A stretch of DNA of 64,000 nt from Halichondria panicea (lineage: Eukaryota > Porifera > Demospongiae > Suberitida > Halichondriidae), in assembly GCF_963675165.1 (NCBI RefSeq), contig NC_087388.1, forward strand, positions 3,415,047 to 3,479,046, given 5' to 3'. Under the pieces are notes generated by a model. That model was not told the origin of the DNA. It saw only the letters and a program-made list of their open reading frames with translations, and searched no databases. Shown piece after piece: positions 1 to 64,000 of the stretch (position 1 is the stretch's first letter; each line of letters starts with the position of its first letter). The translations under genes and the position numbers were made by a program.

Positions 1-535
1 GGACAGACACACACACACACCACACACACATGCGGGCACAAACACAAACACACACACCACACACACACACACATACAAGCACACGCACACACCACACACA
101 CACACTCACACACACACAAGCACGGGCACACACAACACAGGGGGGTACACACACACACACACACGCATACACGCACACACAGAGGGGGCACATACAACAC
201 ATACACACACACAGGGACACACACACAGGGACACACACACACACACACAAACAGGGGCACACACACGCACACACACAGGGGCACACAGGCACACACTCAC
301 ACATTCACTGACATGCGCACACCACACAGGGGCACACACACACGCATGAAACTCACACACACGCACACACACACAACAACACACCAGAGGGGCACACACA
401 GGGGGCACACACAACACACAAACACACACACAAGACACGCAGGGCACACACACACACACACACACACCCACGCACGCATACACAAGGGGGCACACACACG
501 CGCGGGCACACACACACACACACACACACACAGTC
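1..535. repeat. CA-rich microsatellite/minisatellite tract
   Basis: About 535 bp of (CA)n interspersed with GGGGCA and CACGCA variants. It continues past the left edge of the window. Long open frames exist on both strands only because the repeat lacks stop codons; their His/Thr or Cys/Val composition marks them as spurious. Confidence 0.97.
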
Positions 536-1154
536 CATTTCGTGTTGCTTCAAGACCTTAGAAAAATATGCTAGCCAATTGGACACGGAGCTAAAAAATA
601 AAATAAAGTCGGTAGCTGCAACTGATCCTTTTCGATTCCTCGTTAGTGCCACTTTACATTAGCTACTGTGTTTTGCAAGTTGCTTGTCATAGTGCACAGT
701 GGTTACTAGTCATAACTAGATCTAATCAGGAATGTGCTGACTCATAACTTTCTTTGTGTCCTCTAATCTACCATGTGCTCTTATTGTACTGTACATCAGA
801 GAAGCTAGAGCTAGATAATATAGCACTACTGTTCTAGTAGTAGTTGTGTCAAGAGTGGTGGTTCGTGGAACTACAATTACTATTTCAGACCCTACTGGAA
901 CATCTACAATTCCAATCAACAGACCTACAATCCCTCTGGTAGTGGATCATCAACACATTAACCCGAGGCGCGTGGGCGGCTACGGGTTATAGTAGTCTGT
1001 CTGTCTGTCTGTTTGTTTGTTTGTTTGTGATGGGATTTTCTACTCACCTGGATGCCACAGCACTGCGTTTACAGCATGTTCAGAATTTGATGTTAAAGCT
1101 CCTTTGTCGAATAAAAGCGAGCAAAAGCTAAACTTGCACATGGCCTTGAGTTAA

Positions 1155-1233
1155 GGTACGGGATCACTGTCTTCAGTTGCAAATACGTAGTCAAGGCTTC
1201 ATTACCGATTTTCAGCTGAAGTGATCCCGTACC
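1155..1233. repeat. Short hairpin repeat
   Basis: GGTACGGGATCACT at 1155-1168 is repeated in perfect inverted form at 1220-1233, and the match continues imperfectly inward (CTTCAG/CTGAAG). This looks like a tiny foldback or MITE remnant about 79 bp long. Confidence 0.7.
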
Positions 1234-1262
1234 AGGAACAATTGAACAGGCCTACGGTCAAG

Positions 1263-1485
1263 AAAGTAGAATTGTGACTGGTTGTTGACTGACTCTGGAT
1301 CCTATACTCCAGCTTAGCTGGAGCTCTTAGTCTAAGACTTCAGGCTTCTTTGCTGTGATCCTCATGTAGTTGTACGTTCTTAGTTTAGTTTTATTGCATT
1401 ATAATTATAGACGTCTACCATTCCTCCGTTTTCTTTAGTATCATGTCACCAGCCGAGGGTTTGCACTTCAGTGCTCTAGTTTATA
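1263..1485 (+). repeat. Dispersed repeat, second copy near 29.72-29.99 kb
   Basis: Several blocks here match the reverse complement of 29722-29990, in the same order. These include the stretch containing TTCTTTGCTGTGATCCT (about 1348-1364) and the stretch containing CATGTCACCAGCCGAGGG. The two copies are diverged and neither contains an open frame. It is an unidentified repeat family. Confidence 0.6.
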
Positions 1486-1741
1486 AGGCATTGACAGTAA
1501 AAGTATTGAGCCCCTCTCTAACAAGCGTGACTTTACAGTGCATGCTTTGAGAGACGTTAAGCTGTTAAGCTGTCAAGACACCTTTAGAGAGATTATTGTT
1601 TCACAAATTGGAGATAGTGTATCTAAGAAAACAACGTTCCCTATTGGATATTTTAAGAAGGTGTGGATCAATAATGAGAAGGATTTTCAGGAATGTTCAT
1701 CAATCAGATTTTTGATAATCGATTACAAAAATCGCGATACT

Positions 1742-2437
1742 AGCCTCAAATCCAGGCCGATTAAAAGGATTCAAGACTACAGTTAGGCCGCCCTTGAAAC
1801 TCAGAACATGCACAAACTCCTTCTCCGCGGCCTGGAATCAAAGCTTGGCTTGGTTAGCTATCTCACATGATAGACTATAAAATTATTGCAAAAGCGAAAC
1901 ATTATTGTTTTTTGCGAAACATTATTGTTTTTTGGAACCATTAAAAAGACGGCCCATAAGTCACAGTAAAAATCATTAATTTTAGAACTGTTCAGTTGAT
2001 ACTATTTTATTTAGTTCCTTCGTGCACTCATTTTTGTATGCTTTCTCGCCAGCACTGTTTTATTTGGCCATCTTGTGTGTATGGAACGCCGTTTGCGACA
2101 AAATTCAGGCAGAATCTGATAAGCGCGTGCATCCAATATAAAATCGATTTTTGAAGATCGATTTTTAATAATCGATTTTTTACAGTTGATTTTCGATTTA
2201 CACGTGAACGATCTTTGACAATCGATCTGATAATCGATTTTTGAAATTCGATTTTTGATAATCGATTTTTAAAAATCGATTACAAAAATCGCAATTGATT
2301 GATATACTAGCCTCGAATCCAGGCCGATTAAAATGGATTCAAGGCTACAGTTAGGCCACCCTTGAAACTCAGAACATGCACAAACTCCTTCTCTGCGGCC
2401 TGGAATCAAAGCTTGGCTTGGTTAGCTATCTCACATC
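1742..2437 (+). repeat. Tandemly duplicated 570-bp unit
   Basis: The block at 1742-1867, which contains GGCCTGGAATCAAAGCTTGG, recurs at about 2313-2437. The block that follows it (1868-2085) recurs at 3857-4045. The ancestral junction between the two blocks is intact at 1867/1868. In the second copy it is split by the inverted-duplication unit 2436-3854. The small 1538-1786 open frame overlaps this repeat and I do not treat it as a gene. Confidence 0.7.
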
Positions 2438-2982
2438 CGACTAGAAAAACATTTGCAATGTGAAAAATTGCTAGGATTGGCCAGGGGAACCACAAAAAAG
2501 CGTGGGAACAAGAAATCAGACGAGAGCATAACTCCAATCCGTTACAACGTCAATCACATGTATACTGGTAGTTTTCCCATGTTTTCCCAGCCAATATGCC
2601 ACGCAATTTTTACTGGTGGAGTGATGACCAATCCCTATATATATTTATTATACATCCATTTTAGAATGTGGGGCACATAATTATGATGATTTGTGATGAA
2701 TTGATGTTCCTAATACATGCAGTGTTGAGCACAGGTACACACAGTCCATCCATGCGTAGTAACATGCACGGACCGTACTGGTGACTGCATGGAATGATGT
2801 GGTGGATGGAAGCTGATAGGTGGATTTGGAACACAGTCTAATATACTATGTATTGTACATGTTCATGACGTTGTAACGGATTGGAGTTATGCTCTCGTCT
2901 GATTTCTTGTTCCCACGCTTTTTTGTGGTTCCCCTGGCCAATCCTAGCAATTTTTCACATTGCAAATGTTTTTCTAGTCGGA
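2436..2982. mobile_element. MITE D, copy 1
   Basis: It starts TCCGACTAGAAAAACATTTG and ends with the inverse. The terminal inverted repeats are about 115 bp and nearly perfect (2436-2553 and 2867-2982). The interior has no transposase, as in a non-autonomous element. A second copy is at 8989-9536. Confidence 0.8.
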
Positions 2983-3537
2983 TTCCCTTTCTTTTTCAGT
3001 ACAGTTTACGTATCATGACATACATAAGTGGAACGTCAAGAGGCAGTACAAGAAGAGAAGACAGGACTAATCAGATATCTTCTCGAATATCTCTGGACTA
3101 ATAATTATAGTATAATGAGTAATAATTTATTGCTTGATAATTATTTTGAATTTGCGAATCAGTATTAAATGACAGCCATTTTAAGAGCATGATATCTAGC
3201 CAGTGCATATAGCATGCCTGTCAGAGAAAGGGAGCTAGAGCTGAACAGTGTGAAGAAAAGGAACACCTCAGGCTCTGGAAAAGCACTGCTGCACTGATTT
3301 TAGGCGCACGGTTTATTAGCCACGCCTATCTATTATTATTGGCCACAACACAATTGCTGAGTCATTAAAGATGGCGGAATTGTCTAGGTAAGAGAAATAG
3401 AGACTGAGAGGTCTTCTGCCTCGTGGAAGCAATCGCAAATCTGAAGAAGCGCTTTGTAATCCAGGTTGTAGTCGTTTGGAAACCCTGTGCAGAATGTCCT
3501 GGAGATGGCTGTACTTGGAGTAAATGCTGGGCAAGAA

Positions 3538-3578
<41 letters not shown>

Positions 3579-3854
3579 GTCAGTCAGACAAAGAGCGGTG
3601 AAACGTCGAAATAGTGCAATTTTTAAAATGAAAATATTCATTCATTATAAAATGTTTATGGATTATGAAATGGATTATGAAATGAGAGATACAAAGAGAG
3701 AAAAGGCTAAATAAACTATCTGTTCAGCCAGTTTCTTGATGTGGCCTTTCCCTGCAGAGATAGAACAGTTTGAACATGAGTCAAAATAATTGAAATATTG
3801 CTAAACACGGGCAAACCCACTGCCAATCCTATGTAAAACCTACTGGTTTTACTA
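2436..3854 (+). repeat. 1.42-kb inverted duplication, left arm
   Basis: This segment is nearly identical, in reverse complement, to 8109-9536. Short translations are identical in both arms (for example the 72-codon frames at 3316-3534 and 8437-8655). The differences seen are mainly microsatellite length near 3540 and small indels. It consists of a 547-bp inverted-repeat element (2436-2982) joined to about 870 bp of unique sequence that ends ...CTACTGGTTTTACTA. Confidence 0.9.
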
Positions 3855-4334
3855 ATGATAGACTATAACGCAAAAGCGAAACATTATTGTTTTTTGGAAC
3901 CATTAAAAAGGAGGGCCATAAGTCACAGTAAAAATCATTAATTTTAGAACTGCTCAGTTGGTGCTATCTTATTTAGTTTCTTCATGCACCCATTTTTGTA
4001 TGCTTTCTCGCCAGCACTGTTTTATTTGGCCATCTTGTGTGTGCTTAGAGAAAGAGCTGAGAAAGAGTTTGGTGATTCCAGATAGAATAGAAGTCATGAA
4101 TAGTGGCTTCTTCAATGGATAGTATCACGTGATACAGCTTTAGACAGGGGCCCCCCCAGCCCACCTTCAGAGCAGTTCTAAAATCGATTATCAAAAATTG
4201 AATTTCAATAATCGATTATCAAAAATCGATTATCAAAAATCGATTATCAAAAATAGAATTTCAAAAATCGATTATCAGATCGATTGTCAAAGATCGTTCA
4301 CATGTAAATCGAAAATCAACTGTAAAAAATCAAT

Positions 4335-5188
4335 TGTGACAGGCTCTGGGAAAACCAGACTATTGGAGCAGACTAAAATGTGATGCAATCTGAGAAAACA
4401 GACCACTTGGCTTAGATTTTCAATTTGAGCTAGAGGCAAATTTGTGACCTTGAGTGCAAAGTGATAAATTTAGTTTTATAAGCTTACAAGTATCTATAGC
4501 CTTTCTACTATCTCTATGTGAAGTCTGGTGCTCTAAATCCAAATATTTTTACCTCAGTGCTTCGTCAAAAAACGCAAAACATAGGCTTACTAATGGAGTA
4601 GGGCATCTTTGAATGGCGTTTTTTCAATAATGCAATTTCATAGCAACCAACTTCAAACGATTATAACTTAGTCATAGAATGAGGTATGTACAGACTAAGC
4701 ATAGCATTGTGTAGGCATTTCTCTGCTCTATCAGTATGCATATAGATCTCAACTTTTTTAGACCAAGCCAAGTGGTCTGTTTTGTCAAATTGCATCACAA
4801 ATATGTGTGATTAATGTACCAAATAATAGAGCAGAGCATTGCCTACACAATGATATGCTTAGTGTTCACATACCTAGTTTCATACCCGAGTCATGCGCGT
4901 TGGAAACTCGAAGCCGTAAAATGTAGTATCAAAGTAGTATCGAGAAAAACGACTCTCAAAGATTGCTTAATTAGGAAAAATAAGGTAATAGCGAAACTTT
5001 GGACGAAGCGTTTCGATGGAAAGAGTTGGATTTAGAGCATCAGATTTTACAGAGAGGTAGTAGAAGGACTGTAGATACTTATACATCAATAACATTTTAT
5101 TTGAGATTTTATACTGTAGGCATAAATTTAGCTGTAGCTCAATACTAAATTCTGCTCCAATAGTCTGGTTTTCCCAGAGCCTGTCACA
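4335..5188. mobile_element. MITE B, copy 1, interrupted by MITE C
   Basis: It begins TGTGACAGGCTCTGGGAAAA and ends with the inverse, with terminal inverted repeats of about 37 bp. It is inserted in the right arm of the 2086-5283 element. Its interior matches the reverse complement of copy 2 (6691-7110), except for a 421-bp insertion at 4379-4799. It has no coding capacity. The target duplication is ambiguous (AT at most). Confidence 0.85.
4379..4799. mobile_element. MITE C, nested in MITE B
   Basis: It is bounded by TGTGATGCAATCTGA and the inverse TTGCATCACA. Inside the ends, GACCACTTGGCTT is mirrored by AAGCCAAGTGGTC. Its interior is recognisably related to MITE B (shared blocks around TCTAAATCCAA and CATTGTGTAGGCA). 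A diverged relative has therefore inserted into its own family member. Confidence 0.8.
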
Positions 5189-5409
5189 ATTATTAAAAAT
5201 TGATCTTCAAAAATGGATTTTATATTGGATGCACACGCCTATCACATTCTGCCTGAATTTTGTCGCAAACGGCGTTCCATACGGGCTACCTGTAGGAATA
5301 GTTCATGAGATAATTATGTATTTTTAAAGAAAAATGTTGTATTTATTCGTTTAGCATCAACAGTCATAGTCATAAAGAATCATGTGATTTAAGATAATTC
5401 TGTTCAACT

Positions 5410-5777
5410 CTAAATGTTTACAAGTATCCAGCATAGTTGATGCAATCCTGTTCTGAGGAGAGTATAAAAAAATTGTTTCATTAGCCCTAACAAACAAGGG
5501 TTCAAATGGGGTGGGAAACGAATGAGTGCTGTGGCCACTGTGTCAATAAACAATTGTCCATAACCACTACTGTCAAAGGGCAAGAGGAGACACTTCCTAC
5601 AGAAATCTTCAAATGTCTCCCCTTTAACAGTATCTTCAATTTCTTCCATTCCAAAAATTGACCAATTGCATTCACTCTGACTCCTCCAAATTTAATTCGA
5701 TAATCTATTGCTGGCATACCACGAATACTGTATCCATAATTTCTAATTGTGTTCTTTCTGTAGACTGACTCATCCAC
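5410..5777 (-). pseudogene. IS630/Tc1-like transposase fragment
   Basis: Conceptual translation gives DESVYRKNTIRNYGYSIRG followed by VVVMDN. These correspond to the first catalytic Asp region (DETG...YS-RG) and the second (MDNASIH) of the IS630-like transposases at 22.8, 25.4 and 52.7 kb. A frameshift separates this from a downstream piece with PPHLNPC, a remnant of PPYSPDLNP-E. The start is not an ATG and a stop lies directly upstream. It is a truncated relic of the two-gene element family; no partner gene is visible beside it. Confidence 0.7.
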
Positions 5778-6690
5778 TCATAGCTGGACATGAATTTTCC
5801 TCGTAGATTATCATCACTCTACAGTGAAGCAACACTCTACTAGTGTGCACTCCAAAAATGGAGAGGAAAGGATGATGAGAGCAGATTTTACACTTGATTT
5901 TCATAATCTAGTTCCGTCTAGAAAACCAGTAGAGCTATGGACTTAATCGTTTGTGCACTACACACAGCTCTTCAACATTACGAAGAGCTTTTGTTGTAAA
6001 ATCCCTTTGTTTTCTATTTATGAGAATTTTTTGTTATGACACACCCTCTATGACACACCCTCTAGAGAAAAATCTAGACCGTATATGGCAGCTCGTAACT
6101 TTGTTCACCTTACCTAATTATAGTCAGATCGAACACTTTTTATATCTGGCTCTAGCGTACGCGTACGCTAGAGTATAAATTAAGACGTAAGCCTGTAGAC
6201 CACGCCCCAATTGCGTACGTAGAGTGCAGAATTAGCGTTGAAGATCAAGAGCCATTTGTTAGTAGCCTGAAGAGAAGAGATAGGCAACGCTGGGGCTACA
6301 GACAGGCTCATAGACTTCTGCCAGGGTTGGCTGCTGTTTTGATGGACTTTGAAGGTAAACTATGAACTAGCTTTGCTAGCTTGATACACAGGGCAGCTTG
6401 ATACACAGGGCCTTGCTTTTCACTCCCTTCCCCTTCAGAGCTTCCATGAAAGCCTGTGTAATACGTCACCAGAGTGCTGTGCTCCAGGCCAAGTTGGACC
6501 AGTCTCTTTGTCTGGGCTGCTTGGCTTCCCCGGGCATCAAATTGGTGGAACCTTTGCGGTCCACACAGCTCCATCTGCTTATTAGCAGACCGAATAGGGA
6601 GGCAGCTGATCATTGAATGGTGTGTCGTAACTGCCAGGACATCTGGAAATGAGCTTCTGTGAGTGTGATACATAAAATAATTAATATATA
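5778..6690. other. No gene; 24-bp palindrome at 6150-6173
   Basis: The only structured feature is a perfect 24-bp palindrome, CTCTAGCGTACG and its complement, at 6150-6173. The 121-codon minus-strand frame at 6308-6673 has no recognisable motif and is not called. Confidence 0.5.
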
Positions 6691-7110
6691 TGTGACAGGC
6701 TCTGGGAAAACCAGACTATTGGAGCAGAATTTAGTATTGAGCTACAGCTAAATTTATGCCTGCAGTATAAAATCTCAAATAAAATGTTATTGATGTATAA
6801 GTATCTACAGTCCTTCTACTACCTCTCTGTAAAATCTGATGCTCTAAATCCAACTCTTTCCATCGAAACGCTTCGTCCAAACTTTCGCTATTACCTTATT
6901 TTTCCTAATTAAGCAATCTTTGAGAGCCGTTTTTCTCGATACTACATTTTACGGCTTCGAGTTTCCAACGCGCATAACTCGGGTATGTAACTAGGTATGT
7001 GAACACTAAGCATATCATTGTGTAGGCAATGCTCTGCTCTATCACTTGGTACATTAATCACCAAAATTTTAGTCTGCTCCAATAGTCTGGTTTTCCTAGA
7101 GCCTGTCACA
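6691..7110. mobile_element. MITE B, copy 2 (uninterrupted)
   Basis: 420 bp bounded by TGTGACAGGCTCTGGGAAAA and its inverse, flanked by TATA on both sides, consistent with a TA-type target duplication. It is in the opposite orientation to copy 1 and shows the uninterrupted interior. Confidence 0.85.
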
Positions 7111-8108
7111 TATAACACAGATTGCCAACCTTCCAGACGAGTTCCTAGCGTGTTTGTAAGCCTCCATACAATACATGTGCATGTGCAGTGAATAATTATG
7201 TACCGGGTCAGGTAGAATCCATCCATAGGAACCAACCCATTTTTGTCATCACCCCTGTTCACAATATTTTTTTCGTACCTGACCACAGGACCATTCTGCT
7301 ATTTCTGCTAACTTGGTGGCAAGGATCTCCAGCTTCTGAAGGATGCGATGCCATTGTGTGCTGGAACATGGTGGAAGACCCAACCAGCCACTCAACCGGA
7401 CGTATCAACATGCAGGTGGAAAGGACAACACTGGATAGTGCCATGAACAGCTCGAATCGTGGATAGTACAACATCCAAAGCACTGAAGAGAAACGTCTCC
7501 ACTCGACACAAATGAAGACAGTGTGTATTAACATCAAGAGACAATCCAACCTCTTGAGGAACTCAGACACTCGTGCTGATTGTACCGACTGGGGTCTATT
7601 GGCACACTCCCATCGAAGGCAACAAATCTGGCTCTGTATTTATTGGATTGTGTTATTTTGTTATTGATTTATTAGTTTGTGTAGCTACCTTAGCTACCTG
7701 ATTTTCTTTTGCAGCTTGTAGTTAATTTAATTGAAGACATTCTCACAAAACCACTATGTTGTTACTTGTGGTTACTACTATAATTATTAGCGCACGCATT
7801 GAAATTAAATATTGCGTGTGCAAGTCTCAGGATCTAAACGTTGCATTTTTGTGGTTAAATTATGTCAATTTGTTACTATGTGCGGGCACCCTTAAGTAGA
7901 ACAGTTTTTCTGAATTTCTTCTAAATACATACTTGGCTTGTTTGATATCATAATTACATTATCATTCAATAACTTCTTGGGTCGATATAAAGCTCACAGT
8001 AACGTCTAACAGACCTCTCAGAGTTGTAGCTATAGCTATATTTTCTCAGAACAACTAGCCTCCAAACTGAGTACTGTCTAGGCATAACTGCAAGCTCTTT
8101 TTTCTTGT
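7111..8108. other. No recognisable gene
   Basis: Moderately GC-balanced sequence at 7190-7620 has short open frames on both strands (up to 103 codons) but no motif, signal or splice pattern that I can support. It is the spacer between the arms of the inverted duplication. Confidence 0.5.
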
Positions 8109-8384
8109 TAGTAAAACCAGTAGGTTTTACATAGGATTGGCAGTGGGTTTGCCCGTGTTTAGCAATATTTCAATTATTTTGACTCATGTTCAAACTGTTC
8201 TATCTCTGCAGGGAAAGGCCACATCAAGAAACTGGCTGAACAGATAGTTTATTTAGCCTTTTCTCTCTTTGTATCTCTCATTTCATAATCCATTTCATAA
8301 TCCATAAACATTTTATAATGAATGAATATTTTCATTTTAAAAATTGCACTATTTCGACGTTTCACCGCTCTTTGTCTGACTGAC

Positions 8385-8433
<49 letters not shown>

Positions 8434-9536
8434 TTCTTGCCCAGCATTTACTCCAAGTACAGCCATCTCCAGGACATTCTGCACAGGGTTTCCAAACGAC
8501 TACAACCTGGATTACAAAGCGCTTCTTCAGATTTGCGATTGCTTCCACGAGGCAGAAGACCTCTCAGTCTCTATTTCTCTTACCTAGACAATTCCGCCAT
8601 CTTTAATGACTCAGCAATTGTGTTGTGGCCAATAATAATAGATAGGCGTGGCTAATAAACCGTGCGCCTAAAATCAGTGCAGCAGTGCTTTTCCAGAGCC
8701 TGAGGTGTTCCTTTTCTTCACACTGTTCAGCTCTAGCTCCCTTTCTCTGACAGGCATGCTATATGCACTGGCTAGATATCATGCTCTTAAAATGGCTGTC
8801 ATTTAATACTGATTCGCAAATTCAAAATAATTATCAAGCAATAAATTATTACTCATTATACTATAATTATTAGTCCAGAGATATTCGAGAAGATATCTGA
8901 TTAGTCCTGTCTTCTCTTCTTGTACTGCCTCTTGACGTTCCACTTATGTATGTCATGATACGTAAACTGTACTGAAAAAGAAAGGGAATCCGACTAGAAA
9001 AACATTTGCAATGTGAAAAATTGCTAGGATTGGCCAGGGGAACCACAAAAAAGCGTGGGAACAAGAAATCAGACGAGAGCATAACTCCAATCCGTTACAA
9101 CGTCATGAACGTGTACAATACATAGTATATCAAATAATAGACTGTGTTCCAGATCCACCTATCAGCTTCCATCCACCACATCATTCCATGCAGTCACCAG
9201 TACGGTCCGTGCATGTTACTACGCAGGGATGGACTGTGTGTACCTTTGCTCTACACTACATGTATTAGGAACATCAATTCATCACAAATCATCATGATTA
9301 TGTGCCCCACATTCTAATGTATAATAAATATATATAGGGATTGGTCATCACTCCACCAGTAAAAATTGCGTGGCATATTGGCTGGGAAAACATGGGAAAA
9401 CTACCAGTATACATGTGATTGACGTTGTAACGGATTGGAGTTATGCTCTCGTCTGATTTCTTGTTCCCACGCTTTTTTGTGGTTCCCCTGGCCAATCCTA
9501 GCAATTTTTCACATTGCAAATGTTTTTCTAGTCGGA
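8109..9536 (-). repeat. 1.42-kb inverted duplication, right arm
   Basis: Mirror of 2436-3854, with MITE D (8989-9536) at its outer end and the TAAG microsatellite near 8387-8430. See the left arm. Confidence 0.9.
8989..9536. mobile_element. MITE D, copy 2
   Basis: 548 bp with the same ~115-bp terminal inverted repeats as 2436-2982 and a few indels. It is joined to the same neighbouring sequence as copy 1, so the two copies moved as one composite unit rather than as separate insertions. Confidence 0.8.
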
Positions 9537-10382
9537 TATACTACTGTACTGAACTGTGAAATATTATTCAACTCTAGTCATTGTGTAAAAAGAGTCATTG
9601 TGTAAAAAGATTGTAAAAACGAACGACATTATAATACATTATTGTGATATGTATTCATTCAGAGCAGTAGAAAACGATTGAGAGAAAGAGGTGAGGTGAC
9701 TATGAACTTAACCCCTAAAAAAAGGCCAGGAAAATGCTTGCACAACAACTCCTCAAGTAGATTCTTCAGTTGCTCACGTCAGTATTTTACGAGATGTATT
9801 TTCATTTTACACACAGCATCACTAAGAGCATCACTAAGATCAGATCTAAGTAATCCTGCAGCTATTGCTAGACAGGTTATGTCACATTCCAAAATTAAAA
9901 AGGAGAAGGATGTGTTGAAGATCATTGGAAAATAGAGACATTTCACTTCACTGTAACCATAGATATATAACATAGATATATAACAATTGTGTATTACCAT
10001 CTACCACATATTTCATTGGGTTAAAAATCACATGACATAGGATGCGCATTTCATTTGCTCTAGGCAACACGGAAATGCTGCAAGAGTCTCCAGACCTAAT
10101 CCTAGCTCTGCTTGATTTTGCCACCGAGTTATTAGGCCAGACTAGTAAAAGAGGATCATTGACCTTAACATTCCTTGACCTTTTATACAAGTGTGATAGA
10201 TTTAAAAGTTTAGCACATGTGTATGAAGTACTATAAAGGACTTATCAGGTCGGTCAGTTAATGGGAGCTTCCACTGTATATTGAAAGTTCTAGTTAGTTA
10301 ATACACATAGTTAGTTAATACACATCATAATTATGTTCAGCTAACCACCTAACCTTTTTATATATATAGGTGAATCTGCATG
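9537..10382. other. No recognisable gene
   Basis: Short frames at 9678-9935 (85 codons, basic) and 10042-10236 (64 codons) have no identifiable domain. An 11-12 bp duplication (AGTCATTGTGTAAAAAG-type) sits near 9580-9610. Confidence 0.4.
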
Positions 10383-11617
10383 GCCCGCTTTTCGCAAAAA
10401 AGCTCGAACTACGCACATCCCGTGCAATTCAATTTAGTCTAGAATTTTCCAATCGGTATCTATGGTTATAGGGCAAAGAACACATAGATACCTCATGCCC
10501 ATGTACTATCTATAACATAGAACCAAGCAAAGCACTGGAAATCCAAGATCAAGGTCTATCATCACGTATATTAAACATTAAACATCGGCCGTAATCGGAT
10601 AGCTAGCTGTTTTGCTAAAAAGCAGCCATGGCCACAATCGTCGCAATAATTCTAATTCTGCAATGGAAGTAGCTCAAACTACGCATATCCCTGTATAGCG
10701 CTGTAGAGCGCTGTAGAATCACGTGCCTCAAGCCACGTTGCTATGTTAAAATTTCATTAGCATCTTACCGCACGAAGATTTGCCGATGTGCTTGAACAGC
10801 TTGAGGTCCTCTCCTCTGGTGATGACAGTGCCTATGAAGGACTGACGCTGTAGATCGTTCACCGATATAGTAATGCACCTATCAATCCACCCCCCCCCCG
10901 AGGGATAGGGGGGATTTGACCATACCTCATGTCAAATTCCCCCAGGTGGGGGAGTATTCTGTGTTCAAATCCCCCAGCCCGTATTTCCCGGGGGGGGGGG
11001 GATAATACATAATACATGTACGTATTGTGAAAATCAAGCATATGATAGGCTGATCCATAAAAAAAATTTTTGGATTTTATCTCACCTTGGAGGATTCTCA
11101 CCTTGGATTTTATCTCGGATTTTATCTCACCGCTGGCCGAGCATTTAAAATGATAAAAACGGGTGACCGTGGTTCACATGTTTTATGGCTGCACCATTTT
11201 GCATTCTATTGGTATAAATTATGTGACATGCACGAGTGCCATATGGGATATATTGGCTCAGTAGTGACTTAGGCCCGAGGGCTCGAGGGCCACGAGTGAG
11301 CCGAGCCTTTCCGTGTACACATCTTTCCGTGTACACATCACTCCTTTTATAGGACAACTAGCTAGTTTCAACTACTTGTGGTGGCTGCACCCAGACACAA
11401 CCTACCACTGAATCTGTTGACAGTGTTATACTATAAAAGTATACTATAAAAGGGGGTCATACTATGCCAGTATCTAGATAGTGTCACAGTTCAAGGCTTG
11501 ACCACAGTGTTTCCTTTGATCTGCCCACTCAAAATGCGATAGAGAATTTACAGACATTTCACTTCACTGTTAATTAAGAATCAAGAATCCGACGGTTAAA
11601 GAATCCGACGGTTAAAG
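10383..11617 (+). mobile_element. piggyBac-type MITE family, disrupted copy
   Basis: Segments match the complete element at 36187-37030: the 5' block containing GCTCGAACTACGCACATCC (twice, from 10403 and from about 10670), the short N-terminal exon-like block (CTTGAACAGCTTGAGG, 10791 on), the central block (TCTCACCGCTGGCCGAGCAT) and the right end GACGGTTAAAG. Foreign sequence interrupts it at about 10450-10640, 10883-11000 (GC hairpin) and 11215-11530. It is not coding. Confidence 0.65.
10883..11000. repeat. C/G-run hairpin inserted in the piggyBac-type copy
   Basis: A run of ten C near 10888 and a run of ten or more G near 10991 flank imperfect inverted sequence (GGGATTTGA, TCAAATCCC). It splits a stretch that is continuous in sister copies of the host repeat, so it is an insertion. 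Confidence 0.55.
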
Positions 11618-12507
11618 TCAGAAATTCCATATGGCTGTGTTGCACTTAGATAATTATAAGTTTACACATGTCCCTCTGCTGGAAAGAGAAAAGTTGATAT
11701 GGAGTAATTCAAGGGACAAAACAATCTAGTACAGTACGATCGCTAGTGGATAGGAGAGGGAATATTCGAGAGCTAGTAGAAGTTTTTGATCACTATACAT
11801 AATAATTTATTATATGACAAGTTTTTGATCACTACGTACAATGCGGTTAATTAATGATTACCTCAGGCCTATTGAGGTAGCTATGATACCGTCAGTGGTG
11901 ACACATAGTGGTGACACATGCATAGATGCACGAGTGCCACACGGCTCGCATACTGTATTCCGTTTCTTTCAGATTAACGGAAGGCTCGACGGTGCCGTTG
12001 CTGCAAGTAAATCTCACCGTACTGAATCTATTTACAAGCAACCCAGCCGCATGCATTGATACAGTTGTACGTATAGTTATAAGATGTATACCTCGTGTTA
12101 TTCATTGATAAATCTGGATCTTAATTAATAATTATTGTCTATGTAGCTATTAAATGGACCCCAAAACCTTGAAGACGGTTGTTGCTCCAATCATCCAAAG
12201 AGGCTCTCACTGTAAGACTACTTAGATCCTAGACCTATATTGAATGACGAGCCTGCAGCCCATGACTCTGTAGACGAAGATGTCAGATGTAGGATCTTAT
12301 ACTGATTCCATGGAAGACATTGAAGGAATAATATATTTGGTAGATCTTTCATCTAGTATTAGAACGGCACTTGACGATCAGGAAAGGAGTGACCATTCCA
12401 GTGGGGAGGATGATGAAGAACAAGTAAGGCCTGTATAATAGGCCTGTATAATTGATGTTAATGACGAGTTGCTTCTAGCAGCAACAGAGTTGGAATTGGT
12501 CATTCAT
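11618..12507. other. No recognisable gene
   Basis: Only short frames (11841-12059 and 12100-12480) are present, with no domain, no clear splice structure and no repeat match seen inside the window. Confidence 0.4.
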
Positions 12508-13312
12508 GCCCGCAATAGTGAGGAAGTAGCTCGAACTACGCACATCCCTGTATAGAGGAAGAGCTGTAGAATCACCTGTAGAATCACGTGCAGTTTAGTC
12601 TAGACTTTTCCAAGCCACGTTGCTATGTTAAAATTTAAAATTTCATTAGCATCTTACCGCACGAGCTATGGCTAGGTTTTTTACTTGTGCCGATGTGCTT
12701 GGTGATGACAGGTGATGACAGTGCCTATGATGGAGAGGGGATAGTAGGATACCTCCCAAAGGCTACCAGCTTTATGCCAGACACTGATGAACTGTCTGGG
12801 ACTGGGACTGAGGACATGCATGACATGGACCTAGATGCTAGAGCTATGGACCAGGACGGTGAAAGACCAGGTGAGGGCTCACTGTGTGACTCTGGCAAGT
12901 AGTATAGTATAGCTAGAATATCAGTAGTAAGTATAGTATAGAATTAGCAGTAGTCTTTATGTGAGCTTCTAAATTTCATAGATCGTTCACCGATATAGTA
13001 ATACATGTACGTATTGTACTTCTTCAAATTGATATATCTTAGCACTGTTACATTCATATGATGTGAAAATCAAGCTTGGTCAAGGCTGATCCATAAAAAA
13101 CTCACCGCTGGCCGAGCATTTAAAATGATAAAAACGGGTGAGCGTAATAACCGTGGTTGTTATGGCAACACATGTTGCACCATTTTATTCCTTGTTGTAT
13201 GGGCATTCTATTGGTGTAGGTATATGGTTGCTAGGCATTTTATTGCTCTGGAAACCCGATAGAGACATTTCATTTCACTTCACTGTTAATTAAGAATCCG
13301 ACGGTTAAAGGG
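12508..13312 (+). mobile_element. piggyBac-type MITE family, near-complete copy
   Basis: Starts GCCCGCAATAGTG and ends GACGGTTAAAGGG followed by ATAA (a mutated TTAA). It contains the short acidic frame that begins MARFFTCADV and includes GDDSAYDGEGIVGYLP (12667-12900), which resembles the low-complexity acidic N-terminus of piggyBac transposases. The rest of the transposase is absent, as in an internally deleted element. Confidence 0.7.
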
Positions 13313-14407
13313 ATAACATAATTTTATTATAATTATGCAGGATGGTAATAACGTCACGGAAGTGTGGTCGTCTAGTGAAGATTCAGAGTCAGATTCTGAC
13401 ATTGGTCAGCGACAGATAATCAGTTTCGGATACTATTTTGCTCTGGCAAGCTACATTAAATTTACATTAAATTTGCACGGTACCGTACTTCATTCACTAT
13501 GGCTTTTCAGTGTGAGTTGAGGAAAAACTAGCAGGACTCAACAAGCAGCAGGACTCAACAAGCAGTCATTCACTGAGTGTAGCTGCATTTTCGAATCGAA
13601 GCGATGTTGTCATGTTGAGTTTCCTAATCATCCTCAAAGGTCAACCCTGTGGTACCTTGCTATTAAAATCACACAAAACCAAGAAAAGAACTGAAAGTAT
13701 AGTCGCTTAAAACAATTTATATATGTCACCTCTCAAGCGAGAAGCCGAGCTAATGTCATTCCAGAAGATTTTCTTATGATGGCAACATAATTATGGAAAC
13801 GATTTGAGTGCTGAGTACAATAAATTTTTGATATCGTTATATTGGTTGGAGTGGTCGGCTGGTTGAAGTGGTCGGCAAGTCTTAACATTAACTCCTTCCT
13901 CACTCCACTTGTAGAAGAGCTACAGGAATTCTGTGCCCATGGTCTGGGCACAACATGGGTTCCTGTTCCAATAAATAGTATCATGGAACTAAGTGGGGCA
14001 TAATGCAAAGCAACAAATGCAAACTGACTACTCCGGGTTTGATCGAGAGACATGGTATGTTCGTAGCAACATAGAGAATGTTGTTCACTGATATCGAAAA
14101 AACAGCGGCATGGTGTACACAATTACCATTTACGATGCAGTGTTCTCTGCTTAGGCATAACGCTGATCTTTCGTTGCTACAATTCTGTGTTGCTACAATT
14201 CTGCCGCCTCTTCCATGGTTTGTATGGTTCTACACCCAACTGTTTACTAGACTATGGTCCCTGTCATGCATTTTGGTGCTGCATTTTGGTGCTGAGCGAT
14301 ACAATGGATCAGTTCACACGAACCGAAGAGCAAGGGAAATTAAGATACCCCATTCATGTACGACCTTCGCAAGTTTCCCTCTCAAACTGCTATGTACGAC
14401 TGACGAG
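13313..14407. other. Uncertain region between two piggyBac-type fragments
   Basis: On the plus strand a short acidic frame at 13335-13400 (SSSEDSESDSDIG) resembles a first exon. On the minus strand a stretch near 13860-13920 reads TSGVRKELMLRLADHF, like the second half of a SAP DNA-binding motif. Neither is supported by a complete domain or splice sites, so no gene is called. Confidence 0.3.
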
Positions 14408-14779
14408 CCCGTAATAGTGACTTTTTTTGTGAAATTCTACTTCTGCGATACTTAGGAAGTAGCTGTAGAGGAAGAGCATTTAGTCTAGAACCACGCTACG
14501 TTAAAATTTCATTAGCCGCTATGGCTAGATTGTTTACTTGTGCCGATGTGCTTGAACAGCTTGAACAGCTTGAGGACAGCAATGGCGATGTCTCCTCTGG
14601 TGATGACAGTGCGAGAGGGATACCTCGACGCTGATGAACTGTCTGGGACTGATGACATGGACCAGGACCAGGACGGTGAAAGAACGGTGAAAGACAGGAG
14701 AGGGTGACTCTGGCAAGTAGTATAAGTATAGTATAGCTAAAATAGAATTAGCAGTAATGAACAGTCTTTATGTAGCTTG
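14408..14779 (+). mobile_element. piggyBac-type fragment truncated by an LTR element
   Basis: It matches the left 370 bp of the family (GCCCGTAATAGTGAC..., then TGCTTGAACAGCTTGAGG with a 9-bp tandem duplication). It stops exactly where the long terminal repeat begins at 14780. The remaining right half is not found at the far side of the LTR element. Confidence 0.7.
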
Positions 14780-14899
14780 TGTTAACAACTCCAAAAACAT
14801 ACTGAATCAAAAGGTCGTTACAATCACATATCATAAAAGTTAGGCTATCTAATTATACTACGTATTATTCTCAGAGTTCTCATAGTCCAGTCTGTTACA
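14780..14899 (-). repeat. LTR (3' LTR of element 1)
   Basis: 120 bp starting TGTTAACAACTCC and ending CTGTTACA, so TG...CA on both strands. It is nearly identical to 21516-21648 apart from a 13-bp length difference near its middle. Confidence 0.9.
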
Positions 14900-15008
14900 T
14901 ACCCTGGGCTTCAATTAAGCTCGTCTCGAGCGTTAACCGTGATAGTCATTAAACGTTCAGGGGGTTTGATACGTCTTGATCGTGTTCGTAGAAACGGGTT
15001 AGGTGCAT

Positions 15009-16426
15009 CTACCACTGGATGCTTCCTAATAGGTTCGGATACGGTCCCGCTTGGTTCCTCGTCGGATCGAGGCTCCTCTGATTCGATCTCATCATCTGAT
15101 CCGGATGCTCCTTATTAGGTTCTGGTCCGGTCTCAGTCGGTTCCTCATTAGCTTCGTCTTCCTCCTCTACTCCTTGTTGAGGTTCGTCGTCCAAGTCCAA
15201 AGAGGTATGATCCCTTACTAATTGGTCCACCCACTTAGGGGGTCGGCCAGGTCCGGCTCTGTTAGTACCATACCAAAAGTAGTACCATACCAGAAGTACC
15301 CTGGTGGGAACCCAACTGGGCATCGGGTAACTCAACTCGTGATTGGTGAACCTTGGTAGCAACCACGCCAGTTTCGTTACTGGTCACAATTCTATAGGGT
15401 CCATGCCAAGGTCTTGACAGCTTCCGATTGGCTCCTGATTCTTCTTGGGGGAACCTAATGAGAATCCACTCCCCCACTTTGTAGGCAGGCGTTCTGGTAT
15501 GTTGGTCATAACAAGCCTTATACTTCTGTTGGGCCTGGCCCATTGTTTCCGCTGCCAAAGTGCGAGCATGTGCAAGGTTGAGTATCAACTCTTCCCGATA
15601 ATCCTCGACTAGAGCAGGATTACAATCATTGGGTGGCAACAATGCAGCTTCCGAGGGGTAACGGCAATCCACACCCAACAACAAAAACGATGGTTTCTCA
15701 TTGGTAGTGTCGTGTGGGGTATTTCTGTATGCCCATACCAATCCATGTAGGTAGGTGTCCCACTGCACTCCAAACTTAGATACATGCTTCCTGATCATGG
15801 TCTTCAGTGTTCTGTTGAACCTTTCAACTAAACCGTTGCACTGTGGGTGATAGGCCGTAGTATTGAGTTTCTCGATGCCAAGTAATTCACACACATCCCT
15901 CATCAGATGTGACAAGAGATTTGTCCCTCTATCGGACAACAACGCTTCCGGTACACCTACCATCGGCACGACCTCTTCTACAATCAATCTTGCAATGCGG
16001 TGAGTTTTCTGATGCGGGACGGCGAAGACAAAAGGCCATTTAGTTAAGAAGTCTTGCACTACTACCACACATGATCTGGAACGGCTTGCTCACCGGAATG
16101 GGTTGCAAGGGTGGGTGTCCGGGTCTTCCGGCTCCCGTAACAATAACACATTGCGGACATGTTTTACAGTGTTGATTCACATCCCTATACATTCCATCCC
16201 ACCACCAAGTTCTAGATAGGGTGCTGAACATACGACTTGTTGCAAAATGTCCACTGAATGTTCCTCCATGAACTTCCTGGATTAGTTTTCCTTTAAGATG
16301 TGAGGGCACCACTACACGTTTCTTATTGCGTTGCTTGAGGTCTATGAAGCACAAAACTCCGTCGACCACTTCGAACTGGGTCACTTGTGCAGCGATCTTC
16401 TTGGCTATCTTCTGGTAAAATACCAT
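15009..16426 (-). pseudogene. Integrase of Ty3/gypsy element 1
   Basis: The zinc-binding HHCC region is at 16426-16160 (HLKGKLIQEVHGG ... CKTCPQC). The catalytic core follows in another frame (16068-15262), with the first Asp in VVVQDFLTKW, the second in LLSDRGTN and the Glu in NGLVERFN. The two parts are separated by a frameshift near 16050. The C-terminal tail (15362-15009) is in a third frame after a duplication around 15275-15300 and is acidic and Pro-rich. This is the DNA-joining enzyme of the element, non-functional as read. Confidence 0.9.
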
Positions 16427-16527
16427 TTTTCAGAAACTGTACCATTGCTCGAACTACAGGATCTCGTTTTTGCTCAACAATCATGGGTATGTCATCAGCT
16501 TGTGGTGGGGTTGGGGTTAACTGTAGT

Positions 16528-17210
16528 ACTCAGGTGCATTAAGGACTGGGACCAACATAAAAAAGACATTTATAAGAGGCACTTCAACCTGCTGCTGTTT
16601 ACTATGTATATTAATATGTGTAAAACGTTTATGATGAAATGAAACTTATGATGAAATGAAACACTAGCTTCCATTCTCTAGGAAAATATTAAAATGAAGC
16701 CCCGCCCACTAATTGATCAGTGGGGGTGGTCCGTTTTGTCGAAGCACTATTTTACTTTTCTATTGAAAAATCGGCGTTTAAACACTAAGGCTACTAGCTA
16801 TTGCTGGTGCTCATTATACTTAGTTCTATCTAAGCTAACAACTCACTCTAGCGCTTAGCCCTCCTGGTCTTTGCAAGGGAGAAATAACAGAAAGTTGTTT
16901 GATGTAGCAGTCTCATCTTGGATAGTAGGCTTCCCAGGGACACAGTCAACAATTTTTTGACAAAGTACAAGGAGAAATCAGCTAAGGAAGGCTTATGGAA
17001 GTCATATATTGCCTCGCAAGCTTTACTAGAGGGTGTTTTAAACGCCGACTAAGTCACTTCTCTAAACTAGCTGAATTACTGCAAAATGAAAAGGGAGTGG
17101 TACGTTGAAGTAATGAACGCGTGGGCGGAACCATGGCGACCGTGTGGGCGGGGCTTATAATTTGCAAATTCAGCAATAATTGAAGGTCCCAGTCCTTAAT
17201 GCACCTGAGT
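16528..17210. mobile_element. MITE with AGGACTGGGACC ends, inserted in pol
   Basis: The core ends AGGACTGGGACC / GGTCCCAGTCCT are flanked by TA. The inverted match extends outward to ACTCAGGTGCAT / ATGCACCTGAGT, giving 26-bp arms. Internal arms GGCGTTTAAACAC / GTGTTTTAAACGCC give a second nested inverted repeat. It interrupts pol between RNase H and integrase (after ...LIELLRCIKDWD). A related end lies at 29326-29352. It has no coding capacity. Confidence 0.85.
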
Positions 17211-19700
17211 AATTCAATTAACTGTTTGGACACCGGACTATCTCCTTCCGCGATCCCATCTTCATTGATCACGGCCACTTGACTCTCTCCCTCTGCAATT
17301 CCATCTTCCGGTGGGGGTCCTTGTGGGTTTCTTGACAACGCATCGGCTAAAGCATTATCTTTTCCAGCTCTGTAGATTATCTGGATGTCTCCCATACCAC
17401 TACCGTGGACTTGTGTCCACCATCTTGCATGGCGCCCACCAGTGTTGGGGTTGTGTTGGGGTTCTGTAGTACAGCCTTCACTGCCGCATGATCAGTGTAG
17501 ATGGTCACCTTTTGACCATACAGGTACGTTTTGAAGTGAGCTATGGACTTGAGCTATGGACCAAACGACAGCGAGCGTCTCCAGATCAGTGATACAATAG
17601 TTCTTCTCGGCAACGAACGTTAAGGGAACGACTTGCAAACGCAATAGGATGTAATTTGCCGTCTGCTTGTCTCTGCGATAATATCGCTCCAATACCGGCG
17701 TCCGTCTCCAACACAAATGGCTTGTCAAAAGCCGGATAGGAAAGTATTGGTGACTCACACAGTCGTTTCCTCAACTCTTTGAATGCACGGTCGCATTCTC
17801 CACTCCAACTGAAAGAAGCTCCCTTCCGCGTTAAGGCATGGAGGGGGCTGGGCAATGCTTGCAAACCCCTTCACAAATCTGCAATAATATGAGCACAATC
17901 CCATAAACTGTCTGACTGCTTTCACTGACTCAGGGGTCGGGAATTGTTGGACTGCAAGAACATGTTGCCGACTCGTCTTTAGTCCTTCAGGTGTTATGAC
18001 ATGTCCCTGGAATCCGACTTCCTTTCGGATGAAATGGCACTTCTCTGGCTTTAGCTTCAGTCCGACTTCAATCAACTTGCACAACACCTTCTCGATATGT
18101 TCCAGATGTTCTTCTAAACTCTTGGAGTATATGAGCACATCGTTAATATATACACTCACAAAATCAGGAGCATCGGCCGGAATGAGGCCCATTATCACTT
18201 GTTGCATCACTCTCTGAAAAGCAGCAGGGGCGTTGGTGAGCCCAAACGGCATCACAGTGAACTCGTGAAGTCCTTCGTGTGTTACGAACACAGTTTTCGG
18301 TTGGGACTCGGGATGTACTGGGACTCGGGATGTACTTTGATTTGCCAATAACCAGCAGCTAGGTCCAACGTGGAGAAATAGTGTGAAGATCCTAACTGGT
18401 CAAGTAGATCATCCACTCGGGGTAGAGGAAATGTATCCTTCTTTGTGACCGCGTTCAGCTCCCTGAAGTCTACACAAAATCTGTGTGATCCGTCCTTCTT
18501 TCTCACTAAGACCACAGGGCTGGCCCAAGGGCTCTTTGAAGGTTGAATCACACCAATTTGTTGCATTTTCTGCAGCTGTCTCGAGATTTCTTCTCTGACT
18601 GAAAACGGCATCCTCCGGGCTCGTTGCTTCTTTGGTTCAGCATCACCAGTGTTGATCTCAAACTGGACCAGGTCTGTTTCACCTCTCTCGCCTTCTTCAA
18701 GGCTAAACGCAACATGATGCTTCTTCAACAGTTCAATCAGGTTTCTCTGCTGCTGTTCCGATAACGTGAGTTTGTCGTGGAAAAGTGTCTCCATTTGGCT
18801 TGTACGTGGCCTCGATTGCCATTTCTGGTGGTTCACTCGTCACGACATTGATGATTGGAGTGGAGTCCGCAACTACACTAGCTTCCGTGGCTAGTCCCAT
18901 TTCGAGGTTCTTGCTCAAATCTTGTGTATAGCCTGTGGCATTAGCTACACGCACGTAAACAGGCTCATTTGGTTGGATTAAGGCTGGTTCAACGATCACT
19001 CCTTCATCACTTAGACTCTTGGGTTCGAATACAGCCGTACTTTGCATCTCTTGGTCGCACACCACTGGAACCAGGACTGCTTGATAAGGCAGCACAGTAA
19101 CAGCTTGTACCAATTGTACGCGCACGGTCTGGAGTTCCACCGCCTCAGGATCAGTCACACAGTTGGAGGTCTTGGGGGTTACAGCCCGTTTCCTTTCCTT
19201 GGTCCTAGCATACGGTACCACTGCTAGATGGTAATTCACTATCCCCAAGTTGTGACACACTCTCTCTGACAGCAGTAACTGGTCATAAGCATCTAGCTTT
19301 ACATACACACTGGTAGTTATAGTCTTGCCTTCAAAAGACACTTCGAGATAGAGCCTGCCATCAAGTTTGAACATTTGTTTATCGTAGGTCTTTGGTACTT
19401 TGTCCGGTTTTTTAAGGTCTCTTTTCTTAAGCTTGTTAGCCGTAGCTATCGTAGTGAACAGGTCTCGTCCTATGATGGTGATATCTGCGCCTGTATCCAC
19501 AATGCCGCATGCCTGGACACCTTGAATCCCGACTTGAGCACACCTAGGCTGGCTGCTTGTACTCGGTACGTGGATGAGGCCAACCTCATCATCGTACTCA
19601 GAATCGGAGTTGGAGTCGGAGTCGAGTAGCCCCATGGCTGCATAATGAGTTTCTTCTCCTTCGACAATTACTTGGCGGTTAGTGACTTTTCTGCCATTAC
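17211..19700 (-). pseudogene. Protease-RT-RNase H of Ty3/gypsy element 1
   Basis: Protease: GIVDTGADITIIG in the frame starting near 19635. RT: PRVDDLLDQLGSSHYFSTLD (18440-18370) and VMPFGLTNAPAAFQR (18250-18200). The catalytic box reads YIND instead of Y-x-D-D, so the first catalytic Asp is replaced by Asn. RNase H starts at [11 protein letters not shown] (about 17730) and its tail is NALADALSR (17350). Frameshifts lie near 18320 (17-bp tandem duplication at 18303-18336), 17760 and 17550. A dead pol gene. Confidence 0.92.
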
Positions 19701-21344
19701 TCTCGCTTTTCGATTGCTTGCAGTTTTTAGCTATGTGTCCCGGTTCATGACAAATGTAGCATACGACTGGCTCTATGTCCTAGTTTTCCACATTTGAAAC
19801 ATGTATCTCGTATGAAGTTTCGGCTGGGTTCAAATCTGGACAGTCTCTTTCCGAAGTCCTTCCTCGGTGCTGGTGTTAGGCCGGTGTGGGAGTGGTAAGA
19901 TTTCCGTTTTCTCAGTTCAGCTTTTCTTTTTTCTTCATTCCTGGCTGCCATACAGAGCTCATGGTAAGCCAATGCACCTGAAACTGCAGGGCTCTGCATA
20001 ATGTCATTCCTCAGGCCCTCTTGTAACTGACCATAGAGGAAAGCCTCTCTTGTCTCTTGGCTGATCTCCTTCGTGTTGTATGTGATTCTAAATGCTTGCT
20101 CCATTCGCCTGATAAAATCAGACACACACTCAGCCTCCCCCTGCATGGTGTGCCTAAAATCTTGGGCTGCCATGATCTTATGACTAGGGTCTAATCGAGT
20201 ACACAATATGTCACTAGCCCTAGACCAATCACACTTATCACTCTCCTCCATCAGCTCCCACTCGTGTAGGGCACGTCCACGGAGATGTCCTGCCAACTGC
20301 ATCAAGTCTTCGTCAGTAGTCCATTGACGTCAGTAGTCCATTGATTCCACTTCGATGTCCGGATCAATGCAGGTAGCCAATCCTGGAACCTTATTTCTGG
20401 ATCCTCGCCGGTGAAAGGGTCTATTGGTGGAGCCTTGCCCCTCCTTTTACCAGTATACTGGGCTACGAGTATCCAGAGTCAGTCTGGTATCTGGGACGGG
20501 TCCTCTCTCAGTTGTACTGTGATCTGGAACGGGTCGTCTCTCCCTTCTACTGGCAATCGGCAAGGGTCGCCTCTCGTCAGAGAACGCCCTGCCTACTGCC
20601 CCCAGGCTCTCTGGCAAGGGTCGCCTCTCGTCAGAGAACGCCCTGCCTACCGCCCCCAGGCTCTCTGTCCTTTCCTGGAGGTTGAATATCTGGGCGTCTT
20701 TTTCACTCTGTTCCTCTTCATGTGTGCTCAGTTGATGGCAATTTATCTTCCATAACTGCTTATATCTAGCCTTCTCTTTGGCTAACCCCGTCCTTAGCTG
20801 TTCAGTCTCTCTCTCTCTCTTTCTCGTAGGGCTGCCTCATGCTCTGCCTCTACTGTTTCAATCTGTTGTCTTAGCTGCTCAATCTCTCGTTCTTTTTCCT
20901 GTACGACTGCCTCGTACTCTGTCTCTACAACGCTCAGTCGTTGTCGCAGGGCTACTACTGTACCACCAGCCTCTTCTCCGGAGGAACCGTTCTCGTCCTC
21001 ACTACTGGCTCTATCATTAGTTTTACGTTTGCCCTGTTCATGCTCTTCACCATTGTATTCATCAACATTTTCATCAATGCATACACGTATTTCTTTAAAC
21101 ACACCAGAATCATCAGCTAGGTAAAGGCACCAATATGCTTTACCTTCCTCTTGTCTTGTCTCCTCGTCGATGATGACTTGAACGTTGGGAGGCTCTCTTC
21201 CTTCTTCACTGAGGTGTCTTTCGATTAACAGCCGTAGCTCATCGCCTGCTGCCTTTGTGTGGGAAGACCCATGCCTTTGGCTATTTCCTTCACGTATACT
21301 GCTCCCAGACGTCCAACCGGCAAGTCTTGAGTCTCTTCTTCCAT
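19701..21344 (-). pseudogene. gag of Ty3/gypsy element 1
   Basis: First ATG at 21344 (MEEETQDLPVGRLG). A coiled coil rich in Glu/Arg follows (21050-20800), then a capsid-like region (LMQLAGHLRGRALHEWELME, 20300 on) and two CCHC knuckles: CFKCGKLGHRA (about 19795), broken before its last Cys, and CYICHEPGHIAKNC (about 19765) in the next frame. Frameshifts interrupt it several times. A 67-bp duplication (GGGTCGCCTCTCGTCAGAG block) lies at about 20563-20690. It forms the virus-like particle of the element. Confidence 0.85.
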
Positions 21345-21515
21345 ACTTGCCACGTGGTCTGAACTTGACCTCCTTCCTTCAAGAATTTTTTTTTTTCGAG
21401 TGAAATATCCTGCAAAGGATAGATAGTTCTTCCTTCGAGTACTTTTGGAGACGGTTTCTAGCTGTATTTAGGACGATTCAATTAGATTTCTTCTCAGTCT
21501 CGGCAGGACCTCCAT

Positions 21516-21648
21516 TGTTAACAACTCCAAAAACATACTGAATCAAAAGGTCGTTACAATCACATATCATAAAAGTTAGGCTATCTAATTATAGTACACT
21601 ACTACACTACGAATTATTATCAGAGTTCTCATAGTCCAGTCTGTTACA
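21516..21648 (-). repeat. LTR (5' LTR of element 1)
   Basis: 133 bp, TGTTAACA...CTGTTACA. Just inside it, reading on the minus strand, is TGGAGGTCCTGCCGAG, which starts with TGG as primer-binding sites do. I could not match it to a specific tRNA. Confidence 0.88.
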
Positions 21649-21704
21649 GAGGTTTTCAGGTTCCTTGAGAAACTATCATGTGCGCTTGCGCAAAACATTG
21701 AACT

Positions 21705-22750
21705 ATGTACTCTGGTTTGCTGTGTCAGCACAGCTGCAAGCACATGCTAGAAGATCATCTGATCATGGAACCAGGACAGCCTTTGTGTTCACTTTCGCTT
21801 GCTGTAGCTGCCACTGGGCGCCGAGTGACTATTAATAGTGGATCACAGAAACAAGTATCAAAGAACGGTGGTGGGTGCGTGTTAATTACACCATTAAGTA
21901 AAGGTACATATTCAATGCCAAATGTTCCTACTGCAAAACTCAATACAACATTACAAGGAGCTTCCCCACTTCTATCCAAAGTTTTGGTGAAAGTTGCATC
22001 AAAAGATGGGCCTATAAGCTCTGGAAAGATGTTCACTCTTCGTGATTTAGATATTACTACAATTCTCACATGTGAGGACTTAAAAGATGCCATTAAGAGA
22101 CAGTTAACTGATGACATTGTTGATAGTGACTTCGATGTTGGATATGTGGAGGGTTCAAGTGTTGTGCGGATTAGAAATAGGCGTGATCTGGAGGAGGTGT
22201 GGTCCTGTATTGCAAAAAGTAAAGGCAAAGTAATGCTGTGGTGTGATGGCTTAAGCAACACCAAAGAGAGTCGCAAGCGTCCTCGAAGTAATGGCGTATC
22301 TGTGGTTAATACAAAGAAAAAAGTACCTGACAAGGCTGACAAGGAACAGAAAGTTCAGCAACTGGTCGACTCATTGAAAGAAAAGCACCTTAGTGATTAT
22401 ACACCTATGCAATTTCGTATATGGGCCGAAATGGTAGCAAGTGGTATGTATTGTAGTATGGACAATCCGCCTAACACCACAATGTTCACTCGTGCTGGCA
22501 GCGGCACTCCATCTCGAAATGTGCCAGTTTCTCGGGCTCTGATGCGGCAACTGTGATTGCTACAGCTTTGTCTCCTACCAGTTCGACACATATTTCAAGC
22601 AATAGCCCAGCAAAAGTTATAGAAAGTAGGTCGAAGCTATACAGGCAGTTGAATGAACTACAAAATCTAAAGCAAAGTGGGGTGTTGACTGACGAGGAAT
22701 ATTGTGAAGAGAAGGGTACAATCATGAAGTTACTTCAACAACTAAAGTGA
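21705..22750 (+). pseudogene. Accessory protein, PB1-like/SHOCT-like (copy I)
   Basis: The frame runs 21705-22556 and continues, after a frameshift near 22520, to the stop at 22750. The N-terminal part (21970-22250) fits the pattern of the sister proteins: a beta-rich stretch, DFDVGYVEG, then VMLWCDG. This resembles a ubiquitin-like or PB1 fold but is not proven. A basic linker (KRPRS, KKKVP) looks like a nuclear signal. The central motif is FRIWAEMVASG...NPPNTTMF. The C-terminus (YRQLNELQNLKQSGVLTDEE) is an amphipathic helix pair like SHOCT domains. The function is unknown; a DNA- or transposase-binding partner is a guess. Confidence 0.7.
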
Positions 22751-22820
22751 CATAATATTGATTAAACTGACAATTTTTGGTGTGCTGTGCATAGTTATTA
22801 TTATACGTTGTGATAATGTT

Positions 22821-23833
22821 TTAGTCAATGTATCCACTATGAGAGATATAAGAAAGGCAGTCTTGTTTGGTTACCATACTAAATGCCATACTTAAGAGTA
22901 CTCTTGAGGCACTGCATGATTGAAATACTCCATCGTTTTGCTTCATAATTGATTTCACTTGACTGAAAACCTCTTCGCAAGGATTCAAATCAGGTGAGTA
23001 TGGAGGGAGAAAAAGCAGTCGTGCTCCTTCTTGGTTTTCAATTAAATCCATAACACCCTCCACATGGTGTATGGAGGCATTGTCCATAATCACAACTGAA
23101 TGGGGATTTACCCAATTGAATGGATTTAGAATTGGAAGAACACAATCTCTCAAAAACTGCTCAAACCTTCCACCATCCACAGTCCCTTCAAAGAAGCATA
23201 CATCATGTATTCCATCAAGGGATAGTACAGGAATTGCTGAGTAGCGTGTTCCACGTGCTAGCAGCCTATGGTCTCTGGGCGTCATACCTCTTATACTGTA
23301 TGCCCATTTTCGCACACAATTTCTTCTATCACACCCTGTCTCATCTAGCCATATGAGCATTCTTGGATCATAGGTTGTAACTTCAGCCATAAACTTAGCA
23401 CGTAATTCATCATTACGCCGTATATGAATGTGTTGAATAACTTGCCGTGTACAGTTCATGAACTTCAGTGTTCGACAGATGGTTGCAACACTTACAGTAA
23501 CGCCAAACATTGTAACAAGTTTTGCTTGAATTTCATGTAAGTATATGCCAGTGTTCTCCAAAATGATTCGTAGAAGTACAAGCTGTTCAAAATCTCCGAG
23601 TAGTTTCTGAGGACCATGTGTTGAAACTCTTGGCGCTACATCACCAGTTTGCTCAAAAGCATTAATATATCTATAGACAGTGCTCTCAGAAAGGCTGACT
23701 TGGTGTGATATGTCTTTACAATTCAAGTGATGAGCAAGATAGAGCCAAATTACTGTCCAGTCTGTAGCTTGTGTTGTTCAGATATCTTGGCTAGTGAGAG
23801 TGACGTTTCCTCGTGACGTTTCCTCGGGAGCAT
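22821..23833 (-). pseudogene. IS630/Tc1-like DDE transposase (copy I)
   Basis: ATG at 23833 (MLPRKRHEET), with a frameshift near 23757, then open to 22821. It has a helix-turn-helix (SLSESTVYRYINAFEQTGDV) and a DDE core: Asp in LIWLDETG, Asp in VIMDNASIHH and Glu in LPPYSPDLNPCEEVFS, matching the DD34E pattern. It ends SHSGYID, close to SHSGYYN in copy II. A 13-bp tandem duplication (GTGACGTTTCCTC) lies in its first 40 bp. It would cut and join the element at TA sites. The N-terminal break probably makes it inactive. Confidence 0.88.
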
Positions 23834-23901
23834 GGAAACAGCTCTTTGTAACACTGTAGCTGTTGACGAAGCACACTAGTGGTAAGTTATAGTTATAGAC
23901 T

Positions 23902-23983
23902 AATCACAAGGTTTGTATGGAATATACAGTGCATGATGCCCGAGGTTTGAATGCACTGTATATTCATACAAACCGTGTGATTG
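23902..23983. repeat. 82-bp hairpin
   Basis: AATCACAAGGTTTGTATGG... is mirrored by ...CATACAAACCGTGTGATT, with arms of about 33 bp and a short loop. It lies just outside copy I and may be a small MITE. Confidence 0.75.
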
Positions 23984-24106
23984 GTCAATAACTGTTTTCT
24001 TGCATGTTGCTATTGACAGCAATTTATTATTACATGTAGCTATTAGCCATACAAAGAGCAAGTAGAGTAGAGAAGTAGTTCTACTAGACTAGGTGTAGGC
24101 TACTCA

Positions 24107-24990
24107 ATGGACCTTAAACTTAATATTGCCCCTGAAGGGTGGTTCTCTGATGAAGAGGGTCCTTTGACAGGTCCTTTGACAAAGAAACAAAAACTTCAAC
24201 TTGAATCTCAATTTAAAACTGCCACTGAAGAAGACCTAGACAGCTACACAGAACAACAAGCACCAAAAAACACAAATTACTCTACTACTTGGGCTGTTCG
24301 CAACTTTTTAGACTGGATAAAGCAGCGGAATTTGCGTTTTCCAACTGTTCCAGTACCCAGTACCTGAAGCGCTCCTAACATCTGGCACTGCCGAACAATT
24401 GGACCGTTGGTTGTCTTTTTATGTACTGGAAACCCGAAATAACAAAGGGGAAAACCTTATCCTCCAAAAACCCTTTACCAGCTACTTACTGTGTGGGCTG
24501 CTTCGAATAAAAAACAGTCTGAACTCCATGTTCAAAAATATGTGTGCTGAAGCTGGTGTATCAGGGCACAAAACAAATCACAGCTTGCGTGCGACTGGTG
24601 CATCAGAGCTTTTTGAAGCTGGAGTTCCTGAAAAGATCATCAAAGAGAGGACGGGACACAGGTCACTGGAAGCTCTGTGTTTATACGAAAGAACCACAAG
24701 AGATCAACACCAAGCTGTTTCAGTCATTTTTGTCATCGTCACAAAAGACATCATTCAAGGATGCCCTCATCTCAATCACAGTGGATGAAATCTCTTCCCA
24801 AAATGTGCACTGACAGCAAGGAGCAAGCAGCAAGCAGCTCTGAAGCAATCCCGAACAATGTGTTTCAAAACTGCAATGTGAATTATGTACAACCTTCTAT
24901 ACAACCACCACAAACAGTAGCTGTTAATGCAGAGCTAGACTCTCTGCTTGATTTCGTTGCTGAAGACGTGCTTCCATTAATTTATGGTAT
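24107..24990 (+). pseudogene. Tyrosine recombinase (DUF3504/Crypton-like), broken
   Basis: Starts MDLKLNIAPEGWFSDEE. TWAVRNFLDWIKQRN is the usual N-terminal arm-binding segment. The catalytic end has NHSLRATGASELFEAG (H-x-x-R) and GHRSLEALCLYER (His and nucleophile Tyr). A 7-bp duplication (CCAGTAC, near 24350) breaks the frame; without it the two parts would read continuously through the duplication point. The core between about 24450 and 24550 is shorter than in full-length relatives, so part is deleted. A further shift occurs near 24720. A possible donor at 24988 and acceptor at 25137 suggest one more exon. Such genes come from Crypton-type elements. Confidence 0.75.
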
Positions 24991-25159
24991 GCACATACTG
25001 CTTATTATTTCATGCTGCTTATTATTTAAGTCATGCTTAATCATTTTCTTTGTTTATTTTCCTTATCACACAATCATGTTAAATATGTATTTAAACATCC
25101 ATTGTACATCTGTATTAACATTTTCCCTAACCACAGGGATCTGCCCAATCATTCCTATG

Positions 25160-25213
25160 TACAGCAGATTGCAGTTAACTTGCCTGCAGACTTTGGCAGC
25201 CGGTTGTATAAAC
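25160..25213 (+). repeat. Inverted flank of copy II, left
   Basis: The stretch containing AGTTAACTTGCCTGCAGAC is mirrored at 27588-27640 outside the right end of copy II. A neighbouring block (25096-25145) recurs in direct orientation at 27653-27702. Confidence 0.8.
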
Positions 25214-25375
25214 AATAGTAAATCTGTAGTAAACATACATTCCAACAATACCACTGAGAGGAATTATTGCCTCTTTTAGAAGCCGCGGCTAATATATACT
25301 GGTTCAAATTTCTCAGTATATAGTCCATGCAGCAGTGCAGTGCAGTAGCAGTACAAGTACAGTACAATACTAAGG

Positions 25376-26362
25376 ATGTCTTGTGAACCTGGAAGAACAA
25401 AAGCAAAAGCTTACCACTCAGACCTCAGATGGCGAATGGTGTATCAAAGAAAGGTACTTGACATCTCAACAAAGAAAATCAGTGAAAACCTTTGTGTTGA
25501 TCCTTCGACTGTGCAAAGGATTGTAAATCTATTTGATACCAGTGGCTCAGTCGAGAAGAAAATTCATATATCGAACGCTGTAAGAAAAATAAGCAGAGCA
25601 GACCAGCTTCACATCCTTGAGCTTGTTATAGAGAAACCTAGCATATACCTCCATGAGCTAAAACTTGAACTGCAAGCAAGAGGTACGCATGTTGATGAGT
25701 CAACTATATGCAGGTTTCTGTACCAATCTCGCTTTAGCAGGAAAAAGATGAGGATGATTGCCATTCAACAGAGCGAAGAATTAAGATCCCGATATGTAGC
25801 TGAGGTTTCATTGTATGATCCTGATATGCTAGTGTTCTTGGATGAAACTGGGAGTGACAGGAATACCGCCATGAGAAAATTTGGCTACAGTCTTAGAGGT
25901 CTTCGCTGTTGCTGTACCAAACTATTAGCAAGAGGGAAAAGGGTTTCTGCTATTGCTGCACTTTCATCTGTTGGAATCTTAGATGTGCAGTTTCTCAAGG
26001 GTAGTGTTAATGGAGAGATCTATGCCGACTTTATTGAATTGTCTGTTTTGCCTCATTTGCTACCCTTTGATGGTGTGAACCCAAACAGCATTGTAGTGAT
26101 GGATAATGCTTCCATACATTATAATGAAAGAGTCAGGCGTCTGATATCAAGCGTTGGAGCATTACTTGTGTTCCTTCCGCCATACTCTCCAGATCTCAAT
26201 CCCATTGAGGAGTCATTTTCAGCAGTGAAATCATTTCTTAGAGCGAATGAAGAACTAGCCTCTTCTTCCAAGGACATAGAGGACATACTTCTTAGAGGAT
26301 TTGCTAGCATAACCTCAGAAGACTGCTATGGCTGGTACTCTCATTCAGGTTATTACAATTAA
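25376..26362 (+). CDS. IS630/Tc1-like DD34E transposase, intact
   Basis: 328 aa, one exon, ATG start, 97 bp inside the left terminus. The N-terminal helix-turn-helix region is residues 13-56 (SDLRWRMVYQ ... VDPSTVQRIVNLF), and a second helical domain covers about 75-130. The catalytic core has Asp156 (FLDETG), Asp243 (VVMDNASIHY) and Glu278 (PPYSPDLNPIEESF), with 34 residues between the second Asp and the Glu, as in DD34E Tc1/IS630 enzymes. No frameshift or stop. It would excise and insert the element at TA. The length is normal for the family. The frame stays open although neighbours are riddled with small duplications, so it is young or was kept by selection. Confidence 0.95.
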   Translation: MSCEPGRTKAKAYHSDLRWRMVYQRKVLDISTKKISENLCVDPSTVQRIVNLFDTSGSVEKKIHISNAVRKISRADQLHILELVIEKPSIYLHELKLELQARGTHVDESTICRFLYQSRFSRKKMRMIAIQQSEELRSRYVAEVSLYDPDMLVFLDETGSDRNTAMRKFGYSLRGLRCCCTKLLARGKRVSAIAALSSVGILDVQFLKGSVNGEIYADFIELSVLPHLLPFDGVNPNSIVVMDNASIHYNERVRRLISSVGALLVFLPPYSPDLNPIEESFSAVKSFLRANEELASSSKDIEDILLRGFASITSEDCYGWYSHSGYYN

Positions 26363-26448
26363 CAAGTCAATCAGATATTAAACAATGTCACATTATTATT
26401 ATTATAATGTCATACATGTCTTTATTGTGTTCCATAATTAATATTTCC

Positions 26449-27488
26449 TTACTTAAGTTCACGTAATGTTGTTAAGATAGTATATTTTTCAGCTTGAAAC
26501 TCATCAATACTTAGAACATTTTCATCTCGAAGGTTCTGAATCTCCTTGAGTTGTTTGAGGTACTGGGACCGTAGCTGTACTTTTTTACCAGGTGACATCC
26601 CAAGTGTACTACATGATGCAGCAGCAGTAACACTGGGGTTTACGTCAGGAGATGATGGCCTTAAAGCTTTCACGATAGCAACAGCAGCATTAGCCAGAGT
26701 ATCAACTACATCATGTTTGCCTTTACGAGAAACTTTCCCTCTAATCATAGGGATATTTGGAGGAGTATCTTTGTCTTTCCATTGATGATTTTTAATCATT
26801 CTCGCCCAGATTCTGTAGTCACCATAGTCATATTTGTCTCCATGAATATTTTGTAATTCATGAACGTGTTCTTGAAGCTCTGCTTCTTCTCCAGAAGCAC
26901 TGCTAGCAGCACGTTTAGGCACACTCTCCGTTTCAGCATCGTCTTGTTTTCGCTTACGACCAAAAGTTGATGTAACCTGCACTTGTCCATCACACCACAG
27001 CAAGATCTCTTTGTCACCAGCATTTGTGTACATGGCTTTTAAATCTTCTTCCGATAAAATCCAGCTCTTTACTTGAGGACGTCCATGGAAGTACCCAACA
27101 TTAAACTCATCTATTGCAGATGCAGGAGGGACATACTTACTGAGAGTACTGATAAGCTTTTGTTTCAGTTCAAGTATCGACAAAAACTTGTTAGAGATAC
27201 CATGCCAATCAACTACAATCGAGTCCTTCTTTAACTTTTGGTTAATAATTCGAACACGGTACTTCAAGTCGTCCTACAAAATACAATAAAGAGAAAATTA
27301 CATGCCATGCATGCAGGTTGCAACATACTTTTCTTTTTAAAGCACACCAGTAATTAATACCTGTCTAGGCTGATGACTGGTCACAGGTAGCTGTTCTGGA
27401 GACCACTGATACTCCGGCCAAACAGATACTCCGGCCAAACATTACCATATGAGTAGGCATACTGTCCCATGGGGTGTTGTGGGTCCAT
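26449..27488 (-). CDS. Accessory protein, PB1-like/SHOCT-like (copy II)
   Basis: Two exons. Exon 1 starts at ATG 27488 (MDPQHPMGQYAYSYGN) and ends at 27361 before GTATTAATT. Exon 2 runs 27273-26449 after TTTTGTAG and joins in phase. Exon 2 contains a PB1/ubiquitin-like region (YRVRIIN ... ELKQKLISTL ... FNVGYFHGRP ... SEEDLKAMY ... LLWCDG), a basic stretch (GRKRKQD), the central motif DYRIWARMIKNH..KDTPPNIPM, and a C-terminal helical region (SPGKKVQLRSQYLKQLKEIQ ... LSIDEFQAEKYTIL) like SHOCT. Exon 1 holds a 17-bp tandem duplication (27408-27441) that shifts its frame; exon 2 is fully open (274 aa). It is the partner of the transposase; its biochemical role is unknown. Confidence 0.8.
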
Positions 27489-27587
27489 TTTTGTGTCCTT
27501 GTTAAAATTAAAAACTTTAGCTAGTTGAACTTTCACCTTTGATCAGGTGAGGCTATTTATTAGCCGCGGCGTCTAAACGAGGCAGTT

Positions 27588-27740
27588 TACATAACCGTCT
27601 GCCAAAGTCTACAGGCAAGTTAACTGCAATCTGCTGTAATAGCAGGTGAAAAACATCCATTGTACATCTGTATTAACATTTTCCCTAACCACAGGGATCT
27701 GTATATGATTCCCAATCATTCCTACGTAATAGCAGGTTCT
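27588..27740. repeat. Rearranged flank of copy II, right
   Basis: 27588-27640 is the reverse complement of 25160-25213, while 27653-27702 repeats 25096-25145 in direct orientation. A single insertion event does not give this pattern; template switching or two events are needed. Confidence 0.75.
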
Positions 27741-27944
27741 GTATCACAGTTATAAACCATTGTATACCTTAGCAACCAAATAGCAACGGGCAAGAAGAGT
27801 CATTTAAATGCACATACATGTACATAATACAGTGTTAATGTCAGTAGCCCACGTCAGAATAATGTACATGTACATACACACATAACATACACATAATTAC
27901 ATGTATTGCTATGTTTAACGGGTACCTCCTCTCAGTTGATTTGC

Positions 27945-28225
27945 ATGAGGATGAGGGACAATATTGTTCAGAAGCTCGGTATGGCAGGGTCTAGCCCAAC
28001 ATCTGTTATGAGGTCGTACGTTATGAGGTCGTACGTAAAACATTTATCGATGAGGACTTTGCATTCGTTGTGGCAGTCTTGTTGGAGAAGAACATCAAGG
28101 CTCGACGCATAGTTGTCTACTGCTTAAGTACACTCTGCTGGCTACTACCCTCCAGGAGCTGAACAGATCAGTGATAACAGAATGTTCGGGATGTTTCACT
28201 CCTGTACTGACGAACACAACAAAGC
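27945..28225 (+). pseudogene. RecQ-like helicase fragment
   Basis: Translation gives PNICYEVVR, then (after a 15-bp tandem duplication at 28006-28035) KTFIDEDFAF and RRIVVYC, and in a second frame YYPPGAEQISDNRMFGMFHS. These match the start of the second RecA-like domain of RecQ-type helicases (RPNI-Y-V, K-IV-C, SDNRLFGMFHS). No upstream helicase motifs (Walker A, DEAD box) are present. It is a truncated gene copy, probably carried or retrocopied by a transposon. Confidence 0.6.
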
Positions 28226-29325
28226 CTGATCTCAAGAGTATCTTGAGAACACGAAGTGTAGGAGATTCGTGCTGCTGAAGTATTTTGATCCAGCTGTTTG
28301 TTGCCTGGAACATAGAGTCTTGTGACAAGACTGTCGATCCGTTGCTAAGTGAAAATGATGGATGAAAATGATGGGGGTAAGTGATGTACAGGGTATTACC
28401 TCCAGCTTGTTCCAGCTTGTATATCATCAAGTCTCATCAAGTCGCACTATACACGTCTGCATCTGAATCAAAAATATCTGAGGCCATCAAGTCCGTACGT
28501 GGCACCATACACGTCCTCATCCTCGGTGTCTGAGTCAATTCTCATAGCGGTTTCGCTCCTTGTGTACTCCCTATTGATCCATGTGCTAATTGTGCTAATT
28601 GATGCAGGGGTCTGGGGAGAATTTGGGGAACATTCTGTGAGACCGGTTCACAATTCTGAAGCACGTCCTTCTCATCTGGAGATTCGATGAAGAGACGATA
28701 CGGACCGTGCTGCCAGCACGCTGGCAGAGTTGGCACCCATGTTCGAGACGATGTTCTTGTAAAGCTGCTCATTGTGGAGATCACATGGGATGTTCCGTCC
28801 TAGGCCGCCATGAGTGTTGGTCAGCTGATGAGAGCCTAAGTGCCTCTAGTTCTTCGGAGCTTCTTCGGAGCATTAAAATCTTCCACAGCCTAATAACACG
28901 CCCTTCTTTCCAACACGCCCTTCTTTCCTTCTTTCCAGGCATCCACAAACAGCAGTACTAAGGAGGCGAAATGACATAGCACTCGAGCATATTTATTTCC
29001 ACTGTCTATCACAGGGATCACTGTGAACTCTGTCTGGGCCACACTACTCAGCTACCTTTTTGTCCTTGATCTCATCATCGGGTCCTATGGTGTATGTTAA
29101 TGTAAGTATTATTTTATCGGTATGCTGTGTAAGCAATAATTATGTTACCTTCAATGTCAAATCCTGCTGTCGACTTTGAGGAAGGCAGCTTGACATGTGT
29201 GCATGTCATTCTTCGGTTTCTTCGCCTTGGAGTGAGTAAAAATACTGTCCTTGGCTGTCCTTGTGCAGAGATGAGCAGAGATGAGCTACATGTAAAAAGG
29301 TAACATATATAATACTTCATGTACA
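28226..29325. other. No gene supported
   Basis: Short frames only. A plus-strand stretch 29145-29300 reads MSNPAVDFEEG ... LRFLRLGVSKNTV and ends at an AAAAAGGTAACAT donor-like site, so it could be an exon of an unidentified gene. Tandem duplications occur at about 28850-28870 and 28900-28935. Confidence 0.35.
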
Positions 29326-29725
29326 CTCAGATATATTAAGGACTGGGACCTTCAATTATTGCTGAATCAGCTAAAATGCAGCCACGCCCACGATTTTTAA
29401 TATGTTTTGTGTGTAAAAATTCTGGATAGCTACTTGTCTTTTTTAGTTCTAAAAACGGTGTTCTAAACCTTCCTTTTAGCTCTTAATTCTTAGTGTAGTT
29501 AAAGGCTTATGCCCAGCTGGGAGGGAGCATCGTGTTCTATTTAGAGTAAGTTATTAGCCTGTAAAAGTATAAATGTCACTTATTGTCAGCTGTAAGACTA
29601 AGTTTTGTGCAAAATCTCACCTTTGGTGGCTCCCTCCCAGCAGATATGGCCTTTGAACTACCTACTACACTAAGAATTAAGAGCTAAAAGGAAGGACCGT
29701 TTTTAGAACTAAAAAAGACTAGAGC
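29326..29725. repeat. Hairpin element with AGGACTGGGACC end
   Basis: The left end, ACTCAG...TAAGGACTGGGACCTTCAA, is the same terminus as the MITE in gypsy element 1. Inside, the arm from 29445 (containing AGTTCTAAAAACGG) is mirrored near 29660-29720 and encloses a stem of about 60 bp. The matching right terminus is missing. Confidence 0.65.
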
Positions 29726-29990
29726 ACTCCCTCGGCTGGTGACATGATTATAAAGAAACCAGAAGAGTGGTGCATGTAGTGATGTATGACTGAGCTGAGC
29801 TGTCTAGCACAGCAACTCAGGAGCTAAACCAGACTGGAGACATGCTGAAACATTGAGAACAGAGTTTTAGTGGTACATGAGTCTAGGATCACAGCAAAGA
29901 AGCCTAGAGTCCTAGAGTCTCAGAGAAGTATGACTCTTGGGATCCCAGAGTCAGCTAAAGAGCAACAAACAAGTCACAATTCTAGCTTTC
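29722..29990 (-). repeat. Dispersed repeat, second copy
   Basis: Reverse-complement relative of 1263-1485; see there. Confidence 0.6.
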
Positions 29991-30114
29991 TGCCTCGAAT
30001 AAAGGCCGCGTGTATAGTGTTAGCTAGCTAGCGCAAGTTCTACACAGAAAATGCACAGAGTGAGTACATGTACACAAAAGATGCACGCACATAGGGAGTA
30101 CACATAGGGAGTAC

Positions 30115-30370
30115 TGTGATAGACTGATAGGCTAGACTAGCAACAGCCTATATTTTAAGTGTCTATCGGTTGAGAACTCTCATGATCATTTTAATAAAAT
30201 CAATAAATTGAGAGAACTGACAAAAAAACACATGTGACTCAGACTTATCTGAGATCCACAGTCTAAAAATAGAGTCTATAAATATAGATATGTACATTCC
30301 ATTATATCTGTACATTCCATTACATCTGTACATACTTAAAATCAGATTTTTTTCTCATTAGTCCATCACA
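30115..30370 (-). repeat. 3' LTR of element 2
   Basis: 256 bp, TGTGATAGACTGATAGG...CATTAGTCCATCACA. On the minus strand the purine-rich GGTGGAGGAA (30371-30380) directly precedes it and is the likely polypurine tract. Confidence 0.95.
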
Positions 30371-30391
30371 TTCCTCCACCGTTCTCCAGCG

Positions 30392-33300
30392 TCAAATAGG
30401 GTTTGGCGCACGAGACAGTGCATCTGCATTACTGTTGTCGACTCCCTTTCGATGCACTACTTCAAATCTGTAGGGCTGTAGAGACAAGCTCCATCGTGTG
30501 AGTCTTGAGTTCTTATCTTTCAGCTGATTCAACCACATGAGAGCGCGATGATCGGTTTGTATTGTAAATGGTCGGCCAAGTAAGTACACTTGGAATGCGG
30601 CTACTCCTGCTTTAATTGCCAGGCATTCTTTTTCGATCACTGAGTACCGTTCTTCACGAGGTAAGAGTTTCTTGCTATAGTATGCCACTGGGCGATCCAT
30701 TCCAGTTCCATCTAGCTGGCTGAGTACTGCGCCAATTCCCCTGTCCGAAGCATCTGTTTGCAAAATAAACTGTTGAGTAAAATCTGGGCTTGCAAGGATC
30801 GGTGAGGTTGACAACAGAGTCTTTAGCTTTTGGAAAGCTTGCTCACAAGTGTCAGTCCAGATAACGTCGCTGGGTGCAGCCTTCCTTGTCAAATCGGTCA
30901 AAGGTGAGGCTATATCGGCATACTGAGGGATAAAACGCCTGTAGTAACCCGATAGTCCCAGAAAGGTTCGGACCTGCTTCTTAGTAACTGGTACTGGGAA
31001 TTCTCGTACTGCTTGTACTTTTGTTGAGCCTGGCTGGACCACTCCACCACCTACTATATGTCCGAGGTACGTACAGTACTTTGCTCCAAACTGTGACTTC
31101 TTTGCTTTGACTGTTAATCCTGCTTTCCTGAGTCGTTGGAGAGTAGTTCGAACGTGTTCCAGGTGCTTCTCCCACGTTTCGCTGAATATTATCACATCAT
31201 CAAGATAAGTTGCTGTGAAATCACTGAGACCAGCTATCACACGATCCATCAATCTTTGGAAAGTCGCTGGGGCACCTTGTAGTCCAAATGGCATCACCTT
31301 GAATTGAAACAAACCAAACGGTGTGACAAAAGCCGTTTTGGGTCGATCTTCAACAGCGACAGGTACTTGCCAGTAACCTTTAGTGAGGTCCAGAGTTGAG
31401 ATATAGTGTGACCGTCCAAGTCCGTCAATTAGATCATCTATCCTGGGCATGGGATAGGCATCGGCTTGTGATTGACAATTGAGTTTCCGATAGTCCACAC
31501 AAATTCTTAGCGATTTGTCTTTTTTGGTCACCAACACAATTGGGGAACCATAAGCACTTGAGGATGGTTCTATGATACCTTGCTCGAGCATCTCGCCAAT
31601 TTCTTCTCTGACTGCATCTCTGTGAGCATGTGGTATCCTGTAAGGTGGTAAACGAATGGGGCGAGCATCTCCAGTGATTATTCTGTGTTCCGTTAACGAA
31701 GTGCGTCCTGGTTGGTTTTTGAATACATCTTGGTATTTGTCCAGTAGACTCTGCAATTGGGCTCTCTGAGGGGTGTCAACCCGCTTGTCAATCGGTATTT
31801 GGGTACTGTTATCGTCTGTCCACGTAGGTATATCTTCATCCACATAATCAGCTTCAATTTCTTCTGCTATATAGCCAGTATTGGTGGGTACATACCACTG
31901 TTTCAACATGTTAACGTGAAATATTCTTCTTTTTTTCCGTCGATCGTACATGTGGATCAGGTAGTCCACCTTGCCAATTGGTTTGACCACTTCATACGGT
32001 CCTTGCCATTGGGCGAGCAACTTGTTGCTAGATGTTGGCAATAGTACTAATACTTGATCCCCTTGGTGGAATTCTCTTTGTCGGGAATTTTGGTCATACC
32101 ACGTCTTTTGAATCTGTTTTGCTATATCCAGATTCACTTTTACCACTTGTGTCGCTCGTTCGAGTCGATCTCGCATCTTCATGATGTAGGAGATTATGCT
32201 CACACTATCGCATTTGTCAGTCTGCCAAGCTTCTCGGACGATATCGAGTGGTCCGCGAACACTTCGGCCATACAGTAGCTCGAATGGAGAAAAGCCTGTG
32301 GACGATTGTGGTACTTCACGATATGCAAATAGTAAATATGGGATTACTTTGTCCCAGTCTTTTCCTTCATCCTTTGTTGCCTTTCTGAGCATTCTTTTCA
32401 AAGTTTGATTAAATCTTTCTACTAGGCCATCAGTTTGGGGATGGTATGGTGTGGTACGAATGGGGTGTACATGGAGCATCCGATAAATCTCCGTTAGAAG
32501 TGTTGAAGTAAAATTACTTCCTTGGTCAGTCAGTATTTCCTCTGGTATTCCAACTCGTGAGAACAGTGTCATCAGCTGTTCGGCTATGTGTGGGGCATCG
32601 ATGCTTTTGAGTGGTATAGCCTCAGGGTATCGGGTCGCGTAATCACATATAACCAGAATATAGCGTTTGCCCGAATTGCTTCTTGGGAGTGGACCAACAA
32701 TGTCCATCGCTATTCTCTTGAAGGGCTCCTGAATAGTTGGGAGTGGGATGAGCGGTGCTCGTTTGGTTCTGCTTTGTGTAGATTTTTGGCATGTGAGACA
32801 TCCTTTGCAGTACTTGGCTACATCTTGATATAAGGTAGGCCAGTAAAATCGTTGCAGAATTCTCCTTGCAGTCTTCTCTTTGCCCATGTGGCCTGCTAAA
32901 GGTACGCTGTGGGCCAATTTCAGTACTTCTTCTCGGCAATGCCTTGGGAGTACCAGTTGCTCCACTTCCACTCCGTCCGCCCCTTGTTTGGGGGGTATCC
33001 ACCTGCGATAGAGTAGGCCATCATTTTGATAGAACCCTACCCCTGCTGTTGATGGGCTGCCTTCAGCTGCCTCGACACACTGTTTTAAGGTATCATCCTT
33101 TTGCTGCAATTCTTTGAATTTAGAAAGTGAAATGTCCAATGGGTGCAATTCCGACTGCATATTTTTGCATTTTTCGAAATGTTTTGCTCGCTGTTGGCGT
33201 TTCTCCTTTCTTGTGAGCGTCTCTCTGTTTCGACTTGGGATAAACAGTTCATCCTCCAAATCTTGAAAGGGCACGTCACTTAAGTTCTCGTTGTCAATAA

Positions 33301-34942
33301 TTTCCAAGTTTTGTACTTCTGACTCACTCTCGCTGTCTACAGTTTCCTTGACTGGCAATTGCATCTCAACTCCAAGTGTTTTTGAATGGGCGCCCGACTC
33401 TTTTTCTTTTTGGGCAGTCATTTCCTCTTCTTCTCGCTGCTTTATGGCACTTGCTCTCGTCACCACGGCCAATGCCTGCTGAGGCACCACTTTCTTCGTG
33501 GTTGGATCACCTCTAAGTATCGCCGTGAGTTCGGGTACATCTGTGCCCAGGAGTACGGGCATAGGGAGTGTATCCGAGATGGCTGCTTCCACATGAATTA
33601 GGTATCCCTCCACCTCCAAATCGACTTCTGCTAGGGGGTACAGTACTGTATCTCCGTGTGCACAACGAATTGCAACTACTTCTCCGTGTAGTAGCTTATG
33701 CTGAGGAACTAGGTCCTTTCGAATGAGAGTTCTTGAGCATCCTGTGTCTAATAGGATATTATCCACTTTCTTTCCTTCAACTGAGCCAGTTTTTACGACA
33801 CTAGGTTTGGCTTGGACTTCTGTTTTCTTTGTATTCGATTGTCCTTGGTAATCTATTCGCCTCTCTGTACAGAACAGTGCTCCTGCTCGCTCGGGACAGT
33901 TCGAGGAGTAGTGGCCTTTCTTGTGGCAATTAAAACATTCTATGTCTTTGAGGTCTTTGAGGTCTTTCTTGACTCCACTGTTTTGGGGTTTCCAGTCGGG
34001 TTTCCCCGGTGTTTTGTTTCTACAGTCTTTCGACAGATGTCCTTGCTTCCCACATGTATGGCAAAATTTTAGACCAGCTTGTGGTCCCATTCGTCTTCCG
34101 AGTGATGGTTTCCTCGCTTGCCAATAGTCGTCAGCAAGTTTTGCTGCTTCAGCGCTCGTGCCGGGTTGTCTTTCTTTGACAAAAATCCGTACCTCCAACG
34201 GTAACATATCGATCACTTGTTCCATTACAATTAAATCTCGAACTTCGTCTACGGTTTTACATTCCTGCAGCCATTTGCTCGCCAGGTCATTGAGTCGAGT
34301 AGCCAGTTCTCGACTGCTCTCGCCCGTTTTTCGTGTTGCGGTTCGGAATCGATGTCGATAACTTTCTTTCGTGATATCGTATCGTATCAAAATCGTTTTT
34401 TTCACTGTTTCGTAGTCGATTGCTTCGTCTGTAGGCATTGCAGCATAGGCTTTCTGCGCCTGTCCAGTCAGGTGCGGTGCTAGCTTGTACACCCATCGGT
34501 CAGCTGGAATTTCATATGAGGTCATCATCCTTTCAAAAGTTGTAAGGTATGCCTCTATATCGTCGGTTTCTGCTAGCTTGGTCAGCTTTACATCTCTATC
34601 TTTCTCTGCCCGCCGTTCTGCAGATTCTCCTTGTTTGTGTATTCCTGTGAGCAGTCCTTGAAACAGTTCCATCTGTCTTTGACTCTCAATTTCTCGCCGT
34701 TCGTCTTCGTACAGCCTTCGTTCTTTATCACGGATTTGTTCCTCGGCACGCTGCCTTCTCTCCTCCGCAACTTCTTCATCGTGCCTTCTGCGGTCTTCCA
34801 TCAACAATTGTAGCATCTCTGCCATTGGGTCTGGCCTTTCGGTATGATCATCTCCTGATGTCATATCTTCTAGTTTATTTGCTTGCTTGTAAATCTTTCC
34901 AGATCTCAAGGTGCTTGCTGTCCACCGGCTTTGTTCAGTCAT
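30392..34942 (-). CDS. Gag-Pro-Int-RT-RH polyprotein
   Basis: 1516 aa from the first ATG (34942, MTEQSRW). The same frame is open 8 codons further upstream but starts with GTG there. Gag has a Glu/Arg-rich coiled coil (about 45-110) and a capsid region (120-280), then two CCHC knuckles (294-307, 336-349). Protease: LLDTGCS (about 397-403). Integrase: HHCC zinc region (about 678-718) and a DD35E core, Asp747 (MDIVGPLP), Asp806 (LTDQGSNF) and Glu842 (GLVERFN). RT: LDLTKGYW and YLDD (1246-1249). RNase H: TDASDRG (about 1396) to NADALSR near the C-terminus. No stops or frameshifts. All catalytic residues are present, so the element may still be active. Confidence 0.97.
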   Translation of the reverse strand: MTEQSRWTASTLRSGKIYKQANKLEDMTSGDDHTERPDPMAEMLQLLMEDRRRHDEEVAEERRQRAEEQIRDKERRLYEDERREIESQRQMELFQGLLTGIHKQGESAERRAEKDRDVKLTKLAETDDIEAYLTTFERMMTSYEIPADRWVYKLAPHLTGQAQKAYAAMPTDEAIDYETVKKTILIRYDITKESYRHRFRTATRKTGESSRELATRLNDLASKWLQECKTVDEVRDLIVMEQVIDMLPLEVRIFVKERQPGTSAEAAKLADDYWQARKPSLGRRMGPQAGLKFCHTCGKQGHLSKDCRNKTPGKPDWKPQNSGVKKDLKDLKDIECFNCHKKGHYSSNCPERAGALFCTERRIDYQGQSNTKKTEVQAKPSVVKTGSVEGKKVDNILLDTGCSRTLIRKDLVPQHKLLHGEVVAIRCAHGDTVLYPLAEVDLEVEGYLIHVEAAISDTLPMPVLLGTDVPELTAILRGDPTTKKVVPQQALAVVTRASAIKQREEEEMTAQKEKESGAHSKTLGVEMQLPVKETVDSESESEVQNLEIIDNENLSDVPFQDLEDELFIPSRNRETLTRKEKRQQRAKHFEKCKNMQSELHPLDISLSKFKELQQKDDTLKQCVEAAEGSPSTAGVGFYQNDGLLYRRWIPPKQGADGVEVEQLVLPRHCREEVLKLAHSVPLAGHMGKEKTARRILQRFYWPTLYQDVAKYCKGCLTCQKSTQSRTKRAPLIPLPTIQEPFKRIAMDIVGPLPRSNSGKRYILVICDYATRYPEAIPLKSIDAPHIAEQLMTLFSRVGIPEEILTDQGSNFTSTLLTEIYRMLHVHPIRTTPYHPQTDGLVERFNQTLKRMLRKATKDEGKDWDKVIPYLLFAYREVPQSSTGFSPFELLYGRSVRGPLDIVREAWQTDKCDSVSIISYIMKMRDRLERATQVVKVNLDIAKQIQKTWYDQNSRQREFHQGDQVLVLLPTSSNKLLAQWQGPYEVVKPIGKVDYLIHMYDRRKKRRIFHVNMLKQWYVPTNTGYIAEEIEADYVDEDIPTWTDDNSTQIPIDKRVDTPQRAQLQSLLDKYQDVFKNQPGRTSLTEHRIITGDARPIRLPPYRIPHAHRDAVREEIGEMLEQGIIEPSSSAYGSPIVLVTKKDKSLRICVDYRKLNCQSQADAYPMPRIDDLIDGLGRSHYISTLDLTKGYWQVPVAVEDRPKTAFVTPFGLFQFKVMPFGLQGAPATFQRLMDRVIAGLSDFTATYLDDVIIFSETWEKHLEHVRTTLQRLRKAGLTVKAKKSQFGAKYCTYLGHIVGGGVVQPGSTKVQAVREFPVPVTKKQVRTFLGLSGYYRRFIPQYADIASPLTDLTRKAAPSDVIWTDTCEQAFQKLKTLLSTSPILASPDFTQQFILQTDASDRGIGAVLSQLDGTGMDRPVAYYSKKLLPREERYSVIEKECLAIKAGVAAFQVYLLGRPFTIQTDHRALMWLNQLKDKNSRLTRWSLSLQPYRFEVVHRKGVDNSNADALSRAPNPI

Positions 34943-35001
34943 ATAGTCTCGATCTCGTAGTTTCACTGGAGCTTCTTGCTTCCAAAACCGCTGCCACCAA
35001 A

Positions 35002-35257
35002 TGTGATAGACTGATAGGCTAGACTAGCAACAGCCTATATTTTAAGTGTCTATCGGTTGAGAACTCTCATGATCATTTTAATAAAATCAATAAATTGAGA
35101 GAACTGACAAAAAAACACATGTGACTCAGACTTATCTGAGATCCACAGTCTAAAAATAGAGTCTATAAATATAGATATGTACATTCCATTATATCTGTAC
35201 ATTCCATTACATCTGTACATACTTAAAATCAGATTTTTTTCTCATTAGTCCATCACA
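35002..35257 (-). repeat. 5' LTR of element 2
   Basis: 256 bp, the same as 30115-30370 by eye. Reading on the minus strand, TGGTGGCAGCGG starts 2 bp after the LTR end and is the likely primer-binding site; I could not assign the tRNA. Confidence 0.95.
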
Positions 35258-35262
35258 AGTAC

Positions 35263-36182
35263 ACAAAAGATGCATATATAGGGAGCTGTTTCACAAAGGC
35301 CTGGGGAGTTGCCAGTTGTGTTGCAGCACAATTACAGTGATGATTGAATGCCTTCAAATTATGTTTCAAAAAGATTTAGCAGGCTGCTGGACTTCTAGGC
35401 CCCAACTCGTAACTCAGTTGCTTGAGAAAACGTAGATTCTCTTGATGTCTCTGAGCTATCCAGCAACGCTCGAATGAGCAGGCTAGTATAGGACAATATT
35501 AAAAGAAACCAAAGACCTTACCTCAAACTGTCCAGTCTCGTCCGTTAGTATAGCAGCACTGTTGGGATATTAGACATTCTAAATACGTGTAGATCTATAC
35601 ATATTAAATTTCTCGTATTAAACAGGTTATAGTGTCATTGTCATTGTCGACGTAGTGTCATTGTCGACGAGCTGATAATGGCAGCACCAAGTTCTCTAGC
35701 TCACACTCTCACTTGATCCACCATATTAATGATGAAACTAGAGTCTACCTACCGGTAGATCTTGCCAAACATGATTAAGAGCCAAACATGATTAAGACTT
35801 GATAGCATAGCCATAGGGCCCACACAAAAATATCTGACCTTAACAAGCTTGACAAAGCTTTATACCTCTTCCCTTGTTGTTCAGTCTTCAGAATAAGCTT
35901 CAGAGAAGAGAGAAGCTTCAGCTATGAGCCATTCCAATCGATTCCAATAATGATAAAACGGGAACTAGTACACGATAGTACACGAATATAAATGTCAAGA
36001 AGTGAACGAGAATATCCATTCGTCAGAATCTGACGAACGACTGACGCATGCGCAGACAACTAGTACCAGGCCTAGTTGTTTGCCTAACCGTTATAAAAGC
36101 GAAAACTCGGCCTGGGATCGAGGCATATCTGGAGTGCATGAATACACTCCTGTTAGTATATTATGGTGGGCTTTTAATTACT
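35263..36182. other. No gene supported
   Basis: AT-rich sequence with several small tandem duplications (for example around 35630-35665 and 35960-35995) and no recognisable coding region or repeat match in the window. Confidence 0.5.
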
Positions 36183-36186
36183 TTAA

Positions 36187-37030
36187 CCGCCCCGCAATAG
36201 TGACTTTTTTTGCGAAATTCTAATTCTGCGATACTTACGAATCCCTGTATACAGGAAGAGCTGTAGAATCACGTGAAATTTCCAAGCCACGTTGCTATGT
36301 TAAAATTTCATTAGCATCTTACCGCACGAAGCTATGGCTAGGTTGTGCCGATGTGCTTGAACAGCTTGAGGACAGCAATGGCGATGTCTCCTCTAGTGAT
36401 GACAGTGCCTATGAAGGAGAGGGTATGAAGGAGAGGGGATAGTAGGATACCTTCCAAGGCTACCAGCTTTATGCCAGACGCTGATGAACTGTCTGGGACT
36501 GAGGACATGCATGACATGGACCTAGACTATGGACCAGGACGGTGAAAGACCAGGAGAGGGCTCACTGTGTGACTCTGGCAAGTAGTATAGTATAGCTAGA
36601 ATATCAGTAGTGGTATAGTATAGCTAAAATAGAATTAGCAGTAATGAACAGTCTTTATGTGAGCTTGTAAATTTCATAGATATTGATCTATATAGTAATA
36701 CATGTACGTATTGTACTTCAAATTGATATATCTTAGCATTCATACGATGTGAAAATCAAGCGCCTTTATACCATATGATAGGCTGATCCATAAAAAAAAA
36801 TTTTGGATTTTATCTCACCGCTGGCTGAGCATTTATAATGATAAAAACGGGTGAGCGTAATAACCGTGGTTGTTATGGCAACACATGTTGCGTTGCACTT
36901 CCTCTTCCTTGTTGTATGGGCATTCTATTGGTATATGGTTGCTAGGCATTTTATTGCCCGATAGAGAAATTACAGACATTTCACTTCACCGTCAATTAAG
37001 AATCCAATTAAGAATCCGACAGTTAAAGGG
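36187..37030 (+). mobile_element. piggyBac-type MITE, complete copy
   Basis: 844 bp flanked by TTAA (36183-36186 and 37031-37034), the target site of piggyBac. The right end is GACAGTTAAAGGG, matching the CCC... start typical of the superfamily; the left end begins CCGCCCCGCAATAG. It holds a relic of the acidic N-terminal exon (GCTTGAACAGCTTGAGGACAG block, 36356 on) and lacks a transposase core. Confidence 0.85.
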
Positions 37031-37034
37031 TTAA

Positions 37035-37960
37035 CATTCATCTCAACATTCACAGCAGTAATATCACCAAGGTACATGTATATACAACATTAATTTTAAT
37101 TATTGTACAAAACATGCATGATAAGCAGAAATAATGCACATGTGTAGGTAACTACATTATATCCTTCTGCCAAAGAGACAGGAAACAATGCTGACCAACG
37201 GACAAAGCGTTCACAAACGTTTCAAGATTTATTTGGAACACTCTCAGGTTTGTAATATTTAATTAAGTGGAAATGGAAAGGGTTGTGCAGGGGGGGGGGG
37301 GGGGGTCTGTAGCTACATTATATAAACCTAAATGTTTCATTTTGCTGGAGAGGAGGCTACAATTCAAGAGAGGCCACTGTTCAAGAGCGGCATTTATTAG
37401 CTCCAGATAATTTTGCATAAACTTGAACTCTGCCATGAGAAAGTCTTTGTGAAGCACTAACAAGCTGCTACTTGTAGCTACGTACATGTAGCTAGCTGTG
37501 CTAGTAATAATTTTTTTGGCTGCCATGTGCAGAAATGCTAGAGTCAAAGAGAGCGGCTACTAAATGTTTCATTTTGCTAGCAAGGGAGGCTACTATTTGA
37601 GTGCGGCCTTTATACAAGAGCGGTCGAGCATATACGGTAATTATAAGAGTGAAATTTGCAAGTACTTATGTGTGTACAGACTATGATGTCGACCCCAAGA
37701 TATTCGAAGGGTATGGCCAATTCCTATTCAAAAGAACAGGAAAAAAATTTATTTCTGCCATGTTCACCAAATGGAAGTGCAGGGAGAAACGAAGGGAGAA
37801 ACGAATATAATATCTACAATCGTTTAGCTGTGGTTGAGATGGGGGTTGGTGGGGTGGTTGAGAGGGGGGTGGTGGTGGGTCTAGGCCTGAGTCACTCGTA
37901 TCATCTAAATAATAAGAACAGTGTTCATAATAGAACAGTGTTCATAATACTTCTATGATT
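37035..37960. other. No gene; G-rich tracts and a duplicated segment
   Basis: A run of at least 16 G lies at about 37290-37306 and a G-rich stretch (GGTTGGTGGGGTGG type) at 37840-37885. A segment at 37325-37395 (TGTTTCATTTTGCT...) is repeated with divergence at 37564-37640. The 94-codon minus frame at 37263-37547 owes part of its length to the G-run and is not called. Confidence 0.55.
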
Positions 37961-37974
37961 GTAGCAATTATGTA

Positions 37975-38112
37975 TTACCATATTCGTCGTTGTCCGACTC
38001 AAGGTCTGAAAATTCATAGTCACTACCTTCCTGCATAGGTTCTTCTGGGTCCTCCTCATCATCGGACAAGATATCTCCAAGTACCTCCTCCACAGTGAAG
38101 TGGTCATTCTTC
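37975..38112 (-). pseudogene. Acidic exon fragment, piggyBac-like N-terminus
   Basis: The minus strand reads HFTVEEVLGDILSDDEEDPE then EGSDYEFSDLESDND. This acidic pattern is usual in the N-terminal exon of piggyBac-derived transposases. It ends near a GGTAAT donor-like site. A stop lies upstream in frame with no ATG, so it is a fragment. Confidence 0.45.
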
Positions 38113-38900
38113 AAGTTTTAGATAGTTAGAATTAATTTATATGTATTTTATTTTATTATGTGGTAGTATTGTATTTAATAATATCTGTCAGTATTCAAAC
38201 CGTTTTTGTGCAAAATTTTTACCCATGCAATGCTTAGTCTACAGCTTAGTCTACAGTTACGTTAGCTAGCACTCGGCCGTTTGCAGTGCTCTAGGAAGCA
38301 GTAGGTCCTCCTCCTTTCGAGATCTTGCAAAAAGAAGACGTTCAACTGCAGCTGCCGCAAAAATGCGTCTATGGCGTCATAGCGACGGTTAAGCAAGGAG
38401 AAAAAAACTGGAGCATATGCAAAAACACAAAGCACCTGAGAAAGTGTGTACTTTGCTACAAACCTGTACTTTGCTACAAACCCTAGCACGTTTGTTGTAC
38501 TTGGGAGAAAGTGAAAGAACCAACAAAGAAATTTTGAGGCTTTACAATACTACGTGGCTGCATTTCGAACTATATCACCAGAAGGAAGCTCTATGGTATA
38601 TATCTACATGCCTTGACTGTACACATGCACCAGCTCAATTTCAGCTTAAAATCATGCAACACGAAACATGAAGAAAGGCTGTTTGGACAGGCCAAGGATA
38701 TTGTCGAATAGAAAACATTGTCCCTAACATTTTATTGTTTTATTGAGGCTACAAGCTAAACAAAAGAGGAAAGACATGTACACATCCCTTCACACAGCGT
38801 AAAGTAAAATTTCGAAGGAGGCTAAAGGGATTAGACAACTAATTTTCAAAAATACATCCATAAAACATGATTTTATCAAGTCAAGAATAAGCAGTTGAAA
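38113..38900. other. Decayed coding-like sequence, unidentified
   Basis: The plus strand at 38290-38400 reads SRSSSFRDLAKRRRSTAAAA then KMRLWRHSDG, which looks coding but has stops and a tandem duplication (TGTACTTTGCTACAAACC, about 38446-38483). I do not recognise the family. Confidence 0.3.
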
Positions 38901-38901
38901 G

Positions 38902-39430
38902 ATGATAAGAACACATGTTCCACTTCCACTTCCAACTCCACACTACAATGAGGAAGGATCATTTACTGGCCTAAGGGACTATCAAAATACAAGAACAGAA
39001 GAGACAGAGGCCGAGACTGAATCAGCCGATACATGCGACGAAGAAAGCCCACTAATGATTACTCCAAGAATTGAAGAAGACTTGGAAACTGAACCACAAA
39101 CTTCACAAAGTACACTCAATTTGAAGCTAGCGAAAGCTGTTGACAAGGTGTTGACGAACAAGGTTCTCATAAAAAGGCTAGACATACTGCCACCACAGAC
39201 ATGCAACATTACCGAACAGTAATTTGTAGTGTAGCTTGAAGACTGCAAGCAACAGCTACAAAGCGAAATCAAGCGAAATCAAGAAATTTGAACAGGACTA
39301 CTATATGAAACACAGCTGTTTACCACCGTGTACTGAGCAAGAATATGTACTGAGCAAGAATATTTGGAGTTACAGAAGAAGAACTACATCCATAAACTAC
39401 TACGCAGCCCGTTCGAACGATTTAGACAGC
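38902..39430 (+). pseudogene. Unidentified protein, possibly FAM13-like C-terminus
   Basis: The frame 38902-39222 (106 codons) is rich in Glu/Thr/Ser. After a stop the sequence continues 39236-39430 and, allowing for tandem duplications at about 39266-39285 and 39330-39362, reads SEIKKFEQDYYMKHSCLPP, then a stretch with CTEQEY and LELQKKNYIHKLL. The pattern KKFE-D-Y-KH...P is reminiscent of the FAM13 C-terminal region, but the match is from memory and weak. Broken by at least two duplications. Confidence 0.3.
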
Positions 39431-39605
39431 TCTAAAACAAGCATGCGCATTTTATACCAGGGTGTGGGGATACATGCACGTGGTTTTTTTTAACACAAGC
39501 AAACAAAAAACACATAATGGCTACTTATACAGAACAAGCAAGACTCAAGGTACCACAGAAGACATTACATAAATAAGATGTAGATCTACATCTATTCAGC
39601 TTCAG

Positions 39606-39938
39606 GTACGGTACAGCCAGCATCCTCTAGTGCACTTTCTGGAGGAGTTCCAGAAGTTGCTTGCGCTGTTCCCCGACGTCACTCTTGACGAAATTGATTC
39701 GGCGCCATCTGAAGGTAACACTGGAAAGTAAATATTAGAATGATGATTTCAAATACAATTAAATTACCATCAGTGTCAGGCGGGTGTAATACATCCAGTG
39801 GTGAAGCTGCTCCCCCTCCAGCGAAGAGGCCAAAGAGAGGTAATTCTAGAGGAATTAATTTCAATAATTATCACGTGATATGGATGACAATCACTTATCT
39901 TTTGCACAGGTGTTTCTTGAGTTCGAGTAAGGACGGTT
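39606..39938 (+). pseudogene. P2X7-C-terminal-like gene, 5' exons
   Basis: Exon A ends at 39714 (FLEEFQKLLALFPDVTLDEI ... then GTAAC). Exon B is 39774-39839 (SGEAAPPPAKRPKR, a basic, probably nuclear-targeting stretch). Exon C starts at 39910 (reads CFLSSSKDG) and is cut at 39938 by the IS3EU-like insertion, resuming at 46358. Introns are 59 and 70 bp. Exon C does not join B in phase, so the gene had already decayed or was broken by the insertion. An exon-B-like peptide (PPAKRPKRD) recurs at 60.3 kb. Confidence 0.55.
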
Positions 39939-40284
39939 TATGGCGTGTAATTTGAGTCAGTATTGTGCCGGTAATAATTATTGCCGCGGCCAAAAATTTT
40001 TACCCGGACATTTGCCGCGGCAATATTTTTACCGGGACAATTGCCGCGGCAAAACTGTTTGGCTCGGTAAATACCGGGACGATTGCCCCGGCAAAAAGCA
40101 AAATTTTGTGGATGGGTAAATACCGCTCCAAAAACCGCTCCAAAAAGTTTACTGAGCCATTTACCGGACCGTTTATAAAAAATATTTACCAGGCCAAATC
40201 TAATCATCACGTGATGTGCACCTGATCTGCCTCGTGTTGCGTACAAACTAGACTAGCCATAAAGAAGCTTAACTTAGCTTGGCC

Positions 40285-43200
40285 ATGGACGACTCAGACG
40301 ACGATTTCTTGCCCAGCAGGACATCTACAGCAAGAAGACTCCCTCGGTAAAAATATTATTATATAGTCAAGGAGGAAGCGCTAGTTTATACATATTAAAT
40401 TGCTCCCTGACCCTATCAACAGATTTACTGAAACCAGAAGACCTACCGGTAGTAGATCTACTGCTGATAGGCTAAGTTAAGTACGGTGCTTGGCCAGGCA
40501 CGGCAGTATATTCGTCAGAGCAATACTGGAGAAGCCAGTTTTGCTGATGAACTAGGCTCTCGTTTTTCCTTCTTTGGACGGAACAGGAAAAAAACCAAAA
40601 TCAAAATGTGGAAGGTTGTGCCTGTTTGCCTTCGAGACCCTCGTGACAGTACTGTCCCTAAGAGAGGAAGTCTAGGACAATTGTGCCGAATGGGACTCGG
40701 CAGCAAATGGTTCACTGCTGAAGACCGGCTAGAAATTCCCGACTATCTCTCTGCTGAAGAGTTGCATTTCCTGATTGTTTGTCTCAAACCTTACGAGTTT
40801 TGTAAAGCAGCTGGCCCCGGTAACAGTGTCAGTGTCATTTTCACCCTTAAAATCAGTGATGAGAGGAAGAAGCCTAGACGTGGGAAGACCTTTCATCCTT
40901 TTTTCAGTGTCAATCAGTTAAGGGAACAGGTGGGACGAAAGGGCAAAGTTTATATAAGGCTTTGGAGTTGATACCACCACTACTTCCCTCTCTGACTGAA
41001 ATTGAGGCAAGTTGCTTGTTTACTCCACAGTATGAAGTGCATTATCCATAATTATATAATTATATAGGCTTACACTCAAAAGCTTGAGGTTGCATGCCCT
41101 CAATGTGAAGAAATGTTACCCATATCTGAAGTACCTGGTCATGTGTACACGTGTGCTGTCGAGGGGGTCAGCGGTAATGAGGTCGGAGTGAGGTCTATTG
41201 CTAGTACTTCCTCCCATGACAGTGGTAATGACGTCAATTTTTTTAGTTTGTGTGACTTTGCTTTTTGTTAAGTCATTCAAATGACATGAATGGCCGCTAC
41301 TTTAAAATTCATTTTTATTTTAGGAAGTGGTGAAATCTCAAGTGTGCCACAGGACCCAAGGCTAGGTAGACACCCCGAGTCTCCTACTGGTCAACTTGAA
41401 ACTGATGACCAGATCACACTGCCTTCTGATGCTGATGACCAGATCCCACTGCCTTCTGCTGCAACTGATATTGATGACTAGATCCCACTGCCTTCTGATG
41501 CAACTGATGCTGATGACCAGGGGGGGATCTGGGCTCAATGCCCCCATCACTCTTAAGTGACTCAACTCTGGGCTCTCTACGCGAACCCATTGAAGTGGTG
41601 TGTGCAAGTATTAACATTTGATTTATTGCCCTCTTCCTCCCCCCTCTTCCTTGTACTTTTAGACTCGTGCCATTATGCATCAACAAGATGAAGAGTATGC
41701 CGATAGCCTTCGGAGAGATCAAGAAAGGGTGTGTGTGTGTGTGTGTGTGTGTGACCTTTGCATGTGTGTGACCTTTGCATTAACTTGCACTGCAGGAAAG
41801 GATACGTGTAGAGAATAACGAGGAAGAAGCTAGAAAGTTACGAATAGAGGAGGTAAGTATAACACATTATATAACATTACTATAACAATTTTAATTACAG
41901 TGGTACAAACGTATCCGGGATGACATGAAAGGGTCAGTGACTCCCGAACCTGCTGAAGGACTTGACGGTGTGGTCCACATTCGGGTCAGACTCCCCAATG
42001 GACAGCGTGTTTCAAGAAGATTCAACGGCTCTGATGATGTGAAGTTAGTTTAAGTTATAAATTAGTGGTTATTGGGTTGAAGGTTCTTTTCTTAGGAGCT
42101 CACTGCTTTTGTTGGATCACAGGAGTGCATCAACCCGAGACATTTTCGTCTGCTTGTCAGTGACGTACCCCATTGGCGGGTTTTGTGTGATGAGGGGTCA
42201 CTCAGAGCAGCTGGAATCCAAGCATTCACACTTGTAACTGCTGAGAACACTACTGTAAGTGCAAGTTGGGCGAGTATGTGGGACTGTGCTCTAAAAAAAT
42301 TATAGCCTCTGTTGAGTAATGATTTTGTATGTATTTTGTCCACATTGAGCCTACGTAACTTTGTTTTGTTGTCCACATGTAGTTTGAGAGGGAATCGAGT
42401 GTTCCAAGAGAATCGAGTGTTCCGAGAGAATCGAGTGTTCTGGGTAGCCCAATCTACAACGACCATAGTATGATGCAGGATGACTTTTCCCCTGACCTCT
42501 CCAATTTTATGGACCTAACTGAGACTGATGACAATGAAGACAAAGGGTCATCTGTTCTGTAAGTAGTAATAAATAATTATGTTATTGGGTGATTTAACTT
42601 GTATAATTGTTCAGATCTGGAATTAATTTGTAGTACAAAGTTACATGTACATGCATGCATGCAGTTGTTAGGGCGTGCAAGTGTTAGCATGTATGCACCT
42701 TTTATTGCACAGAAGCCTGAAGGAGCTTCAACTATTGCGGTCTTCACTGAGACGAGGATTAACATTGAATGGCGTGCACCAAGTCGAGGTTGGTCGTCTG
42801 TCTGTTTTTGAGGATTTACTGAAAGTGTATCATAACAACCCGAACATTGTTCAGAAAGAAGTGCGTGTTCGCTTTCGAGGGTCACCAGGTATTGATGGAG
42901 GGGGGTTATCAAGAGAATTGTTCTCTGCATTTTGGCAAAGTGCTCAAGAAAGAGTATTTTAAGGAAATCTTGAGAAAATTCCTATCATCACTCCTGAAAC
43001 GACTGACACGACTGACGTATTTCTTCCAATGGGAGCTATTCTGTCTCATGGGTATGTCCTAACTGGGTATTTCCCTTTGTACCTTGCAAATACCCTGATT
43101 GCTGAAGTGTTATGTGAACACAATGGCCTCTTTCACGACTTGCTCTATGAATCTTTTCTTGGGTACATCGATGCCACAGAATCGGAAGCTGTGAGAAAGT

Positions 43201-43805
43201 ACTTGGCAACGTCCCAGGATAATGCCTATCTACTTAAGGAGGTGATTATTCCTATGCTTTCTCAGTTTAACTGCTGCACCAATCCCAGTCCATCCAACTG
43301 CAAGCAAGTTATCATCAACACTGCTCATTGTGCTTTACTGTGTCTGCCCTTTTTTGCGATATCTGAAATGAAGCGGGGTATGTTGCTATCTTTCCCCCAG
43401 CTCTGGGGAAAGTGTGATGCTTCAGTTGTCACAGACTTCTGCAATGACCTATTGCCTACCACCCAGAAGGTTTGGGCTATGCTGTGTGAGCCGGAATTTA
43501 AATGCCCTAGTGAGGCTCGAGTTTTTGACTTCTTCCGGCGTTTTGTGTTTTCCCTAAATCCCGAATGCCTGGCAAAATTGTTGAGGTTCATAACTGGAAG
43601 CCCTCAGTGTAGTGAGCAATATATTGAGGTTAACTTTTGTTTTGCTGAGACTCAATTTTCAAGACGTCCAACAACCTCCACGTGTGGAATGGTAATCCAC
43701 CTCCCCTACAACTACAACTCGTATGCAGCTTTTTCGCAAGAGTTCAAGAACATTCTCGATAACTCTGACGCTTGGTTTTTTGAATGGTTTTTTGATGGAT
43801 TGTAG
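40285..43805 (+). pseudogene. UBX-zinc finger-HECT ubiquitin-ligase-like gene
   Basis: About ten exons with short introns: 40285-40346 (MDDSDDDFLPSRTS), 40482 on, 41069-41172 (zinc-finger-like CPQCEEMLPISEVPGHVYTC), 41323 on (repetitive DDQI-LPS), 41673-41729, 41796-41852, 41901-42042 (UBX-like VHIRVRLPNGQRVSRRF), 42097-42254, 42383-42558, 42711-43805 (HECT). The HECT domain has FRGSPGIDGGGLSREL, ILSHGYVLTGYFPLYLANTL and the catalytic-Cys region TSTCGMVIHLP. One in-frame TAA (42960-42962) replaces a residue within HECT, and exon 2 has a frameshift near 40960. If intact, it would attach ubiquitin to targets. It belongs to the transposon, not the host locus. Confidence 0.85.
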
Positions 43806-44272
43806 ATTGCAGTTATGTATCGACTTGAGTATCGCTGATATTGTTGAATTGCATTTAATCGGAACTTTGTTTTCTTCTGTTCAACTCACGTTTGCAGCCT
43901 TTTCAGGTTTGCAGCCTTTTCAGGAGCAGTTATGTGGACACCCAATTTCCAACAATTAGATATATATATTATCACAATTTATTTGTGTGTATATAATCAA
44001 CTATGTAACCTGTTATGGGACACTAATTCCCAATTATTATGTAACAATTATATTTCAATTGATTTTTGTGTTTAAATAAAAATGTTGAAGGCTCAATATA
44101 TAGAATATAAATTAACACGATAACTACCTTACCAGATGAGTATAAGATATTAATTATTTATCAATAATTGTGTCATTATGCAAAGACATTATACAGACAC
44201 AGACAAAGACAAAAGACATTATTCACATCACATGCAATGATTCAAGGTTGTTATTAGTTCACTGGATTGTAG
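43806..44272. other. Intergenic gap between convergent transposon genes
   Basis: AT-rich, with a 17-bp tandem duplication at 43890-43923 (GTTTGCAGCCTTTTCAG twice). Both genes of the IS3EU-like element end here; AATAAA-like signals are present (for example near 44075). Confidence 0.6.
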
Positions 44273-46020
44273 TCACTGCGTGTAGTGTGCTAGAACTATA
44301 CGAAGGGCTTCAGCATACAGATCCACCCCTTGCACATCGCTCACTTGTAGTGGGTTTATTGCCTGTGTTAATATTGTTTCAATGTCATTCTCAGACACGT
44401 CAGACGTGTCTGACTTGTCACTATCGTCCTCAGACTCGTTGTCTGCCTCGTCACTATCGTCCTCAGACTGAGAGTTCGTTCCATCTCTGTCTTGATAGTG
44501 GAAAACTTCATCCACGGCTCTAGCAAGGATCTGTTCACCAGTTGTCCAGAGTTGTAGGGGAGAGGAGTGCTGAGCTGAGCTCAACCCGTGAGAATTCCAT
44601 GCATTTCGGAATGCCTCTAGAGACCTTCGAATTCTGGGTACAAAGATAAAGTGAAGTGCTAAAATATGCAACTCATTGTCTGGGTCAAGAACACCCCTGT
44701 CTTCAAGCACATAGAACAGATCATAGAATACACGAAGGCTGTTCTCAAACACATCCCTCCATAGCCTTTCTATTCGTTGGTTTCTAGTGGATCGCCCAGT
44801 AATATGACTACCACGGCCAACTCCTCGGAAACAAAGCATGATTTGAGCTACGTCAATGTTTTCACCACCACAATCTGAACGAACTCTGGAGGGGCACCCA
44901 TATGTACTTGCAGCTTTAGTAAACTGTTGCAGGACAGTTGTCGCTCGATTGTTATTGGAGCACTGTGTTATTGGAGCACTGCAAATACGTTACAAGTCTA
45001 CTAAATCCATCTATGCCATCGTGGATTACTAACTTCCACCTAATGAGTGACACACCTAATGAGTGACATATTACCATCAATGCATCAATGTGCCACAAGG
45101 CAAGGCATTGGGGTGTGGGGCATAATACACACGTCTGTGAATACAACGGTGTCTACTCCACCTTACTGCAATTCCAGCGGGGTCAACTCGTTCGAGAGAA
45201 GCCCTAACACGGGTTTGTGTAAGCCTATATCCTTCGGCCAACAGGTAGGCTTCAACCATTCTAAAACCAGCATGTGGGTGCCTCTGTACAATATTTCTCA
45301 CCAAATCATCAACTTGTGAATCGGACAGTGAAGAGTACAACGTTTGAACACACAATCCTTCGGCTCTCATTCTTCGTCTGATCGTTGATTCAGATACACC
45401 CAGTAGTTGGCTTATCTGTCTGACTGGGAATTGAAGCATTAAAAGAAATTTCACCTGCTCCAATGGTAGACAGTAACTCGGTTGTCCTCTGGAACGTGAG
45501 GAGGATTATGGTAATAAAAGAACACAGTATAGTTATACCCATTTCTGTACTTCTTAGAAATAAAGCCCCCTGAACATTTCACCCATAATAAATTCATTCT
45601 ACACTATTTCAAAGTACGGTAGATTGTTTTGTTTTGTGGGGTGGGTTCGGTTCGGTTCGTATGGGACTTTCCGCCAGTTCAATAGCTGGCCACAGGGCCT
45701 AGGGGCTCCTTTTTAATTAATTAAGGGTGCAAAGCTAGTAAGACCTCACCAGTATACTCTCGAGGAGGAAGATTTATTCCAGGGAAGCCAGTAGCAGCTG
45801 TAGGATAATTCTCTAAACATTCACAGATGTCTCCAATGCAAACACTTAATTCGTATAAACTGCTATTGCGTGTTTGTCGAAATAATCTTAACACCTGACT
45901 TCTTCCCGCTTGCAAATGTTCAATGCAGCGTCGTAAGTGTGTCACAGACATGCTGTTATCTTCAATACGATGTTCTATTTCAGATATGATGTCTGACACT
46001 CTTGCTAAAGGTGAATCCAT
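44273..46020 (-). pseudogene. IS3EU-like integrase-type transposase
   Basis: Exon 1 is 46020-45750 (MDSPLARVSDIISEIEHRIE ... PPREYTG); after an intron, exon 2 starts at 45486 in phase (QPSYCLPLEQVKFLL). A helix-turn-helix QISQLLGVSESTIRRRM precedes an rve-type core: Asp in WHID, Asp in VRSDCGGEN and Glu in NQRIERLWRDVF. Short tandem duplications (CAAGG near 45100, TCACTCATTAGGTG near 45055, TTATTGGAGCACTG near 44965) break the frame. The C-terminus is a long Asp/Glu/Ser tract. Family: metazoan integrase-core transposases of the IS3EU type (by recall). Confidence 0.85.
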
Positions 46021-46357
46021 GATCTCTATGTATAGGACTTTCTGCCAGTTCTATAGCTTTGCTCTGGCCAATTTTATGGACTTGTGACAGTCAAGTGATT
46101 TTCAAGCTCTGGTAAATATTTTTGCCGCGGCAAACGGCTCGGTATATGTTTTTGCCGCGGCAAATGGCTCAGTAAACTTTTTACCCATCCACAAAATTTT
46201 GCTTTTTGCCGGGGCAATCGTCCCGGTATTTACCGAGCCAAACAGTTTTGCCGCGGCAATTGTCCCGGTAAAAATATTGCCGCGGCAAATGTCCCGGTAA
46301 AAATGTTTTGCTGCGGCAATATTACCGGCACAATACTGACTCAAATTACACGCCATA

Positions 46358-46881
46358 ACGGTTGGGGTGAAGCCGGTCCTTCGAGGCCTAAGAAAGGTGA
46401 ATGTCACTAACCTGTACATATAAATAAAATGAGTGGTACTTTCCTTAGGTCCCAGAGGGTATGATCACGATGATCCTCCAGTCTTGAATGGAGAGGGTCC
46501 CTGCCCGTACTGCCACCTGTCACCGTGTGTCAGAGCTAGACCACCCAGCTGGCTGATTGGAAGCGCTGCACCTAATTTGGGGAACATGGTGAAGCGCTTC
46601 AAACTATACAGAAAGTATTGGACGCTGCTCGGTCTGTTGGGGGTATGGAATCACCCTCTATATATGGCATATAAAGTGACCAAAACCAGTGCACATGACA
46701 AGAGGGATGTGATGCCTGATGCCTGACTGTGTATTGAGAGTAAGTTATAAATGATGCCCACTTTACAGTGCAAGTACTATCAATTGCTATATACCGTTTC
46801 CAGGAGGTGCGTGAGCGATTTCCGAATCAAGATGGAGTTCCATACACAGACTTCCAGTCTTCTACTTCCTTTATTGTTTAA
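46358..46881 (+). pseudogene. P2X7-C-terminal-like (ZnF-ballast) gene, 3' exons
   Basis: The rest of exon C (46358-46396, GEAGPSRPKK), exon D (46449-46739) and exon E (46804-46881). Exon D: GPCPYCHLSPCVRARPPSWL, then KRFKLYRKYWTLLGLLGVW and KRDVMPDCVLR. Exon E: EVRERFPNQDGVPYTDFQ. The pattern Cys-x2-Cys ... R-V-P-CV--IR--FP---G-Y--F is that of the cytoplasmic zinc/ballast domain of P2X7 receptors. No transmembrane segments accompany it, so this is a free-standing version. A 7-bp duplication near 46720 breaks exon D. Exons D and E join in phase. Confidence 0.65.
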
Positions 46882-46941
46882 TTATGTAAAATGCAATTAT
46901 AAAATGCTGATTGGCTAGTCAAAATTTGCAAGGATACGTAC

Positions 46942-47909
46942 TTACTTTATGTCTTCATAAAGACCTTCGTCAAGTACATGTACACCATCGCTTACTAGGT
47001 CCTCGTTTTCATCTACTGGCTCATCTGATTGCTCAGGTTGCATGTCCTCTACAAACTCACTGCACATATATACATGTAGCAAAATTAAATTATATGTAAA
47101 ATAAATTGTAGATTGCACATAAAATATATTATACGCAGTACCTGAGGTCAACTTTTCTCTGCTGCTCGCCATATTTCTCTGGCAAAGTTGAACGATTTTT
47201 CCACCAGCACTCTTACGGGAGTCCTACAATCCGGTCTTCTCATGCCCTGAACCAGTCGTTCACTTGTACACTCTCTACGTACATTCTCGTTCTGAAGTAA
47301 ACAAATGAATGAATGTACAGTCACACATACATTATTAGCCAGCATAACGTACCCAGTCCATAATAGCAAGGTTCATTCTCATGTGGCTTCCACGAAGTGT
47401 ACACGTTTTGAGATGTATCCACCCAGAATGTGTCTCGACACAACATCATAGAAGTTTATATAATAATTAGAAAAAAACCTCACTCGACAATGATTCGGCA
47501 TTCTTGTAAATAAGGGTGTCTTTTAGTGCTGACGTGAATGACTCGATTGCAAGAGGATCCTCTAGTTTTATCTTCGTGGGCTTGTACCCTGGACGCTTAC
47601 AGGGTGACGCTTCGTTACAATCTGAGTGCTCGACACGATTATAATACGGACAACTTGTTATCATACACACTCACCTGATAATGCTCCAAATAATGCTCCA
47701 ACTTGTCCAACAATACAGAAATGAGCCTCTAGCTTTGCCCTATCTATCCTAGCTACAAAAGCCTGCTTTGCATCTTCAGTATCGAAATTCAGCTCCATTT
47801 GGTACCGAAAACCATGCCTAGCACGCTTCTTGGGTAGAGAACGAGAGTTGTCACATCTTTCAGCCATTTTTTTTTGCTCTTTTTTGGAACAAAGTATCTC
47901 GTGAGCCAA
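46942..47909 (-). CDS. Five-exon gene, unidentified conserved protein
   Basis: Exons: 47909 (or ATG 47867)-47675, 47621-47479, 47433-47353, 47291-47142, 47059-46942; introns of 45-82 bp with GT-AG and agreeing phases. The protein starts MAERCDNSRSLPKKRARHGF, has a basic N-terminus, a central block LRGSHMRMNLAIMDWNENVR with RRPDCRTPVRVLV, and an acidic C-terminus. The central block resembles one I associate with transposon-borne genes of animals, but I cannot name it. One extra A in an AAAA run near 47160 shifts exon 4 to an early stop; without it exon 5 reads through. Tail to tail with the P2X7-C-like gene, 60 bp apart. Confidence 0.6.
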
Positions 47910-47929
47910 GGTGCTACATGCAGGCTATA

Positions 47930-48880
47930 AGGGGCGTATCAAAGTAAAACCATGTGTGCATGAAGCGAGCAGTGAAGCAGAGAGTTTACCGCACGCGGCC
48001 ATATTTAATCATTTCCGCCTCGAGTGCCCAGGGCACGCCCCTTTTATAGTCAGCATGCTCGTTTAACACAGGTCTAGTTAATTGTACAGCAGTGAAAGTA
48101 TGTCATTATTTAGAACCTTTTAATATTCGAGCTAGAAGATCATCCTTGTAGTTCAAAGATCCCACAGCAGACAAAGACAAAGACAGACAAAGAAGACAAA
48201 GAACATGTGGGGGGGGGAGGCAAATCAGTAATGTTATGAATATCATGTGTCACAGGCTGGCCCATACAAAAATTTACAATTGCCAGGGGGGGGGAATTGT
48301 AGCGAGCGCCCCCCCCCCTCTATGAAGCCCTGAGTGAGCAACAAATAATAAACACACCTGGTCCAGCTTCATCTTCTTTACAAGTATTTCTAGTGAAACA
48401 ATGTGTAGATGGGTATTTTTGAAGCACACTTTGCCCGGTAGCCTTCAAAGCGCATACACCACTAACGGACCATGCCTAATAAAGTACACATGTACATATA
48501 TGAACACTTGCAAATTATTTCTGGATAATGGATCATGGATAATAGTTTACACGAAGAGTAGAGTGCTTTGAACTCCACATGATGCCAAGCAATAGTCAAC
48601 TATCGTCAGCAAACGCAAAAAGTTTTCCCAGAATAAAAGTTTTCCCAGAATATATCCCCTATTATGAGAGGAAGCAGTCTGGCAAAGCTGTATGTGTGAA
48701 ATAAGGTGGGGCTAAATAAGGTGGGCTAAATAAGGTGGGGCTAGCAATCAAAGTCTATATTTTTGTTCTCTCCAGCTTTATTTTACTATGCCCTGGGAAA
48801 CATTATTTTCACCAAAGTATCGGTCAACTGAGAATTGTATCCATCTGCTAGCTGTCGTCAAATCTTCAGTACTATCTTAC
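47930..48880. other. Non-coding, with terminal-repeat-like block and G/C hairpin
   Basis: CCCCTTTTATAGTCAGCATG followed by CTCGTTTAA near 48048-48069 recurs in diverged form at 60160-60183, 60676-60720 and, inverted, near 39433-39460. It may be the terminus of an element enclosing the P2X7-C-like gene. A tandem CAGACAAAGA array is at 48170-48205. A hairpin with runs of 9-11 G and C lies at 48265-48320. Confidence 0.5.
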
Positions 48881-48886
48881 ATGTAT

Positions 48887-49745
48887 GTTGTCAGGATGGA
48901 GTGCTACTATACTCAGGAGCTGTTGAAGGGTTTCCAAAAGTTCGCACCTTTTTAGCGACGAGTCCAGGGGATCGTGGCAACTTCTCCTCAAGGCGAGTTT
49001 CAAGAGTTCTGATGAACTCATCTAATTCTGCAAAAATACAATTACTTATTGTGTGCTTCTTTGACCAACTCGTCCAGGAGAACTTAAGGGCAACTAGTTA
49101 CATGTATACACATGCACACATGCACACACACACACACACACACACACTCAGGCTTGTGCTTGTGCTACCATTCGGGTTGTCTTCTTCATAATAATTATAC
49201 TAGGCTCAAAAACTTCCAGTATTTGTCCATCTCAATAGCTGTTACCACATTGCTTCGTCTCTGAAACTTCTGCACAAGAGGCAATAATAATGCAACATTC
49301 ATTAAAATTACCGCCGTGAAAGGTACTTTCTTTTCTTGGCCTGTTGTTCTGTAGCATTTTCTTTACCAGCTTGATGCTCCAGAAAGAAACGCCTACTATT
49401 CTCGTAGCATCGTCTAACTGCAACTGTAGTAGGAAAGAAATCACGCGAACTACTATAACCAGTGACCGCCTAAGTGCCTTTAGATATAATTATTGTTAGT
49501 CAAGTTGACAACAGATACCAAGTACACTCACGTTTCACTTCCTTTTCACAGCACTCAGGTTGTTGGAGAATTTCTTTTGTAATATTGGCTTGCACACTCT
49601 TGTTTTCAGGAGACAAAAACCTTAAATCAATATGAAATACTTAATGTACGTACATGTGTGAACATACATACACTTACATCTGTTCTGAGTCCTGTTCTGA
49701 GTCAAACATTTTGTCTGCGCTAGCATGAAGTGCAGATACCTTAGC
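48887..49745 (-). pseudogene. Multi-exon gene, unidentified
   Basis: Likely exons: 49745-49678 (SALHASADKMFDSEQDSEQ), 49620-49532 (FLSPENKSVQANITKEILQ), 49423-49313 (VRRCYENSRRFFLEHQAGKE), 49261-49193 (FQRRSNVVTAIEMDKYWKFL) and 49027-48887 (ELDEFIRTLETRLEEKLPRS ... stop). The first three exons join in phase across GT-AG introns; exon 4 needs a one-base shift. Helical and charged throughout, no domain recognised. Upstream exons were not found; the minisatellite at 49774 starts directly above. Confidence 0.45.
49109..49147. repeat. CA microsatellite
   Basis: (CA)n with a few CATG interruptions, inside an intron of the minus-strand gene. Confidence 0.9.
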
Positions 49746-49773
49746 CTAAAATAAGTTTTATTTTAAATGATCA

Positions 49774-50110
49774 GTGGACCAAAGTGGCCAACTTGAATTT
49801 AGCACTGTGACCACAGAACCTGGTGCATATGAAACTAGCTTTTGGCTTTTAGCTCAGCTTTCAGTTATCAGCTTTTGGCTTACCAGCTATCAGATCAGAT
49901 CATCAGTAGTGGACCAAAGTTAAATTGAGCACTGTGCAGAACCTGGTGCATATGAAACTAGCTTTTGGCTTTTAGCTCAGCTTTCAGTTATCAGCTTTTG
50001 GCTTACCAGCTATCAGATCAGATCGTCAGCAGTGGACCAAAGTTAAATTAAGCACTGTGCATGTGACCATAGAACCTGGTGCATATGAAACTAGCTTTTA
50101 GAGTCGAGTC
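49774..50110 (+). repeat. Minisatellite, period about 123-135 bp
   Basis: Three units begin GTGGACCAAAG at 49774, 49909 and 50032; the third is truncated. Each contains GAACCTGGTGCATATGAAAC and AGCTTTTGGCTTTTAGCTCA. Units differ by small indels. Confidence 0.92.
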
Positions 50111-50429
50111 TGCATAATGATATGAAATTGGCTATCAGCTTTTAGCTATGAAGATTCTCTTGGTTTTTTTAGCAACGATCATAGTCGATGACGATCATAG
50201 TCGATCATTTCCCACTTTTGCACAAGATATCGAGATGCATGATCCTTACCTATCACTGAGACAACTGAAATATAATTATGGTCTGACAAAAATTTAATAG
50301 TTAATTGCTCAACCATGGTGAACTGGGAGGGGAGTAATGATGATGAAGGAACCCAACCATAAAAGCATGATTAATATGAAAGTTTAAGCGTGATTTAATA
50401 TGAAAGTTCAACTGTTTGTTTGGTTGACC

Positions 50430-50760
50430 ACCTTAATTAAGGTTGTTCCTGAATTTGCTCTACCACACTGCACGTTCCAGACTCGATCGATGCTCGGCAG
50501 TGGGGACAGGAGGAGCCCAAATTAAGCCACCTATCACCGCAGGCCGTGCATACGACAGCATGGTGTCACCATCCACGGAGTGTTTGCGAGAGATTTGCAA
50601 ACGATGCAGGATAGGGAATTTTTGAACTCTTCAAGTGACCTGTCAACGTGCCTGTCAACGTGCCGCTTTTCTTCATGCCGCTTTTCTTCATTGAGCACTA
50701 GATTCTTCTTGAGTTGGTCAACACTTTCAATTTGGCTGAGAAATATCCTCTGCCTTCAGT
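50430..50760 (-). pseudogene. RING-like zinc finger exon
   Basis: Minus strand: SQIESVDQLKKNL coiled segment, then FKNSLSCIVCKSLANTPWMV and TPCCR, and after a one-base shift CTACGDRWLNLGSSCPHCRA. The Cys spacing (CxxC ... CC ... CxxC ... CPHC) is that of a RING/C3HC4-type finger, normally a ubiquitin-ligase module. It ends VEQIQEQP then TAA at about 50430. Tandem duplications GAAGAAAAGCGGCAT/C (near 50670-50695) and CACGTTGACAG lie in the coil. One frameshift breaks the finger. Confidence 0.5.
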
Positions 50761-51009
50761 GTATAGAGCTCAAAAGACATCGACATCTTCACCACAGATT
50801 AATAATTATTTTATTCCTAGCACTCATGCATACGTGGCCAATATGGCCACTATTGACTGGGCATGCGTAATAGGCCATAAATAGGCCATAAACCATCACT
50901 AGGTGGGCGTGGCCCGTCTCCTGGCCACGCCCATCTATTCCACGTGGTTCACAATATCTATGTCTAGCTAGCTATGTAGAATCAGAGAAATTAAAAGCTT
51001 GCTTTTTAG
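50761..51009. other. No gene; short inverted repeat
   Basis: GGGCGTGGCCC and GGCCACGCCC form a small hairpin at about 50905-50933; TAGGCCATAAA is tandemly repeated at 50871-50892. Confidence 0.5.
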
Positions 51010-51140
51010 TGGAAAAAACTATCGTGACATCTCTACAGAATTAAAAATGTTATATCCTAATATGAAACGAGGCCTATCGGAATGCAGTGTCAGACGCTAT
51101 GTGACTAAGCACAATTTGAGGCATGTGTGTGAGACAGACA
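51010..51140 (+). pseudogene. Helix-turn-helix transposase N-terminal fragment
   Basis: Translation: SGKNYRDISTELKMLYPNMK then RGLSECSVRRYVTKHNL. This is the pattern of a DNA-binding N-terminus found on several animal integrase-type transposases (RGLSERSVRR...). No catalytic part follows; an ACAGACAGAAA-type tandem duplication ends it. Confidence 0.45.
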
Positions 51141-51394
51141 GAAAAGACAGAAAAGAAACATTGAGATGATGTGTGTTCTAGCGTGTGTTCTAGCCTATAA
51201 CCCACCTATAACCCAACCTCCCTACAATCCTGAATATTAATTTGTACCATAATTGATGTAATTACCCAAAAAAAAAATTAATTCCACTTCCAAGGGGGTG
51301 CATCTTTTAGAGTAAAAAAATTGCATTGAGCCCAGCTGGCGCCTAAATTATGGTGGTGCTTATGTAGCTCAGTTTCACCATGCTTTTTGTTTGG

Positions 51395-51800
51395 TTTAGG
51401 TATCCTTGCAACAGGTACAGGCAGGTACAGCTTTAATTTCTAAATAAGGAAGTTAGTTTGTCTGCATACCTATCATGCAATGTGATGCCCCACTACCCCC
51501 ACACCCGGGTTCGAGCTAACATGGGGGATTTGTATAATTATAGTCAAATCCCCTATGTTAGCCCGAACCCTCCAGGGGGGTGTGGGGCATCTACCGGTGG
51601 GGCATCACAATGAGATTCACACAGTTGTCTGATACATAGCTATACAGTCAATGAATGCTGTTCACGAGTCATATCTTCAACGTGCAGGGTTTTTAGGTAT
51701 CCTTGCAACATGCAGGAACAGCTCCAAATAAGGAAGTTAGTTTGTCTGCATAATACACAGGTCTATCAATGTGAATCTCATCATGGTGATCAGCTGTAGC
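51395..51800. repeat. Local duplication split by a hairpin MITE
   Basis: The block with TAGGTATCCTTGCAACA ... AAATAAGGAAGTTAGTTTGT occurs at 51400-51470 and again at 51690-51755. Confidence 0.7.
51482..51608. mobile_element. GC-rich hairpin MITE
   Basis: 127 bp. Ends are GTGATGCCCCAC and GTGGGGCATCAC. Internal arms TTCGAGCTAACATGGGGGAT and ATCCCCTATGTTAGCCCGAA make almost the whole element a stem. No coding capacity. Confidence 0.85.
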
Positions 51801-52615
51801 AGACGAGGATAAACCCTGCATGCCCTGTCACAATTATATTTCGTGGAATGGCCTCTAAAATACACCATGTTCCTGGGATGACTGATTACATGGGAAGCCA
51901 GGCCTTTAATCTTTGCACGTTATCTTTGCACGTTATCTGAACAATTTTTTGTTGATTTCGTTTTCGTGTTTCGCGCTATGCTTTACACTATACTTTCAGC
52001 TTGAATATATAGGCATTTTTGTTGCATGTCACTGGAAAGTTGGTGGTAAAGGTGGTAAAGGTGGGTAAAGGTCAGTGTATACTTCCGCCACTCAAAATCC
52101 CGACATTTGGAATCAATAATCCTAAATCCTAAATCCTAAAGAAGGGAGACCAGTCTAGTGTCGCCTAAATCCTAGTGTTGCAAGCGCGTCCTAGATGCAC
52201 AATAGTGATCCAATGTGCGCATGCGCATCAGTTATACCTCGTGGCCTGATGTTGACAAAGTAGATATGCGCATGCGCATCAGTCACCTCGTGGCCGTTGA
52301 CAAGTCAAGCTCTCTGTGTGCCTCTCTCAGTGCCTCTCTCAGTTCTATTGAACGTTCGAACCTCTCCCTCTCTCAGCAATATTGAATCTCAGCAATATTG
52401 AACCTCTCTCAGCCCACTCGTACTCTAGGCAGCATGGTACTGAGGTATTCACCGCTTTGAGGTCCAGGCATCTCTCTCGCGTGATAATTACATGGACCTG
52501 CCATGTATAAATTCTTGTACGTTTGGGCTTGTCCAGAGTACGACTCTGGATGCGTAGATTAGTACTTTCTCATCACCCCCCTCGTGACTTTTAGTCTTCC
52601 CCCCGCCTTCCCCCC
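51801..52615. other. No gene; small tandem duplications
   Basis: A 50-60 bp duplication carrying GCGCATGCGCATCAG lies at 52214-52290; CTCTCTCAG-type repeats fill 52320-52410; TTATCTTTGCACG is doubled near 51930. No coding pattern seen. Confidence 0.55.
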
Positions 52616-52620
52616 ATAGG

Positions 52621-53586
52621 AGGTTGGTCTACGTTGGAGGATCATATGGCAAAGTGAGGCTCTTCTTTATAAAGAATCAGTGATAGCTCATAATCTCAAC
52701 ATTGATGTGTCAACTGTTTGGAGAGTGATGCATTTTGGAGAGTGATGCATATCTTTAGAACTACTGGAGATGTTGCCAAAAAAGGATACCCAGTTCAGAG
52801 AGCATTTCGGGTAATCACAGAACCAGTGCAGCTCTTCATCATCCATCTCATACTCCAAAGGCCGGGGATGTTCCTCCGAGAAATCACAAGTGAAGTAAAG
52901 TCAACACTTGGGCTAGATGTGAGTGAAAGCGCTGTGTGTAAGATGCTGAAAAAAAGCGGATTTACAAGGCAGAAGCTGGTTACATTTGCCTTACAGAGAG
53001 ACGATTTACTCCGAAATGAATTTGTAACTGATGTTTCTTTGTATGAAAAGAATTCTCTTGTGTTTATTGACGAAACAGGCACCCGACGCAAGGGATTCTA
53101 TACGCACGTATGGCTACAGCTTGAGACAAACCATTGAAAGCCCAGAAATTGTTTGTGAGAGGAGAACATATTTCTGCCATTGCGGCGATGTCGATTAATG
53201 GAATTATAGGATTGAAAATTGTACAAGGTGGTGTAAATGGTGATCATTTCTATGATTTTGTGTGCACTTCCCTTTTTCCTCATCTTTTGCCATTCAACGG
53301 TACTAACGAAAATAGTATTGTCATCATGGATAACTGTTCCATCCACCATGTGCCTGAAGTTGAGCAAGTTATCAGTGATGCTGGATCGGTCAGTCATTAC
53401 CTGCCTCCGTACTCACCGGATTTTAATCCCATAGAACTAGCTTTTTCGAAAGTCAAGTATATGATGAGATCATTGGAAACAGAAATGCAAGCAATCGATG
53501 ATATTGAAACTATTGTATTATATGCATTTTCAACAATAACAGTAGCAGATTGTCAAGCCTGGATTTCAAGTATAGGAATATACTAG
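52621..53586 (+). pseudogene. IS630/Tc1-like DDE transposase (copy III)
   Basis: Begins after a CCCCCCATAG acceptor-like site with LRWRIIWQSEALLYKE, homologous to LRWRMVYQRKVL in copy II. A 17-bp tandem duplication (52717-52750) shifts the frame in the helix-turn-helix. The core has Asp in LVFIDETG, Asp in IVIMDNCSIHH and Glu in LPPYSPDFNPIELAF. A one-base indel near 53130 separates the first catalytic motif from the rest. It ends SSIGIY. All three catalytic residues survive but in separate frames. Confidence 0.88.
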
Positions 53587-53682
53587 AATACAAACACTAA
53601 TTATTATGTACAAATAACAAAACGGCATAAATAACATAATTATACAACATACTAAGTTGCAAGTATTGCAAGTACATTATAT

Positions 53683-54855
53683 TCATGTCACTGAACAGTC
53701 ATCATACAACTGTTTGAGAGTGCTTAGCTGTCCAAAGGATTTTCCACGTATTTCAGAGGCTTTACCAGGGGAAATTCCCAATTGTGATAAATCGTTTGAA
53801 CGTCTGGTAGGTGTACATGAATCTAAAATAGTCTGTTGAATAGTAGCTGATTGGGTGACTGGAGAAACACAATTTATTGCCTTAACAACGGCTGCCGCAG
53901 TGCTCGCAATAGTATCTGACATTGTCAAGTCATCCTTTCTTTGTTTCCTTTTTGGAGTAATACCAGTAATCATAGGGACTTGTGGAGGTGTATCTTTACT
54001 TGAATGGATCCCTGTTGTAATCATACGAGCCCACAGACGGTACTGCACTTCGCTTAAATTTAATTTTTCTTTATTCAGTTCCTTCAATTCTTTTGTTAAC
54101 TCTTCTACCTCAAGCTCCTTTTCCTTTCTTCTTGACAAACACCCTTCTCCAGCCTTTCGCCGCTTAGGATTTGGAGTTTCACTATCAGTAACATTTCGGC
54201 CATCACACCATCACACCACAACATAATTTCTTGATTTCTTGAGTGATAGACTTGCTATACATCGAAGCTAAATCGAAGCTAAATCTTCTTCTGTGTAAAT
54301 TCAATATTTAGCAGATGGGCGGCCAGCAAAGTAACCCATTGAAAATGATGTTGTTGCTGGTACTTGACTCTTGAATTCTTCCATTAACCTGACCTTCATA
54401 TCTGTCATAGATGAGAAATGGCTATGAAAAGTCCTCATGTCTCTAACAACCATGTCTGTTTTTTTTGCCGGGTTGATGATCTTTACTCGGTACAAAATTT
54501 GAGATTGTGTTAGTGGTAGTGGTGTCGGAGCAGGAGTAGGAGTCGTGTCAGAAGTTGTATTTCCCTATGAAAACATTTACACGTAAACAATTATTATCAG
54601 CAGTTAGCGCACTTATAGTTTAGATCTAGCTCCACAAAATAATGTATTGTCACCAATTATGTTTCTATTAAGTGAGCACTATAGATATAGATCTTCCTAC
54701 ATGACAATCTAATTGTGCACACTTACTGTTTGCATACATCCACTCGTACTCATAAACCTACTCATAAACCCTGGTGGCAGAACAGTGACTGTTACTCTTC
54801 TGCTTGGAGCTGGTTGCCTAGCTGTTGCCTCACGATCACTTGCACTGTAAGCCAT
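53683..54855 (-). pseudogene. Accessory protein, PB1-like/SHOCT-like (copy III)
   Basis: Exon 1 is 54855-54727 (MAYSASDREATARQPAPSRR ... GTAAGTG). Exon 2 starts at 54564 after TTTCATAG, in phase (GNTTSDTTPTPAP ... LYRVKIINP). The PB1-like region follows with GYFAGRPSAKY; a TGG to TGA change gives a stop, then tandem duplications ATTTAGCTTCG and TGTGATGG disrupt the stretch that matches SEEDL...LWCDG. The central motif is VQYRLWARMITTG...KDTPPQVPMI, and the C-terminus starts SPGKASEIRGKSFGQLSTLK but is truncated before the last helix. Same two-exon plan as copy II. Confidence 0.78.
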
Positions 54856-54860
54856 TGTAC

Positions 54861-57052
54861 ATTGTAAACGTACACATGTGTTAGATCTGTGCGCGTGCGC
54901 AGTGACGTTTTTGGACTTTCACCAAAATGATTGCAAGATCTTGGAAAATACAATACATCATTTTCACTACATCATCTACGCTGAATGAATGTTAGCGAAA
55001 CAGACAATGTAGGCATCTTCCAATCCATCACACCTATTGCTCTGGTGTTAGTTCACGAATTCCATTAGTTCACGAATTCCATATACCACGAACCTCTGAT
55101 AGCATTGTGTCGATCAGAACCAGGTACATGTTGGGTAAAAAATTTTCACTCTCACATAATTTAATAAACATAATTATATAACATAATTATATATTGTGCT
55201 CTTTGTACATCAGATCTGCTATACACACTTGCATCCTCTGTCGACAGTTCTTTATTGCACGGCAAATTGTGGGACAACTAATCATGTACCTCACGTAGAT
55301 ACAATACCTCACCTAGATACAAACCTGGTTGAATGTTGGAAGCGGTCCATGTGTTCAGTAGCCACTTGCTCTAAACAGTAAACTAACATATAAGTGCCTA
55401 GGTATAGACTTGTTTTGCAGAAAGTACAACCAGTCCATCTAAGATTCACTGAGTAAGTCTTGGGCCTAGTTAGAAATGCAAGCATGCGCAGTATCAACAT
55501 TAGTTTGGTATAACGCGCATGCAAGCAACTGCATTGCTCAGTCAAAAAACAGTGTGACAATCAAGGAAATAACAAAATGTGGTCTGTTGACAGACCATAG
55601 ATACTGTAGGAAAGGGATTGGAAACGGAATCACGTGGGCTTATCAAGTGTGTGTAATAAACGCAAAGGCCAGCGGCAGTCCAGGCTTCGATTAACGCAGC
55701 TACAAGCACTAAATTACGCGCGTTCAGAGATACCAAAGACAATTCTTGGACAAAGGTAACACTTTCAATAGCATTATTCAATAGCACTAAGACCAGTAGC
55801 AGTATTTATTAGAGCCTCTCTTACCATGTAGGTGCTAATTATTAATTGGGGCCTGGATTTCCAGGCCTATATTAGTGAAATTAGCGGCATATTCAACTGG
55901 GAATGACTTTCTGTACCTATATCTTCGTTGTTATACAAGCAATATTTACCATTTTGACTTTGTTGAATAGAGAATTAGGTGAGGAATGGAATGGTGTTGA
56001 TTGATACTGCTAAGTACTAAGGAAAGTTCACAACATGTAATAAAATTGTGATAAAATGGCAAATTTACCGGAATTTATGTTCACTTTTCCGCCTCTCTTT
56101 GGCTTATAATTTGTCTTGGGTATTTCTAAATGCTTTTATATTGTAGTGAGTACTGTATATTGTGGAATGGGCACCCTTATTTGACTAAACAAAGCTTTAT
56201 TTTGGCAGTAGCTGTGATGTTTAGTATACATGTATATTTACAAATTGACGTACGTACATGTATAATTATACTGGTCATACGTTATTATGTTACTACCGTC
56301 TTGTTTACTTACCCATGGGTGATATATACTATAGGGTTGGAGAATGAATACCTGGACGACTGGGATACTGGGAAAAATCTTAAGATGCTGTAGTGATGCC
56401 ACAAGGACTGAATTATATACAGTTACATGATGCAGTTACATGATGCTGGCACTGCAAAATATCTTGAATCCTTCGTCTTCACAAACAGAGGCTTAGTGGC
56501 TTCTCTCGATCTCAGTAGAGTGTTTCTCTGTATTAATTAAAAGGGACAATATTAAATTGGACAAGCAAGCTATACAATTTGTACAAATGTAGACTGGTAT
56601 TTTGGACTTATACCTTCAATGCTCATCACTGCTCTTTGCTCTTTAGCTCTAGCTCTTCTCAAGTCTCATATGCTGTCTGTCTGCTCTGTAATCTGTGCTG
56701 CCATCCCATATATCCCAAGGTGATGTGAAGAACTATTATTAGCTTCCGGTGCAGTGAATTGAATTAACATTAACTTCCTGCGCAGCCTGGACTGGCCGAC
56801 GATTGCGATCGGTTTCCAATCCCTCTTTCTACACTATCTATGGACAGACACACAACATTAGATTGCCAAGTATGGTCAAACATGACAACCTCACTTAAAA
56901 TATACATTTTAAAAAGAAAAAAGAAATGTACTGACCTCAGGTATGTGTACATACATGACCACACTAGATAATGACCACAAACATTAATTATACGTGGGCA
57001 CTCTGCACGTGGCCTGTGGCCGAAATCCACACCACCGTTATCAGCCCATCAG
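54861..57052. other. No gene supported; an inverted repeat pair
   Basis: A block at about 55593-55690 (ATAGATACTGTAGGAAAGGG ... GGCCAG-GGCAGTCCAGGCT) is matched in reverse at about 56783-56850. A 87-codon frame at 56130-56393 is hydrophobic and has no recognisable family. Nothing else seen. Confidence 0.45.
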
Positions 57053-58011
57053 ATGCCTCTGAATCGTAGTTTCTGGTGGAAAAGTTTAGTATGTTTGAGA
57101 GCTTTTTCAGAACTTAGAAACCAGGTCGTCAAGGAAAGCAACGCTGATGTTGAATGCATGTACGAAGCTTACAAAGACCAAGAGGAACGGTGTTTTGGGG
57201 ACGAAAACATTGAGCCTTCCTGTTCATCTACTGACAAAGATGAACAAAAAATATCACGAGATGAAGTTGACGAAATCCGAAATCTTTATGGAACAGAAAT
57301 GATGAAAAGTATACAGCTCGCAAACATGTTACAGGTGGGTACATAACGCTATAACGGTGTAGCAGAGGGACTCGCACACCAGCTGACCATCCACCTTCTT
57401 CACAACTTAATGAAATTAAATAAAGCTACATGATACAACAACAACAATAAGGCTTTGTGTACATAGGTACATGACAACATTTGGATGCTGGTTGTCAATG
57501 ATGATGGTTCTCTGTCACTCTGTAAAAAAAAAAACACACGCCATGTGGAGTAACCACTGTCATCCTTGGTCGAAACACCAAAATAAAATTGAACGTAGAC
57601 AGTGTAAAACACTCAGGGGGATACAATTACGTCATACCGTTGCATCATCATCTAAATCGATGTAGTCTCCAATCATTTGTAGTCTCCAATCATTTCTAGA
57701 ATATCACGTTTCTAGAATATTTCTGAGAAATTCTTGTTTCAAAAACTGTATGTGCGGTTCTCGTGCTGACAGTCACACTTATTATTTCAGCGATTTTCTA
57801 CTACACTCTGGCAATCGTTAAACATGATACATAATTATTGCGACTGTTGTCAAGTCTATTATCGATGTATGGATAACATTTTTGAGGTATGTTAGGGTTT
57901 CCACAAAATGGTGTTTTGAGTAAGCAGTAAGCAACTAAAATAAAATAGGTAGCCAACCTTTTCTCTGCTTGCCAACAGGAGCTACTATGCGCTTGCAGTC
58001 AATTAACCTAG
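57053..58011 (+). CDS. Small three-exon gene, Cys-rich C-terminus, unknown
   Basis: Exons 57053-57334, 57791-57886 and 57979-58011, all phase 0, with CAG/GTGGGT, TTATTTCAG, GAG/GTATGT and CCAACAG sites, then TAG. The product is about 136 aa, starts MPLNRSFWWKSLVCLRAFSE, has an acidic middle (EEP-like, DEVDEIRNLYG) and ends with clustered Cys (YCDCCQVYYRC, LCACSQL), perhaps a metal-binding or disulfide motif. No frameshift or small duplication disrupts it, unlike its neighbours. Family not recognised. Confidence 0.5.
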
Positions 58012-58390
58012 ACCAATGAAATCAAAGTGCAAAAGGTAAAGAAATTTTGAGCTGCAATTGTACAGTGCAAGGTAAGTAGTTTAGAGCAGAATTAAACTTA
58101 ATTGTACTCAGTTGGCTAAGCCTAGTATACTCTTTCACAAAGTATACTCTTTAAAGTTAAAGCAGCAGTGACTTTTTTTCCCTCACTACAATTTTATGAA
58201 GCACATTATTTATAATGCATATATTTATAATGATAAAAAGATAATTAAAAGGGATACCGTCACTTGTAACCACCGGCTAATGCATTAGATCTATCTACTA
58301 TTTTCATTCTTTAAAATTACGAAGGAGTCTGTATTAACATCACTGTTTACTGGTTAACTTCTTGGGTGAGCTGCAACTACAAAAGTATGT

Positions 58391-59110
58391 CCAACAGCCC
58401 TCTAACCATTCAAGGTAACGTTGTTGTGGGTGTCAACTTCCGAATGACTATATATCGTGACTTATATATGTGACTTGCAGGCTCACTTCCAACCTATGGT
58501 GAAATGGACCAGACGCCCAACATCTTCTCTGTGTAGAATTATCAAAGCGCCATCCAAATCAAAGCGCCATCCAAGCGCCATCCAAGCGCCATCCAAGTTC
58601 CTCATTTAATGATTATTTATCTCGTATTGTAGCACCTACGAGACCTTCAGTGAAAGGGCTGCCCAAGTTAACTGGATCCCCTCTACGTCTGGATCCCCTC
58701 TACGTTAAGAACGTAGGTGAGTATGGGAGCCACGCATCAGAAAAGCTAATGCATCAGAAATAAAGGTATATAATTATAGAAGTCTAGAAGTCTTCGCATG
58801 CTTGTACCTATACCTGATGTACTTCGTTATAATAATATTACTATACAATAATTATGATGCGCAATGATGCGCATGCGTACAGAAACTGAGCCCAGGGACT
58901 CACTGAAGAACAGTTGATTTCGTCTATGAGTGAAATAAGAGCTGGTAATTTGGCTTCTTGGAATTTAAATGGTATTCCTACATCGCTACAACTACAAAAA
59001 CAACAATCGGTAAACCTATTGATTCTAACCGAAAGGGAAGAGGCGGCAGACCTGACAATCGATTTGTCGAGACAATTGGTTCTGCTCTTCGTAAGATATG
59101 ATGGTATACG
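58391..59110 (+). pseudogene. Unidentified multi-exon gene, broken
   Basis: First exon MSNSPLTIQ at 58391 with a GTAACG donor; the next exon starts after GACTTGCAG (58482) and reads GSLPTYGEMDQTPNIFSV, then a stop. Further on SFNDYLSRIVAPTRPSVKGL ends at a GTGAGTATG donor near 58714, and GLTEEQLISSMSEIRAGNLA starts at about 58896. Tandem repeats of CAAGCGCCATC (58550-58600) and CTGGATCCCCTCTACGT twice (58670-58703) disrupt it. Family unknown. Confidence 0.35.
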
Positions 59111-59507
59111 ATACCCAACCTATTAGAAGTATGATGACAAAGTGTTATGAAGAGTTGGACACATTGAATACAGAATTTACAGAATTAGTACGATAGGCCA
59201 ATTAAAGAGTGCCAAAAGTGCATTGCGAGATATTACTAAGGTAGGGTTGGTAGGGTTCATGATTTTTAAAAAGAAAATTGTTATTTATTCTGTTTTATAT
59301 TAAAACGGGGAAGGGTCCTGTCCTTCACTTCACCATATATTTTGGAACATTCGAAATGTCCAACTAGACCAATAATAGCTTTGCATCATGTCATGATGTA
59401 GATTACTTATAAGAAGTGCACCAGTGCACCATAACACCAAACTGATACTGTTCAACCACCTGTGAAAAGGTTAAGGTTAATGGTCTTGGTTACTTGCTGA
59501 ATCCTCA

Positions 59508-59694
59508 ATTGCGGTAATTTTCGGGGGACAAAATATTCTATTCGTGGTTCAGCAATATTGAATTTCGTGGATAATATTTTCGTGGTTTGGAGCTAGTACT
59601 GCAGGCTTCATTCGTGGGTAAAATACCAAATAATTATTACCTCCAACCACGAAAACCACAAATATTTTGCCCCACGAAAAATACGGTATATGAT
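59508..59694. mobile_element. AT-rich MITE with GCGGTAATTTTCG ends
   Basis: The left end GCGGTAATTTTCGGGGGACA and the inverse CCCCACGAAAAATACGGTA near 59675-59693 bracket repeated TTTCGTGG / CCACGAAAA blocks. Non-coding. Confidence 0.7.
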
Positions 59695-59741
59695 CCATAA
59701 AGTTTGATCCATAAAGTTTTTTATTTATGAATACAGTGCAA

Positions 59742-60010
59742 CAACCAAAGAGAGTAGATTTTTTTTTATATTATTTTTTTCACATTTTGTGGCATATCTT
59801 CTGAAGTAAAAGTGATATGATCTATTTGAGTGCAGGTACTGAAAGTTCAATTATTGGCGCTTCCATTGGACCATCACCTGTTACATCGTATGACATCATC
59901 ACTATGAAATGGCTGTCTGAAGATGTGTACCTCCGAATTTGTTGTGCATGTACCCGAGTATAATTTTTATTGCTCATCTTTTGAGCTTCAACAGAAGTCT
60001 GTAAGTTCTA
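59742..60010 (+). repeat. Segment duplicated at 63002-63260
   Basis: Shared blocks in order: AACAACCAAAGAGAGTAGAT, GTGATATGATCTATTTGAGT, AAATGGCTGTCTGAAGATGT and CTCATCTTTTGAGCTTCAAC. The copies differ by several insertions. No open frame of note. It may be part of the element that carries the P2X7-C-like genes. Confidence 0.8.
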
Positions 60011-60264
60011 ACACCATTCTGACACCAACAACTATGCAGAAAAAAATTTTGCGGTTTATTTGTGCTATATTTAGGAGATTAACTGTCTCCACTTCTCGGC
60101 TGTCTCTGCCCTCCACCTATGTAAAAAGATAAGTTAATACAATTGTTATATGCCTTTTTATTGTCAGCATGCTCGTTACTGACATGGCACTACCACCCAA
60201 AAAGATAAGTAACAATAACTTGGACTGCTGTTTCAAGTAATAACAATTATTGTATCCCTTAGCA
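60011..60264. other. Non-coding, with terminal-repeat-like block
   Basis: TTTTTATTGTCAGCATGCTC GTT at about 60160-60183 resembles the block at 48048-48069 and 60676-60720. No gene seen. Confidence 0.4.
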
Positions 60265-60640
60265 TTACCTCTTTTTGGTCTCTTTTTGGCCTCTTCGCTG
60301 GAGGGAGAGCCTCACTGTCTGGTTCCATGCACACATTCGACAAACCTGATGGTACAGTGTAGTAGGTTTTTTGAGTGTTCATTAATTCACACAAATTCTT
60401 TTCAGACTCACCTTCGTCAACTTCATCAAATGGTTTGGTCTCAAATGGTTTGGTCTCGATGCTGTCTATTGTCTCTGTCTATTGTCTCTGGTTACTGCTC
60501 TGGTTACTGCTCTGGTTGCTACCACCAGGAATGTATTCCCCTCCCATGTGTGTATTGCGCATGCTATTTAGGTTGTTTAACCATGTGTTTGAGTGGCTTC
60601 TGAGAAGAAAGAGCTCGTTACTAAGGCTTGAATGAAATTT
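60265..60640 (-). pseudogene. P2X7-C-like gene, 5' exons only
   Basis: Minus strand: an exon ending IETKPF-DEVDEG before GTGAGTCTG (about 60410), with tandem duplications around 60425-60440 and 60465-60485. A second exon reads EALPPAKRPKRDQKR and ends before GTAATG (about 60266). These are equivalent to exons A and B at 39.6-39.8 kb. The zinc-finger exons are missing. Confidence 0.4.
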
Positions 60641-60721
60641 TCGGGGTCAAAGGTTGCGTCCTGGGCAGCTCTTTTTATACTCAAAACTCGCTCCGTAATT
60701 AAAGCCAACATGCTCGTTTAA

Positions 60722-61338
60722 CCCTTTAACCCACGATCGTGGCCCGCAATACTGACTTTTTTGCGAAATTCTAATTCTGCGATACTTAGGAAGTAGCTCG
60801 AACTACGCACATCCCTGTATAGAGGAAGAGCTGTAGAATCACGTGCAATTTAGTCTAGAAATTTCCAAGCCACGTTGCTATGTTAAAATTTCATTAGCAT
60901 CTTACCGCACGAAGTTTATAGCCAGGTTGTTTACTTGTGCCGATGTGCTTGAACAGCTTGAGGACAGCAATGGCGATGTCTCCTCTGGTGATGACAGTGC
61001 CGAGAGGATACCTCCCAAAGGCTATCAGCTTTATGACTGAGGACATGCAGACTAGCGCTACGGTGAAAGACCAGGAGAGGGCTCACTGTGTGACTCTGGC
61101 ATGTAGTATAGTATAGCTAGAATATCAGTAGTGTAAGTATAATATAACTAAAATAGAATTAGCAGTAATGAACGGTCTTTATGTGAGCTTGTAAATTTCA
61201 TAGATTGTTCACCGATATAGTAATACATGTACGTATTGTACTTCAAATTGATATATCTTAGCACTGTTACATTCATGTTTTGGATTTTATCTCACCAAAT
61301 GATAACCGTGGTTGTTATGGCAACACATGTTGCACCAT
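60722..61338 (+). mobile_element. piggyBac-type element, left part
   Basis: Starts CCCTTTAACCCACGATCGTG directly after TTAA (60718-60721). It matches the family to about position 61338, including the acidic N-terminal frame FIARLFTCADVLEQLEDSNG (60920 on). The right end is missing. Confidence 0.75.
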
Positions 61339-61475
61339 TAGATACCACTCTCACTCGAGTGTGTCGTGTGCAATGCTGTCAGGTGTACGAGGAAACTCAG
61401 TGTGTAATGTATGCCGAAACTGTTCCATCACGAGCTCAGTGCGACATTATTGTACCTGTGGAACTTAGTTTCAGA
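61339..61475 (+). pseudogene. Cys-rich tail, possibly piggyBac C-terminus
   Basis: Starts where the piggyBac-type match ends. Reads TRVCRV followed, in another frame, by GVRGNSVCNVCRNC, resembling the Cys-rich C-terminal finger (R-CRVC...R-ET-Y-C--C) of piggyBac transposases. Broken and short. Confidence 0.35.
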
Positions 61476-61660
61476 ATTTTACCAGGTATATGGTTCATGA
61501 TTGTCATCTTTACATCTTTACATTGCGTTTCCTCGTATTCCATCCCCTATAGACACTGATTACATTTTTATGCGTTATGTTTCATAAAGATCTACGGATA
61601 CATAATTATATCCAAGGTGAACTTACAGACGGATGGAAAAGAGACGGATGGAAAAGAGTA

Positions 61661-61805
61661 ATGGTAAGCCCAGGCAGCAGGTACCAAATCGACCCTACAC
61701 AACGAGCTTACTCGAAGCCGTAAAAATTAATGTAGTATTAATAGGACGAACAATACTAAATTCTGCTCCGATAGTCAGACAATTAGGGCAGAGTATTTTG
61801 AGCGC
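61661..61805. repeat. MITE B fragment
   Basis: CTCGAAGCCGTAAAA and ACTAAATTCTGCTCCGATAG match interior and terminal parts of MITE B (4335-5188) with divergence. Confidence 0.6.
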
Positions 61806-62260
61806 ATTTATAATTATGAGGTTTACAACCTTCATATGTATCTCCATATGTAAATCCTAGATGGCATAATTTCATCTTCACTGTCTGTACTGAGCTCTAG
61901 ATCAGTTTGTGCTCTAGATCAGTTTGTGCTTTATATAGGTTGTTATCAACATAGGTTGTTATCAACTAGTTGGCTTCAATTGTAATAGGCTAACTTTATA
62001 AGATGACATACCAGCTGCCTACCTTGTCTTAGAATTGTCTTAGAAGCACTGTAGTGTGAACATCTATAACATCAGTGTTTGAAAAGTGTCATTTAATCTA
62101 AACTTTGGCTTTTAGAGATCTACTAGCATCTTATGAAAAACATCAACTGTTGTGGTGTATGCCCTTCCACTGCATCGGTTTGAAGTGCTGTTTTTTTGTT
62201 TGAGAGATCAATAAATTTTCAGCCTTTTGAAATCTTTTATTGATGCAAATTCTTTAAACA
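61806..62260. other. No gene seen
   Basis: AT-rich with short tandem duplications (GCTCTAGATCAGTTTGT near 61900, ATAGGTTGTTATCAAC near 61940) and no coding pattern. Confidence 0.5.
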
Positions 62261-62265
62261 TGGAA

Positions 62266-62435
62266 CATCTGATATGTTGGGCTTTGTGAGCCGTCAGTCT
62301 GATATGTTGGGCTTTGTGGGCAGCTGTTCGTCAGTCTGATATGTTGGGCCGTCAGTCTAATATGTTTGGTTTTACATGTGGGCACTTGCCCCTCTGTATG
62401 ATATGTTGGGCTTTGTGCCGTCAGTACAGTGTGTG
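62266..62435. repeat. TCTGATATGTTGGGCT minisatellite
   Basis: Five to six irregular copies of a 25-40 bp unit, each with TGATATGTTGGGC and CCGTCAG. Confidence 0.85.
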
Positions 62436-63001
62436 ACAAGGCTTCATAGTTAATTATGCATGCTACATGTCTCATCACTTCAGATTCTCTTTTAGACCAC
62501 ACAATGGGACGAAAATCAAAAGTAACCAAGATTCAAGTCGAGTTTAGTTGGCTCTGTTGCACCTGAATCACATTTTGATTCACCTGGATGCTCAGTCACT
62601 GGGATTTAGTTCACCTGGGTCATCAGTCACGTCTTTGGGAACATTTGGCTCACCTCCAGACTCAGTTGCGTGTTCGGACACATAGGTTGGTATGGATACA
62701 ACAGCTTATCAATACGATTGCGATGTGATAGATGACTTCACTCTTGTGAACGGGAAATGATACACTACTTAAATATGATACACTACTTAAAATGGTAAAC
62801 TTTCCTCAAAAGTCCGTGTTTATCATACCGAATGTGAATCCCTACGAGATCAAAGTGCATAAAATAAAGAAGGAATAGAGACTCAAATAACTCAATTAGA
62901 AACTTTTATAAGAACATGTTATTTATGGCACCTCACACACCTCACACGGAGCAAAAATTTGTATCCTAAAAAGTTCTTGGCAAGTTCCTTGGTTTTGTGA
63001 T
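62436..63001. other. No gene supported
   Basis: A Ser/Pro-rich frame (SSPGSSVTSLGTFGSPPD, about 62603-62660) could be an exon of the P2X7-C-like gene that ends the window, but splice sites are unclear. Tandem GATACACTACTTAAA near 62760. Confidence 0.35.
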
Positions 63002-63260
63002 TACCAACAACCAAAGAGAGTAGATTTTTTTTTTTGGTACACATTTTTTACATTTTGTAAAGTGATATGATCTATTTGAGTGCAGGTACTGCCACCACCT
63101 GTTACATCATCAGTATAAAATGGCTGTCTGAAGATGTGTACTTCCGAAAATATGTTAGGAATAGAAGTACCTTATTTGTGATCTGAAAATTGTTGTGCAT
63201 GTACCTGACACCTGAGCTCATCTTTTGAGCTTCAACGGAAGTCTGGGCTACTAGTAAGTT
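63002..63260 (+). repeat. Segment duplicated at 59742-60010
   Basis: See the partner copy. Confidence 0.8.
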
Positions 63261-63274
63261 CTGAGAAATACTTG

Positions 63275-63741
63275 TTTTTTGGTGGCAAATATGTTAGGAA
63301 TACAACTTTCGATTTTATATTAGTTAAGGTTTAAGGTCTGATTTTTGAGCAGCATGTACTACAATAGTGTACTTTTCATCTGTACTAACTTACAGGAGTT
63401 AGGCTAGGACAGGAGTTAGGCTAGGCTAGCCTCTTCTTTGCTAGAGCAGCCCATCTTCTACAGTGCTTTTTATGACTTTTGGGGTGATTTGGCTACGTTT
63501 AAGTTTGGCTACGTTTAAGCTCAATTACCACGCCCCTGGACATCACATGACCTTTGGATGTACCTTTGGATGTAGCAAATAACAACAAGATGATTAATGA
63601 ATATCATTGCATACGTCAGCAAAAGTAGCAAAACGGAGCAAAATCACCATTTTTGACCTCCTGTAAGTTAGACATCAGATTTTAACTAGCATAAAATCGA
63701 AAGTAAGTTGTATTCCTAATAACATATTTGCCACCAAAAAA
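63275..63741. mobile_element. MITE with TTTTTTGGTGGCAAAT ends
   Basis: 467 bp with inverted arms of about 50 bp: TTTTTTGGTGGCAAATATGT at the left and its inverse ending CCACCAAAAAA at the right. Inserted directly upstream of the P2X7-C-like exon. Internal tandem duplications at about 63390-63425 and 63490-63518. No coding capacity. Confidence 0.85.
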
Positions 63742-63996
63742 CAACGGACGGAGAAAACCCGTGTGAACACTGTCACTTGTCACCCTGCGTCGTAGCTACA
63801 CCACCTAGCTGGTTGAGAGTAGCGGGAACTTGTGCAAGCGATTCAAGAAGTTTTGGACACTTTTGAGCGTCTTAGGAGCGTCTTAGGAGCGTCTTAGGAG
63901 TGTGGAAACACCCTTTATACATACTGCACAGGACAGGACAGAGGACAGGACAGAGGACAGGACAGAAGGGATGTAATGCCCACTTGTGTGCTAAGG
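63742..63996 (+). pseudogene. P2X7-C-terminal-like exon at window edge
   Basis: Reads DGENPCEHCHLSPCVVATPP and, after frameshifts, FKKFWTLL, GVWKHPLYI and RDVMPTCVLR, matching exon D at 46449-46739 segment by segment. It ends at an AGG/GTAA donor at the window edge, the same exon boundary as the other copy. Triple GCGTCTTAGGA and GACAGGACAGAG repeats disrupt it. The last exon would lie outside the window. Confidence 0.6.
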
Positions 63997-64000
63997 GTAA

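Follow-up and report, generated by a model that had tools for sequence, protein, structure and literature searches.

Three Copies of a Two-Gene Transposon in the Analyzed Window

The analyzed window encompasses 64,000 nt of the Halichondria panicea genome (assembly GCF_963675165.1, contig NC_087388.1, positions 3,415,047–3,479,046, forward strand), and all coordinates given below refer to it. It contains three copies (I–III) of a transposon in which the gene of an IS630-like DDE transposase and a second gene, here called the partner, are arranged tail to tail. A preliminary description had located these copies correctly, including the distances of 70, 86, and 96 bp between the stop codons of the two genes, and the IS630-like nature of the transposases was borne out by matches to the Pfam model DDE_3 in all three copies (E = 1.2e-29, 3.5e-28, and 1.6e-21, respectively, the last value obtained with one piece of the copy III gene).

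Copy II is the only complete element of the three. It extends over 2,479 bp from TA to TA (25160–27638, no strand assigned), with TA-anchored inverted ends matching at 26 of 26 positions, and its homology with the related copies L002–L004 stops at these ends. The terminal inverted repeats (TIRs; left, 25160–25213, plus strand, starting with TA and CAGCAGATTGCAGTTAACTTGCC; right, 27585–27638, minus strand) are flanked by TA and form 54-nt arms that are 93% complementary to each other. The insertion site was a TA within a repeat, an uninterrupted unit of which adjoins the element. Only two complete reading frames of at least 120 amino acids lie between the TIRs. The transposase gene (25376–26362, plus strand, first ATG at 25376) has an open frame with a DD34E triad. 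On the minus strand, exon 2 of the partner (26449–27273) encodes 274 amino acids with a PB1-like domain, a basic cluster, helices, and a SHOCT-like hairpin, and is preceded by a predicted phase-0 GT...AG intron (27274–27360) and a predicted exon 1 (27361–27488). The frame of this first exon is broken by a 17-bp tandem duplication (approximately 27416–27441); the exon is intact and its frame is kept across the intron in the sister copy L002. A genome-wide TIR search recovered five copies of this subfamily (subfamily II) with both ends, all of which carry both genes, one of them being interrupted.

In copy I, the left TIR (from 21645) and the partner gene occupy 21645–22750 (plus strand), with a frameshift between the open stretches 21702–22556 and 22475–22747. 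The transposase gene (22821–23777, minus strand) lacks the part coding for the N-terminus and is 97–99% identical to four other long copies elsewhere in the genome; the right TIR is missing. In copy III, the left end is missing and neither gene is intact: the transposase gene (52628–53586, plus strand) is left-truncated and frameshifted (open stretches 52706–53137 and 53125–53586), and exon 2 of the partner (53683–54564, minus strand) is open at 53683–54210 and 54304–54564. A predicted exon 1 of 43 codons (54727–54855, minus strand, phase 0) has splice sites in common with L018, L034, and L041, and the right end (54941–54955, minus strand, position of the motif) resembles the TIR of L018 and L034.

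Genome-Wide Pairing of the Two Genes

Both genes were searched for in the 131-Mb host assembly. Matches were grouped by using every row of the first three listings, to which later listings contributed only new or group-extending rows. Of the resulting 117 groups, 74 contained both genes, which were arranged tail to tail in 72 cases on 16 contigs and separated by 48–1,521 bp (median 124 bp). Random placement would yield about 0.5 close pairs (4-kb span), and chance is thus excluded as an explanation for this number and arrangement. Two groups carry both genes in a different orientation (C6:6911677 and C6:6836188).

At least 800 nt of the transposase gene are retained at 56 loci, 54 of which have a tail-to-tail partner and one more a partner remnant. 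The preliminary description had proposed that the transposase always travels with its partner and had named a majority of partnerless transposases as the outcome that would contradict this; the association is near-constant. The tail-to-tail pairs fall into 15 subfamilies, whose representatives differ by transposase distances above 0.12. Of 36 two-gene loci that were fetched, 26 had TA-flanked TIRs enclosing both genes (near-identical copies included; L001 and L005–L008 were omitted from the TIR comparison), indicating that the pair is the mobile unit. A duplication confined to this locus, the other outcome that would have contradicted the proposal, is ruled out by this distribution over contigs and subfamilies and by the enclosing TIRs.

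A transposase without partner was found in 17 groups, and two further groups held another DDE_3 transposase (coverages of 105–918 nt). Among individual loci, L028 has TIRs but measures only 1.1 kb and retains just a part of the transposase, L016 has a broken partner, L098 retains a partner remnant (E = 8.6e-5), and L099 has no partner and a putative reverse-transcriptase-like frame, as judged from the peptide, at the expected partner site. Partners without transposase occurred in 20 groups, 11 of them shorter than 300 nt. One of these loci, L103, has an open partner frame of 261 amino acids with no transposase match and no TIR within 5.6 kb, and may be a relic or a domesticated copy.

Classification of the Transposase

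The catalytic triad in 16 transposases of the family was DD34E (n = 10), DD35E (n = 5), or, due to a one-residue insertion, DD36E (n = 1). The N-terminus contains a paired-like helix-turn-helix, with matches above the cut-off to HTH_29 (copy I) and HTH_23 (copy II) and weaker matches to Tc3_2, and a search of the PDB returned paired-box chains (E = 0.002–0.005) with a profile that includes one Tc1-like sequence (L020). In a phylogenetic tree, the 15 representative transposases grouped in a single clade (support 0.997), to which four further DDE_3 transposases from this genome did not belong. The DDE_3 domain with DD(34/35)E, the paired-like helix-turn-helix, and the TIRs with TA target duplication place the family in the IS630-Tc1-mariner (ITm) group, and the same features are shared by prokaryotic IS630 and eukaryotic Tc1/mariner elements. 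The family departs from the usual, although not strict, single-ORF plan of this group by the near-constant presence of the partner. It consists of IS630-type cut-and-paste transposons, mostly 2.2–2.5 kb in size, with TA-flanked TIRs and two tail-to-tail genes.

Features of the Partner Protein

In an alignment of 19 partners, which included several near-identical copies, seven positions were invariant (G60, Y61, D77, L140, W156, D169, and P172). The ordered set of motifs proposed earlier is real but looser than claimed, since LWCDG is only the majority form (variants IWAK, LYCE, and LWCF) and GRP is not general. A first exon and intron shared by copies II and III had also been proposed. The sequences are compatible with this in L002 of subfamily II and in each of the four copies of subfamily III that were compared, where the putative exon 1 is a multiple of three with GT/AG ends directly before the PB1-like exon; in the alignment, L003 and L004 of subfamily II show no indel in exon 1. 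However, the frame is broken in copy II of the window, exon 1 of L005 (subfamily II) is out of frame, and the intron is not family-wide, as the open frame extends further upstream in several subfamilies, including L040 and L044.

The AlphaFold model of the partner, which is of moderate quality overall (mean pLDDT 69.7, pTM 0.38), has an N-terminal domain with the ββαββαβ order of ubiquitin and PB1 (block-mean pLDDT 78–91) and a C-terminal helical hairpin. Of the domains suspected earlier, PB1 is supported but not proven by this predicted topology, and all Pfam matches to PB1 and SHOCT stay below the cut-off. SHOCT was matched by 8 of the 19 partners at E ≤ 0.1 (best E = 1.1e-5, with 25.4 bits where 27 are required); when the threshold was relaxed (E up to 0.37), seven of eight proteins had the match at the C-terminus. 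PB1 was matched by three of 19 at E ≤ 0.1. The best PB1 score was 16.8 bits against 23.6, the copy I partner gave E = 0.0068, and the matches were consistent in position in two subfamilies (model positions 15–82 of 84, E = 0.01 and 0.038). Clusters of basic residues resembling nuclear localization signals (NLS) occur in 17 of 19 partners. These predictions support an architecture in which a PB1/ubiquitin-like domain at the N-terminus is followed by a basic linker resembling an NLS, then by a conserved helical region (RxWA.M...PP), and at the C-terminus by a SHOCT-like hairpin. No recognized DNA-binding domain was found in the partners, and none of the 19 matched Myb/SANT at E ≤ 0.1. Searches with partner alignment A3 revealed no relatives among 68 pattern matches in the collection viral_contigs and 22 in genome_contigs, which together cover viral, bacterial, and archaeal contigs. 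Profile matches in the PDB to 34 residues of 8-oxoguanine DNA glycosylase (best E = 0.0048, but 0.55 with the three-sequence profile A4), p53 (0.28), and a proteasome subunit (0.32) were judged to be due to chance, and Pfam models such as S6PP_C (2.5e-4), Hamartin, and Porphobil_deam, each matched below the cut-off by one to three of 19 partners, were set aside.

Co-Divergence and Constraint

Partner and transposase distances were strongly correlated both among 32 loci (r = 0.97, reached in none of 5,000 permutations) and among the 15 subfamily representatives (r = 0.855, none of 10,000). The dataset excluded duplicates of one locus or near-identical copies (L001, L003–L008), loci that had a single gene, were fragments, or belonged to another family (L011, L012, L014, L020, L022, L028), and loci with fewer than 150 aligned positions. 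Within subfamilies, pooled pN/pS from pairs with less than 12% total difference was 0.39 for the partner and 0.37 for the transposase, and the comparison of the two genes suggested in the preliminary description reveals constraint on both; these values are based on few substitutions in overlapping pairs, and single pairs ranged from 0.18 to 1.12, with several undefined. Between subfamilies dS was saturated (with one exception, 2.9), and dN was 0.39–0.61 for the partner and 0.26–0.53 for the transposase. Judged by branch lengths, the partner diverges faster than the transposase. At least 15 diverged subfamilies have inherited the two genes together, and taken in bulk, both are under protein-level constraint. 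The proposal that the second gene is a functional part of the transposon is supported by the near-constant co-occurrence and the TIRs around both genes.

Comparison with Known Multi-Gene Transposons

The preliminary description had stated that Tc1/mariner elements normally encode only a transposase and had known of no described family with this partner. The first part needs qualification, as Tc1/mariner elements with extra genes provide precedents for a multi-gene plan; as to the second, searches of an open-access library found no PB1-like/SHOCT-like partner of this type. The ciliate Tc1/mariner element TBE is reported to contain three ORFs of 42, 22, and 57 kD, the 22-kD ORF being antiparallel to the other two and the 57-kD ORF having zinc finger and kinase domains, and its extra genes are under purifying selection (PMC4724952). 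TBE/Tec and the sponge family thus seem alike in combining a Tc1/mariner-type transposase with extra genes under such selection; by description, they differ in ORF number (three versus two in copy II), and that account of TBE mentions no PB1/SHOCT partner. TA-flanked Mariner elements reportedly carry Fanzor1, endonuclease/nuclease, or methyltransferase genes (PMC3627910), but these partners appear to switch between related elements, in contrast to the one near-fixed, co-diverging partner family of the sponge. The DD34E/Gambol elements share DD34E and the TA target as far as their description goes (PMC7386202). In PIF/Harbinger elements, the Myb-like protein is described as binding the transposase, permitting its nuclear import, and binding the TIRs, with broadly congruent trees of the two genes (PMC9179366). 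Two genes, broadly congruent trees, and a less conserved second protein seem to be common to both systems, whereas the transposase is different and the second protein Myb-like, unlike the sponge partners.

A second Tc1-like family in the sponge genome has a different, unrelated tail-to-tail partner, which suggests that the recruitment of such partners is a recurrent solution. Tc1/mariner elements serve as vectors on the view that their transposase suffices, a picture challenged by the present lineage, which is diverse and in which a second gene almost invariably accompanies the transposase. What a cofactor adds to an ITm transposase thereby becomes directly testable, and confirmation of the fold would bring a PB1-like module into transposon biology.

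Possible Functions of the Partner

The near-constant pairing and joint evolution of the two genes make it probable that the second protein belongs to the transposition machinery or its control. The reading we favor, with about even confidence and partly by analogy, is that of a nuclear, self-associating adaptor or cofactor acting with the transposase. The PB1-like domain and hairpin would mediate self-association and binding of the transposase, and the partner would deliver the complex to the nucleus or retain it there and assist in bringing the two element ends together, much in the way in which the Harbinger Myb-like protein cooperates with its transposase; the tail-to-tail layout would provide each gene with its own promoter beside one TIR. 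Against this count the moderate AlphaFold model and sub-threshold Pfam matches behind PB1, the few substitutions behind pN/pS, the lack of a recognized DNA-binding domain, in contrast to the Harbinger Myb-like protein, and the fact that well-studied Tc1/mariner transposases work alone, so that a helper is not required by the chemistry. More tentatively, the family might be an obligate two-component ITm system, in which end synapsis or nuclear delivery depends on the transposase together with a nuclear protein that self-associates through PB1, and at least two of the ITm lineages in this genome might have gained tail-to-tail accessory genes in separate events.

It is rather unlikely that the partner instead acts on the host, where it would recruit a chromatin protein or a PB1 protein of the cell and thereby direct integration or evade silencing, the chemistry itself needing no helper. 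The usual partner of a PB1 domain is another PB1 domain, the NLS-like clusters are compatible with such a role, and the unrelated partner of the other Tc1-like family suggests a shared need served by different proteins, but the strong co-divergence fits a direct partner of the transposase better and no host target is known. It is also unlikely that the partner is a brake, which as a nuclear protein able to self-associate would bind the transposase or the TIRs and limit transposition so that copy number stays low. Modules of the PB1 and SHOCT types are generally regarded as mediating protein contacts, and the 131-Mb assembly has a low copy number of five subfamily II elements with both TIRs, with near-identical copies; yet a self-limiting gene is easily lost in competition between copies and was kept by 54 of 56 near-full transposases. 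That the partner is a neutral passenger hitch-hiking with the transposase is very improbable despite its faster divergence, given open frames and common motifs in at least 15 subfamilies and the pooled pN/pS; a captured gene unrelated to transposition is rejected by the co-divergence, pN/pS, and the TIRs around both genes. Finally, the presence of three copies in one TE-rich 64-kb window could have resulted from a single capture of a host gene with purely local duplication, or from coincidence, but this has practically no probability left and is refuted by the 72 tail-to-tail pairs on 16 contigs (about 0.5 expected), the co-divergence, and the enclosure of both genes by TIRs.

Genomic distribution of the gene pair

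The three pairs of the window (C12:3415047-3479046 of a 131 Mb host assembly in 39 contigs) lie tail to tail at the places given in the preliminary description (copies I, II and III, at about 21.7-23.8, 25.3-27.6 and 52.6-54.9 kb), with the same spacings of 70, 86 and 96 bp, and the DDE transposases recognized there match Pfam DDE_3. Since copy II interrupts a minisatellite, its empty site can be read from a neighbouring unit: the sequence flanking it on the left (25093-25143) is repeated at 27651-27701, where, on inspection, the uninterrupted unit would show the empty site, with copy II inserted at TA.

The assembly was searched with the partner and transposase of copies II and I, with Pfam DDE_3, and with two diverged partners and one diverged transposase. 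Matches no more than 3 kb apart were merged into groups; from the DDE_3 search, the diverged-query searches and one of the searches with copies II and I, only rows that were new or extended a group were entered. Group counts are lower bounds, because the search scores best candidates only. Both genes were present in at least 74 of 117 groups (at least 72 tail to tail, 1 divergent and 1 on the same strand), while at least 20 contained the partner only and at least 17 the transposase only; two others combined a transposase match with another DDE_3 transposase, and four held another DDE_3 transposase alone. The convergent association seen in the window recurred far outside it: 54 of the 56 groups keeping at least 800 nt of transposase had a tail-to-tail partner, the median gap between the two genes was 124 bp, and random placement would yield about 0.5 close pairs. 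Of the two exceptions, L098 keeps a partner remnant and L099 has a reverse-transcriptase-like ORF in the expected partner place. The partner was rarer beside shorter transposases (10/18 at 500-799 nt, 2/9 at 250-499 nt, 6/10 below 250 nt). Conversely, where a group kept 600 nt or more of the partner, a transposase was absent within 3 kb in 6 of 56 cases. One locus has an open 261-aa partner frame (L103:2498-3280; C10:3518300-3518977), with neither a transposase match nor a terminal inverted repeat (TIR) found in the 5.6 kb read; it is a candidate relic or domesticated gene.

Delimitation of the mobile unit

Locus DNA was read for 23 groups and further selected loci, a choice weighted to long, intact copies, and TIRs were sought in 43 loci, of which 36 carry the two genes together. 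In 26 of these 36 (counting L025), TA-flanked TIRs enclosed both genes. The 26 include near-identical copies and fall into about 13 TIR types; most of them (19) measure 2.2-2.5 kb. Several of the ends are similar to TA-CAG(A/G)G-TTTT-CAG, and others start with TACTG or TATTG. The TIR of subfamily II, that of copy II, was found in five elements with both ends, each carrying both genes, and as two solo ends; protein matches among copies with this TIR were 94-100% identical, which argues for recent movement. An identical inverted repeat (GGCCACTCCAAGTGATACTCTGGTTTCT) flanks two elements of different subfamilies (L009:2740-6366 and L037:1539-4012), which points to nesting or an exchange of ends.

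Affiliation of the transposase

The transposase has a paired-like HTH at its N-terminus and a DD34E catalytic triad, with DD35E in the copy I clade and DD36E in one sequence. A profile search of the PDB, with one Tc1-like row included in the profile, matched Sleeping Beauty (2.8e-19) and Mos1. In a midpoint-rooted tree of the catalytic region (55 sequences), 15 representatives, one per diverged subfamily, formed one clade (0.997); a prokaryotic IS630 group lay closer to it than did four further DDE_3 transposases of the host. The exact neighbour of this clade is uncertain, because the IS630 sample (51 loci) was gathered with the two-gene family's transposase as query, the root was a midpoint and Gambol or reference Tc1/mariner sequences were not included.

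Co-divergence and constraint

In the 32 loci where each protein could be aligned over 150 positions or more, partner and transposase distances were correlated (r = 0.97; 0 of 5000 permutations as high), and also among the 15 representatives (r = 0.855; 0 of 10000). The two trees have their main groupings in common, with L010 and L009 placed differently and some nodes weak. The comparison of substitution rates proposed earlier gave pooled within-subfamily pN/pS values of 0.39 for the partner, from 42 synonymous and 59 non-synonymous differences, and of 0.37 for the transposase, from 20 and 26 respectively, with overlapping pairs in both; single pairs spanned 0.18-1.12, several being undefined, and between subfamilies synonymous sites were saturated in all pairs except one. 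These data are evidence for constraint on both genes in bulk only.

Structure and possible role of the partner

Ordered motifs, in a looser form than first described for the window, are common to 19 aligned partners, 18 of them 25-39% identical to that of copy II; in four of the 19 the C-terminus is missing from the open frame. Phase supports the intron described ahead of the PB1-like exon in two subfamilies only, II and III. The ββαββαβ order is that of ubiquitin-like and PB1 domains. It was predicted for residues 5-96 (block-mean pLDDT 78-91) in an AlphaFold model of the copy II exon-2 product (19 sequences, mean pLDDT 69.7, pTM 0.38). Beyond it the model shows a linker of low confidence that contains a basic cluster, a pair of helices around the RxWA motif, another low-confidence segment and, at the C-terminus, a helical hairpin (228-273). 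All Pfam matches of the partners to PB1 and SHOCT stayed under the curated cut-off. SHOCT matched 8 of 19 partners at E<=0.1 and, in a search at a lax threshold, lay at the C-terminus of seven of eight proteins; PB1 matched three of 19, in the correct place where displayed. In the alignment the invariant Asp would correspond to the last part of the PB1 acidic motif, whose first half is not conserved, and basic residues are frequent at the end of the first strand; if PB1 at all, the N-domain would appear nearer the basic type. A simple pattern detected an NLS-like basic cluster past LWCDG in 17 of 19 partners, and not in those of L035 and L036.

The pairing is mobile, co-divergent and constrained in bulk, and modelling predicts PB1-like and SHOCT-like domains in the partner. 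Our best reading is that the partner may be a nuclear, self-associating adaptor working with the transposase: it would be located in the nucleus, contact the transposase and aid synapsis or delivery. The Harbinger Myb-like protein, as presented in the accessible part of PMC9179366, serves as a working analogy and is not a relative. Rival readings would make the partner a host-facing adaptor or a brake.

Multi-gene elements

In the accessible text of PMC8533490, one ORF is the usual content of IS630-Tc1-mariner (ITm) elements, in agreement with the earlier statement that Tc1/mariner-type elements normally encode a transposase only. The available parts of further sources provide precedents for extra genes, in ciliate TBE elements (PMC4724952) and in Mariners carrying nuclease, methylase or Fanzor1 genes (PMC3627910), and describe a yeast Tc1 transposase with an added 'domainX' (PMC9977792). 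No PB1/SHOCT partner in ITm elements was found in the open-access literature searched.

Another Tc1-like DDE_3 lineage of the same genome has an unrelated 493-aa partner. Of 19 matches, four loci were read (L014:2102-6104, L101:1447-5464, L102:1137-4477 and L012); the two genes are tail to tail in each of them, and inverted repeats enclose both in three. This partner contains a basic cluster and matched no Pfam family above cut-off; its C-terminus presumably resembles a BEN domain.

Other elements in the window

Three further features were read by eye. A single 1543-aa Ty3/gypsy-like gag-pol frame (30392-35023, minus strand) has its integrase-like part ahead of the reverse-transcriptase-like part, an order that we take to be that of Gmr1-like elements. 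A second, degenerate Ty3/gypsy-like element with zinc-knuckle, protease, reverse-transcriptase and integrase-like pieces lies at 15009-21378 (minus strand), and a tyrosine-recombinase-like fragment (HSLRATGAS...ERTGHRS...LYERTT) at 24321-24788 (plus strand).
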